From assembly GCF_949987535.1 (NCBI RefSeq), contig NW_026645882.1, forward strand, positions 62,001 to 126,000: a DNA stretch of 64,000 bases, in the 5' to 3' direction. Each line of letters opens with the position of its first letter. The stretch's first letter is position 1. Source of the DNA: Balaenoptera acutorostrata. Lineage: Eukaryota; Chordata; Mammalia; Artiodactyla; Balaenopteridae. The notes below the pieces were generated by a model. That model ran no database searches. It had not been told where the DNA came from and saw only the letters and a program-made list of their open reading frames with translations. Below are positions 1-64,000 of the stretch, piece by piece. The translations under genes were made by a program, and so were the position numbers.

Positions 1-1034
1 TTACATCCCACCCATCAGCGTAGCAAGGCTCCCATTTCTCCATGGCCGGTCCTGCACTTCTGGTTTGGACAATTTTTTCCGCATGGCCCTTTTGCCCGCT
101 GGGAAGCGAGACTTCTTTGGAGCGCTGATTTGCCTTTCCAGGTTGCTTGGTTGGCCAAAAAGGGCGTATGCGTTTTTTCCTCAATATATTCAGGAAAAAA
201 CGCATACGCCCTTTTTGGCCAAGGGCATCATTGTCCACGTTTTGCCGCTTTTCATGTGCTTTCAAGGCGATTCGAATCTACCTCCTGAAATCTGTTTCCT
301 GCAATTCTGCCTTGCTTTCAAAGCCTCTTCGTTGCCTTCCCTTAATATATTTGTGGACGAGAGGTATCATTTAAAACTCTGCAGGTTTGTGAATTGCAGT
401 GCCCCTGAGCTCCATTTTTCAACTCGCTTTTTTGGGAGCTGGCCGCAAAAGCGCAGGATTGCTTCAGGCCCTCTTCTGGTTCTGGGGGGCAGGCTGAGCT
501 TGTGCTTAATTCTTCTTCCTGATGGGAAAATAGAGTGACCTGTGCCTGTCCCAACACCTAGAGCTAGTCTCTCATTGGTTCCCCCTCTTCCCGTTCATCC
601 TCAGGACAAATTGCAACCTGTACGGAACAGGAGGTTAAAGGTGCTGATTCTCCAAGGAGGGAGATGGCTAGTAAATCGGCTGGAATGGCGAACCCGAGCA
701 AAGGAGATGAGAAATGAGGTGCGTTTTAGAAACCTTTCCCGATCACACGGTGTACCATCTTCTGGGTTTCTCATGCCTGTTTTGGACGTAGGAAGATGCC
801 CTTGAACCTGGAGATTGGGACCCATGGGATGGGTACCATGCAGTATTACTTGAAACGGTCTGCGTTGGCTCACCCAACCTCACCGAACCTCTCAGCCCCA
901 AGAGTGTCCACCCTTATGTCTCAATCAGCTGTGGGTCTAGATATGGTCAATCCAGGTTGCATCACAGCCCCTGAACGAATTTTGTAAGAATTTCTCTCTC
1001 TTTCACTGTCTTTGTTTCACGGGTTTTGAAAAGT
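1..1034 (-). repeat. Satellite unit 1 (partial)
   Basis: Cut by the window start. Palindrome at 151-222 with a tip mismatch. Like unit 2 it has GAGATTGGG (one T fewer than units 3-37, near 811) and TTTTGGACG where most later units have TTTTCGACG. Private variants include ACAATTTTTT near 67 and AACGGTCTG near 854. Confidence 0.93.
151..222. repeat. 72-bp palindrome with tip mismatch (unit 1)
   Basis: A C replaces G at 182 in the left arm, close to the centre. Its partner base in the right arm is unchanged. Confidence 0.95.
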
Positions 1035-2792
1035 AATTTATTTTTATAATGGGGTTTAGCTGCTTTTCACGGCTGTGTTTATGCCGCTTTACACCCCCTT
1101 GACTCACTTACAGAAAGATATCAATACATAGGTTTGAAGATTCTTACTAGTCAGATATATTCTTGTGCGGTGAATAGGGGGTGTTGAGTCCAGTTCACTG
1201 AAAAAGGAATAGGTCTTGTCTCTTACATATTGGGTTTATGGAACGGTATCTGAGCTCATTTGAAACCCTTGTTTTATGCATCACCCCACCTCACCTTTCC
1301 CGTTCAGCAGCCATAGTGTGTTTCCTAAACGTGTGACTCTGTTCTGTTTTGTAATTCAGTTCAAGTGTAGCGGTTTTTACATTCCCTCTAGAAGTGATAT
1401 CTTATGATAAGTGTCTTTTTCTGTGTGACTTATTTCACTTAGAATCGTCGTACCTAAATCCACTCATCGTGCTGCTACTAGCTTTATGACGTTGATTTCA
1501 TGGCTGAGTGATATTCCACTGTACATGAGGACCACAACTTCTTTATCCATTTTTCTCTTTCCTAGGATATTTAAGGTGTAATGAAGTGGGGGTTCTTGTC
1601 AACAGAGCAGCCCTAAACTTTGGGTTGCCTGTGTCTTGCTGATTTTTAGTTTTCCCAATTTATACGCCCATGAGTGGAAGTGCCCTATGCTCTCCAAGCT
1701 GTGTTTTTTAGATGTTTCAGAACACACCGTACACTTCTCCAGAGTGGCTGTTGGCAATTTACAACCCACCCATCAGCGTAGCAAGGCTCCCATTTCTCCA
1801 TGGCCGGTCCTGCATTTCTGGTTTGGACACTTTTTTCCGAATGGCCCTTTTACCCGCTGGGAAGCGAGACTTCCTTGGAGCGATGATTGGCCTTTCCAGG
1901 TTGCTTGGTTGGCCAAAAAGGGCGTATGCGTTTTTTCCTGAATATATTCAGGAAAAAACGCATACGCCCTTTTTGGCCAAGGGCATCATTGTCCACGTTT
2001 TGCCGCTTTTCATGTGCTTTCAAGGCGATTCGAATCTACCTCCTGAAATCTGTTTCCTGCAATTCTGCCTTGCTTTCAAAGCCTCTTCGTTGCCTTCCCT
2101 TAATATATTTTTGGACGAGAGGTATCATTTAAAACTCGGCAGGTTTGTGAATTGCAGTGCCCCTGAGCTCCATTTTTCAACTCGCTTTTTTGGGAGCTGG
2201 CCGCAAAAGCGCAGGATTGCTTCAGGCCCTCTTCTGGTTCTGGGGGGCAGGCTGAGCTTGTGCTTAATTCTTCTTCCTGATGGGAAAATAGAGTGACCTG
2301 TGCCTGTCCCAACACCTAGAGCTAGTCTCTCATTGGTTCCCCCTCTTCCCGTTCATCCTCAGGACAAATTGCAACCTGTACGGAACAGGAGGTTAAAGGT
2401 GCTGATTCTCCAAGGAGGGAGATGGCTAGTAAATCGGCTGGAATGGCGAACCCGAGCAAAGGAGATGAGAAATGAGGTGCGTTTTAGAAACCTTTCCCGA
2501 TCACACGGTGTACCATCTTCTGGGTTTCTCATGCCTGTTTTGGACGTAGGAAGATGCCCTTGAACCTGGAGATTGGGACCCATGGGATGGGTACCATGCA
2601 GTATTACTTGAAAGGGTCTGCGTTGGCTCACCCAACCTCACCGAACCTCTCAGCCCCAAGAGTGTCCACCCTTATGTCTCAATCAGCTGTGGGTCTAGAT
2701 ATGGTCAATCCAGGTTGCATCACAGCCCCTGAACGAATTTTGTAAGAATTTCTCTCTCTTTCACTGTCTTTGTTTCACGGGTTTTGAAAAGT
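1035..2792 (-). repeat. Satellite unit 2, 1758 bp
   Basis: Palindrome 1909-1980, perfect. Carries GAGCTCATTT (near 1252), shared only with unit 3, and the T-short GAGATTGGG near 2569, shared with unit 1. Private variants include TTCCTTGGAGCGATG near 1871 and TTTTTGGACGAG near 2107. Confidence 0.93.
1909..1980. repeat. 72-bp perfect palindrome (canonical copy, unit 2)
   Basis: The left arm (1909-1944) is the exact reverse complement of the right arm (1945-1980), with no spacer. The outer ends are TTGGCC/GGCCAA and the centre is CCTGAATATATTCAGG. The next flanking bases (G on both sides) do not pair, so the symmetry stops sharply at 36 bp per arm. It can form a cruciform in DNA or a 36-bp hairpin in RNA. 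It splits sequence that otherwise aligns continuously with L1 ORF2, so it looks inserted; I see no flanking target-site duplication. Identical perfect copies lie in units 2-8, 11, 12, 14-22, 24-31, 33, 34 and 37. Confidence 0.97.
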
Positions 2793-4551
2793 AATTTATT
2801 TTTATAATGGGGTTTAGCTGCTTTTCACGGCTGTGTTTATGCCGCTTTACATCCCCTTGACTCACTTACAGAGAGATATCAATACATAGGTTTGAAGATT
2901 CTTACTAGTCAGATATATTCTTGTGCGGTGAATAGGGGGTGTTGAGTCCAGTTCACTGAAAAAGGAATAGGTCTTGTCTCTTACATATTGGGTTTATGGA
3001 ACGGTATCTGAGCTCATTTGAAACCCTTGTTTTATGCATCACCCCACCTCACCTTTCCCGTTCAGCAGCCATAGTGTGTTTCCTAAACGTGTGACTCTGT
3101 TCTGTTTTGTAATTCAGTTCAAGTGTAGCGGTTTTTACATTCCCTCTAGAAGTGATATCTTATGATAAGTGTCTTTTTCTGTGTGACTTATTTCACTTAG
3201 AATCGTCGTACCTAAATCCACTCATCGTGCTGCTACTAGCTTTATGACGTTGATTTCATGGCTGAGTGATATTCCACTGTACATGAGGACCACAACTTCT
3301 TTATCCATTTTTCTCTTTCCTAGGATATTTAAGGTGTAATGAAGTGGGGGTTCTTGTCAACAGAGCAGCCCTAAACTTTGGGGTGCCTGTGTCTTGCTGC
3401 TTTTTAGTTTTCCCAATTTATACGCCCATGAGTGGAAGTGCCCTGTGCTCTCCAAGCTGTGTTTTTTAGATGTTTCAGAACACACCGTACACTTCTCCAG
3501 AGTGGCTGTTGGCAATTTACATCCCACCCATCAGCTTAGCAAGGCTCCCATTTCTGCAAGGCCGGTCCTGCATTTCTGGTTTGGACACTTTTTTCCGCAT
3601 GGCCCTTTTGCCCGCTGGGAAGCGAGACTTCTTTGGAGCGCTGATTTGCCTTTCCAGGTTGCTGGGTTGGCCAAAAAGGGCGTATGCGTTTTTTCCTGAA
3701 TATATTCAGGAAAAAACGCATACGCCCTTTTTGGCCAAGGGCATCATTGTCCACGTTTTGCCGCTTTTCATGTGCTTTCAAGGCGATTCGAATCTACCTC
3801 CTGAAATCTGTTTCCTGCAATTCTGCCTTGCTTTCAAAGCCTCTTCTTTGCCTTCCCTTAATATATTTGTGGACGAGAGGTATCATTTAAAACTCTGCAA
3901 GTTTGTGAATTGCAGTGCCCCTGAGCTCCATTTCTCAACTCGCTTTTTTGGGAGCTGGCCGCAAAAGCGCAGGATTGCTTCAGGCCCTCTTCTGGTTCTG
4001 GGGGGCAGGCTGAGCTTGTGCTTAATTCTTCTTCCTGATGGGAAAATAGAGTGACCTGTGCCTGTCCCAACACCTAGAGCTAGTCTCTCATTGGTTCCCC
4101 CTCTTCCCGTTCATCCTCAGGACAAATTGCAACCTGTACGGAACAGGAGGTTAAAGGTGCTGATTCTCCAAGGAGGGAGATGGCTAGTAAATCGGCTGGA
4201 ATGGCGAACCCGAGCAAAGGAGATGAGAAATGAGGTGCGTTTTAGAAACCTTTCCCGATCACACGGTGTACCATCTTCTGGGTTTCTCATGCCTGTTTTC
4301 GACGTAGGAAGATGCCCTTGAACCTGGAGATTTGGGACCCATGGGATGGGTACCATGCAGTATTACTTGAAAGGGTCTGCGTTGGCTCACCCAACCTCAC
4401 CGAACCTCTCAGCCCCAAGAGTGTCCACCCTTATGTCTCAATCAGCTGTGGGTCTAGATATGGTCAATCCAGGTTGCATCACAGCCCCTGAACGAAATTT
4501 GTAAGAATTTCTCTCTCTTTCACTGTCTTTGTTTCACGGGTTTTGAAAAGT
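2793..4551 (-). repeat. Satellite unit 3, 1759 bp
   Basis: Palindrome 3667-3738, perfect. Shares GAGCTCATTT with unit 2. Private variants include GCTGCTTTTTAG near 3396, TTTCTGCAAGG near 3551 and GCTGGGTTGG at 3661. Confidence 0.93.
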
Positions 4552-6310
4552 AATTTATTTTTATAATGGGGTTTAGCTGCTTTTCGCGGCTGTGTTTATG
4601 CCGCTTTACACCCCCTTGACTCACTTACAGAGAGATATCAATACATAGGTTTGAAGATTCTTACTAGTCAGATATATTCTTGTGCGGTGAATAGGGGGTG
4701 TTGAGTCCAGTTCACTGAAAAAGGAATAGGTCTTGTCTCTTACATATTGGGTTTATGGAACGGTATCTGAGCTAATTTGAAACCCTTGTTTTATGCATCA
4801 CCCCACCTCACCTTTCCCTTTCAGCAGCCATAGTGTGTTTCCTAAACGTGTGACTCTGTTCTGTTTTGTAATTCAGTTCAAGTGTAGCGGTTTTTACATT
4901 CCCTCTAGAAGTGATATCTTATGATAAGTGTCTTTTTCTGTGTGACTTATTTCACTTAGAATCGTCGTACCTAAATCCACTCATCGTGCTGCTACTAGCC
5001 TTATGACGTGGATTTCATGGCTGAGTGATATTCCATTGTACATGAGGACCACAACTTCTTTATCCATTTTTCTCTTTCCTAGGATATTTAAGGTGTAATG
5101 AAGTGGGGGTTCTTGTCAACAGAGCAGCCCTAAACTTTGGGGTGCCTGTGTCTTGCTGATTTTTAGTTTTCCCAATTTATACGCCCATGAGTGGAAGTGC
5201 CCTATGCTCTCCAAGCTGTGTTTTTTAGATGTTTCAGAACACACCGTACACTTCTCCAGAGTGGCTGTTGGCAATTTACATCCCACCCATCAGCGTAGCA
5301 AGGCTCCCATTTCTCCATGGCCGGTCCTGCATTTCTGGTTTGGACACTTTTTTCCGCATGACCCTTTTGCCCGCTGGGAAACGAGACTTCTTTGGAGCGC
5401 TGATTGGCCTTTCCAGGTTGCTTGGTTGGCCAAAAAGGGCGTATGCGTTTTTTCCTGAATATATTCAGGAAAAAACGCATACGCCCTTTTTGGCCAAGGG
5501 CATCATTGTCCACGTTTTGCCGCTTTTCATGTGCTTTCAAGGCGATTCGAATCTACCTCCTGAAATCTGTTTCCTGCAAGTCTGCCTTGCTTTCAAAGCC
5601 TCTTCGTTGCCTTCCCTTAATATATTTGTGGACGAGAGGTATCATTTAAAACTGTGCAGGTTTGTGAATTGCAGTGCCCCTGAGCTCCATTTTTCAACTC
5701 GCTTTTTTGGGAGCTGGCCGCAAAAGCGCAGGATTGCTTCAGGCCCTCTTCTGGTTCTGGGGGGCAGGCTGAGCTTGTGCTTAATTCTTCTTCCTGATGG
5801 GAAAATAGAGTGACCTGTGCCTGTCCCAACACCTAGAGCTAGTCTCTCATTGGTTCCCCCTCTTCCCGTTCATCCTCAGGACAAATTGCAACCTGTACGG
5901 AACAGGAGGTTAAAGGTGCTGATTCTCCAAGGAGGGAGATGGCTAGTAAATCGGCTGGAATGGCGAACCCGAGCAAAGGAGATGAGAAATGAGGTGCGTT
6001 TTAGAAACCTTTCCCGATCACACGGTGTACCATCTTCTGGGTTTCTCATGCCTGTTTTCGACGTAGGAAGATGCCCTTGAACCTGGAGATTTGGGACCCA
6101 TGGGATGGGTACCATGCAGTATTACTTGAAAGGGTCTGCGTTGGCTCACCCAACCTCACCGAACCTCTCAGCCCCAAGAGTGTCCACCCTTATGTCTCAA
6201 TCAGCTGTGGGTCTAGATATGGTCAATCCAGGTTGCATCACAGCCCCTGAACGAATTTTGTAAGAATTTCTCTCTCTTTCACTGTCTTTGTTTCACGGGT
6301 TTTGAAAAGT
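4552..6310 (-). repeat. Satellite unit 4, 1759 bp
   Basis: Palindrome 5426-5497, perfect. Partner of unit 7 in the 5277-bp trimer. Private TTTTCGCGGC near 4583; CATGACCC and AAACGAG are shared with unit 7. Confidence 0.93.
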
Positions 6311-8069
6311 AATTTATTTTTATAATGGGGTTTAGCTGCTTTTCACGGCTGTGTTTATGCCGCTTTACATCCCCTTGACTCACTTACAGAGAGATATCAA
6401 TACATAGGTTTGAAGATTCTTACTAGTCAGATATATTCTTGTGCGGTGAATAGGGGGTGTTGAGTCCAGTTCACTGAAAAAGGAATAGGTCTTGTCTCTT
6501 ACATATTGGGTTTATGGAACGGTATCTGAGCTAATTTGAAACCCTTGTTTTATGCATCACCCCACCTCACCTTTCCCGTTCAGCAGCCATAGTGTGTTTC
6601 CTAAACGTGTGACTCTGTTCTGTTTTGTAATTCAGTTCAAGTGTAGCGGTTTTTACATTCCCTCTCTAAGTGATATCTTATGATAAGTGTCTTTTTCTGT
6701 GTGACTTATTTCACTTAGAATCGTCGTACCTAAATCCACTCATCGTGCTGCTACTAGCCTTATGACGTGGATTTCATGGCTGAGTGATATTCCATAGTAC
6801 ATGAGGACCACAACTTCTTTATCCATTTTTCTCTTTCCTAGGATATTTAAGGTGTAATGAAGTGGGGGTTCTTGTCAACAGAGCAGCCCTCAACTTTGGG
6901 GTGCCTGTGTCTTGCTGATTTTTAGTTTTCCCAATTTATACGCCCATGAGTGGAAGTGCCCTATGCTCTCCAAGCTGTGTTTTTTAGATGTTTCAGAACA
7001 CACCGTACACTTCTCCAGAGTGGCTGTTGGCAATTTACATCCCACCCATCAGCGTAGCAAGGCTCCCATTTCTCCATGGCCGGTCCTGCATTTCTGGTTT
7101 GGACACTTTTTTCCGCATGGCCCTTTTGCCCGCTGGGAAGCGAGACTTCTTTGGAGCGCTGATTGGCCTTTCCAGGTTGCTTGGTTGGCCAAAAAGGGCG
7201 TATGCGTTTTTTCCTGAATATATTCAGGAAAAAACGCATACGCCCTTTTTGGCCAAGGGCATCATTGTCCACGTTTTGCCGCTTTTCATGTGCTTTCAAG
7301 GCGATTCGAATCTACCTCCTGAAATCTGTTTCCTGCAAGTCTGCCTTGCTTTCAAAGCCTCTTCATTGCCTTCCCTTAATATATTTGTGGACGAGAGGTA
7401 TCATTTAAAACTCTGCAGGTTTGTGAATTGCAGGGCCCCTGAGCTCCATTTTTCAACTCGCTTTTTTGGGAGCTGGCCGCAAAAGCGCAGGATTGCTTCA
7501 GGCCCTCTTCTGGTTCTGGGGGGCAGGCTGAGCTTGTGCTTAATTCTTCTTCCTGATGGGAAAATAGAGTGACCTGTGCCTGTCCCAACACCTAGAGCTA
7601 CTCTCTCATTGGTTCCCCCTCTTCCCGTTCATCCTCAGGACAAATTGCAACCTGTACGGAACAGGAGGTTAAAGGTGCTGATTCTCCAAGGAGGGAGATG
7701 GCTAGTAAATCGGCTGGAATGGCGAACCCGAGCAAAGGAGATGAGAAATGAGGTGCGTTTTAGAAACCTTTCCCGATCACACGGTGTACCATCTTCTGAG
7801 TTTCTCATGCCTGTTTTCGACGTAGGAAGATGCCCTTGAACCTGGAGATTTGGGACCCATGGGATGGGTACCATGCAGTATTACTTGAAAGGGTCTGCGT
7901 TGGCTCACCCAACCTCACCGAACCTCTCAGCCCCAAGAGTGTCCAGCCTTATGTCTCAATCAGCTGTGGGTCTAGATATGGTCAATCCAGGTTGCATCAC
8001 AGCCCCTGAACGAATTTTGTAAGAATTTCTCTCTCTTTCACTGTCTTTGTTTCACGGGTTTTGAAAAGT
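6311..8069 (-). repeat. Satellite unit 5, 1759 bp
   Basis: Palindrome 7185-7256, perfect. Partner of unit 8: CTCTCTAAGTG (6661), CAGGGCCCC, GAGCTACTCTC and GTCCAGCC. Private CCATAGTAC near 6793 and CTTCATTGCC near 7360. Confidence 0.93.
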
Positions 8070-9828
8070 AATTTATTTTTATAATGGGGTTTAGCTGCTT
8101 TTCACGGCTGTGTTTATGCCGCTTTACACCCCCTTGACTCACTTACAGAGAGATATCAATACATAGGTTTGAAGGTTCTTACTAGTCAGATATATTCTTG
8201 TGCGGTGAATAGGGGGTGTTGAGTCCAGTTCACTGAAAAAGGAATAGGTCTTGTCTCTTACATATTGGGTTTATGGAACGGTATCTGAGCTAATTTGAAA
8301 CCCTTGTTTTATGCATCACCCCACCTCACCTTTCCCGTTCAGCAGCCATAGTGTGTTTCCTAAACGTGTGACTCTGTTCTGTTTTGTAATTCAGTTCAAG
8401 TGTAGCGGTTTTTACATTCCCTCTAGAAGTGATATCTTATGATAAGTGTCTTTTTCTGTGTGAATTATTTCACTTAGTATCGTCGTACCTAAATCCACTC
8501 ATCGTGCTGCTACTAGCCTTATGACGTGGATTTCATGGCTGAGTGATATTCCATTGTACATGAGGACCACAACTTCTTTATCCATTTTTCTCTTTCCTAG
8601 GATATTTAAGGTGTAATGAAGTGGGGGTTCTTGTCAACAGAGCAGCCCTCAACTTTGGGGTGCCTGTGTCTTGCTGATTTTTAGTTTTCCCAATTTATAC
8701 GCCCATGAGTGGAAGTGCCCTATGCTCTCCAAGCTGTGTTTTTTAGATGTTTCAGAACACACCGTACACTTCTCCAGGGTGGCTGTTGGCAATTTACATC
8801 CCACCCATCAGCGTAGCAAGGCTCCCATTTCTCCATGGCCGGTCCTGCACTTCTGGTTTGGACACTTTTTTCCGCATGGCCCTTTTGCCCGCTGGGAAGC
8901 GAGACTTCTTTGGAGCGCTGATTGGCCTTTCCAGGTTGCTTGGTTGGCCAAAAAGGGCGTATGCGTTTTTTCCTGAATATATTCAGGAAAAAACGCATAC
9001 GCCCTTTTTGGCCAAGGGCATCATTGTCCACGTTTTGCCGCTTTTCATGTGCTTTCAAGGCGATTCGAATCTACCTCCTGAAATCTGTTTCCTGCAATTC
9101 TGCCTTGCTTTCAAAGCCTCTTCGTTGCCTTCCCTTAATATATTTGTGGACGAGAGGTATCATTTAAAACTCTGCAGGTTTGTGAATTGCAGTGCCCCTG
9201 AGCTCCAATTTTCAACTCGCTTTTTTGGGAGCTGGCCGCAAAAGCGCAGGATTGCTTCAGGCCCTCTTCTGGTTCTGGGGGGCAGGCTGAGCTTGTGCTT
9301 AATTCTTCTTCCTGATGGGAAAATAGAGTGACCTGTGCCTGTCCCAACACCTAGAGCTAGTCTCTCATTGGTTCCCCCTCTTCCCGTTCATCCTCAGGAC
9401 AAATTGCAACCTGTACGGAACAGGAGGTTAAAGGTGCTGATTCTCCAAGGAGGGAGATGGCTAGTAAATCGGCTGGAATGGCGAACCCGAGCAAAGGAGA
9501 TGAGAAATGAGGTGCGTTTTAGAAACCTTTCCCGATCACACGGTGTACCATCTTCTGGGTTTCTCATGCCTGTTTTCGACGTAGGAAGATGCCCTTGAAC
9601 CTGGAGATTTGGGACCCATGGGATGGGTACCATGCAGTATTACTTGAAAGGGTCTGCGTTGGCTCACCCAACCACACCGAACCTCTCAGCCCCAAGAGTG
9701 TCCACCCTTATGTCTCAATCAGCTGTGGGTCTAGATATGGTCAATCCAGGTTGCATCACAGCCCCTGAAGGAATTTTGTAAGAATTTCTCTCTCTTTCAC
9801 TGTCTTTGTTTCACGGGTTTTGAAAAGT
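8070..9828 (-). repeat. Satellite unit 6, 1759 bp
   Basis: Palindrome 8944-9015, perfect. Partner of units 9 and 10: GAAGGTTC, TAGTATCG, CCAGGGTGG, TGCACTTCTGG, CTCCAATTTTC and GAAGGAATTTT. Private TGTGAATTATT near 8459. Confidence 0.93.
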
Positions 9829-11587
9829 AATTTATTTTTATAATGGGGTGTAGCTGCTTTTCACGGCTGTGTTTATGCCGCTTTACATCCCCTTGACTCA
9901 CTTACAGAGAGATATCAATACATAGGTTTGAAGATTCTTACTAGTCAGATATATTCTTGTGCGGTGAATAGGGGGTGTTGAGTCCAGTTCACTGAAAAAG
10001 GAATAGGTCTTGTCTCTTACATATTGGGTTTATGGAACGGTATCTGAGCTAATTTGAAACCCTTGTTTTATGCATCACCCCACCTCACCTTTCCCTTTCA
10101 GCAGCCATAGTGTGTTTCCTAAACGTGTGACTCTGTTCTGTTTTGTAATTCAGTTCAAGTGTAGCGGTTTTTACATTCCCTCTAGAAGTGATATCTTATG
10201 ATAAGTGTCTTTTTCTGTGTGACTTATTTCACTTAGAATCGTCGTACCTAAATCCACTCATCGTGCTGCTACTAGCCTTATGACGTGGATTTCATGGCTG
10301 AGTGATATTCCATTGTACATGAGGACCACAACTTCTTTATCCATTTTTCTCTTTCCTAGGATATTTAAGGTGTAATGAAGTGGGGGTTCTTGTCAACAGA
10401 GCAGCCCTAAACTTTGGGGTGCCTGTGTCTTGCTGATTTTTAGTTTTCCCAATTTATACGCCCATGAGTGGAAGTGCCCTATGCTCTCCAAGCTGTGTTT
10501 TTTAGATGTTTCAGAACACACCGTACACTTCTCCAGAGTGGCTGTTGGCAATTTACATCCCACCCATCAGCGTAGCAAGGCTCCCATTTCTCCATGGCCG
10601 GTCCTGCATTTCTGGTTTGGACACTTTTTTCCGCATGACCCTTTTGCCCGCTGGGAAACGAGACTTCTTTGGAGCGCTGATTGGCCTTTCCAGGTTGCTT
10701 GGTTGGCCAAAAAGGGCGTATGCGTTTTTTCCTGAATATATTCAGGAAAAAACGCATACGCCCTTTTTGGCCAAGGGCATCATTGTCCACGTTTTGCCGC
10801 TTTTCATGTGCTTTCAAGGCGATTCGAATCTACCTCCTGAAATCTGTTTCCTGCAATTCTGCCTTGCTTTCAAAGCCTCTTCGTTGCCTTCCCTTAATAT
10901 ATTTGTGGACGAGAGGTATCATTTAAAACTGTGCAGGTTTGTGAATTGCAGTGCCCCTGAGCTCCATTTTTCAACTCGCTTTTTTGGGAGCTGGCCGCAA
11001 AAGCGCAGGATTGCTTCAGGCCCTCTTCTGGTTCTGGGGGGCAGGCTGAGCTTGTGCTTAATTCTTCTTCCTGATGGGAAAATAGAGTGACCTGTGCCTG
11101 TCCCAACACCTAGAGCTAGTCTCTCATTGGTTCCCCCTCTTCCCGTTCATCCTCAGGACAAATTGCAACCTGTACGGAACAGGAGGTTAAAGGTGCTGAT
11201 TCTCCAAGGAGGGAGATGGCTAGTAAATCGGCTGGAATGGCGAACCCGAGCAAAGGAGATGAGAAATGAGGTGCGTTTTAGAAACCTTTCCCGATCACAC
11301 GGTGTACCATCTTCTGGGTTTCTCATGCCTGTTTTCGACGTAGGAAGATGCCCTTGAACCTGGAGATTTGGGACCCATGGGATGGGTACCATGCAGTATT
11401 ACTTGAAAGGGTCTGCGTTGGCTCACCCAACCTCACCGAACCTCTCAGCCCCAAGAGTGTCCACCCTTATGTCTCAATCAGCTGTGGGTCTAGATATGGT
11501 CAATCCAGGTTGCATCACAGCCCCTGAACGAATTTTGTAAGAATTTCTCTCTCTTTCACTGTCTTTGTTTCACGGGTTTTGAAAAGT
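9829..11587 (-). repeat. Satellite unit 7, 1759 bp
   Basis: Palindrome 10703-10774, perfect. Starts with GGGGTGTAGC, a variant seen elsewhere only in units 10 and 11. The rest matches unit 4. Confidence 0.93.
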
Positions 11588-13346
11588 AATTTATTTTTAT
11601 AATGGGGTTTAGCTGCTTTTCACGGCTGTGTTTATGCCGCTTTACATCCCCTTGACTCACTTACAGAGAGATATCAATACATAGGTTTGAAGATTCTTAC
11701 TAGTCAGATATATTCTTGTGCGGTGAATAGGGGGTGTTGAGTCCAGTTCACTGAAAAAGGAATAGGTCTTGTCTCTTACATATTGGGTTTATGGAACGGT
11801 ATCTGAGCTAATTTGAAACCCTTGTTTTATGCATCACCCCACCTCACCTTTCCCGTTCAGCAGCCATAGTGTGTTTCCTAAACGTGTGACTCTGTTCTGT
11901 TTTGTAATTCAGTTCAAGTGTAGCGGTTTTTACATTCCCTCTCTAAGTGATATCTTATGATAAGTGTCTTTTTCTGTGTGACTTATTTCACTTAGAATCG
12001 TCGTACCTAAATCCACTCATCGTGCTGCTACTAGCCTTATGACGTGGATTTCATGGCTGAGTGATATTCCATTGTACATGAGGACCACAACTTCTTTATC
12101 CATTTTTCTCTTTCCTAGGATATTTAAGGTGTAATGAAGTGGGGGTTCTTGTCAACAGAGCAGCCCTCAACTTTGGGGTGCCTGTGTCTTGCTGATTTTT
12201 AGTTTTCCCAATTTATACGCCCATGAGTGGAAGTGCCCTATGCTCTCCAAGCTGTGTTTTTTAGATGTTTCAGAACACACCGTACACTTCTCCAGAGTGG
12301 CTGTTGGCAATTTACATCCCACCCATCAGCGTAGCAAGGCTCCCATTTCTCCATGGCCGGTCCTGCATTTCTGGTTTGGACACTTTTTTCCGCATGGCCC
12401 TTTTGCCCGCTGGGAAGCGAGACTTCTTTGGAGCGCTGATTGGCCTTTCCAGGTTGCTTGGTTGGCCAAAAAGGGCGTATGCGTTTTTTCCTGAATATAT
12501 TCAGGAAAAAACGCATACGCCCTTTTTGGCCAAGGGCATCATTGTCCACGTTTTGCCGCTTTTCATGTGCTTTCAAGGCGATTCGAATCTACCTCCTGAA
12601 ATCTGTTTCCTGCAAGTCTGCCTTGCTTTCAAAGCCTCTTCGTTGCCTTCCCTTAATATATTTGTGGACGAGAGGTATCATTTAAAACTCTGCAGGTTTG
12701 TGAATTGCAGGGCCCCTGAGCTCCATTTTTCAACTCGCTTTTTTGGGAGCTGGCCGCAAAAGCGCAGGATTGCTTCAGGCCCTCTTCTGGTTCTGGGGGG
12801 CAGGCTGAGCTTGTGCTTAATTCTTCTTCCTGATGGGAAAATAGAGTGACCTGTGCCTGTCCCAACACCTAGAGCTACTCTCTCATTGGTTCCCCCTCTT
12901 CCCGTTCATCCTCAGGACAAATTGCAACCTGTACGGAACAGGAGGTTAAAGGTGCTGATTCTCCAAGGAGGGAGATGGCTAGTAAATCGGCTGGAATGGC
13001 GAACCCGAGCAAAGGAGATGAGAAATGAGGTGCGTTTTAGAAACCTTTCCCGATCACACGGTGTACCATCTTCTGAGTTTCTCATGCCTGTTTTCGACGT
13101 AGGAAGATGCCCTTGAACCTGGAGATTTGGGACCCATGGGATGGGTACCATGCAGTATTACTTGAAAGGGTCTGCGTTGGCTCACCCAACCTCACCGAAC
13201 CTCTCAGCCCCAAGAGTGTCCAGCCTTATGTCTCAATCAGCTGTGGGTCTAGATATGGTCAATCCAGGTTGCATCACAGCCCCTGAACGAATTTTGTAAG
13301 AATTTCTCTCTCTTTCACTGTCTTTGTTTCACGGGTTTTGAAAAGT
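11588..13346 (-). repeat. Satellite unit 8, 1759 bp
   Basis: Palindrome 12462-12533, perfect. Near-copy of unit 5, without its CCATAGTAC and CTTCATTGCC variants. Confidence 0.93.
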
Positions 13347-15105
13347 AATTTATTTTTATAATGGGGTTTAGCTGCTTTTCACGGCTGTGTTTATGCCGCT
13401 TTACACCCCCTTGACTCACTTACAGAGAGATATCAATACATAGGTTTGAAGGTTCTTACTAGTCAGATATATTCTTGTGCGGTGAATAGGGGGTGTTGAG
13501 TCCAGTTCACTGAAAAAGGAATAGGTCTTGTCTCTTACATATTGGGTTTATGGAACGGTATCTGAGCTAATTTGAAACCCTTGTTTTATGCATCACCCCA
13601 CCTCACCTTTCCCGTTCAGCAGCCATAGTGTGTTTCCTAAACGTGTGACTCTGTTCTGTTTTGTAATTCAGTTCAAGTGTAGCGGTTTTTACATTCCCTC
13701 TAGAAGTGATATCTTATGATAAGTGTCTTTTTCTGTGTGACTTATTTCACTTAGTATCGTCGTATCTAAATCCACTCATCGTGCTGCTACTAGCCTTATG
13801 ACGTGGATTTCATGGCTGAGTGATATTCCATTGTACATGAGGACCACAACTTCTTTATCCATTTTTCTCTTTCCTAGGATATTTAAGGTGTAATGAAGTG
13901 GGGGTTCTTGTCAACAGAGCAGCCCTCAACTTTGGGGTGCCTGTGTCTTGCTGATTTTTAGTTTTCCCAATTTATACGCCCATGAGTGGAAGTGCCCTAT
14001 GCTCTCCAAGCTGTGTTTTTTAGATGTTTCAGAACACACCGTACACTTCTCCAGGGTGGCTGTTGGCAATTTACATCCCACCCATCAGCGTAGCAAGGCT
14101 CCCATTTCTCCATGGCCGGTCCTGCACTTCTGGTTTGGACACTTTTTTCCGCATGGCCCTTTTGCCCGCTGGGAAGCGAGACTTCTTTGGAGCGCTGATT
14201 GGCCTTTCCAGGTTGCTTGGTTGGCCAAAAAGGGCGTATGCGTTTTTTCCTGAATATATTCAGGAAAAAATGCATACGCCCTTTTTGGCCAAGGGCATCA
14301 TTGTCCACGTTTTGCCGCTTTTCATGTGCTTTCAAGGCGATTCGAATCTACCTCCTGAAATCTGTTTCCTGCAATTCTGCCTTGCTTTCAAAGCCTCTTC
14401 GTTGCCTTCCCTTAATATATTTGTGGACGAGAGGTATCATTTAAAACTCTGCAGGTTTGTGAATTGCAGTGCCCCTGAGCTCCAATTTTCAACTCGCTTT
14501 TTTGGGAGCTGGCCGCAAAAGCGCAGGATTGCTTCAGGCCCTCTTCTGGTTCTGGGGGGCAGGCTGAGCTTGTGCTTAATTCTTCTTCCTGATGGGAAAA
14601 TAGAGTGACCTGTGCCTGTCCCAACACCTAGAGCTAGTCTCTCATTGGTTCCCCCTCTTCCCGTTCATCCTCAGGACAAATTGCAACCTGTACGGAACAG
14701 GAGGTTAAAGGTGCTGATTCTCCAAGGAGGGAGATGGCTAGTAAATCGGCTGGAATGGCGAACCCGAGCAAAGGAGATGAGAAATGAGGTGCGTTTTAGA
14801 AACCTTTCCCGATCACACGGTGTACCATCTTCTGGGTTTCTCATGCCTGTTTTCGACGTAGGAAGATGCCCTTGAACCTGGAGATTTGGGACCCATGGGA
14901 TGGGTACCATGCAGTATTACTTGAAAGGGTCTGCGTTGGCTCACCCAACCACACCGAACCTCTCAGCCCCAAGAGTGTCCACCCTTATGTCTCAATCAGC
15001 TGTGGGTCTAGATATGGTCAATCCAGGTTGCATCACAGCCCCTGAAGGAATTTTGTAAGAATTTCTCTCTCTTTCACTGTCTTTGTTTCACGGGTTTTGA
15101 AAAGT
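13347..15105 (-). repeat. Satellite unit 9, 1759 bp
   Basis: Palindrome 14221-14292 with T at 14271. Matches unit 6, plus derived changes shared only with unit 10: the palindrome T and CGTATCTAA near 13763. Confidence 0.93.
14221..14292. repeat. 72-bp palindrome with one C-to-T mismatch (unit 9)
   Basis: The right arm has T at 14271 where other copies have the C of a CpG. Unit 10 carries the same change at 16030 (palindrome 15980-16051), which marks the two units as a recent duplicate pair. Confidence 0.95.
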
Positions 15106-16864
15106 AATTTATTTTTATAATGGGGTGTAGCTGCTTTTCACGGCTGTGTTTATGCCGCTTTACACCCCCTTGACTCACTTACAGAGAGATATCAATACAT
15201 AGGTTTGAAGGTTCTTACTAGTCAGATATATTCTTGTGCGGTGAATAGGGGGTGTTGAGTCCAGTTCACTGAAAAAGGAATAGGTCTTGTCTCTTACATA
15301 TTGGGTTTATGGAACGGTATCTGAGCTAATTTGAAACCCTTGTTTTATGCATCACCCCACCTCACCTTTCCCGTTCAGCAGCCATAGTGTGTTTCCTAAA
15401 CGTGTGACTCTGTTCTGTTTTGTAATTCAGTTCAAGTGTAGCGGTTTTTACATTCCCTCTAGAAGTGATATCTTATGATAAGTGTCTTTTTCTGTGTGAC
15501 TTATTTCACTTAGTATCGTCGTATCTAAATCCACTCATCGTGCTGCTACTAGCCTTATGACGTGGATTTCATGGCTGAGTGATATTCCATTGTACATGAG
15601 GACCACAACTTCTTTATCCATTTTTCTCTTTCCTAGGATATTTAAGGTGTAATGAAGTGGGGGTTCTTGTCAACAGAGCAGCCCTCAACTTTGGGGTGCC
15701 TGTGTCTTGCTGATTTTTAGTTTTCCCAATTTATACGCCCATGAGTGGAAGTGCCCTATGCTCTCCAAGCTGTGTTTTTTAGATGTTTCAGAACACACCG
15801 TACACTTCTCCAGGGTGGCTGTTGGCAATTTACATCCCACCCATCAGCGTAGCAAGGCTCCCATTTCTCCATGGCCGGTCCTGCACTTCTGGTTTGGACA
15901 CTTTTTTCCGCATGGCCCTTTTGCCCGCTGGGAAGCGAGACTTCTTTGGAGCGCTGATTGGCCTTTCCAGGTTGCTTGGTTGGCCAAAAAGGGCGTATGC
16001 GTTTTTTCCTGAATATATTCAGGAAAAAATGCATACGCCCTTTTTGGCCAAGGGCATCATTGTCCACGTTTTGCCGCTTTTCATGTGCTTTCAAGGCGAT
16101 TCGAATCTACCTCCTGAAATCTGTTTCCTGCAATTCTGCCTTGCTTTCAAAGCCTCTTCGTTGCCTTCCCTTAATATATTTGTGGACGAGAGGTATCATT
16201 TAAAACTCTGCAGGTTTGTGAATTGCAGTGCCCCTGAGCTCCAATTTTCAACTCGCTTTTTTGGGAGCTGGCCGCAAAAGCGCAGGATTGCTTCAGGCCC
16301 TCTTCTGGTTCTGGGGGGCAGGCTGAGCTTGTGCTTAATTCTTCTTCCTGATGGGAAAATAGAGTGACCTGTGCCTGTCCCAACACCTAGAGCTAGTCTC
16401 TCATTGGTTCCCCCTCTTCCCGTTCATCCTCAGGACAAATTGCAACCTGTACGGAACAGGAGGTTAAAGGTGCTGATTCTCCAAGGAGGGAGATGGCTAG
16501 TAAATCGGCTGGAATGGCGAACCCGAGCAAAGGAGATGAGAAATGAGGTGCGTTTTAGAAACCTTTCCCGATCACACGGTGTACCATCTTCTGGGTTTCT
16601 CATGCCTGTTTTCGACGTAGGAAGATGCCCTTGAACCTGGAGATTTGGGACCCATGGGATGGGTACCATGCAGTATTACTTGAAAGGGTCTGCGTTGGCT
16701 CACCCAACCACACCGAACCTCTCAGCCCCAAGAGTGTCCACCCTTATGTCTCAATCAGCTGTGGGTCTAGATATGGTCAATCCAGGTTGCATCACAGCCC
16801 CTGAAGGAATTTTGTAAGAATTTCTCTCTCTTTCACTGTCTTTGTTTCACGGGTTTTGAAAAGT
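15106..16864 (-). repeat. Satellite unit 10, 1759 bp (duplicate of unit 9)
   Basis: Palindrome 15980-16051 with T at 16030. Begins like unit 7 (GGGGTGTAGC), then from TACACCCCC at about 15161 onward follows unit 9. Confidence 0.93.
15980..16051. repeat. 72-bp palindrome with one C-to-T mismatch (unit 10)
   Basis: The T at 16030 is shared only with unit 9. Confidence 0.95.
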
Positions 16865-18623
16865 AATTTATTTTTATAATGGGGTGTAGCTGCTTTTCAC
16901 GGCTGTGTTTATGCCGCTTTACATCCCCTTGACTCACTTACAGAGAGATATCAATACATAGGTTTGAAGATTCTTACTAGTCAGATATATTCTTGTGTGG
17001 TGAATAGGGGGTGTTGAGTCCAGTTCACTGAAAAAGGAATAGGTCTTGTCTCTTACATATTGGGTTTATGGAACGGTATCTGAGCTAATTTGAAACCCTT
17101 GTTTTATGCATCACCCCACCTCACCTTTCCCGTTCACCAGCCATAGTGTGTTTCCTAAACGTGTGACTCTGTTCTGTTTTGTAATTCAGTTCAAGTGTAG
17201 CGGTTTTTACATTCCCTCTAGAAGTGATATCTTATGATAAGTGTCTTTTTCTGTGTGACTTATTTCACTTAGAATCGTCGTACCTAAATCCACTCATCGT
17301 GCTGCTACTAGCGTTATGACGTGGATTTCATGGCTGAGTGATATTCCATTGTACATGAGGACCACAACTTCTTTATCCATTTTTCTCTTTCCTAGGATAT
17401 TTAAGGTGTAATGAAGTGGGGGTTCTTGTCAACAGAGCAGCCCTAAACTTTGGGGTGCCTGTGTCTTGCTGATTTTTAGTTTTCCCAATTTATACGCCCA
17501 TGAGTGGAAGTGCCCTATGCTCTCCAAGCTGTGTTTTTTAGATGTTTCAGAACACACCGTACACTTCTCCAGAGTGGCTGTTGGCAATTTACATCCCACC
17601 CATCAGCGTAGCAAGGCTCCCATTTCTCCATGGCCGGTCCTGCATTTCTGGTTTGGACACTTTTTTCCGCATGGACCTTTTGCCCGCTGGGAAGCGAGAC
17701 TTCTTTGGAGCGCTGATTGGCCTTTCCAGGTTGCTTGGTTGGCCAAAAAGGGCGTATGCGTTTTTTCCTGAATATATTCAGGAAAAAACGCATACGCCCT
17801 TTTTGGCCAAGGGCATCATTGTCCACGTTTTGCCGCTTTTCATGTGCTTTCAAGGCGATTCGAATCTACCTCCTGAAATCTGTTTCCTGCAAGTCTGCCT
17901 TGCTTTCAAAGCCTCTTCGTTGCCTTCCCTTAATATATTTGTGGACGAGAGGTATCATTTAAAACTCGGCAGGTTTGTGAATTGCAGTGCCCCTGAGCTC
18001 CATTTTTCAACTCGCTTTTTTGGGAGCTGGCCGCAAAAGCGCAGGATTGCTTCAGGCCCTCTTCTGGTTCTGGGGGGCAGGCTGAGCTTGTGCTTAATTC
18101 TTCTTCCTGATGGGAAAATAGAGTGACCTGTGCCTGTCCCAACACCTAGAGCTAGTCTCTCATTGGTTCCCCCTCTTCCCGTTCATCCTCAGGACAAATT
18201 GCAACCTGTACGGAACAGGAGGTTAAAGGTGCTGATTCTCCAAGGAGGGAGATGGCTAGTAAATCGGCTGGAATGGCGAACCCGAGCCAAGGAGATGAGA
18301 AATGAGGTGCGTTTTAGAAACCTTTCCCGATCACACGGTGTACCATCTTCTGGGTTTCTCATGCCTGTTTTCGATGTAGGAAGATGCCCTTGAACCTGGA
18401 GATTTGGAACCCATGGGATGGGTACCATGCAGTATTACTTGAAAGGGTCTGCGTTGGCTCACCCAACCACACCGAACCTCTCAGCCCCAAGAGTGTCCAC
18501 CCTTATGTCTCAATCAGCTGTGGGTCTAGATATGTTCAATCCAGGTTGCATCACAGCCCCTGAACGAATTTTGTAAGAATTTCTCTCTCTTTCACTGTCT
18601 TTGTTTCACAGGTTTTGAAAAGT
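16865..18623 (-). repeat. Satellite unit 11, 1759 bp
   Basis: Palindrome 17739-17810, perfect. Begins with GGGGTGTAGC. Private TTGTGTGGTG near 16992, TTCACCAGCC near 17133, AGCGTTATG near 17310 and CATGGACC near 17670. GAGCCAAGG near 18285 anticipates type B. Confidence 0.93.
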
Positions 18624-20382
18624 AATTTATTTTTATAATGGGGTTTAGCTGCTTTTCACGGCTGTGTTTATGCCGCTTTACACCCCCTTGACTCACTTAC
18701 AGAGAGATATCAATACATAGGTTTGAAGATTCTTACTAGTCAGATATATTCTTGTGCGGTGAATAGGGGTTGTTGAGTCCAGTTCACTGAGCAAGGAATA
18801 GGTCTTGTCTCTTACATATTGGCTTTATGGAACGGTATCTGAGCTAATTTGAAACCCTTGTTTTATGCATCACCCCACCTCACCTTTCCCGTTCAGCAGC
18901 CATAGTGTGTTTCCTAAACGTGTGACTCTGTTCTGTTTTGTAATTCAGTTCAAGTGTAGCGGTTTTTACATTCCCTCTAGAAGTGATATCTTATGATAAG
19001 TGTCTTTTTCTGTGTGACTTATTTCACTTAGAATCGTCGTACCTAAATCCACTCATCGTGCTGCTACTAGCCTTATGACGTGGATTTCATGGCTGAGTGA
19101 TATTCCATTGTACATGAGGACCACAACTTCTTTATCCATTTTTCTCTTTCCTAGGATATTTAAGGTGTAATGAAGTGGGGGTTCTTGTCAACAGAGCAGC
19201 CCTAAACTTTGGGGTGCCTGTGTCTTGCTGATTTTTAGTTTTCCCAATTTATACGCCCATGAGTGGAAGTGCCCTATGCTCTCCAAGCTGTGTTTTTTAG
19301 ATGTTTCAGAACACACCGTACACTTCTCCAGAGTGGATGTTGGCAATTTACATCCCACCCATCAGCGTAGCAAGGCTCCCATTTCTCCATGGCCTGTCCT
19401 GCATTTCTGGTTTGGACACTTTTTTCCGCATGGCCCTTTTGCCCGCTGGGAAGCGAGACTTCTTTGGAGCGCTGATAGGCCTTTCCAGGTTGCTTGGTTG
19501 GCCAAAAAGGGCGTATGCGTTTTTTCCTGAATATATTCAGGAAAAAACGCATACGCCCTTTTTGGCCAAGGGCATCATTGTCCACGTTTTGCCGCTTTTC
19601 ATGTGCTTTCAAGGCGATTCGAATCTACCTCCTGAAATCTGTTTCCTGCAATTCTGCCTTGCTTTCAAAGCCTCTTCGTTGCCTTCCCTTAATATATTTG
19701 TGGACGAGAGGTATCATTTAAAACTCTGCAGGTTTGTGAATTGCAGTGCCCCTGAGCTCCATTTTTCAACTCGCTTTTTTGGGAGCTGGCTGCAAAAGCG
19801 CAGGATTGCTTCAGGCCCTCTTCTGGTTCTGGGGGGCAGGCTGAGCTTGTGCTTATTTCTTCTTCCTGATGGGAAAATAGAGTGACCTGTGCCTGTCCCA
19901 ACACCTAGAGCTAGTCTCTCATTGGTTCCCCCTCTTCCCGTTCATCCTCAGGACAAATTGCAACCTGTACGGAACAGGAGGTTAAAGGTGCTGATTCTCC
20001 AAGGAGGGAGATGGCTAGTAAATCGGCTGGAATGGCGAACCCGAGCAAAGGAGATGAGAAATGAGGTGCGTTTTAGAAACCTTTCCCGATCACACGGTGT
20101 ACCATCTTCTGGGTTTCTCATGCCTGTTTTCGACGTAGGAAGATGCCCTTGAACCTGGAGATTTGGGACCCATGGGATGGGTACCATGCAGTATTACTTG
20201 AAAGGGTCTGCGTTGGCTCACCCAACCTCACCGAACCTCTCAGCCTCAAGAGTGTCCACCCTTATGTCTCAATCAGCTGTGGGTCTAGATATGGTCAATC
20301 CAGGTTGCATCACAGCCCCTGAACGAATTTTGTAAGAATTTCTCTCTCTTTCACTGTCTTTGTTTCACGGGTTTTGAAAAGT
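18624..20382 (-). repeat. Satellite unit 12, 1759 bp
   Basis: Palindrome 19498-19569, perfect. One of the more divergent units: private GAGCAAGGAATAGG near 18789, TTGGCTTTATGG near 18819, GTGGATGTTGG near 19334, GGCCTGTCC near 19391 and GGCTGCAAAAG near 19788. Confidence 0.93.
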
Positions 20383-22140
20383 AATTTATTTTTATAATGG
20401 GGTTTAGCTGCTTTTCATGGCTGTGTTTATGCCGCTTTACACCCCCTTCACTCACTTAAAGAGAGATATCAATACATAGGTTTGAAGGTTCTTACTAGTC
20501 AGATATATTCTTGTGCGGTGAATAGGGGGTGTTGAGTCCAGTTCACTGAAAAAGGAATAGGTCTTGTCTCTTACATATTGGGTTTATGGAACGGTATCTG
20601 AGCTAATTTGAAACCCTTGTTTTATGCATCACCCCACCTCACCTTTCCCGTTCAGCAGCCATAGTGTGTTTCCTAAACGTGGGACTCTGTTCTGTTTTGC
20701 AATTCAGTTCAAGTGTAGCGGTTTTTACATTCCCTCTCTAAGTGATATCTTAGGATAAGTGTCTTTTTCTGTGTGACTTATTTCACTTAGAATCGTCGTA
20801 CCTAAATCCACTCATCGTGCTGCTACTAGCCTTATGACGTTGATTTCATGGCTGAGTGATATTCCATTGTACATGAGGACCACAACTTCTTTATCCATTT
20901 TTCGCTTTCCTAGGATATTTAAGGTGTAATGAAGTGGGGGTTCTTGTCAACAGAGCAGCCCTAAACTTTGGGGTGCCTGTGTCTTGCTGATTTTTAGTTT
21001 TCCCAATTTATACGCCCATGAGTGGAAGTGCCCTATGCTCTCCAAGCTGTGTTTTTAGATGTTTCAGAACACACCGTACACTTCTCCGGAGTGCCTGTTG
21101 GCAATTTACATCCCACCCATCAGCGTAGCAAGGCTCCCATTTCTCCATGGCCGGTCCTGCATTTCTGGTTTGGACACTTTTTTCCCCATGGCCCTTTTGC
21201 CCGCTGGGAAGCGAGACTTCTTTGGAGCGCTGATTGGCCTTTCCAGGTTGCTTGGTTGGCCAAAAAGGGCGTATGCGTTTTTTCCTGAATATATTCCGGA
21301 AAAAACGCATACGCCCTTTTTGGCCAAGGGCATCATTGTCCACGTTTTGCCGCTTTTCATGTGCTTTCAAGGCGATTCGAATCTACCTCCTGAAATCTGT
21401 TTCCTGCAATTCTGCCTTGCTTTCAAAGCCTCTTCGTTGCCTTCCCTTAATATATTTGTGGACGAGAGGTATCATTTAAAACTCTGCAGGTTTGTGAATT
21501 GCAGTGCCCCTGAGCTCCATTTTTCAACTCGCTTTTTTGGGAGCTGGCCGCAAAAGCGCAGGATTGCTTCAGGCCCTCTTCTGGTTCTGGGGGGCAGGCT
21601 GAGCTTGTGCTTAATTCTTCTTCCTGATGGGAAAATAGAGTGACCTGTGCCTGTCCCAACACCTAGAGCTAGTCTCTCATTGGTTCCCCCTCTTCCCGTT
21701 CATCCTCAGGACAAATTGCAACCTGTACGGAACAGGAGGTTAAAGGTGCTGATTCTCCAAGGAGGGAGATGGCTAGTAAATCGGCTGGAATGGCGAACCC
21801 GAGCAAAGGAGATGAGAAATGAGGTGCGTTTTAGAAACCTTTCCCGATCACACGGTGTACCATCTTCTGGGTTTCTCATGCCTGTTTTCGACGTAGGAAG
21901 ATGCCCTTGAACCTGGAGATTTGGGACCCATGGGATGGGTACCATGCAGTATTACTTGAAAGGGTCTGCGTTGGCTCACCCAACCTCACCGAACCTCTCA
22001 GCCCCAAGAGTGTCCACCCTTATGTCTCAATCAGCTGTGGGTCTAGATATGGTCAATCCAGGTTGCATCACAGCCCCTGAACGAATTTTGTAAGAATTTC
22101 TCTCTCTTTCACTGTCTTTGTTTCACGGGTTTTGAAAAGT
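20383..22140 (-). repeat. Satellite unit 13, 1758 bp
   Basis: Palindrome 21256-21327 with C at 21297. One T is missing from the T-run near 21050. Carries CTCTCTAAGTG like units 5 and 8, GAAGGTTC like units 6, 9 and 10, and private TTAGGATAAG near 20750 and TTTCGCTTTCC near 20900. Confidence 0.93.
21256..21327. repeat. 72-bp palindrome with tip mismatch (unit 13)
   Basis: C replaces A at 21297 (offset 41). This is the same position that mutated to T in unit 36. Confidence 0.95.
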
Positions 22141-23899
22141 AATTTATTTTTATAATGGGGTTTAGCTGCTTTTCACGGCTGTGTTTATGCCGCTTTACAC
22201 CCCCTTGACTCACTTACAGAGAGATATCAATACATAGGTTTGAAGATTCTTACTAGTCAGATATATTCTTGTGCGGTGAATAGGGGGTGTTGAGTCCAGT
22301 TCACTGAAAAAGGAATAGGTCTTGTCTCTTACATATTGGGTTTATGGAACGGTATCGGAGCTAATTTGAAACCCTTGTTTTATGCATCACCCCACCTCAC
22401 CTTTCCCGTTCAGCAGCCATAGTGTGTTTTCTAAACGTGTGACTCTGTTCTGTTTTGTAATTCAGTTCAAGTGTAGCGGTTTTTACATTCCCTCTAGAAG
22501 TGATATCTTATGATAAGTGTCTTTTTCTGTGTGACTTATTTCACTTAGAATCGTCGTACCTAAATCCACTCATCGTCCTGCTACTAGCCTTATGACGTTG
22601 ATTTCATGGCTGAGTGATATTCCATTGTACATGAGGACCACAACTTCTTTATCCATTTTTCTCTTTCCTAGGATATTTAAGGTGTAATGAAGTGGGGGTT
22701 CTTGTCAACAGAGCAGCCCTAAACTTTGGGTTGCCTGTGTCTTGCTGATTTTTAGTTTTCCCAATTTATACGCCCATGAGTGGAAGTGCCCTATGCTCTC
22801 CAAGCTGTGTTTTTTAGATGTTTCAGAACACACCGTACACTTCTCCAGAGTGGCTGTTGGCAATGTACATCCCACCCATCAGCGTAGCAAGGCTCCCATT
22901 TCTCCATGGCCGGTCCTGCATTTCTGGTTTGGACACTTTTTTCCGCATGGCCCTTTTGCCCGCTGGGAAGTGAGGCTTCTTTGGAGCGCTGATTGGCCTT
23001 TCCAGGTTGCTTGGTTGGCCAAAAAGGGCGTATGCGTTTTTTCCTGAATATATTCAGGAAAAAACGCATACGCCCTTTTTGGCCAAGGGCATCATTGTCC
23101 ACGTTTTGCCGCTTTTCATGTGCTTTCAAGGCGATTCGAATCTACCTCCTGAAATCTGTTTCCTGCAATTCTGCCTTGCTTTCAAAGCCTCTTCGTTGCC
23201 TTCCCTTAATATATTTGTGGACGAGAGGTATCATTTAAAACTCTGCAGGTTTGTGAATTGCAGGGCCCCTGAGCTCCATTTTTCAACTCGCTTTTTTGGG
23301 AGCTGGCCGCAAAAGCGCAGGATTGCTTCAGGCCCTCTTCTGGTTCTGGGGGGCAGGCTGAGCTTGTGCTTAATTCTTCTTCCTGATGGGAAAATAGAGT
23401 GACCTGTGCCTGTCCCAACACCTAGAGCTAGTCTCTCATTGGTTCCCCCTCTTCCCGTTCATCCTCAGGACAAATTGCAACCTGTATGGAACAGGAGGTT
23501 AAAGGTGCTGATTCTCCAAGGAGGGAGATGGCTAGTAAATCGGCTGGAATGGCGAACCCGAGCAAAGGAGATGAGAAATGAGGTGCGTTTTAGAAACCTT
23601 TCCCGATCACACGGTGTACCATCTTCTGGGTTTCTCATGCCTGTTTTCGACGTAGGAAGATGCCCTTGAACCTGGAGATTTGGGACCCATGGGATGGGTA
23701 CCATGCAGTATTACTTGAAAGGGTCTGCGTTGGCTCACCCAACCTCACCGAACCTCTCAGCCCCAAGAGTGTCCACCCTTATGTCTCAATCAGCTGTGGG
23801 TCTAGATATGGTCAATCCAGGTTGCATCACAGCCCCTGAACGAATTTTGTAAGAATTTCTCTCTCTTTCACTGTCTTTGTTTCACGGGTTTTGAAAAGT
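22141..23899 (-). repeat. Satellite unit 14, 1759 bp
   Basis: Palindrome 23015-23086, perfect. First unit with CAATGTACAT and GAAGTGAGG, hallmarks of later types A and C; the TGA in GAAGTGAGG closes the long plus-strand frame. Private GTATCGGAGC near 22353 and CTGTATGGAAC near 23482. Confidence 0.93.
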
Positions 23900-25658
23900 A
23901 ATTTATTTTTATAATGGGGTTTAGCTGCTTTTCACGGCTGTGTTTATTACGCTTTACACCCCCTTGACTCACTTACAGAGAGATATCAATACATAGGTTT
24001 GAAGATTCTTACTAGTCAGATATAATCTTGTGCGGTGAATAGGGGGTGTTGAGTCCAGTTCACTGAAAAAGGAATAGGTCTTGTCTCTTACATATTGGGT
24101 TTATGGAACGGTATCTGAGCTAATTTGAAACCCTTGTTTTATGCATCACCCCACCTCACCTTTCCCGTTCAGCAGCCATAGTGTGTTTCCTAAACGTGTG
24201 ACTCTGTTCTGTTTTGTAATTCAGTTCAAGTGTAGCGGTTTTTACATTCCCTCTAGAAGTGATATCTTATGATAAGTGTCTTTTTCTGTGTGACTTATTT
24301 CACTTAGAATCGTCGTACCTAAATCCACTCATCGTGCTGCTACTAGCCTTATGACGTTGATTTCATGGCTGAGTGATATTCCATTGTACATGAGGACCAC
24401 AACTTCTTTATCCATTTTTCTCTTTCCTAGGATATTTAAGGTGTAATGAAGTGGGGGTTCTTGTCAACAGAGCAGCCCTAAACTTTGGGGTGCCTGTGTC
24501 TTGCTGATTTTTAGTTTTCCCAATTTATACGCCCATGAGTGGAAGTGCCCTGTGCTCTCCAAGCTGTGTTTTTTAGATGTTTCAGAACACACCGTACACT
24601 TCTCCAGAGTGGCTGTTGGCAATGTACATCCCACCCATCAGCGTAGCAAGGCTCCCATTTCTCCATGGCCGGTCCTGCATTTCTGGTTTGGACACTTTTT
24701 TCCGCATGGCCCTTTTGCCCGCTGGGAAGTGAGGCTTCTTTGGAGTGCTGATTGGCTTTTCCAGGTTGCTTGGTTGGCCAAAAAGGGCGTATGCGTTTTT
24801 TCCTGAATATATTCAGGAAAAAACGCATACGCCCTTTTTGGCCAAGGGCATCATTGTCCACGTTTTGCCGCTTTTCATGTGCTTTCAAGGCGATTCGAAT
24901 CTACCTCCTGAAATCTGTTTCCTGCAATTCTGCCTTGCTTTCAAAGCCTCTTCGTTGCCTTCCCTTAATATATTTGTGGACGAGAGGTATCATTTAAAAC
25001 TCTGCAGGTTTGTGAATTGCAGTGCCCCTGAGCTCCATTTTTCAACTCGCTTTTTTGGGAGCTGGCCGCAAAAGCGCAGGATTGCTTCAGGCCCTCTTCT
25101 GGTTCTGGGGGGCAGGCTGAGCTTGTGCTTAATTCTTCTTCCTGATGGGAAAATAGAGTGACCTGTGCCTGTCCCAACACCTAGAGCTAGTCTCTCATTG
25201 GTTCCCCCTCTTCCCGTTCATCCTCAGGACAAATTGCAACCTGTACGGAACAGGAGGTTAAAGGTGCTGATTCTCCAAGGAGGGAGATGGCTAGTAAATC
25301 GGCTGGAATGGCGAACCCGAGCAAAGGAGATGAGAAATGAGGTGCGTTTTAGAAACCTTTCCCGATCACACGGTGTACCATCTTCTGGGTTTCTCATGCC
25401 TGTTTTCGATGTAGGAAGATGCCCTTGAACCTGGAGATTTGGGACCCATGGGATGGGTACCATGCAGTATTACTTGAAAGGGTCTGCGTTGGCTCACCCA
25501 ACCTCACCGAACCTCTCAGCCCCAAGAGTGTCCACCCTTATGTCTCAATCAGCTGTGGGTCTAGATTTGGTCAATCCAGGTTGCATCACAGCCCCTGAAC
25601 GAATTTTGGAAGAATTTCTCTCTCTTTCACTGTCTTTGTTTCACGGGTTTTGAAAAGT
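23900..25658 (-). repeat. Satellite unit 15, 1759 bp
   Basis: Palindrome 24774-24845, perfect. Private TTTATTACGC near 23943, GATATAATC near 24019 and GGCTTTTCC near 24753. Its end (TAGATTTGG, TTTTGGAAG) matches the end of unit 17. Confidence 0.93.
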
Positions 25659-27417
25659 AATTTATTTTTATAATGGGGTTTAGCTGCTTTTCACGGCTGT
25701 GTTTATGCCGCTTTACACCCCCTTGACTCACTTACAGAGAGATATCAATACATAGGTTTGAAGATTCTTACTAGTCAGATATATTCTTGTGCGGTGAATA
25801 GGGGGTGTTGAGTCCAGTTCACTGAAAAAGGAATAGGTCTTGTCTCTTACATATTGGGTTTACGGAACGGTATCTGAGCTAATTTGAAACCCTTGTTTTA
25901 TGCATCACCCCACCTCACCTTTCCCGTTCAGCAGCCATAGTGTGTTTCCTAAACGTGTGACTCTGTTCTGTTTTGTAATTCAGTTCAAGTGTAGCGGTTT
26001 TTACATTCCCTCTAGAAGTGATATCTTATGATAAGTGTCTTTTTCTGTGTGACTTATTTCACTTAGAATCGTCGTACCTAAATCCACTCATCGTGCTGCT
26101 ACTAGCCTTATGACGTTGATTTCATGGCTGAGTGATATTCCATTGTACATGAGGACCACAACTTCTTTATCCATTTTTCTCTTTCCTAGGATATTTAAGG
26201 TGTAATGAAGTGGGGGTTCTTGTCAACAGAGCAGCCCTAAACTTTGGGGTGCCTGTGTCTTGCTGATTTTTCGTTTTCCCAATTTATACGCCCATGAGTG
26301 GAAGTGCCCTATGCTCTCCAAGCTGTGTTTTTTAGATGTTTCAGAACACACCGTACACTTCTCCAGAATGGCTGTTGGCAATGTACATCCCACCCATCAG
26401 CGTAGCAAGGCTCCCATTTCTCCATGGCCGGTCCTGCATTTCTGGTTTGGACACTTTTTTCCGCATGGCCCTTTTGCCCGCTGGGAAGTGAGGCTTCTTT
26501 GGAGTGCTGATTGGCCTTTCCAGGTTGCTTGGTTGGCCAAAAAGGGCGTATGCGTTTTTTCCTGAATATATTCAGGAAAAAACGCATACGCCCTTTTTGG
26601 CCAAGGGCATCATTGTCCACGTTTTGCCGCTTTTCATGTGCTTTCAAGGCGATTCGAATCTACCTCCTGAAATCTGTTTCCTGCAATTCTGCCTTGCTTT
26701 CAAAGCCTCTTCGTTGCCTTCCCTTAATATATTTGTGGACGAGAGGTATCATTTAAAACTCTGCAGGTTTGTGAATTGCAGTGCCCCTGAGCTCCATTTT
26801 TCAACTCGCTTTTTTGGGAGCTGGCCGCAAAAGCGCAGGATTGCTTCAGGCCCTCTTCTGGTTCTGGGGGGCAGGCTGAGCTTGTGCTTAATTCTTCTTC
26901 CTGATGGGAAAATAGAGTGACCTGTGCCTGTCCCAACACCTAGAGCTAGTCTCTCATTGGTTCCCCCTCTTCCCGTTCATCCTCAGGACAAATTGCAACC
27001 TGTACGGAACAGGAGGTTAAAGGTGCTGATTCTCCAAGGAGGGAGATGGCTAGTAAATCGGCTGGAATGGCGAACCCGAGCAAAGGAGATGAGAAATGAG
27101 GTGCGTTTTAGAAACCTTTCCCGATCACACGGTGTACCATCTTCTGGGTTTCTCATGCCTGTTTTTGACGTAGGAAGATGCCCTTGAACCTGGAGATTTG
27201 GGACCCATGGGATGGGTACCATGCAGTATTACTTGAAAGGGTCTGCGTTGGCTCACCCAACCTCACCAAACCTCTCAGCCCCAAGAGTGTCCACCCTTAT
27301 GTCTCAATCAGCTGTGGGTCTAGATATGGTCAATCAAGGTTGCATCACAGCCGCTGAACGAATTTTGGAAGAATTTCTCTCTCTTTCACTGTCTTTGTTT
27401 CACGGGTTTTGAAAAGT
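25659..27417 (-). repeat. Satellite unit 16, 1759 bp, type A
   Basis: Palindrome 26533-26604, perfect. Type A markers: GTTTACGG, TTTTTCGTTTT, CCAGAATGG, GGAGTGCTG, TTTTTGACG, TCACCAAACC, AATCAAGG and TTTTGGAAG. Confidence 0.93.
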
Positions 27418-29176
27418 AATTTATTTTTATAATGGGGTTTAGCTGCTTTTCACGGCTGTGTTTATGCCGCTTTACACCCCCTTGACTCACTTACAGAGAG
27501 ATATCAATACATAGGTTTGAAGATTCTTACTAGTCAGATATATTCTTGTGCGGTGAATAGGGGGTGTTCAGTCCAGTTCACTGAAAAAGGAATAGGTCTT
27601 GTCTCTTACATATTGGGTTTATGGAACGGTATCTGAGCTAATTTGAAACCCTTGTTTTATGCATCACCCCACCTCACCTTTCCCGTTCAGCAGCCATAGT
27701 GTGTTTCCTAAACGTGTGACTCTGTTCTGTTTTGTAATTCAGTTCAAGTGTAGCGGTTTTTACATTCCCTCTAGAAGTGATATCTTATGATAAGTGTCTT
27801 TTTCTGTGTGACTTATTTCACTTAGAATCGTCGTACCTAAATCCACTCATCGTGCTGCTACTAGCCTTATGACGTTGATTTCATGGCTGAGTGATATTCC
27901 ATTGTACATGAGGACCACAACTTCTTTATCCATTTTTCTCTTTCCTAGGATATTTAAGGTGTAATGAAGTGGGGGTTCTTGTCAACAGAGCAGCCCTAAA
28001 CTTTGGGGTGCCTGTGTCTTGCTGATTTTTAGTTTTCCCAATTTATACGCCCATGAGTGGAAGTGCCCTATGCTCTCCAAGCTGTGTTTTTTAGATGTTT
28101 CAGAACACACCGTACACTTCTCCAGAGTGGCTGTTGGCAATTTACATCCCACCCATCAGCGTAGCAAGGCTCCCATTTCTCCATGGCCGGTCCTGCATTT
28201 CTGGTTTGGACACTTTTTTCCGCATGGCCCTTTTGCCCGCTGGGAAGCGAGACTACTTTGGAGCGCTGATTGGCCTTTCCAGGTTGCTTGGTTGGCCAAA
28301 AAGGGCGTATGCGTTTTTTCCTGAATATATTCAGGAAAAAACGCATACGCCCTTTTTGGCCAAGGGCATCATTGTCCACGTTTTGCCGCTTTTCATGTGC
28401 TTTCAAGGCGATTCGAATCTACCTCCTGAAATCTGTTTCCTGCAATTCTGCCTTGCTTTCAAAGCCTCTTCGTTGCCTTCCCTTAATACATTTGTGGACG
28501 AGAGGTATCATTTAAAACTCTGCAGGTTTGTGAATTGCAGTGCCCCTGAGCTCCATTTTTCAACTCGCTTTTTTGGGAGCTGGCCGCAAAAGCGCAGGAT
28601 TGCTTCAGGCCCTCTTCTGGTTCTGGGGGGCAGGCTGAGCTTGTGGTTAATTCTTCTTCCTGATGGGAAAATAGAGTGACCTGTGCCTGTCCCAACACCT
28701 AGAGCTAGTCTCTCATTGGTTCCCCCTCTTCCCGTTCATCCTCAGGACAAATTGCAACCTGTACGGAACAGGAGGTTAAAGGTGCTGATTCTCCAAGGAG
28801 GGAGATGGCTAGTAAATCGGCTGGAATGGCGAACCCGAGCCAAGGAGATGAGAAATGAGGTGCGTTTTAGAAACCTTTCCCGATCACACGGTGTACCATC
28901 TTCTGGGTTTCTCATGCCTGTTTTCGACGTAGGAAGATGCCCTTGAACCTGGAGATTTGGGACCCATGGGATGGGTACCATGCAGTATTACTTGAAAGGG
29001 TCTGCGTTGGCTCACCCAACCTCACCGAACCTCTCAGCCCCAAGAGTGTCCACCCTTATGTCTCAATCAGCTGTGGGTATAGATTTGGTCAATCCAGGTT
29101 GCATCACAGCCCCTGAACGAATTTTGGAAGAATTTCTCTCTCTTTCACTGTCTTTGTTTCACGGGTTTTGAAAAGT
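27418..29176 (-). repeat. Satellite unit 17, 1759 bp, type B
   Basis: Palindrome 28292-28363, perfect. Type B with GAGACTACTTT (shared with units 32 and 35) and private GGGTATAGATTTGG near 29075. Confidence 0.93.
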
Positions 29177-30935
29177 AATTTATTTTTATAATGGGGTTTA
29201 GCTGCTTTTCACGGCTGTGTTTATGCCGCTTTACACCCCCTTGACTCACTTACAGAGAGATATCAATACATAGGTTTGAAGATTCTTACTAGTCAGATAT
29301 ATTCTTGTGCGGTGAATAGGGGGTGTTGAGTCCAGTTCACTGAAAAAGGAATAGGTCTTGTCTCTTACATATTGGGTTTACGGAACGGTATCTGAGCTAA
29401 TTTGAAACCCTTGTTTTATGCATCACCCCACCTCACCTTTCCCGTTCAGCAGCCATAGTGTGTTTCCTAAACGTGTGACTCTGTTCTGTTTTGTAATTCA
29501 GTTCAAGTGTAGCGGTTTTTACATTCCCTCTAGAAGTGATATCTTATGATAAGTGTCTTTTTCTGTGTGACTTATTTCACTTAGAATCGTCGTACCTAAA
29601 TCCACTCATCGTGCTGCTACTAGCCTTATGACGTTGATTTCATGGCTGAGTGATATTCCATTGTACATGAGGACCACAACTTCTTTATCCATTTTTCTCT
29701 TTCCTAGGATATTTAAGGTGTAATGAAGTGGGGGTTCTTGTCAACAGAGCAGCCCTAAACTTTGGGGTGCCTGTGTCTTGCTGATTTTTCGTTTTCCCAA
29801 TTTATACGCCCATGAGTGGAAGTGCCCTATGCTCTCCAAGCTGTGTTTTTTAGATGTTTCAGAACACACCGTACACTTCTCCAGAATGGCTGTTGGCAAT
29901 GTACATCCCACCCATAAGCGTAGCAAGGCTCCCATTTCTCCATGGCCGGTCCTGCATTTCTGGTTTGGACACTTTTTTCCGCATGGCCCTTTTGCCCGCT
30001 GGGAAGTGAGGCTTCTTTGGAGTGCTGATTGGCCTTTCCAGGTTGCTTGGTTGGCCAAAAAGGGCGTATGCGTTTTTTCCTGAATATATTCAGGAAAAAA
30101 CGCATACGCCCTTTTTGGCCAAGGGCATCATTGTCCACGTTTTGCCGCTTTTCATGTGCTTTCAAGGCGATTCGAATCTACCTCCTGAAATCTGTTTCCT
30201 GCAATTCTGCCTTGCTTTCAAAGCCTCTTCGTTGCCTTCCCTTAATATATTTGTGGACGAGAGGTATCATTTAAAACTCTGCAGGTTTGTGAATTGCAGT
30301 GCCCCTGAGCTCCATTTTTCAACTCGCTTTTTTGGGAGCTGGCCGCAAAAGCGCAGGATTCCTTCAGGCCCTCTTCTGGTTCTGGGGGGCAGGCTGAGCT
30401 TGTGCTTAATTCTTCTTCCTGATGGGAAAATAGAGTGACCTGTGCCTGTCCCAACACCTAGAGCTAGTCTCTCATTGGTTCCCCCTCTTCCCGTTCATCC
30501 TCAGGACAAATTGCAACCTGTACGGAACAGGAGGTTAAAGGTGCTGATTCTCCAAGGAGGGAGATGGCTAGTAAATCGGCTGGAATGGCGAACCCGAGCA
30601 AAGGAGATGAGAAATGAGGTGCGTTTTAGAAACCTTTCCCGATCACACGGTGTACCATCTTCTGGGTTTCTCATGCCTGTTTTTGACGTAGGAAGATGCC
30701 CTTGAACCTGGAGATTTGGGACCCATGGGATGGGTACCATGCAGTATTACTTGAAAGGGTCTGCGTTGGCTCACCCAACCTCACCAAACCTCTCAGCCCC
30801 AAGAGTGTCCACCCTTATGTCTCAATCAGCTGTGGGTCTAGATATGGTCAATCAAGGTTGCATCACAGCCGCTGAACGAATTTTGGAAGAATTTCTCTCT
30901 CTTTCACTGTCTTTGTTTCACGGGTTTTGAAAAGT
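29177..30935 (-). repeat. Satellite unit 18, 1759 bp, type A
   Basis: Palindrome 30051-30122, perfect. Private CCATAAGCG near 29911 and ATTCCTTCAGG near 30358 distinguish it from units 16 and 21. Confidence 0.93.
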
Positions 30936-30951
30936 AATTTATTTTTATAAT
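30936..30951 (-). other. L1 A-tail / polyadenylation-signal relic and monomer junction (representative)
   Basis: On the minus strand this A/T-rich stretch contains AATAAA (plus-strand positions 30938-30943) exactly where the 3' end of the L1 copy should lie. Immediately to its left is the 5'-truncated end of the neighbouring L1 unit, so this is the head-to-tail junction. No long homopolymer A tail survives. The equivalent junction begins at 1035, 2793, 4552, 6311 and so on in the other units. The exact junction base could be off by several bases. Confidence 0.55.
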
Positions 30952-31277
30952 GGGGTTTAGCTGCTTTTCACGGCTGTGTTTATGCCGCTTTACACCCCCT
31001 TGACTCACTTACAGAGAGATATCAATACATAGGTTTGAAGATTCTTACTAGTCAGATATATTCTTGTGCGGTGAATAGGGGGTGTTCAGTCCAGTTCACT
31101 GAAAAAGGAATAGGTCTTGTCTCTTACATATTGGGTTTATGGAACGGTATCTGAGCTAATTTGAAACCCTTGTTTTATGCATCACCCCACCTCACCTTTC
31201 CCGTTCAGCAGCCATAGTGTGTTTCCTAAACGTGTGACTCTGTTCTGTTTTGTAATTCAGTTCAAGTGTAGCGGTTT
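30936..31277 (-). mobile_element. L1 3' UTR relic (representative, unit 19)
   Basis: Read on the minus strand this lies between the ORF2 stop relic and the A-rich tail, and resembles the 3' UTR of artiodactyl/cetacean L1. On the plus strand recognisable blocks occur in the expected order: an A/T-rich start, a block like TTGAGTAGAGTTCCCTG...AGTAGGTC (here ttgagtccagttcactg...ataggtc; type variants change single bases), a C-rich block, and a block like GTGACTCTGTTTCTGTTTTG just before the stop. The same segment occupies the first ~342 bases of every unit that starts at an A-tail junction. The alignment is from memory of the L1 consensus; a RepeatMasker run would give the exact subfamily. Confidence 0.8.
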
Positions 31278-32694
31278 TTACATTCCCTCTAGAAGTGATA
31301 TCTTATGATAAGTGTCTTTTTCTGTGTGACTTATTTCACTTAGAATCGTCGTACCTAAATCCACTCATCGTGCTGCTACTAGCCTTATGACGTTGATTTC
31401 ATGGCTGAGTGATATTCCATTGTACATGAGGACCACAACTTCTTTATCCATTTTTCTCTTTCCTAGGATATTTAAGGTGTAATGAAGTGGGGGTTCTTGT
31501 CAACAGAGCAGCCCTAAACTTTGGGGTGCCTGTGTCTTGCTGATTTTTAGTTTTCCCAATTTATACGCCCATGAGTGGAAGTGCCCTATGCTCTCCAAGC
31601 TGTGTTTTTTAGATGTTTCAGAACACACCGTACACTTCTCCAGAGTGGCTGTTGGCAATTTACATCCCACCCATCAGCGTAGCAAGGCTCCCATTTCTCC
31701 ATGGCCGGTCCTGCATTTCTGGTTTGGACACTTTTTTCCGCATGGCCCTTTTGCCCGCTGGGAAGCGAGACTTCTTTGGAGCGCTGATTTGCCTTTCCAG
31801 GTTGCTTGGTTGGCCAAAAAGGGCGTATGCGTTTTTTCCTGAATATATTCAGGAAAAAACGCATACGCCCTTTTTGGCCAAGGGCATCATTGTCCACGTT
31901 TTGCCGCTTTTCATGTGCTTTCAAGGCGATTCGAATCTACCTCCTGAAATCTGTTTCCTGCAATTCTGCCTTGCTTTCAAAGCCTCTTCGTTGCCTTCCC
32001 TTAATACATTTGTGGACGAGAGGTATCATTTAAAACTCTGCAGGTTTGTGAATTGCAGTGCCCCTGAGCTCCATTTTTCAACTCGCTTTTTTGGGAGCTG
32101 GCCGCAAAAGCGCAGGATTGCTTCAGGCCCTCTTCTGGTTCTGGGGGGCAGGCTGAGCTTGTGGTTAATTCTTCTTCCTGATGGGAAAATAGAGTGACCT
32201 GTGCCTGTCCCAACACCTAGAGCTAGTCTCTCATTGGTTCCCCCTCTTCCCGTTCATCCTCAGGACAAATTGCAACCTGTACGGAACAGGAGGTTAAAGG
32301 TGCTGATTCTCCAAGGAGGGAGATGGCTAGTAAATCGGCTGGAATGGCGAACCCGAGCCAAGGAGATGAGAAATGAGGTGCGTTTTAGAATCCTTTCCCG
32401 ATCACACGGTGTACCATCTTCTGGGTTTCTCATGCCTGTTTTCGACGTAGGAAGATGCCCTTGAACCTGGAGATTTGGGACCCATGGGATGGGTACCATG
32501 CAGTATTACTTGAAAGGGTCTGCGTTGGCTCACCCAACCTCACCGAACCTCTCAGCCCCAAGAGTGTCCACCCTTATGTCTCAATCAGCTGTGGGTCTAG
32601 ATATGGTCAATCCAGGTTGCATCACAGCCCCTGAACGAATTTTGTAAGAATTTCTCTCTCTTTCACTGTCTTTGTTTCACGGGTTTTGAAAAGT
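31278..32694 (-). pseudogene. LINE-1 ORF2 C-terminal relic, 5'-truncated (representative, unit 19)
   Basis: ORF2p is the L1 endonuclease/reverse transcriptase; only its C-terminal end is represented here, broken by frameshifts and stops. The minus strand keeps the terminal stop (31278-31280), preceded by a 28-codon block (31281-31364) containing ILSEISHTEKDTYHKISL, very close to the ILSEVSQTEKDKYHMISL ending of L1 ORF2p. MEYHSAMKS (31394-31420) matches the MEYYSAIKK motif. QQPLWRSV (31631-31654) matches the QPLWRTV motif after the cysteine-rich knuckle, whose cysteines and histidine are mostly lost. LKQSCAFA (32103-32126) matches LKSFCTAKE. A 72-bp palindrome (31810-31881) interrupts the relic in frame. 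No endonuclease or reverse-transcriptase core, 5' UTR or promoter is present, so it cannot be functional. Every unit contains the same relic. Similarity weakens toward the high-coordinate end, where the L1 origin is less certain. Confidence 0.8.
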
Positions 32695-34452
32695 AATTTA
32701 TTTTTATAATGGGGTTTAGCTGCTTATCACGGCTGTGTTTATGCCGCTTTACACCCCCTTGACTCACTTACAGAGAGATATCAATACATAGGTTTGAAGA
32801 TTCTTACTAGTCAGATATATTCTTGTTCGGTGAATAGGGGGTGTTGAGTCCAGTTCACTGAAAAAGGAATAGGTCTTGTCTCTTACATATTGGGTTTATG
32901 GAACGGTATCTGAGCTAATTTGAAACCCTTGTTTTATGCATCACCCCACCTCACCTTTCCCGTTCAGCAGCCATAGTGTGTTTTCTAAACGTGTGACTCT
33001 GTTCTGTTTTGTAATTCAGTTCAAGTGTAGCGGTTTTTACATTCCCTCTAGAAGTGATATCTTATGATAAGTGTCTTTTTTTTGTGACTTATTTCACTTA
33101 GAATCGTCGTACCTAAATCCACTCATCGTGCTGCTACTAGCCTTATGACGTTGATTTCATGGCTGACTGATATTCCATTGTACATGAGGACCACAACTTC
33201 TTTATCCATTTTTCTCTTTCCTAGGATATTTAAGGTGTAATGAAGTGGGGGTTCTTGTCAACAGAGCAGCCCTAAATTTTGGGGTGCCTGTGTCTTGCTG
33301 ATTTTTAGTTTTCCCAATTTATACGCCCATGAGTGGAAGTGCCCTATGCTCTCCAAGCTGTGTTTTTTAGATGTTTCAGAACACACCGTACACTTCTCCA
33401 GAGTGGCTGTTGGCAATGTACATCCCACCCATCAGCGTAGCAAGGCTCCCATTTCTCCATGGCCGGTCCTGCATTTCTGGTTTGGACCCTTTTTTCCGCA
33501 TGGCCCTTTTGCCCGCTGGGAAGTGAGGCTTCTTTGGAGCGCTGATTGGCCTTTCCAGGTTGCTTGGTTGGCCAAAAAGGGCGTATGCGTTTTTTCCTGA
33601 ATATATTCAGGAAAAAACGCATACGCCCTTTTTGGCCAAGGGCATCATTGTCCACGTTTTGCCGCTTTTCATGTGCTTTCAAGGCGATTCGAATCTACCT
33701 CCTGAAATCTGTTTCCTGCAATTCTGCCTTGCTTTCAAAGCCTCTTCGTTGCCTTCCCTTAATATATTTGTGGACGAGAGGTATCATTTAAAACTCTGCA
33801 GGTTTGTGAATTGCAGTGCCCCTGAGCTCCATTTTTCAACTCGCTTTTTTGGGAGCTGGCCGCAAAAGCGCAGGATTGCTTCAGGCCCTCTTCTGGTTCT
33901 GGGGGGCAGGCTGAGCTTGTGCTTAATTCTTCTTCCTGATGGGAAAATAGAGTGACCTGTGCCTGTCCCAACACCTAGAGCTAGTCTCTCATTGGTTCCC
34001 CCTCTTCCCGTTCATCCTCAGGACAAATTGCAACCTGTACGGTACAGGAGGTTAAAGGTGCTGATTCTCCAAGGAGGGAGATGGCTAGTAAATCGGCTGG
34101 AATGGCGAACCCGAGCAAAGGAGATGAGAAATGAGGTGCGTTTTAGAAACCTTTCCCGATCACACGGTGTACCATCTTCTGGGTTTCTCATGCCTGTTTT
34201 CGACGTAGGAAGATGCCCTTGAACCTGGAGATTTGGGACCCATGGGATGGGTACCATGCAGTATTACTTGAAAGGGTCTGCGTTGGCTCACCCAACCTCA
34301 CCGAACCTCTCAGCCCCAAGAGTGTCCACCCTTATGTCTCAATCAGCTCTGGGTCTAGATATGGTCAATCCAGGTTGCATCACAGCCCCTGAACGAATTT
34401 TGTAAGAATTTCTCTCTCTTTCACTGTCTTTGTTTCACGGGTTTTGAAAAGT
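32695..34452 (-). repeat. Satellite unit 20, 1758 bp, type C
   Basis: Palindrome 33568-33639, perfect. Type C markers: GCTTATCACGG, CTTGTTCGGTG, GTGTTTTCTAAACG, a T8 run in GTCTTTTTTTTGTGAC (one base shorter, near 33073), GGCTGACTGAT, GTACGGTACAGG and CAGCTCTGGG. Confidence 0.93.
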
Positions 34453-36211
34453 AATTTATTTTTATAATGGGGTTTAGCTGCTTTTCACGGCTGTGTTTAT
34501 GCCGCTTTACACCCCCTTGACTCACTTACAGAGAGATATCAATACATAGGTTTGAAGATTCTTACTAGTCAGATATATTCTTGTGCGGTGAATAGGGGGT
34601 GTTGAGTCCAGTTCACTGAAAAAGGAATAGGTCTTGTCTCTTACATATTGGGTTTACGGAACGGTATCTGAGCTAATTTGAAACCCTTGTTTTATGCATC
34701 ACCCCACCTCACCTTTCCCGTTCAGCAGCCATAGTGTGTTTCCTAAACGTGTGACTCTGTTCTGTTTTGTAATTCAGTTCAAGTGTAGCGGTTTTTACAT
34801 TCCCTCTAGAAGTGATATCTTATGATAAGTGTCTTTTTCTGTGTGACTTATTTCACTTAGAATCGTCGTACCTAAATCCACTCATCGTGCTGCTACTAGC
34901 CTTATGACGTTGATTTCATGGCTGAGTGATATTCCATTGTACATGAGGACCACAACTTCTTTATCCATTTTTCTCTTTCCTAGGATATTTAAGGTGTAAT
35001 GAAGTGGGGGTTCTTGTCAACAGAGCAGCCCTAAACTTTGGGGTGCCTGTGTCTTGCTGATTTTTCGTTTTCCCAATTTATACGCCCATGAGTGGAAGTG
35101 CCCTATGCTCTCCAAGCTGTGTTTTTTAGATGTTTCAGAACACACCGTACACTTCTCCAGAATGGCTGTTGGCAATGTACATCCCACCCATCAGCGTAGC
35201 AAGGCTCCCATTTCTCCATGGCCGGTCCTGCATTTCTGGTTTGGACACTTTTTTCCGCATGGCCCTTTTGCCCGCTGGGAAGTGAGGCTTCTTTGGAGTG
35301 CTGATTGGCCTTTCCAGGTTGCTTGGTTGGCCAAAAAGGGCGTATGCGTTTTTTCCTGAATATATTCAGGAAAAAACGCATACGCCCTTTTTGGCCAAGG
35401 GCATCATTGTCCACGTTTTGCCGCTTTTCATGTGCTTTCAAGGCGATTCGAATCTACCTCCTGAAATCTGTTTCCTGCAATTCTGCCTTGCTTTCAAAGC
35501 CTCTTCGTTGCCTTCCCTTAATATATTTGTGGACGAGAGGTATCATTTAAAACTCTGCAGGTTTGTGAATTGCAGTGCCCCTGAGCTCCATTTTTCAACT
35601 CGCTTTTTTGGGAGCTGGCCGCAAAAGCGCAGGATTGCTTCAGGCCCTCTTCTGGTTCTGGGGGGCAGGCTGAGCTTGTGCTTAATTCTTCTTCCTGATG
35701 GGAAAATAGAGTGACCTGTGCCTGTCCCAACACCTAGAGCTAGTCTCTCATTGGTTCCCCCTCTTCCCGTTCATCCTCAGGACAAATTGCAACCTGTACG
35801 GAACAGGAGGTTAAAGGTGCTGATTCTCCAAGGAGGGAGATGGCTAGTAAATCGGCTGGAATGGCGAACCCGAGCAAAGGAGATGAGAAATGAGGTGCGT
35901 TTTAGAAACCTTTCCCGATCACACGGTGTACCATCTTCTGGGTTTCTCATGCCTGTTTTTGACGTAGGAAGATGCCCTTGAACCTGGAGATTTGGGACCC
36001 ATGGGATGGGTACCATGCAGTATTACTTGAAAGGGTCTGCGTTGGCTCACCCAACCTCACCAAACCTCTCAGCCCCAAGAGTGTCCACCCTTATGTCTCA
36101 ATCAGCTGTGGGTCTAGATATGGTCAATCAAGGTTGCATCACAGCCGCTGAACGAATTTTGGAAGAATTTCTCTCTCTTTCACTGTCTTTGTTTCACGGG
36201 TTTTGAAAAGT
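34453..36211 (-). repeat. Satellite unit 21, 1759 bp, type A
   Basis: Palindrome 35327-35398, perfect. Matches unit 16 and unit 18 without the latter's private changes. Confidence 0.93.
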
Positions 36212-37970
36212 AATTTATTTTTATAATGGGGTTTAGCTGCTTTTCACGGCTGTGTTTATGCCGCTTTACACCCCCTTGACTCACTTACAGAGAGATATCA
36301 ATACATAGGTTTGAAGATTCTTACTAGTCAGATATATTCTTGTGCGGTGAATAGGGGGTGTTCAGTCCAGTTCACTGAAAAAGGAATAGGTCTTGTCTCT
36401 TACATATTGGGTTTATGGAACGGTATCTGAGCTAATTTGAAACCCTTGTTTTATGCATCACCCCACCTCACCTTTCCCGTTCAGCAGCCATAGTGTGTTT
36501 CCTAAACGTGTGACTCTGTTCTGTTTTGTAATTCAGTTCAAGTGTAGCGGTTTTTACATTCCCTCTAGAAGTGATATCTTATGATAAGTGTCTTTTTCTG
36601 TGTGACTTATTTCACTTAGAATCGTCGTACCTAAATCCACTCATCGTGCTGCTACTAGCCTTATGACGTTGATTTCATGGCTGAGTGATATTCCATTGTA
36701 CATGAGGACCACAACTTCTTTATCCATTTTTCTCTTTCCTAGGATATTTAAGGTGTAATGAAGTGGGGGTTCTTGTCAACAGAGCAGCCCTAAACTTTGG
36801 GGTGCCTGTGTCTTGCTGATTTTTAGTTTTCCCAATTTATACGCCCATGAGTGGAAGTGCCCTATGCTCTCCAAGCTGTGTTTTTTAGATGTTTCAGAAC
36901 ACACCGTACACTTCTCCAGAGTGGCTGTTGGCAATTTACATCCCACCCATCAGCGTAGCAAGGCTCCCATTTCTCCATGGCCGGTCCTGCATTTCTGGTT
37001 TGGACACTTTTTTCCGCATGGCCCTTTTGCCCGCTGGGAAGCGAGACTTCTTTGGAGCGCTGATTTGCCTTTCCAGGTTGCTTGGTTGGCCAAAAAGGGC
37101 GTATGCGTTTTTTCCTGAATATATTCAGGAAAAAACGCATACGCCCTTTTTGGCCAAGGGCATCATTGTCCACGTTTTGCCGCTTTTCATGTGCTTTCAA
37201 GGCGATTCGAATCTACCTCCTGAAATCTGTTTCCTGCAATTCTGCCTTGCTTTCAAAGCCTCTTCGTTGCCTTCCCTTAATACATTTGTGGACGAGAGGT
37301 ATCATTTAAAACTCTGCAGGTTTGTGAATTGCAGTGCCCCTGAGCTCCATTTTTCAACTCGCTTTTTTGGGAGCTGGCCGCAAAAGCGCAGGATTGCTTC
37401 AGGCCCTCTTCTGGTTCTGGGGGGCAGGCTGAGCTTGTGGTTAATTCTTCTTCCTGATGGGAAAATAGAGTGACCTGTGCCTGTCCCAACACCTAGAGCT
37501 AGTCTCTCATTGGTTCCCCCTCTTCCCGTTCATCCTCAGGACAAATTGCAACCTGTACGGAACAGGAGGTTAAAGGTGCTGATTCTCCAAGGAGGGAGAT
37601 GGCTAGTAAATCGGCTGGAATGGCGAACCCGAGCCAAGGAGATGAGAAATGAGGTGCGTTTTAGAAACCTTTCCCGATCACACGGTGTACCATCTTCTGG
37701 GTTTCTCATGCCTGTTTTCGACGTAGGAAGATGCCCTTGAACCTGGAGATTTGGGACCCATGGGATGGGTACCATGCAGTATTACTTGAAAGGGTCTGCG
37801 TTGGCTCACCCAACCTCACCGAACCTCTCAGCCCCAAGAGTGTCCACCCTTATGTCTCAATCAGCTGTGGGTCTAGATATGGTCAATCCAGGTTGCATCA
37901 CAGCCCCTGAACGAATTTTGTAAGAATTTCTCTCTCTTTCACTGTCTTTGTTTCACGGGTTTTGAAAAGT
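36212..37970 (-). repeat. Satellite unit 22, 1759 bp, type B
   Basis: Palindrome 37086-37157, perfect. Near-copy of unit 19. Confidence 0.93.
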
Positions 37971-39728
37971 AATTTATTTTTATAATGGGGTTTAGCTGCT
38001 TATCACGGCTGTGTTTATGCCGCTTTACACCCCCTTGACTCACTTACAGAGAGATATCAATACATAGGTTTGAAGATTCTTACTAGTCAGATATATTCTT
38101 GTTCGGTGAATAGGGGGTGTTGAGTCCAGTTCACTGAAAAAGGAATAGGTCTTGTCTCTTACATATTGGGTTTATGGAACGGTATCTGAGCTAATTTGAA
38201 ACCCTTGTTTTATGCATCACCCCACCTCACCTTTCCCGTTCAGCAGCCATAGTGTGTTTTCTAAACGTGTGACTCTGTTCTGTTTTGTAATTCAGTTCAA
38301 GTGTAGCGGTTTTTACATTCCCTCTAGAAGTGATATCTTATGATAAGTGTCTTTTTTTTGTGACTTATTTCACTTAGAATCGTCGTACCTAAATCCACTC
38401 ATCGTGCTGCTACTAGCCTTATGACGTTGATTTCATGGCTGACTGATATTCCATTGTACATGAGGACCACAACTTCTTTATCCATTTTTCTCTTTCCTAG
38501 GATATTTAAGGTGTAATGAAGTGGGGGTTCTTGTCAACAGAGCAGCCCTAAATTTTGGGGTGCCTGTGTCTTGCTGATTTTTAGTTTTCCCAATTTATAC
38601 GCCCATGAGTGGAAGTGCCCTATGCTCTCCAAGCTGTGTTTTTTAGATGTTTCAGAACACACCGTACACTTCTCCAGAGTGGCTGTTGGCAATGTACATC
38701 CCACCCATCAGCGTAGCAAGGCTCCCATTTCTCCATGGCCGGTCCTGCATTTCTGGTTTGGACCCTTTTTTCCGCATGGCCCTTTTGCCCGCTGGGAAGT
38801 GAGGCTTCTTTGGAGCGCTGATTGGCCTTTCCAGGTTGCTTGGTTGGCCAAAAAGGGCGTATGCGTTTTTTCCTGAATATATTCAGGAAAAAACGCATAC
38901 ACCCTTTTTGGCCAAGGGCATCATTGTCCACGTTTTGCCGCTTTTCATGTGCTTTCAAGGCGATTCGAATCTACCTCCTGAAATCTGTTTCCTGCAATTC
39001 TGCCTTGCTTTCAAAGCCTCTTCGTTGCCTTCCCTTAATATATTTGTGGACGAGAGGTATCATTTAAAACTCTGCAGGTTTGTGAATTGCAGTGCCCCTG
39101 AGCTCCATTTTTCAACTCGCTTTTTTGGGAGCTGGCCGCAAAAGCGCAGGATTGCTTCAGGCCCTCTTCTGGTTCTGGGGGGCAGGCTGAGCTTGTGCTT
39201 AATTCTTCTTCCTGATGGGAAAATAGAGTGACCTGTGCCTGTCCCAACACCTAGAGCTAGTCTCTCATTGGTTCCCCCTCTTCCCGTTCATCCTCAGGAC
39301 AAATTGCAACCTGTACGGTACAGGAGGTTAAAGGTGCTGATTCTCCAAGGAGGGAGATGGCTAGTAAATCGGCTGGAATGGCGAACCCGAGCAAAGGAGA
39401 TGAGAAATGAGGTGCGTTTTAGAAACCTTTCCCGATCACACGGTGTACCATCTTCTGGGTTTCTCATGCCTGTTTTCGACGTAGGAAGATGCCCTTGAAC
39501 CTGGAGATTTGGGACCCATGGGATGGGTACCATGCAGTATTACTTGAAAGGGTCTGCGTTGGCTCACCCAACCTCACCGAACCTCTCAGCCCCAAGAGTG
39601 TCCACCCTTATGTCTCAATCAGCTCTGGGTCTAGATATGGTCAATCCAGGTTGCATCACAGCCCCTGAACGAATTTTGTAAGAATTTCTCTCTCTTTCAC
39701 TGTCTTTGTTTCACGGGTTTTGAAAAGT
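37971..39728 (-). repeat. Satellite unit 23, 1758 bp, type C
   Basis: Palindrome 38844-38915 with A at 38901. Otherwise a near-copy of unit 20, including the T8 run near 38350. Confidence 0.93.
38844..38915. repeat. 72-bp palindrome with one G-to-A mismatch (unit 23)
   Basis: A at 38901 replaces the G of a CpG in the right arm. The change is private to this unit. Confidence 0.95.
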
Positions 39729-41494
39729 AATTTATTTTTATAATGGGGTTTAGCTGCTTTTCACGGCTGTGTTTATGCCGCTTTACACCCCCTTGACTCA
39801 CTTACAGAGAGATATCAATACATAGGTTTGAAGATTCTTACTAGTCAGATACATTCTTGTGCGGTGAATAGGGGGTGTTGAGTCCAGTTCACTGAAAAAG
39901 GAGTAGGTCTTGTCTCTTACATATTGGGTTTATGGAACGGTATCTGAGCTAATTTGAAACCCTTGTTTTATGCATCATCCCACCTCACCTTTCCCTTTCA
40001 GCAGCCATAGTGTGTTTCCTAAACGTGTGACTCTGTTCTGTTTTGTAATTCAGTTCAAGTGTAGCGGTTTTTACATTCCCTCTAGAAGTGATATCTTATG
40101 ATAAGTGTCTTTTTCTGTGTGACTTATTTCACTTAGAATCGTCGTACCTAAATCCACTCATCGTGCTGCTACTAGCCTTATGACGTTGATTTCATGGCTG
40201 AGTGATATTCCATTGTACATGAGGACCACAACTTCTTTATCCATTTTTCTCTTTCCTAGGATATTTAAGGTGTAATGAAGTGGGGGTTCTTGTCAACAGA
40301 GCAGCCCTAAACTTTCGGGTGCCTGTGTCTTGCTGATTTTTAGTTTTCCCAATTCATACGCCCATGAGTGGAAGTGCCCTATGCTCTCCAAGCTGTGTTT
40401 TTTAGATGTTTCAGAACACACCGTACACTTCTCCAGAGTGGCTGTTGGCAATTTACATGCCACCCATCAGCGTAGCAAGGCTCCCATTCCTCCATGGCCG
40501 GTCCTGCATTTCTGGTTTGGACACTTTTTTCCGCATGGCCCTTTTGCCCGCTGGGAAGCGACACTTCTTTGGAGCGCTGATTGGCCTTTCCAGGTTGCTT
40601 GGTTGGCCAAAAAGGGCGTATGCGTTTTTTCCTGAATATATTCAGGAAAAAACGCATACGCCCTTTTTGGCCAAGGGCATCATTGTCCACGTTTTGCCAC
40701 TTTTCATGTGCTTTCAAGGCGATTCGAATCTACCTCCTGAAATCTGTTTCCTGCAATTCTGCCTTGCTTTCAAAGCCTCTTCGTTGCCTTCCCTTAATAT
40801 ATTTGTGGACGAGAGGTATCATTTAAAACTCTGCAGGTTTGTGAATTGCAGTGCCCCTGAGCTCCATTTTTCAACTCGCTTTTTTGGGAGCTGGCCGCAA
40901 AAGCGCAGGATTGCTTCAGGCCCTCTTCTGGTTCTGGGGGGCAGGCTGAGCTTGTGCTTAATTCTTCTTCCTGATGGGAAAATAGAGTGACCTGTGCCTG
41001 TCCCAACACCTAGAGCTACTCTCTCATTGGTTCCCCCTCTTCCCGTTCATCCTCAGGACAAATTGCAACCTGTACGGAACAGGAGGTTAAAGGTGCTGAT
41101 TCTCCAAGGAGGGAGATGGCTAGTAAATCGGCTGGAATGGCGAACCCGAGCAAAGGAGATGAGAAATGAGGTGCGTTTTAGAAACCTTTCCCGATCACAC
41201 GGTGTACCATCTTCTGGGTTTCTCATGCCTGTTTTCGACGTAGGAAGATGCCCTTGAACCTGGAGATTTGGGACCCATGGGATGGGTACCATGCACCATG
41301 CAGTATTACTTGAAAGGGTCTGCGTTGGCTCACCCAACCTCACCGAACCTCTCAGCCCCAAGAGTGTCCACCCTTATGTCTCAATCAGTTGTGGGTCTAG
41401 ATATGGTCAATCCAGGTTGAATCACAGCCCCTGAACGAATTTTGTAAGAAATTCTCTCTCTTTCACTGTCTTTGTTTCACGGGTTTTGAAAAGT
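39729..41494 (-). repeat. Satellite unit 24, 1766 bp, type D
   Basis: Palindrome 40603-40674, perfect. First type D unit: GATACATTC, GGAGTAGG, CATCATCCC, CCCTTTCAGC, AATTCATACG, ACATGCCACC, GCGACACTTC, GCCACTTTTC, the 7-bp duplication at 41289-41302 and TTGAATCACAG. Private CTTTCGGGTG near 40313. Confidence 0.93.
41289..41302. repeat. 7-bp tandem duplication CCATGCA x2 (representative, unit 24)
   Basis: The 7-mer CCATGCA is present once in most units and twice here, lengthening the unit to 1766 bp. Other copies of the duplication are at 46572-46585, 50097-50110, 53622-53635, 57147-57160 and 58913-58926 (units 27, 29, 31, 33, 34). Confidence 0.95.
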
Positions 41495-43253
41495 AATTTA
41501 TTTTTATAATGGGGTTTAGCTGCTTTTCACGGCTGTGTTTATGCCGCTTTACACCCCCTTGACTCACTTACAGAGAGATATCAATACATAGGTTTGAAGA
41601 TTCTTACTAGTCAGATATATTCTTGTGCGGTGAATAGGGGGTGTTGAGTCCAGTTCACTGAAAAAGGAGTAGGTCTTGTCTCTTACATATTGGGTTTATG
41701 GAACGGTATCTGAGCTAATTTGAAACCCTTGTTTTATGCATCACCCCACCTCACCTTTCCCTTTCAGCAGCCATAGTGTGTTTCCTAAACGTGTGACTCT
41801 GTTCTGTTTTGTAATTCAGTTCAAGTGTAGCGGTTTTTACATTCCCTCTAGAAGTGATATCTTATGATAAGTGTCTTTTTCTGTGTGACTTATTTCACTT
41901 AGAATCGTCGTACCTAAATCCACTCATCGTGCTGCTACTAGCCTTATGACGTTGATTTCATGGCTGAGTGATATTCCATTGTACATGAGGACCACAACTT
42001 CTTTATCCATTTTTCTCTTTCCTAGGATATTTAAGGTGTAATGAAGTGGGGGTTCTTGTCAACAGAGCAGCCCTAAACTTTGGGGTGCCTGTGTCTTGCT
42101 GATTTTTAGTTTTCCCAATTCATACGCCCATGAGTGGAAGTGCCCTATGCTCTCCAAGCTGTGTTTTTTAGATGTTTCAGAACACACCGTACACTTCTCC
42201 AGAGTGGCTGTTGGCAATTTACATCCCACCCATCAGCGTAGCAAGGCTCCCATTTCTCCATGGCCGGTCCTGCATTTCTGGTTTGGACACTTTTTTCCGC
42301 ATGGCCCTTTTGCCCGCTGGGAAGCGAGACTTCTTTGGAGCGCTGATTGGCCTTTCCAGGTTGCTTGGTTGGCCAAAAAGGGCGTATGCGTTTTTTCCTG
42401 AATATATTCAGGAAAAAACGCATACGCCCTTTTTGGCCAAGGGCATCATTGTCCACGTTTTGCCGCTTTTCATGTGCTTTCAAGGCGATTCGAATCTACC
42501 TCCTGAAATCTGTTTCCTGCAATTCTGCCTTGCTTTCAAAGCCTCTTCGTTGCCTTCCCTTAATACATTTGTGGACGAGAGGTATCATTTAAAACTCTGC
42601 AGGTTTGTGAATTGCAGTGCCCCTGAGCTCCATTTTTCAACTCGCTTTTTTGGGAGCTGGCCGCAAAAGCGCAGGATTGCTTCAGGCCCTCTTCTGGTTC
42701 TGGGGGGCAGGCTGAGCTTGTGGTTAATTCTTCTTCCTGATGGGAAAATAGAGTGACCTGTGCCTGTCCCAACACCTAGAGCTAGTCTCTCATTGGTTCC
42801 CCCTCTTCCCGTTCATCCTCAGGACAAATTGCAACCTGTACGGAACAGGAGGTTAAAGGTGCTGATTCTCCAAGGAGGGAGATGGCTAGTAAATCGGCTG
42901 GAATGGCGAACCCGAGCCAAGGAGATGAGAAATGAGGTGCGTTTTAGAAACCTTTCCCGATCACACGGTGTACCATCTTCTGGGTTTCTCATGCCTGTTT
43001 TCGACGTAGGAAGATGCCCTTGAACCTGGAGATTTGGGACCCATGGGATGGGTACCATGCAGTATTACTTGAAAGGGTCTGCGTTGGCTCACCCAACCTC
43101 ACCGAACCTCTCAGCCCCAAGAGTGTCCACCCTTATGTCTCAATCAGCTGTGGGTCTAGATATGGTCAATCCAGGTTGCATCACAGCCCCTGAACGAATT
43201 TTGTAAGAATTTCTCTCTCTTTCACTGTCTTTGTTTCACGGGTTTTGAAAAGT
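41495..43253 (-). repeat. Satellite unit 25, 1759 bp, D/B chimera
   Basis: Palindrome 42369-42440, perfect. The left half has D-like GGAGTAGG, CCCTTTCAGC and AATTCATACG. The right half is type B (TTAATACATTT, GTGGTTAATT, GAGCCAAGG). Confidence 0.92.
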
Positions 43254-45011
43254 AATTTATTTTTATAATGGGGTTTAGCTGCTTATCACGGCTGTGTTTA
43301 TGCCGCTTTACACCCCCTTGACTCACTTACAGAGAGATATCAATACATAGGTTTGAAGATTCTTACTAGTCAGATATATTCTTGTTCGGTGAATAGGGGG
43401 TGTTGAGTCCAGTTCACTGAAAAAGGAATAGGTCTTGTCTCTTACATATTGGGTTTATGGAACGGTATCTGAGCTAATTTGAAACCCTTGTTTTATGCAT
43501 CACCCCACCTCACCTTTCCCGTTCAGCAGCCATAGTGTGTTTTCTAAACGTGTGACTCTGTTCTGTTTTGTAATTCAGTTCAAGTGTAGCGGTTTTTACA
43601 TTCCCTCTAGAAGTGATATCTTATGATAAGTGTCTTTTTTTTGTGACTTATTTCACTTAGAATCGTCGTACCTAAATCCACTCATCGTCCTGCTACTAGC
43701 CTTATGACGTTGATTTCATGGCTGACTGATATTCCATTGTACATGAGGACCACAACTTCTTTATCCATTTTTCTCTTTCCTAGGATATTTAAGGTGTAAT
43801 GAAGTGGGGGTTCTTGTCAACAGAGCAGCCCTAAACTTTGGGGTGCCTGTGTCTTGCTGATTTTTAGTTTTCCCAATTCATACGCCCATGAGTGGAAGTG
43901 CCCTATGCTCTCCAAGCTGTGTTTTTTAGATGTTTCAGAACACACCGTACACTTCTCCAGAGTGGCTGTTGGCAATGTACATCCCACCCATCAGCGTAGC
44001 AAGGCTCCCATTTCTCCATGGCCGGTCCTGCATTTCTGGTTTGGACACTTTTTTCCGCATGGCCCTTTTGCCCGCTGGGAAGTGAGGCTTCTTTGGAGCG
44101 CTGATTGGCCTTTCCAGGTTGCTTGGTTGGCCAAAAAGGGCGTATGCGTTTTTTCCTGAATATATTCAGGAAAAAACGCATACGCCCTTTTTGGCCAAGG
44201 GCATCATTGTCCACGTTTTGCCGCTTTTCATGTGCTTTCAAGGCGATTCGAATCTACCTCCTGAAATCTGTTTCCTGCAATTCTGCCTTGCTTTCAAAGC
44301 CTCTTCGTTGCCTTCCCTTAATATATTTGTGGACGAGAGGTATCATTTAAAACTCTGCAGGTTTGTGAATTGCAGTGCCCCTGAGCTCCATTTTTCAACT
44401 CGCTTTTTTGGGAGCTGGCCGCAAAAGCGCAGGATTGCTTCAGGCCCTCTTCTGGTTCTGGGGGGCAGGCTGAGCTTGTGCTTAATTCTTCTTCCTGATG
44501 GGAAAATAGAGTGACCTGTGCCTGTCCCAACACCTAGAGCTAGTCTCTCATTGGTTCCCCCTCTTCCCGTTCATCCTCAGGACAAATTGCAACCTGTACG
44601 GTACAGGAGGTTAAAGGTGCTGATTCTCCAAGGAGGGAGATGGCTAGTAAATCGGCTGGAATGGCGAACCCGAGCAAAGGAGATGAGAAATGAGGTGCGT
44701 TTTAGAAACCTTTCCCGATCACACGGTGTACCATCTTCTGGGTTTCTCATGCCTGTTTTCGACGTAGGAAGATGCCCTTGAACCTGGAGATTTGGGACCC
44801 ATGGGATGGGTACCATGCAGTATTACTTGAAAGGGTCTGCGTTGGCTCACCCAACCTCACCGAACCTCTCAGCCCCAAGAGTGTCCACCCTTATGTCTCA
44901 ATCAGCTCTGGGTCTAGATATGGTCAATCCAGGTTGCATCACAGCCCCTGAACGAATTTTGTAAGAATTTCTCTCTCTTTCACTGTCTTTGTTTCACGGG
45001 TTTTGAAAAGT
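43254..45011 (-). repeat. Satellite unit 26, 1758 bp, type C
   Basis: Palindrome 44127-44198, perfect. Type C with AATTCATACG and ATCGTCCTG (near 43685), the latter shared with unit 14. Confidence 0.93.
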
Positions 45012-48000
45012 AATTTATTTTTATAATGGGGTTTAGCTGCTTTTCACGGCTGTGTTTATGCCGCTTTACACCCCCTTGACTCACTTACAGAGAGATATCA
45101 ATACATAGGTTTGAAGATTCTTACTAGTCAGATACATTCTTGTGCGGTGAATAGGGGGTGTTGAGTCCAGTTCACTGAAAAAGGAGTAGGTCTTGTCTCT
45201 TACATATTGGGTTTATGGAACGGTATCTGAGCTAATTTGAAACCCTTGTTTTATGCATCATCCCACCTCACCTTTCCCTTTCAGCAGCCATAGTGTGTTT
45301 CCTAAACGTGTGACTCTGTTCTGTTTTGTAATTCAGTTCAAGTGTAGCGGTTTTTACATTCCCTCTAGAAGTGATATCTTATGATAAGTGTCTTTTTCTG
45401 TGTGACTTATTTCACTTAGAATCGTCGTACCTAAATCCACTCATCGTGCTGCTACTAGCCTTATGACGTGGATTTCATGGCTGAGTGATATTCCATTGTA
45501 CATGAGGACCACAACTTCTTTATCCATTTTTCTCTTTCCTAGGATATTTAAGGTGTAATGAAGTGGGGGTTCTTGTCAACAGAGCAGCCCTAAACTTTGG
45601 GGTGCCTGTGTCTTGCTGATTTTTAGTTTTCCCAATTCATACGCCCATGAGTGGAAGTGCCCTATGCTCTCCAAGCTGTGTTTTTTAGATGTTTCAGAAC
45701 ACACCGTACACTTCTCCAGAGTGGCTGTTGGCAATTTACATGCCACCCATCAGCGTAGCAAGGCTCCCATTCCTACATGGCCGGTCCTGCATTTCTGGTT
45801 TGGACACTTTTTTCCGCATGGCCCTTTTGCCCGCTGGGAAGCGACACTTCTTTGGAGCGCTGATTGGCCTTTCCAGGTTGCTTGGTTGGCCAAAAAGGGC
45901 GTATGCGTTTTTTCCTGAATATATTCAGGAAAAAACGCATACGCCCTTTTTGGCCAAGGGCATCATTGTCCACGTTTTGCCACTTTTCATGTGCTTTCAA
46001 GGCGATTCGAATCTACCTCCTGAAATCTGTTTCCTGCAATTCTGCCTTGCTTTCAAAGCCTCTTCGTTGCCTTCCCTTAATATATTTGTGGACGAGAGGT
46101 ATCATTTAAAACTCTGCAGGTTTGTGAATTGCAGTGCCCCTGAGCTCCATTTTTCAACTCGCTTTTTTGGGAGCTGGCCGCAAAAGCGCAGGATTGCTTC
46201 AGGCCCTCTTCTGGTTCTGGGGGGCAGGCTGAGCTTGTGCTTAATTCTTCTTCCTGATGGGAAAATAGAGTGACCTGTGCCTGTCCCAACACCTAGAGCT
46301 ACTCTCTCATTGGTTCCCCCTCTTCCCGTTCATCCTCAGGACAAATTGCAACCTGTACGGAACAGGAGGTTAAAGGTGCTGATTCTCCAAGGAGGGAGAT
46401 GGCTAGTAAATCGGCTGGAATGGCGAACCCGAGCAAAGGAGATGAGAAATGAGGTGCGTTTTAGAAACCTTTCCCGATCACACGGTGTACCATCTTCTGG
46501 GTTTCTCATGCCTGTTTTCGACGTAGGAAGATGCCCTTGAACCTGGAGATTTGGGACCCATGGGATGGGTACCATGCACCATGCAGTATTACTTGAAAGG
46601 GTCTGCGTTGGCTCACCCAACCTCACCGAACCTCTCAGCCCCAAGAGTGTCCACCCTTATGTCTCAATCAGTTGTGTGTCTAGATATGGTCAATCCAGGT
46701 TGAATCACAGCCCCTGAACGAATTTTGTAAGAAATTCTCTCTCTTTCACTGTCTTTGTTTCACGGGTTTTGAAAAGTAATTTATTTTTATAATGGGGTTT
46801 AGCTGCTTTTCACGGCTGTGTTTATGCCGCTTTACACCCCCTTGACTCACTTACAGAGAGATATCAATACATAGGTTTGAAGATTCTTACTAGTCAGATA
46901 TATTCTTGTGCGGTGAATAGGGGGTGTTGAGTCCAGTTCACTGAAAAAGGAGTAGGTCTTGTCTCTTACATATTGGGTTTATGGAACGGTATCTGAGCTA
47001 ATTTGAAACCCTTGTTTTATGCATCACCCCACCTCACCTTTCCCTTTCAGCAGCCATAGTGTGTTTCCTAAACGTGTGACTCTGTTCTGTTTTGTAATTC
47101 AGTTCAAGTGTAGCGGTTTTTACATTCCCTCTAGAAGTGATATCTTATGATAAGTGTCTTTTTCTGTGTGACTTATTTCACTTAGAATCGTCGTACCTAA
47201 ATCCACTCATCGTGCTGCTACTAGCCTTATGACGTTGATTTCATGGCTGAGTGATATTCCATTGTACATGAGGACCACAACTTCTTTATCCATTTTTCTC
47301 TTTCCTAGGATATTTAAGGTGTAATGAAGTGGGGGTTCTTGTCAACAGAGCAGCCCTAAACTTTGGGGTGCCTGTGTCTTGCTGATTTTTAGTTTTCCCA
47401 ATTCATACGCCCATTAGTGGAAGTGCCCTATGCTCTCCAAGCTGTGTTTTTTAGATGTTTCAGAACACACCGTACACTTCTCCAGAGTGGCTGTTGGCAA
47501 TTTACATCCCACCCATCAGCGTAGCAAGGCTCCCATTTCTCCATGGCCGGTCCTGCATTTCTGGTTTGGACACTTTTTTCCGCATGGCCCTTTTGCCCGC
47601 TGGGAAGCGAGACTTCTTTGGAGCGCTGATTGGCCTTTCCAGGTTGCTTGGTTGGCCAAAAAGGGCGTATGCGTTTTTTCCTGAATATATTCAGGAAAAA
47701 ACGCATACGCCCTTTTTGGCCAAGGGCATCATTGTCCACGTTTTGCCACTTTTCATGTGCTTTCAAGGCGATTCGAATCTACCTCCTGAAATCTGTTTCC
47801 TGCAATTCTGCCTTGCTTTCAAAGCCTCTTCGTTGCCTTCCCTTAATATATTTGTGGACGAGAGGTATCATTTAAAACTCTGCAGGTTTGTGAATTGCAG
47901 TGCCCCTGAGCTCCATTTTTCAACTCCCTTTTTTGGGAGCTGGCCGCAAAAGCGCAGGATTGCTTCAGGCCCTCTCCTGGTTCTGGGGGGCAGGCTGAGC

Positions 48001-48126
48001 TTGTGCTTAATTCTTCTTCCTGATGGGAAAATAGAGTGACCTGTGCCTGTCCCAACACCTAGAGCTAGTCTCTCATTGGTTCCCCCTCTTCCCGTTCATC
48101 CTCAGGACAAATTGCAACCTGTACGG
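44602..48126. repeat. Higher-order repeat, 3525-bp dimer in mid-unit phase, first copy
   Basis: Begins at the GTACGGTACAGG variant in the right part of unit 26 and runs through unit 27 to the same place in unit 28. The markers GTACGGTACAGG, CAGCTCTGGG, GATACATTC, CATCATCCC, CCTACATGG, the 7-bp duplication and TTGAATCACAG all recur 3525 bp later. Outer limits are approximate. Confidence 0.82.
45012..46777 (-). repeat. Satellite unit 27, 1766 bp, type D
   Basis: Palindrome 45886-45957, perfect. 7-bp duplication at 46572-46585. CCTACATGG and TTGTGTGTC are shared only with unit 29. Confidence 0.93.
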
Positions 48127-48536
48127 TACAGGAGGTTAAAGGTGCTGATTCTCCAAGGAGGGAGATGGCTAGTAAATCGGCTGGAATGGCGAACCCGAGC
48201 AAAGGAGATGAGAAATGAGGTGCGTTTTAGAAACCTTTCCCGATCACACGGTGTACCATCTTCTGGGTTTCTCATGCCTGTTTTCGACGTAGGAAGATGC
48301 CCTTGAACCTGGAGATTTGGGACCCATGGGATGGGTACCATGCAGTATTACTTGAAAGGGTCTGCGTTGGCTCACCCAACCTCACCGAACCTCTCAGCCC
48401 CAAGAGTGTCCACCCTTATGTCTCAATCAGCTCTGGGTCTAGATATGGTCAATCCAGGTTGCATCACAGCCCCTGAACGAATTTTGTAAGAATTTCTCTC
48501 TCTTTCACTGTCTTTGTTTCACGGGTTTTGAAAAGT
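46778..48536 (-). repeat. Satellite unit 28, 1759 bp, D/C chimera
   Basis: Palindrome 47652-47723, perfect. D-like up to GCCACTTTTC (47745-47754), then type C (GTACGGTACAGG near 48121, CAGCTCTGGG). Private CCCATTAGTGG near 47411, ACTCCCTTTTT near 47924 and CTCTCCTGG near 47971. Confidence 0.93.
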
Positions 48537-51500
48537 AATTTATTTTTATAATGGGGTTTAGCTGCTTTTCACGGCTGTGTTTATGCCGCTTTACACCCCC
48601 TTGACTCACTTACAGAGAGATATCAATACATAGGTTTGAAGATTCTTACTAGTCAGATACATTCTTGTGCGGTGAATAGGGGGTGTTGAGTCCAGTTCAC
48701 TGAAAAAGGAGTAGGTCTTGTCTCTTACATATTGGGTTTATGGAACGGTATCTGAGCTAATTTGAAACCCTTGTTTTATGCATCATCCCACCTCACCTTT
48801 CCCTTTCAGCAGCCATAGTGTGTTTCCTAAACGTGTGACTCTGTTCTGTTTTGTAATTCAGTTCAAGTGTAGCGGTTTTTACATTCCCTCTAGAAGTGAT
48901 ATCTTATGATAAGTGTCTTTTTCTGTGTGACTTATTTCACTTAGAATCGTCGTACCTAAATCCACTCATCGTGCTGCTACTAGCCTTATGACGTGGATTT
49001 CATGGCTGAGTGATATTCCATTGTACATGAGGACCACAACTTCTTTATCCATTTTTCTCTTTCCTAGGATATTTAAGGTGTAATGAAGTGGGGGTTCTTG
49101 TCAACAGAGCAGCCCTAAACTTTGGGGTGCCTGTGTCTTGCTGATTTTTAGTTTTCCCAATTCATACGCCCATGAGTGGAAGTGCCCTATGCTCTCCAAG
49201 CTGTGTTTTTTAGATGTTTCAGAACACACCGTACACTTCTCCAGAGTGGCTGTTGGCAATTTACATGCCACCCATCAGCGTAGCAAGGCTCCCATTCCTA
49301 CATGGCCGGTCCTGCATTTCTGGTTTGGACACTTTTTTCCGCATGGCCCTTTTGCCCGCTGGGAAGCGACACTTCTTTGGAGCGCTGATTGGCCTTTCCA
49401 GGTTGCTTGGTTGGCCAAAAAGGGCGTATGCGTTTTTTCCTGAATATATTCAGGAAAAAACGCATACGCCCTTTTTGGCCAAGGGCATCATTGTCCACGT
49501 TTTGCCACTTTTCATGTGCTTTCAAGGCGATTCGAATCTACCTCCTGAAATCTGTTTCCTGCAATTCTGCCTTGCTTTCAAAGCCTCTTCGTTGCCTTCC
49601 CTTAATATATTTGTGGACGAGAGGTATCATTTAAAACTCTGCAGGTTTGTGAATTGCAGTGCCCCTGAGCTCCATTTTTCAACTCGCTTTTTTGGGAGCT
49701 GGCCGCAAAAGCGCAGGATTGCTTCAGGCCCTCTTCTGGTTCTGGGGGGCAGGCTGAGCTTGTGCTTAATTCTTCTTCCTGATGGGAAAATAGAGTGACC
49801 TGTGCCTGTCCCAACACCTAGAGCTACTCTCTCATTGGTTCCCCCTCTTCCCGTTCATCCTCAGGACAAATTGCAACCTGTACGGAACAGGAGGTTAAAG
49901 GTGCTGATTCTCCAAGGAGGGAGATGGCTAGTAAATCGGCTGGAATGGCGAACCCGAGCAAAGGAGATGAGAAATGAGGTGCGTTTTAGAAACCTTTCCC
50001 GATCACACGGTGTACCATCTTCTGGGTTTCTCATGCCTGTTTTCGACGTAGGAAGATGCCCTTGAACCTGGAGATTTGGGACCCATGGGATGGGTACCAT
50101 GCACCATGCAGTATTACTTGAAAGGGTCTGCGTTGGCTCACCCAACCTCACCGAACCTCTCAGCCCCAAGAGTGTCCACCCTTATGTCTCAATCAGTTGT
50201 GTGTCTAGATATGGTCAATCCAGGTTGAATCACAGCCCCTGAACGAATTTTGTAAGAAATTCTCTCTCTTTCACTGTCTTTGTTTCACGGGTTTTGAAAA
50301 GTAATTTATTTTTATAATGGGGTTTAGCTGCTTTTCACGGCTGTGTTTATGCCGCTTTACACCCCCTTGACTCACTTACAGAGAGATATCAATACATAGG
50401 TTTGAAGATTCTTACTAGTCAGATATATTCTTGTGCGGTGAATAGGGGGTGTTGAGTCCAGTTAACTGAAAAAGGAGTAGGTCTTGTCTCTTACATATTG
50501 GGTTTATGGAACGGTATCTGAGCTAATTTGAAACCCTTGTTTTATGCATCACCCCACCTCACCTTTCCCTTTCAGCAGCCATAGTGTGTTTCCTAAACGT
50601 GTGACTCTGTTCTGTTTTGTAATTCAGTTCAAGTGTAGCGGTTTTTACATTCCCTCTAGAAGTGATATCTTATGATAAGTGTCTTTTTCTGTGTGACTTA
50701 TTTCACTTAGAATCGTCGTACCTAAATCCACTCATCGTGCTGCTACTAGCCTTATGACGTTGATTTCATGGCTGAGTGATATTCCATTGTACATGAGGAC
50801 CACAACTTCTTTATCCATTTTTCTCTTTCCTAGGATATTTAAGGTGTAATGAAGTGGGGGTTCTTGTCAACAGAGCAGCCCTAAACTTTGGGGTGCCTGT
50901 GTCTTGCTGATTTTTAGTTTTCCCAATTCATACGCCCATGAGTGGAAGTGCCCTATGCTCTCCAAGCTGTGTTTTTTAGATGTTTCAGAACACACCGTAC
51001 ACTTCTCCAGAGTGGCTGTTGGCAATTTACATCCCACCCATCAGCGTAGCAAGGCTCCCATTTCTCCATGGCCGGTCCTGCATTTCTGGTTTGGACACTT
51101 TTTTCCGCATGGCCCTTTTGCCCGCTGGGAAGCGAGACTTCTTTGGAGCGCTGATTGGCCTTTCCAGGTTGCTTGGTTGGCCAAAAAGGGCGTATGCGTT
51201 TTTTCCTGAATATATTCAGGAAAAAACGCATACGCCCTTTTTGGCCAAGGGCATCATTGTCCACGTTTTGCCACTTTTCATGTGCTTTCAAGGCGATTCG
51301 AATCTACCTCCTGAAATCTGTTTCCTGCAATTCTGCCTTGCTTTCAAAGCCTCTTCGTTGCCTTCCCTTAATATATTTGTGGACGAGAGGTATCATTTAA
51401 AACTCTGCAGGTTTGTGAATTGCAGTGCCCCTGAGCTCCATTTTTCAACTCGCTTTTTTGGGAGCTGGCCGCAAAAGCGCAGGATTGCTTCAGGCCCTCT

Positions 51501-51651
51501 TCTGGTTCTGGGGGGCAGGCTGAGCTTGTGCTTAATTCTTCTTCCTGATGGGAAAATAGAGTGACCTGTGCCTGTCCCAACACCTAGAGCTAGTCTCTCA
51601 TTGGCTCCCCCTCTTCCCGTTCATCCTCAGGACAAATTGCAACCTGTACGG
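48127..51651. repeat. Higher-order repeat, 3525-bp dimer in mid-unit phase, second copy
   Basis: The right part of unit 28, unit 29 and the left part of unit 30 repeat the preceding block. Units 27 and 29 share CCTACATGG and TTGTGTGTC, which the related unit 24 lacks, so this duplication post-dates the 5283-bp one. Confidence 0.82.
48537..50302 (-). repeat. Satellite unit 29, 1766 bp, type D
   Basis: Palindrome 49411-49482, perfect. 7-bp duplication at 50097-50110. Near-copy of unit 27. Confidence 0.93.
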
Positions 51652-52061
51652 AACAGGAGGTTAAAGGTGCTGATTCTCCAAGGAGGGAGATGGCTAGTAA
51701 ATCGGCTGGAATGGCAAACCCGAGCAAAGGAGATGAGAAATGAGGTGCGTTTTAGAAACCTTTCCCGATCACACGGTGTACCATCTTCTGGGTTTCTCAT
51801 GCCTGTTTTCGACGTAGGAAGATGCCCTTGAACCTGGAGATTTGGGACCCATGGGATGGGTACCATGCAGTATTACTTGAAAGGGTCTGCGTTGGCTCAC
51901 CCAACCTCACTGAAACTCTCAGCCCCAAGAGTGTCCACCCTTAAGTCTCAATCAGCTGTGGGTCTAGATATGGTCAATCCAGGTTGCATCACAGCCCCTG
52001 AACGAATTTTGTAAGAATTTCTCTCTCTTTCACTGTCTTTGTTTCACGGGTTTTGAAAAGT
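50303..52061 (-). repeat. Satellite unit 30, 1759 bp
   Basis: Palindrome 51177-51248, perfect. The left half matches units 25 and 28. The right half has private TTGGCTCCCC near 51601, ATGGCAAACCC near 51712 and CTCACTGAAAC near 51906. Confidence 0.93.
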
Positions 52062-53827
52062 AATTTATTTTTATAATGGGGTTTAGCTGCTTTACACGGC
52101 TGTGTTTATGCCGCTTTACACCCCCTTGACTCACTTACAGAGAGATATCAATACATAGGTTTGAAGATTCTTACTAGTCAGATATATTCTTGTGCGGTGA
52201 ATAGGGGGTGTTGAGTCCAGTTCACTGAAAAAGGAATAGGTCTTGTCTCTTACATATTGGGTTTATGGAACGGTATCTGAGCTAATTTGAAACCCTTGTT
52301 TTATGCATCACCCCACCTCACCTTTCCCGTTCAGCAGCCATAGTGTGTTTCCTAAACGTGTGACTCTGTTCTGTTTTGCAATCCAGTTCAAGTGTAGCGG
52401 TTTTTACATTCCCTCTAGAAGTGATATCTTATGATAAGTGTCTTTTTCTGTGTGACTTATTTCACTTAGAATCGTCGTACCTAAATCCACTCATCGTGCT
52501 GCTACTAGCCTTATGACGTTGATTTCATGGCTGAGTGATATTCCATTGTACATGAGGACCACAACTTCTTTATCCATTTTTCTCTTTCCTAGGATATTTA
52601 AGGTGTAATGAAGTGGGGGTTCTTGTCAACAGAGCAGCCCTAAACTTTGGGGTGCCTGTGTCTTGCTGATTTTTAGTTTTCCCAATTTATACGCCCATGA
52701 GTGGAAGTGCCCTATGCTCTCCAAGCTGTGTTTTTTAGATGTTTCAGAACACACCGTACACTTCTCCAGAGTGGCTGTTGGCAATTTACATGCCACCCAT
52801 CAGCGTAGCAAGGCTCCCATTCCTCCATGGCCGGTCCTGCATTTCTGGTTTGGACACTTTTTTCCGCATGGCCCTTTTGCCCGCTGGGAAGCGAGACTTC
52901 TTTGGAGCGCTGATTGGCCTTTCCAGGTTGCTTGGTTGGCCAAAAAGGGCGTATGCGTTTTTTCCTGAATATATTCAGGAAAAAACGCATACGCCCTTTT
53001 TGGCCAAGGGCATCATTGTCCACGTTTTGCCGCTTTTCATGTGCTTTCAAGGCGATTCGAATCTACCTCCTGAAATCTGTTTCCTGCAATTCTGCCTTGC
53101 TTTCAAAGCCTCTTCGTTGCCTTCCCTTAATATATTTGTGGACGAGAGGTATCATTTAAAACTCTGCAGGTTTGTGAATTGCAGTGCCCCTGAGCTCCAT
53201 TTTTCAACTCGCTTTTTTGCGAGCTGGCCGCAAAAGCGCAGGATTGCTTCAGGCCCTCTTCTGGTTCTGGGGGGCAGGCTGAGCTTGTGCTTAATTCTTC
53301 TTCCTGATGGGAAAATAGAGTGACCTGTGCCTGTCCCAACACCTAGAGCTACTCTCTCATTGGTTCCCCCTCTTCCCGTTAATCCTCAGGACAAATTGCA
53401 ACCTGTACGGAACAGGAGGTTAAAGGTGCTGATTCTCCAAGGAGGGAGATGGCTAGTAAATCGGCTGGAATGGCGAACCCGAGCAAAGGAGATGAGAAAT
53501 GAGGTGCGTTTTAGAAACCTTTCCCGATCACACGGTGTACCATCTTCTGGGTTTCTCATGCCTGTTTTCGACGTAGGAAGATGCCCTTGAACCTGGAGAT
53601 TTGGGACCCATGGGATGGGTACCATGCACCATGCAGTATTACTTGAAAGGGTCTGCGTTGGCTCACCCAACCTCACCGAACCTCTCAGCCCCAAGAGTGT
53701 CCACCCTTAAGTCTCAATCAGCTGTGGGTCTAGATATGGTCAATCCAGGTTGCATCACAGCCGCTGAACGAATTTTGGAAGAATTTCTCTCTCTTTCACT
53801 GTCTTTGTTTCACGGGTTTTGAAAAGT
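52062..53827 (-). repeat. Satellite unit 31, 1766 bp, type E
   Basis: Palindrome 52936-53007, perfect. Type E: CTTTACACGG, TTGCAATCCAG, ACATGCCACC, CATTCCTCC, TTTTGCGAGC, CGTTAATCC, the 7-bp duplication at 53622-53635, CTTAAGTCTC and TTTTGGAAG. Confidence 0.93.
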
Positions 53828-55586
53828 AATTTATTTTTATAATGGGGTTTAGCTGCTTTACACGGCTGTGTTTATGCCGCTTTACACCCCCTTGACTCAC
53901 TTACAGAGAGATATCAATACATAGGTTTGAAGATTCTTACTAGTCAGATATATTCTTGTGCGGTGAATAGGGGGTGTTGAGTCCAGTTCACTGAAAAAGG
54001 AATAGGTCTTGTCTCTTACATATTGGGTTTATGGAACGGTATCTGAGCTAATTTGAAACCCTTGTTTTATGCATCACCCCACCTCACCTTTCCCGTTCAG
54101 CAGCCATAGTGTGTTTCCTAAACGTGTGACTCTGTTCTGTTTTGCAATCCAGTTCAAGTGTAGCGGTTTTTACATTCCCTCTAGAAGTGATATCTTATGA
54201 TAAGTGTCTTTTTCTGTGTGACTTATTTCACTTAGAATCGTCGTACCTAAATCCACTCATCGTGCTGCTACTAGCCTTATGACGTTGATTTCATGGCTGA
54301 GTGATATTCCATTGTACATGAGGACCACAACTTCTTTATCCATTTTTCTCTTTCCTAGGATATTTAAGGTGTAATGAAGTGGGGGTTCTTGTCAACAGAG
54401 CAGCCCTAAACTTTGGGGTGCCTGTGTCTTGCTGATTTTTAGTTTTCCCAATTTATACGCCCATGAGTGGAAGTGCCCTATGCTCTCCAAGCTGTGTTTT
54501 TTAGATGTTTCAGAACACACCGTACACTTCTCCAGAGTGGCTGTTGGCAATTTACATCCCACCCATCAGCGTAGCAAGGCTCCCATTTCTCCATGGCCGG
54601 TCCTGCATTTCTGGTTTGGACACTTTTTTCCGCATGGCCCTTTTGCCCGCTGGGAAGCGAGACTACTTTGGAGCGCTGATTGGCCTTTCCAGGTTGCTTG
54701 GTTGGCCAAAAAGGGCGTATGCGTTTTTTCCTGAATATATTTAGGAAAAAACGCATACGCCCTTTTTGGCCAAGGGCATCATTGTCCACGTTTTGCCGCT
54801 TTTCATGTGCTTTCAAGGCGATTCGAATCTACCTCCTGAAATCTGTTTCCTGCAATTCTGCCTTGCTTTCAAAGCCTCTTCGTTGCCTTCCCTTAATATA
54901 TTTGTGGACGAGAGGTATCATTTAAAACTCTGCAGGTTTGTGAATTGCAGTGCCCCTGAGCTCCATTTTTCAACTCGCTTTTTTGGGAGCTGGCCGCAAA
55001 AGCGCAGGATTGCTTCAGGCCCTCTTCTGGTTCTGGGGGGCAGGCTGAGCTTGTGCTTAATTCTTCTTCCTGATGGGAAAATAGAGTGACCTGTGCCTGT
55101 CCCAACACCTAGAGCTACTCTCTCATTGGTTCCCCCTCTTCCCGTTCATCCTCAGGACAAATTGCAACCTGTACGGAACAGGAGGTTAAAGGTGCTGATT
55201 CTCCAAGGAGGGAGATGGCTAGTAAATCGGCTGGAATGGCGAACCCGAGCAAAGGAGATGAGAAATGAGGTGCGTTTTAGAAACCTTTCCCGATCACACG
55301 GTGTACCATCTTCTGGGTTTCTCATGCCTGTTTTCGATGTAGGAAGATGCCCTTGAACCTGGAGATTTGGGACCCATGGGATGGGTACCATGCAGTATTA
55401 CTTGAAAGGGTCTGCGTTGGCTCACCCAACCTCACCGAACCTCTCAGCCCCAAGAGTGTCCACCCTTATGTCTCAATCAGCTGTGGGTCTAGATATGGTC
55501 AATCCAGGTTGCATCACAGCCGCTGAACGAATTTTGGAAGAATTTCTCTCTCTTTCACTGTCTTTGTTTCACGGGTTTTGAAAAGT
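53828..55586 (-). repeat. Satellite unit 32, 1759 bp, type F
   Basis: Palindrome 54702-54773 with T at 54742. GAGACTACTTT and TTTTCGATG are shared with unit 35. It starts like units 31 and 34 (CTTTACACGG, TTGCAATCCAG). Confidence 0.93.
54702..54773. repeat. 72-bp palindrome with tip mismatch (unit 32)
   Basis: T replaces C at 54742 (offset 40). The change is shared with unit 35 and creates a TAG stop in the long plus-strand frame. Confidence 0.95.
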
Positions 55587-57352
55587 AATTTATTTTTATA
55601 ATGGGGTTTAGCTGCTTTTCACGGCTGTGTTTATGCCGCTTTACACCCCCTTGACTCACTTACAGAGAGATATCAATACATAGGTTTGAAGATTCTTACT
55701 AGTCAGATATATTCTTGTGCGGTGAATAGGGGGTGTTGAGTCCAGTTCACTGAAAAAGGAATAGGTCTTGTCTCTTACATATTGGGTTTATGGAACGGTA
55801 TCTGAGCTAATTTGAAACCCTTGTTTTATGCATCACCCCACCTCACCTTTCCCGTTCAGCAGCCATAGTGTGTTTCCTAAACGTGTGACTCTGTTCTGTT
55901 TTGTAATTCAGTTCAAGTGTAGCGGTTTTTACATTCCCTCTAGAAGTGATATCTTATGATAAGTGTCTTTTTCTGTGTGACTTATTTCACTTAGAATCGT
56001 CGTACCTAAATCCACTCATCGTGCTGCTACTAGCCTTATGACGTTGATTTCATGGCTGAGTGATATTCCATTGTACATGAGGACCACAACTTCTTTATCC
56101 ATTTTTCTCTTTCCTAGGATATTTAAGGTGTAATGAAGTGGGGGTTCTTGTCAACAGAGCAGCCCTAAAATTTGGGGTGCCTGTGTCTTGCTGATTTTTA
56201 GTTTTCCCAATTTATACGCCCATGAGTGGAAGTGCCCTATGCTCTCCAAGCTGTGTTTTTTAGATGTTTCAGAACACACCGTACACTTCTCCAGAGTGGC
56301 TGTTGGCAATTTACATGCCACCCATCAGCGTAGCAAGGCTCCCATTCCTCCATGGCCGGTCCTGCATTTCTGGTTTGGACACTTTTTTCCGCATGGCCCT
56401 TTTGCCCGCTGGGAAGCGAGACTTCTTTGGAGCGCTGATTGGCCTTTCCAGGTTGCTTGGTTGGCCAAAAAGGGCGTATGCGTTTTTTCCTGAATATATT
56501 CAGGAAAAAACGCATACGCCCTTTTTGGCCAAGGGCATCATTGTCCACGTTTTGCCGCTTTTCATGTGCTTTCAAGGCGATTCGAATCTACCTCCTGAAA
56601 TCTGTTTCCTGCAATTCTGCCTTGCTTTCAAAGCCTCTTCGTTGCCTTCCCTTAATATATTTGTGGACGAGAGGTATCATTTAAAACTCTGCAGGTTTGT
56701 GAATTGCAGTGCCCCTGAGCTCCATTTTTCAACTCGCTTTTTTGCGAGCTGGCCGCAAAAGCGCAGGATTGCTTCAGGCCCTCTTCTGGTTCTGGGGGGC
56801 AGGCTGAGCTTGTGCTTAATTCTTCTTCCTGATGGGAAAATAGAGTGACCTGTGCCTGTCCCAACACCTAGAGCTACTCTCTCATTGGTTCCCCCTCTTC
56901 CCGTTAATCCTCAGGACAAATTGCAACCTGTACGGAACAGGAGGTTAAAGGTGCTGATTCTCCAAGGAGGGAGATGGCTAGTAAATCGGCTGGAATGGCG
57001 AACCCGAGCAAAGGAGATGAGAAATGAGGTGCGTTTTAGAAACCTTTCCCGATCACACGGTGTACCATCTTCTGGGTTTCTCATGCCTGTTTTCGACGTA
57101 GGAAGATGCCCTTGAACCTGGAGATTTGGGACCCATGGGATGGGTACCATGCACCATGCAGTATTACTTGAAAGGGTCTGCGTTGGCTCACCCAACCTCA
57201 CCGAACCTCTCAGCCCCAAGAGTGTCCACCCTTAAGTCTCAATCAGCTGTGGGTCTAGATATGGTCAATCCAGGTTGCATCACAGCCGCTGAACGAATTT
57301 TGGAAGAATTTCTCTCTCTTTCACTGTCTTTGTTTCACGGGTTTTGAAAAGT
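55587..57352 (-). repeat. Satellite unit 33, 1766 bp, type E
   Basis: Palindrome 56461-56532, perfect. 7-bp duplication at 57147-57160. Its left part (CTTTTCACGG, TTGTAATTCAG) differs from unit 31 while its right part matches it. Private CCTAAAATTTGG near 56164. Confidence 0.93.
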
Positions 57353-59118
57353 AATTTATTTTTATAATGGGGTTTAGCTGCTTTACACGGCTGTGTTTAT
57401 GCCGCTTTACACCCCCTTGACTCACTTACAGAGAGATATCAATACATAGGTTTGAAGATTCTTACTAGTCAGATATATTCTTGTGCGGTGAATAGGGGGT
57501 GTTGAGTCCAGTTCACTGAAAAAGGAATAGGTCTTGTCTCTTACATATTGGGTTTATGGAACGGTATCTGAGCTAATTTGAAACCCTTGTTTTATGCATC
57601 ACCCCACCTCACCTTTCCCGTTCAGCAGCCATAGTGTGTTTCCTAAACGTGTGACTCTGTTCTGTTTTGCAATCCAGTTCAAGTGTAGCGGTTTTTACAT
57701 TCCCTCTAGAAGTGATATCTTATGATAAGTGTCTTTTTCTGTGTGACTTATTTCACTTAGAATCGTCGTACCTAAATCCACTCATCGTGCTGCTACTAGC
57801 CTTATGACGTTGATTTCATGGCTGAGTGATATTCCATTGTACATGAGGACCACAACTTCTTTATCCATTTTTCTCTTTCCTAGGATATTTAAGGTGTAAT
57901 GAAGTGGGGGTTCTTGTCAACAGAGCAGCCCTAAACTTTGGGGTGCCTGTGTCTTGCTGATTTTTAGTTTTCCCAATTTATACGCCCATGAGTGGAAGTG
58001 CCCTATGCTCTCCAAGCTGTGTTTTTTAGATGTTTCAGAACACACCGTACACTTCTCCAGAGTGGCTGTTGGCAATTTACATGCCACCCATCAGCGTAGC
58101 AAGGCTCCCATTCCTCCATGGCCGGTCCTGCATTTCTGGTTTGGACACTTTTTTCCGCATGGCCCTTTTGCCCGCTGGGAAGCGAGACTTCTTTGGAGCG
58201 CTGATTGGCCTTTCCAGGTTGCTTGGTTGGCCAAAAAGGGCGTATGCGTTTTTTCCTGAATATATTCAGGAAAAAACGCATACGCCCTTTTTGGCCAAGG
58301 GCATCATTGTCCACGTTTTGCCGCTTTTCATGTGCTTTCAAGGCGATTCGAATCTACCTCCTGAAATCTGTTTCCTGCAATTCTGCCTTGCTTTCAAAGC
58401 CTCTTCGTTGCCTTCCCTTAATATATTTGTGGACGAGAGGTATCATTTAAAACTCTGCAGGTTTGTGAATTGCAGTGCCCCTGAGCTCCATTTTTCAACT
58501 CGCTTTTTTGGGAGCTGGCCGCAAAAGCGCAGGATTGCTTCAGGCCCTCTTCTGGTTCTGGGGGGCAGGCTGAGCTTGTGCTTAATTCTTCTTCCTGATG
58601 GGAAAATAGAGTGACCTGTGCCTGTCCCAACACCTAGAGCTACTCTCTCATTGGTTCCCCCTCTTCCCGTTAATCCTCAGGACAAATTGCAACCTGTACG
58701 GAACAGGAGGTTAAAGGTGCTGATTCTCCAAGGAGGGAGATGGCTAGTAAATCGGCTGGAATGGCGAACCCGAGCAAAGGAGATGAGAAATGAGGTGCGT
58801 TTTAGAAACCTTTCCCGATCACACGGTGTACCATCTTCTGGGTTTCTCATGCCTGTTTTCGACGTAGGAAGATGCCCTTGAACCTGGAGATTTGGGACCC
58901 ATGGGATGGGTACCATGCACCATGCAGTATTACTTGAAAGGGTCTGCGTTGGCTCACCCAACCTCACCGAACCTCTCAGCCCCAAGAGTGTCCACCCTTA
59001 AGTCTCAATCAGCTGTGGGTCTAGATATGGTCAATCCAGGTTGCATCACAGCCGCTGAACGAATTTTGGAAGAATTTCTCTCTCTTTCACTGTCTTTGTT
59101 TCACGGGTTTTGAAAAGT
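57353..59118 (-). repeat. Satellite unit 34, 1766 bp, type E
   Basis: Palindrome 58227-58298, perfect. 7-bp duplication at 58913-58926. Like unit 31 but with the common TTTTGGGAGC. Confidence 0.93.
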
Positions 59119-60877
59119 AATTTATTTTTATAATGGGGTTTAGCTGCTTTTCACGGCTGTGTTTATGCCGCTTTACACCCCCTTGACTCACTTACAGAGA
59201 GATATCAATACATAGTTTTGAAGATTCTTACTAGTCAGATATATTCTTGTGCGGTGAATAGGGGGTGTTGAGTCCAGTTCACTGAAAAAGGAATAGGTCT
59301 TGTCTCTTACATATTGGGTTTATGGAACGGTATCTGAGCTAATTTGAAACCCTTGTTTTATGCATCACCCCACCTCACCTTTCCCGTTCAGCAGCCATAG
59401 TGTGTTTCCTAAACGTGTGACTCTGTTCTGTTTTGTAATTCAGTTCAAGTGTAGCGGTTTTTACATTCCCTCTAGAAGTGATATCTTATGATAAGTGTCT
59501 TTTTCTGTGTGACTTATTTCACTTAGAATCGTCGTACCTAAATCCACTCATCGTGCTGCTACTAGCCTTATGACGTTGATTTCATGGCTGAGTGATATTC
59601 CATTGTACATGAGGACCACAACTTCTTTATCCATTTTTCTCTTTCCTAGGATATTTAAGGTGTAATGAAGTGGGGGTTCTTGTCAACAGAGCAGCCCTAA
59701 ACTTTGGGGTGCCTGTGTCTTGCTGATTTTTAGTTTTCCCAATTTATACGCCCATGAGTGGAAGTGCCCTATGCTCTCCAAGCTGTGTTTTTTAGATGTT
59801 TCAGAACACACCGTACACTTCTCCAGAGTGGCTGTTGGCAATTTACATCCCACCCATCAGCGTAGCAAGGCTCCCATTTCTCCATGGCCGGTCCTGCATT
59901 TCTGGTTTGGACACTTTTTTCCGCATGGCCCTTTTGCCCGCTGGGAAGCGAGACTACTTTGGAGCGCTGATTGGCCTTTCCAGGTTGCTTGGTTGGCCAA
60001 AAAGGGCGTATGCGTTTTTTCCTGAATATATTTAGGAAAAAACGCATACGCCCTTTTTGGCCAAGGGCATCATTGTCCACGTTTTGCCGCTTTTCATGTG
60101 CTTTCAAGGCGATTCGAATCTACCTCCTGAAATCTGTTTCCTGCAATTCTGCCTTGCTTTCAAAGCCTCTTCGTTGCCTTCCCTTAATATATTTGTGGAC
60201 GAGAGGTATCATTTAAAACTCTGCAGGTTTGTGAATTGCAGTGCCCCTGAGCTCCATTTTTCAACTCGCTTTTTTGGGAGCTGGCCGCAAAAGCGCAGGA
60301 TTGCTTCAGGCCCTCTTCTGGTTCTGGGGGGCAGGCTGAGCTTGTGCTTAATTCTTCTTCCTGATGGGAAAATAGAGTGACCTGTGCCTGTCCCAACACC
60401 TAGAGCTAGTCTCTCATTGGTTCCCCCTCTTCCCGTTCATCCTCAGGACAAATTGCAACCTGTACGGAACAGGAGGTTAAAGGTGCTGATTCTCCAAGGA
60501 GGGAGATGGCTAGTAAATCGGCTGGAATGGCGAACCCGAGCAAAGGAGATGAGAAATGAGGTGCGTTTTAGAAACCTTTCCCGATCACACGGTGTACCAT
60601 CTTCTGGGTTTCTCATGCCTGTTTTCGATGTAGGAAGATGCCCTTGAACCTGGAGATTTGGGACCCATGGGATGGGTACCATGCAGTATTACTTGAAAGG
60701 GTCTGCGTTGGCTCACCCAACCTCACCGAACCTCTCAGCCCCAAGAGTGTCCACCCTTATGTCTCAATCAGCTGTGGGTCTAGATATGGTCAATCCAGGT
60801 TGCATCACAGCCGCTGAACGAATTTTGGAAGAATTTCTCTCTCTTTCACTGTCTTTGTTTCACGGGTTTTGAAAAGT
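59119..60877 (-). repeat. Satellite unit 35, 1759 bp, type F
   Basis: Palindrome 59993-60064 with T at 60033. Partner of unit 32 at 5291 bp. Private CATAGTTTTGAAG near 59211. Confidence 0.93.
59993..60064. repeat. 72-bp palindrome with tip mismatch (unit 35)
   Basis: T at 60033 is the same change as in unit 32, which lies 5291 bp upstream. Confidence 0.95.
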
Positions 60878-62636
60878 AATTTATTTTTATAATGGGGTTT
60901 AGCTGCTTTTCACGGCTGTGTTTATGCCGCTTTACACCCCCTTGACTCACTTACAGAGAGATATCAATACATAGGTTTGAAGATTCTTACTAGTCAGATA
61001 TATTCTTGTGCGGTGAATAGGGGGTGTTGAGTCCAGTTCACTGAAAAAGGAATAGGTCTTGTCTCTTACATATTGGGTTTATGGAACGGTATCTGAGCTA
61101 ATTTGAAACCCTTGTTTTATGCATCACCCCACCTCACCTTTCCCGTTCAGCAGCCATAGTGTGTTTCCTAAACGTGTGACTCTGTTCTGTTTTGTAATTC
61201 AGTTCAAGTGTAGCGGTTTTTACATTCCCTCTAGAAGTGATATCTTATGATAAGTGTCTTTTTCTGTGTGACTTATTTCACTTAGAATCGTCGTACCTAA
61301 ATCCACTCATCGTGCTGCTACTAGCCTTATGACGTTGATTTCATGGCTGAGTGATATTCCATTGTACATGAGGACCACAACTTCTTTATCCATTTTTCTC
61401 TTTCCTAGGATATTTAAGGTGTAATGAAGTGGGGGTTCTTGTCAACAGAGCAGCCCTAAACTTTGGGGTGCCTGTGTCTTGCTGATTTTTAGTTTTCCCA
61501 ATTTATACGCCCATGAGTGGAAGTGCCCTATGCTCTCCAAGCTGTGTTTTTTAGATGTTTCAGAACACACCGTACAGTTCTCCAGAGTGGCTGTTGGCAA
61601 TTTACATCCCACCCATCAGCGTAGCAAGGCTCCCATTTCTCCATGGCCGATCCTGCATTTCTGGTTTGGACACTTTTTTCCGCATGGCCCTTTTGCCCGC
61701 TGGGAAGCGAGACTTCTTTGGAGCGCTGATTTGCCTTTCCAGGTTGCTTGGTTGGCCAAAAAGGGCGTATGCGTTTTTTCCTGAATATATTCTGGAAAAA
61801 ACGCATACGCCCTTTTTGGCCAAGGGCATCATTGTCCACGTTTTGCCGCTTTTCATGTGCTTTCAAGGCGATTCGAATCTACCTCCTGAAATCTGTTTCC
61901 TGCAATTCTGCCTTGCTTTCAAAGCCTCTTCGTTGCCTTCCCTTAATACATTTGTGGACGAGAGGTATCATTTAAAACTCTGCAGGTTTGTGAATTGCAG
62001 TGCCCCTGAGCTCCATTTTTCAAATCGCTTTTTTGGGAGCTGGCCGCAAAAGCGCAGGATTGCTTCAGGCCCTCTTCTGGTTCTGGGGGGCAGGCTGAGC
62101 TTGTGGTTAATTCTTCTTCCTGATGGGAAAATAGAGTGACCTGTGCCTGTCCCAACACCTAGAGCTAGTCTCTCATTGGTTCCCCCTCTTCCCGTTCATC
62201 CTCAGGACAAATTGCAACCTGTACGGAACAGGAGGTTAAAGGTGCTGATTCTCCAAGGAGGGAGATGGCTAGTAAATCGGCTGGAATGGCGAACCCGAGC
62301 CAAGGAGATGAGAAATGAGGTGCGTTTTAGAAACCTTTCCCGATCACACGGTGTACCATCTTCTGGGTTTCTCATGCCTGTTTTCGACGTAGGAAGATGC
62401 CCTTGAACCTGGAGATTTGGGACCCATGGGATGGGTACCATGCAGTATTACTTGAAAGGGTCTGCGTTGGCTCACCCAACCTCACCGAACCTCTCAGCCC
62501 CAAGAGTGTCCACCCTTATGTCTCAATCAGCTGTGGGTCTAGATATGGTCAATCCAGGTTGCATCACAGCCCCTGAACGAATTTTGTAAGAATTTCTCTC
62601 TCTTTCACTGTCTTTGTTTCACGGGTTTTGAAAAGT
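60878..62636 (-). repeat. Satellite unit 36, 1759 bp, type B
   Basis: Palindrome 61752-61823 with T at 61793. Type B markers reappear (TTAATACATTT, GTGGTTAATT, GAGCCAAGG). Private ACAGTTCTCC near 61574, GGCCGATCC near 61645 and CAAATCGC near 62021. Confidence 0.93.
61752..61823. repeat. 72-bp palindrome with tip mismatch (unit 36)
   Basis: T replaces A at 61793 (offset 41), the position that became C in unit 13. Confidence 0.95.
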
Positions 62637-64000
62637 AATTTATTTTTATAATGGGGTTTAGCTGCTTATCACGGCTGTGTTTATGCCGCTTTACACCCCC
62701 TTGACTCACTTACAGAGAGATATCAATACATAGGTTTGAAGATTCTTACTAGTCAGATATATTCTTGTTCGGTGAATAGGGGGTGTTGAGTCCAGTTCAC
62801 TGAAAAAGGAATAGGTCTTGTCTCTTACATATTGGGTTTATGGAACGGTATCTGAGCTAATTTGAAACCCTTGTTTTATGCATCACCCCACCTCACCTTT
62901 CCCGTTCAGCAGCCATAGTGTGTTTTCTAAACGTGTGACTCTGTTCTGTTTTGTAATTCAGTTCAAGTGTAGCGGTTTTTACATTCCCTCTCGAAGTGAT
63001 ATCTTATGATAAGTGTCTTTTTTTTGTGACTTATTTCACTTAGAATCGTCGTACCTAAATCCACTCATCGTGCTGCTACTAGCCTTATGACGTTGATTTC
63101 ATGGCTGAGTGATATTCCATTGTACATGAGGACCACAACTTCTTTATCCATTTTTCTCTTTCCTAGGATATTTAAGGTGTAATGAAGTGGGGGTTCTTGT
63201 CAACAGAGCAGCCCTAAATTTTGGGGTGCCTGTGTCTTGCTGATTTTTAGTTTTCCCAATTCATACGCCCATGAGTGGAAGTGCCCTATGCTCTCCAAGC
63301 TGTGTTTTTTAGATGTTTCAGAACACACCGTACACTTCTCCAGAGTGGCTGTTGGCAATGTACATCCCACCCATCAGCGTAGCAAGGCTCCCATTTCTCC
63401 ATGGCCGGTCCTGCATTTCTGGTTTGGACACTTTTTTCCGCATGGCCCTTTTGCCCGCTGGGAAGTGAGGCTACTTTGGAGCGCTGATTGGCCTTTCCAG
63501 GTTGCTTGGTTGGCCAAAAAGGGCGTATGCGTTTTTTCCTGAATATATTCAGGAAAAAACGCATACGCCCTTTTTGGCCAAGGGCATCATTGTCCACGTT
63601 TTGCCGCTTTTCATGTGCTTTCAAGGCGATTCGAATCTACCTCCTGAAATCTGTTTCCTGCAATTCTGCCTTGCTTTCAAAGCCTCTTCGTTGCCTTCCC
63701 TTAATATATTTGTGGACGAGAGGTATCATTTAAAACTCTGCAGGTTTGTGAATTGCAGTGCCCCTGAGCTCCATTTTTCAACTCGCTTTTTTGGGAGCTG
63801 GCCGCAAAAGCGCAGGATTGCTTCAGGCCCTCTTCTGGTTCTGGGGGGCAGGCTGAGCTTGTGCTTAATTCTTCTTCCTGATGGGAAAATAGAGTGACCT
63901 GTGCCTGTCCCCACACCTAGAGCTAGTCTCTCATTGGTTCCCCCTCTTCCCGTTCATCCTCAGGACAAATTGCAACCTGTACGGTACAGGAGGTTAAAGG
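62637..64000 (-). repeat. Satellite unit 37 (partial), type C
   Basis: Cut by the window end. Palindrome 63510-63581, perfect. Type C markers including GCTTATCACGG, CTTGTTCGGTG, the T8 run near 63016 and GTACGGTACAGG. It has GGCTGAGTGAT instead of the C-type GGCTGACTGAT, and private CTCTCGAAGTG near 62989. Confidence 0.92.

Follow-up and report, generated by a model that had tools for sequence, protein, structure and literature searches.

What is the origin of the spacer-less palindrome that recurs throughout a whale satellite, and how have its two arms stayed alike? The window, i.e. the whole 64,000-bp stretch of DNA analysed here, is a tandem array of such monomers. An exact scan of the window found 29 perfect spacer-less 72-bp palindromes with 36-bp arms, and one that tolerated as many as 25 mismatches found 37, the other eight carrying one substitution each. 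Copy number, arm length and lack of spacer are those of an earlier note on this DNA, whose counts were reproduced on rescanning. Successive palindromes lie 1758, 1759 or 1766 bp apart. In the following list the palindromes are without strand; the perfect ones were found by both scans and those with one mismatch by the mismatch-tolerant scan.

1..64000, + strand, tandem array of ~1759-bp satellite monomers, belonging to contig C416 (369,042 bp)
151..222, palindrome, one mismatch
1909..1980, palindrome, perfect
3667..3738, palindrome, perfect
5426..5497, palindrome, perfect
7185..7256, palindrome, perfect
8944..9015, palindrome, perfect
10703..10774, palindrome, perfect
12462..12533, palindrome, perfect
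14221..14292, palindrome, one mismatch
15980..16051, palindrome, one mismatch
17739..17810, palindrome, perfect
19498..19569, palindrome, perfect
21256..21327, palindrome, one mismatch
23015..23086, palindrome, perfect
24774..24845, palindrome, perfect
26533..26604, palindrome, perfect
28292..28363, palindrome, perfect
30051..30122, palindrome, perfect
31810..31881, palindrome, perfect
33568..33639, palindrome, perfect
35327..35398, palindrome, perfect
37086..37157, palindrome, perfect
38844..38915, palindrome, one mismatch
40603..40674, palindrome, perfect
42369..42440, palindrome, perfect
44127..44198, palindrome, perfect
45886..45957, palindrome, perfect
47652..47723, palindrome, perfect
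49411..49482, palindrome, perfect
51177..51248, palindrome, perfect
52936..53007, palindrome, perfect
54702..54773, palindrome, one mismatch
56461..56532, palindrome, perfect
58227..58298, palindrome, perfect
59993..60064, palindrome, one mismatch
61752..61823, palindrome, one mismatch
63510..63581, palindrome, perfect

The symmetry ends abruptly, as had been claimed, with dyad matches outside the arms at chance level. The absence of a comparable dyad elsewhere was likewise borne out in the one monomer scanned, where the two other inverted-repeat pairs are distant and 75% and 78% complementary. A striking preservation of the palindrome had also been proposed. The near-perfect copies are real, but they are not exceptional: among 58 aligned monomers of this contig, 7 of 72 palindrome columns are polymorphic versus 274 of 1663 outside it (p = 0.14 by Fisher's test), and the monomer is as quiet in 17% of its 72-bp windows. 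Exceptional conservation was rejected. The monomers of the array are 98.7% alike, so that homogenisation mostly explains the near-perfect copies here. Recent amplification was one of the options offered earlier. The paradox seen in the stability of these copies was overdrawn, because palindromes well below ~150 bp are tolerated. Three samples of arrays of this genome gave 60 perfect palindromes of 85 (47/68, 10/12 and 3/5). With at most two mismatches allowed, the assembly holds 69,936 matches to a 29-mer arm pattern in forward and 69,836 in reverse orientation, from which we take the number of palindromes to be ~70,000. A DNA search with the palindrome as query matched nothing, probably since words this common are passed over. 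Exact occurrence of the 29-mer among the matches listed, which are incomplete, is confined to one place (contig C15), yet locus L093 (contig C13) holds the same 29-mer. As to a CENP-B box, the best sites in the monomer carry two mismatches to the motif, and this candidate was rejected.

The palindrome breaks into that part of the monomer which derives from L1. In one representative monomer the three segments are as follows.

3090..3654, + strand, L1-derived left part (consensus ~304-868), 65-76% identity to L1-like pieces
3655..3738, + strand, 84-bp block that L1 lacks, made up of 12 bp and the 72-bp palindrome, probable MITE remnant, with colinear L1 on both sides
3739..3827, + strand, L1-derived part resumed past the insertion, on the colinear diagonal with 23/40 matches

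Of 11 loci sampled outside C416, six held the L1-like pieces to which the left part shows this identity. L1 homology stops 12 bp ahead of the palindrome and resumes behind it on the same diagonal; the 23 of 40 matches of the right flank on this diagonal were equalled in 1 of 5000 shuffles, and as a free alignment this flank is not significant (237 of 1000 shuffles). Five L1 copies from the sampled loci (95-96% identity) cross the site without the 84-bp block, only one of which is independent because the other four built the L1 consensus used. Three weaker L1 matches in L031 end ~20 bp past the site, and one in L006 is split ~20-30 bp past it.

The relic L093 carries a related insertion. Its left flank is equally near L1 (194/251) and the satellite (187/244). 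When 264 excisions were tried in its comparison with L1, the top four all removed 82 bp, raising the score from 271 to 303 and leaving an ungapped L1. An 80-bp element that duplicated its TA target would add 82 bp, and both L093 (82 bp) and the satellite (84 bp) match ~80 bp plus the 2-bp duplication by size only. The letters TA are absent at the expected flanking places in the satellite consensus and in L093. The right end of L093 retains CCCA, like a MITE end, and its left MITE end is not recognisable. L093 and L094 had been considered as dispersed MITEs with non-satellite flanks, a reading dropped since L093, compared in both orientations, sits in the same L1 site. L094 retains only a short similar right flank, as judged by eye.

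The same genome contains a MITE family whose arms match. A DNA search of the assembly with an 84-nt MITE query gave 2175 first-look candidates; the 40 that were scored reach 94-97% on whichever strand fits better, and their ends resemble TATTGGG...CCCAATA with at most three letters off per end. Leaving aside one 83-bp copy, the two arms disagree at 2-6 of 42 positions in the 39 copies that measure 84 bp. Against the MITE consensus the satellite palindrome reaches a score of 68, as did 1 of 50,000 shuffled-arm palindromes, this and the other MITE shuffle tests being post hoc because the MITE became a candidate after the arms had been seen. The relic-form arm is identical to the MITE arm at 27 of 35 positions and different at 8. 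The arms of the satellite are mutually identical though further from the MITE consensus than the MITE copies are. Sampled DNA outside the satellite, 139 kb in all, did not reveal the MITE. Pattern scans of viral and of prokaryote contigs, one each, came back empty, and neither further patterns in such contigs nor phage records were informative. Taken alone, the origin of the palindrome from a mariner MITE inserted in L1 is very probable, and it looks like the mariner landed in an older L1 before the satellite arose. Such a source was missing from the explanations first offered, which are partly supported.

The two arms seem to have changed in step after the insertion. The relics point to a ladder whose every state is found in both arms, leading from L093 (GGGCGTATGGG, T5, CCTTAA) to L096 (GCG, T5, CCTGAA) and on to the current satellite (GCG, T6, CCTGAA); the differences are G21C, CCTTAA to CCTGAA, and T5 to T6. 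Its polarity depends on how close L093 is to L1 and to one end of the MITE. Symmetry is gone from the outer ends and kept in the core. The main MITE consensus differs from L093 by five changes in a 33-bp core, in both arms, which could reflect an inherited MITE subfamily.

Among 36 copies selected for their arm patterns, three carry mirrored double substitutions, namely L091 (positions 14/59), L095 (26/47) and L115 (28/45), and one-arm states at these sites are seen at 59 in L090 and at 28 in L116-L121. These copies were picked by eye, 16 (L086-L101) among 100 matches listed of 603 and 20 (L102-L121) among the matches listed. The mirrored-pair test left out loci that carry indels or are truncated in an arm (L086, L089, L093, L094, L096-L098, L100, L101, L111 and L113), as well as indel-bearing array copies and duplicates identical to L116. 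Three mirrored pairs in the 10 haplotypes give P(>=3) = 0.0054, a value of about 0.005 that is indicative only because the haplotypes are partly related and mostly eye-picked by left-arm pattern. No mirrored pair is seen in the other seven haplotypes, and one-arm changes accompany the mirrored ones in L091 and L115. None of the 85 array palindromes has a mirrored pair, the 25 imperfect ones bearing one-arm substitutions or indels. Conversion between arms, raised in the earlier note, is thus moderately supported for copies outside the main arrays and over longer times, and not for the sampled arrays. We hold arm-to-arm correction after the MITE-in-L1 origin with moderate confidence. Whether the captured MITE hairpin behaves over long evolutionary times as a self-correcting palindrome, which remains perfect because every lasting change is copied across and whose letters drift free of sequence selection, we consider an evenly balanced matter.

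The history that we favour, and hold to be probable by a modest measure, joins a MITE in L1, satellite amplification and arms corrected by each other. A mariner-type MITE of ~80 bp, consisting of two inverted terminal repeats with hardly anything between them, would have entered the L1 3' region; born near-palindromic, it would account for the abrupt start and end of symmetry in an otherwise non-symmetric monomer. The L1-plus-MITE segment would have become part of the ~1759-bp monomer, later amplified to ~70,000 copies. A one-arm mutation may sometimes have been copied across the arms. Such quasi-palindrome correction would most likely proceed by template switching at a hairpin or cruciform, and satellite homogenisation would then have spread the corrected monomer. 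The data themselves show an insertion in L1 and its size, the MITE family with arms like these, and the mirrored changes; how the copying worked, and when it acted with respect to amplification, we infer.

The same insertion could also have come from a MITE subfamily that was a perfect palindrome from the start and was recently amplified, with no correction between the arms. The likeness of the array monomers and the one-arm mutations, mirrored in none of the 85 array copies, would fit such a source; the both-arm differences among L093, L096 and the current satellites, the three loci with mirrored double substitutions, and the loss of symmetry at the outer ends with a core still symmetric all argue against it, and we think it unlikely. 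Selection might instead preserve a structure, either a cruciform in the DNA or a hairpin in RNA such as a small-RNA precursor; the mirrored changes, which restore pairing, would then be compensatory mutations. The palindrome as RNA is predicted to fold at -65.2 kcal/mol (z = -13.5), and the MITE consensus is identical at 48 of 59 positions to the bta-miR-2285az precursor given in PMC6424900. However, variability is not significantly lower in the palindrome than in the rest of the monomer, 25 of the 85 array copies are imperfect, and all 23 Rfam matches listed fall under the gathering scores; we read these matches as driven by the perfect stem and reject microRNA membership by Rfam. The idea of selection for structure, put forward earlier, thus found no positive evidence, and it appears decidedly improbable.

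Template-switch or fold-back errors are known to yield spacer-less perfect palindromes, which could then have arisen de novo and not from a transposon. The 82-bp insertion size and CCCA end of L093, together with the resemblance of the arms to a MITE family of the same genome, make this very improbable. Arrays are hard to assemble, and small indels lie within the palindrome in L002, L032, L106, L107 and L111, as an assembly artefact might produce; nevertheless 12 of 26 other sampled contigs below 1 Mb hold the satellite where read, the palindrome is present in all 12, and it also occurs in copies within contigs of tens to hundreds of Mb. An artefact is therefore scarcely credible.

If the MITE-in-L1 history with arm correction is true, an abundant whale satellite would be a three-layer fossil, from L1 to mariner MITE to tandem amplification, with the order still readable. 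The ~70,000 copies and the isolated relics would then offer a natural experiment on palindrome mutation and repair in a mammal, and the satellite would be linked to the type of element behind the ruminant miR-2284/2285 hairpins.

MADE1, the MITE of mir-548, is a known 80-bp palindromic mariner MITE; as a source it was rejected, since 1754 of 20,000 shuffles equalled its arm similarity, which thus falls short of significance. The MITE in this genome is probably tied to Mariner1_BT, and 80-bp copies of this type occur here; the satellite copy differs in its altered arms and degraded ends. Oliveira et al. 2012 (PMC3517439) report the mariner family Mariner1_BT from ruminants, toothed whales and leaf-nosed bats, and TTGGCC is absent from the main text as available. 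The cetaceans of that survey are toothed whales only, and the present copies suggest that the mariner type would occur in a baleen whale too.

In PMC6424900, bovine miR-2284/2285 are expressed hairpins of cattle and buffalo, whereas the satellite palindrome is a predicted hairpin. Three of the precursors align to the MITE consensus nearly end-to-end (48, 48 and 44 of 59). Against the satellite palindrome two of these three precursors, as given there, are above chance (35, 10 and 6561 of 10,000 shuffles). The sums against this palindrome for seven published bovine mature small RNAs and for the three precursors were reached by 55 and 24 of 10,000 shuffles, respectively, and that for four unrelated precursors by 287 of 10,000.

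The common cetacean satellite has a monomer of ~1.76 kb; it is reportedly the subject of work by Arnason and co-workers, and its L1 origin is said to have been described by Kapitonov, Holmquist and Jurka in 1998. According to the review PMC9659126, its long monomers are arranged in tandem and resemble the 3' region of L1. The present array is likened to it by length (1758-1766 bp) and L1 3' homology. The listings and literature passages covered mention neither a palindrome nor a mariner insertion in that satellite. The L1 derivation of part of the monomer is already known; the origin proposed here for its palindrome is new.

All 37 copies of the palindrome that the earlier note had counted were recovered by a script run over the window (C416 62,001–126,000, in an assembly of 2.77 Gb): 29 are perfect and 8 carry a single substitution, each 72 bp long and without a spacer. 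The copies are spaced 1758, 1759 or 1766 bp apart. Their 8 mismatches comprise 6 distinct changes, none mirrored in the opposite arm. Six 1766-bp monomers with a 7-bp insertion, ACCATGC, lie between 40603 and 59993 of the window and largely alternate with units of 1758–1759 bp, which suggests a local higher-order pattern.

Mean identity of the aligned monomers is 98.7% (n = 35). Among 58 monomers, from the window and further parts of C416, 7/72 columns of the palindrome and 274/1663 columns of the rest are polymorphic (p = 0.14). The palindrome is therefore not significantly less polymorphic than the rest, and together with the high monomer identity this shows that homogenisation suffices for its preservation within the C416 array, with no further special cause required.

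The palindrome interrupts L1-derived sequence. Of 11 loci sampled outside C416, 6 hold L1-like pieces that are 65–76% identical to the monomer left of the palindrome; three of the alignments terminate 12 bp short of it. On the right, the L1 match restarts at the position expected for an 84-bp insertion, with 23/40 letters on the diagonal, a score equalled within 3 bases by one of 5000 shuffled flanks. The right flank alone, freely aligned to L1, gives no significant match (237/1000 shuffles as good); for this flank the weight rests on the position of the L1 match, not on free alignment. Five L1 copies with 95–96% identity, four of which went into the consensus used for the comparison, span the insertion site without the block. 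Among the weaker L1 matches, those in L031 end and one in L006 is split about 20–30 bp beyond the site.

The assembly was searched at the DNA level with an 84-nt mariner-type MITE of ruminant genomes. The search gave 2175 first-look candidates; 40 were scored and read (L046–L085), all at 94–97% on the better strand and full or nearly full length. Their consensus has a short centre flanked by two near-mirrored arms, with TA at either end. The 84-bp copies (n = 39) show a mean divergence of 5.3% and 2–6 arm mismatches among 42 pairs; being the best-scoring copies, they understate the divergence of the family. Only one of 50,000 shuffled palindromes aligned to this MITE consensus as well as the real one, for an element chosen after the arms had been seen. 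The whale MITE probably belongs to Mariner1_BT. That family is reported from ruminants, toothed whales and leaf-nosed bats in PMC3517439, whose main text does not contain TTGGCC.

Searches with arm patterns yielded copies outside the main arrays, of which 16 and then 20 were picked by eye and read. One of them, the isolated relic L093 on C13, lies in L1 context, its left flank equally close to L1 (194/251) and to the satellite (187/244). The near-palindrome in L093 is 70 bp long, its 33-bp arms are identical, and directly behind it stands CCCA, which the MITE has there too. When 264 excisions were tried, the best four each removed 82 bp, raising the score from 271 to 303 and leaving the L1 ungapped at the site. 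By length, the 82 bp would be an 80-bp element plus its TA duplication; the left MITE end and the TA letters of L093 are no longer recognisable.

The core differences that lead from the MITE consensus to L093, to the copy L096 and to the current satellite occur in both arms. Thus GTTCGTTCGGG becomes GGGCGTATGGG and then GGGCGTATGCG; CCRTAA, where R differs between the MITE arms, becomes CCTTAA and then CCTGAA; and the T run grows from 5 to 6. L089 carries one five-letter run per arm (five T, five A) and a shortened centre, and in the match listing C2:145,292,272 is a third locus with such runs. Complementary substitutions at mirror sites are present in L091 (14/59), L095 (26/47) and L115 (28/45), none of the three at CpG. 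The one-arm state of the first pair is found in L090, of the same chromosome cluster as L091, where only 59 has changed, and that of the third in L116–L121, where only 28 has changed. In L114 (C25:67195854), sites 28 and 45 have both changed, T>C and A>C, which is non-complementary and does not restore pairing.

These are three mirrored pairs among 10 haplotypes with at least 2 substitutions and no indel; position shuffling within base type gives at least three in 0.54% of trials, which is support rather than proof because the haplotypes are partly related and selected. The other seven show unmirrored changes only, and mirrored changes are absent from all 85 array copies (60 perfect, 25 with one-arm changes or indels). 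Conversion between arms, raised in the earlier note, thus finds support outside the arrays but none within them. Compensatory selection for a hairpin is a less probable cause of the mirrored changes. As RNA, the palindrome core with 10-bp flanks has a predicted folding energy of −65.2 kcal/mol (z = −13.5). Selection for structure had also been proposed, but the variability of the palindrome in C416 (7/72 against 274/1663 columns, p = 0.14) lends it no support.

There is a MITE-like element in L1, the satellite carries that element, and its copies differ at mirrored sites. An origin of the palindrome from a MITE inserted in L1 is, taken by itself, very probable; this origin combined with arm-to-arm correction is somewhat favoured. 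In such correction, a hairpin or cruciform would let the polymerase use one arm as template for the other, and the corrected monomer would then propagate by unequal exchange.

Other repeats accompany the satellite. C416:360001–369000 holds a tandem repeat with a 422-bp unit (93% matches) and degenerate TTAGGG blocks, so that C416 carries both satellites; the 422-bp repeat presumably resembles the "heavy satellite" of baleen whales. Among the matches listed, copies lie near contig ends at C19:93789759–93852232, C2:4644–51313 and C5:151953531–151959201, many of them 5644–5677 bp apart, perhaps as a second, larger tandem unit made from satellite sequence. The C2 and C19 copies read (L097, L098, L100, L101) keep the left part of the satellite and a single palindrome arm. 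Three arm matches at C3:91458351–91461406, again among those listed, are 1519 and 1510 bp apart, below the standard monomer length; the one copy read there (L088) is 86.7% identical to the satellite consensus.

The monomer length published for the common cetacean satellite agrees with that of C416. The L1 content given for that satellite in passages of PMC9659126 is matched by the C416 monomer. The titles, abstract openings and passages covered hold no description of this palindrome or of a mariner insertion in the cetacean satellite. Judged by sequence, dispersed MITE hairpins could be a source of whale small RNAs. The whale's 80-bp MITE family resembles precursors of bovine miR-2284/2285; with that of miR-2285az, whose sequence is given in PMC6424900, the MITE consensus shares 48/59 positions.
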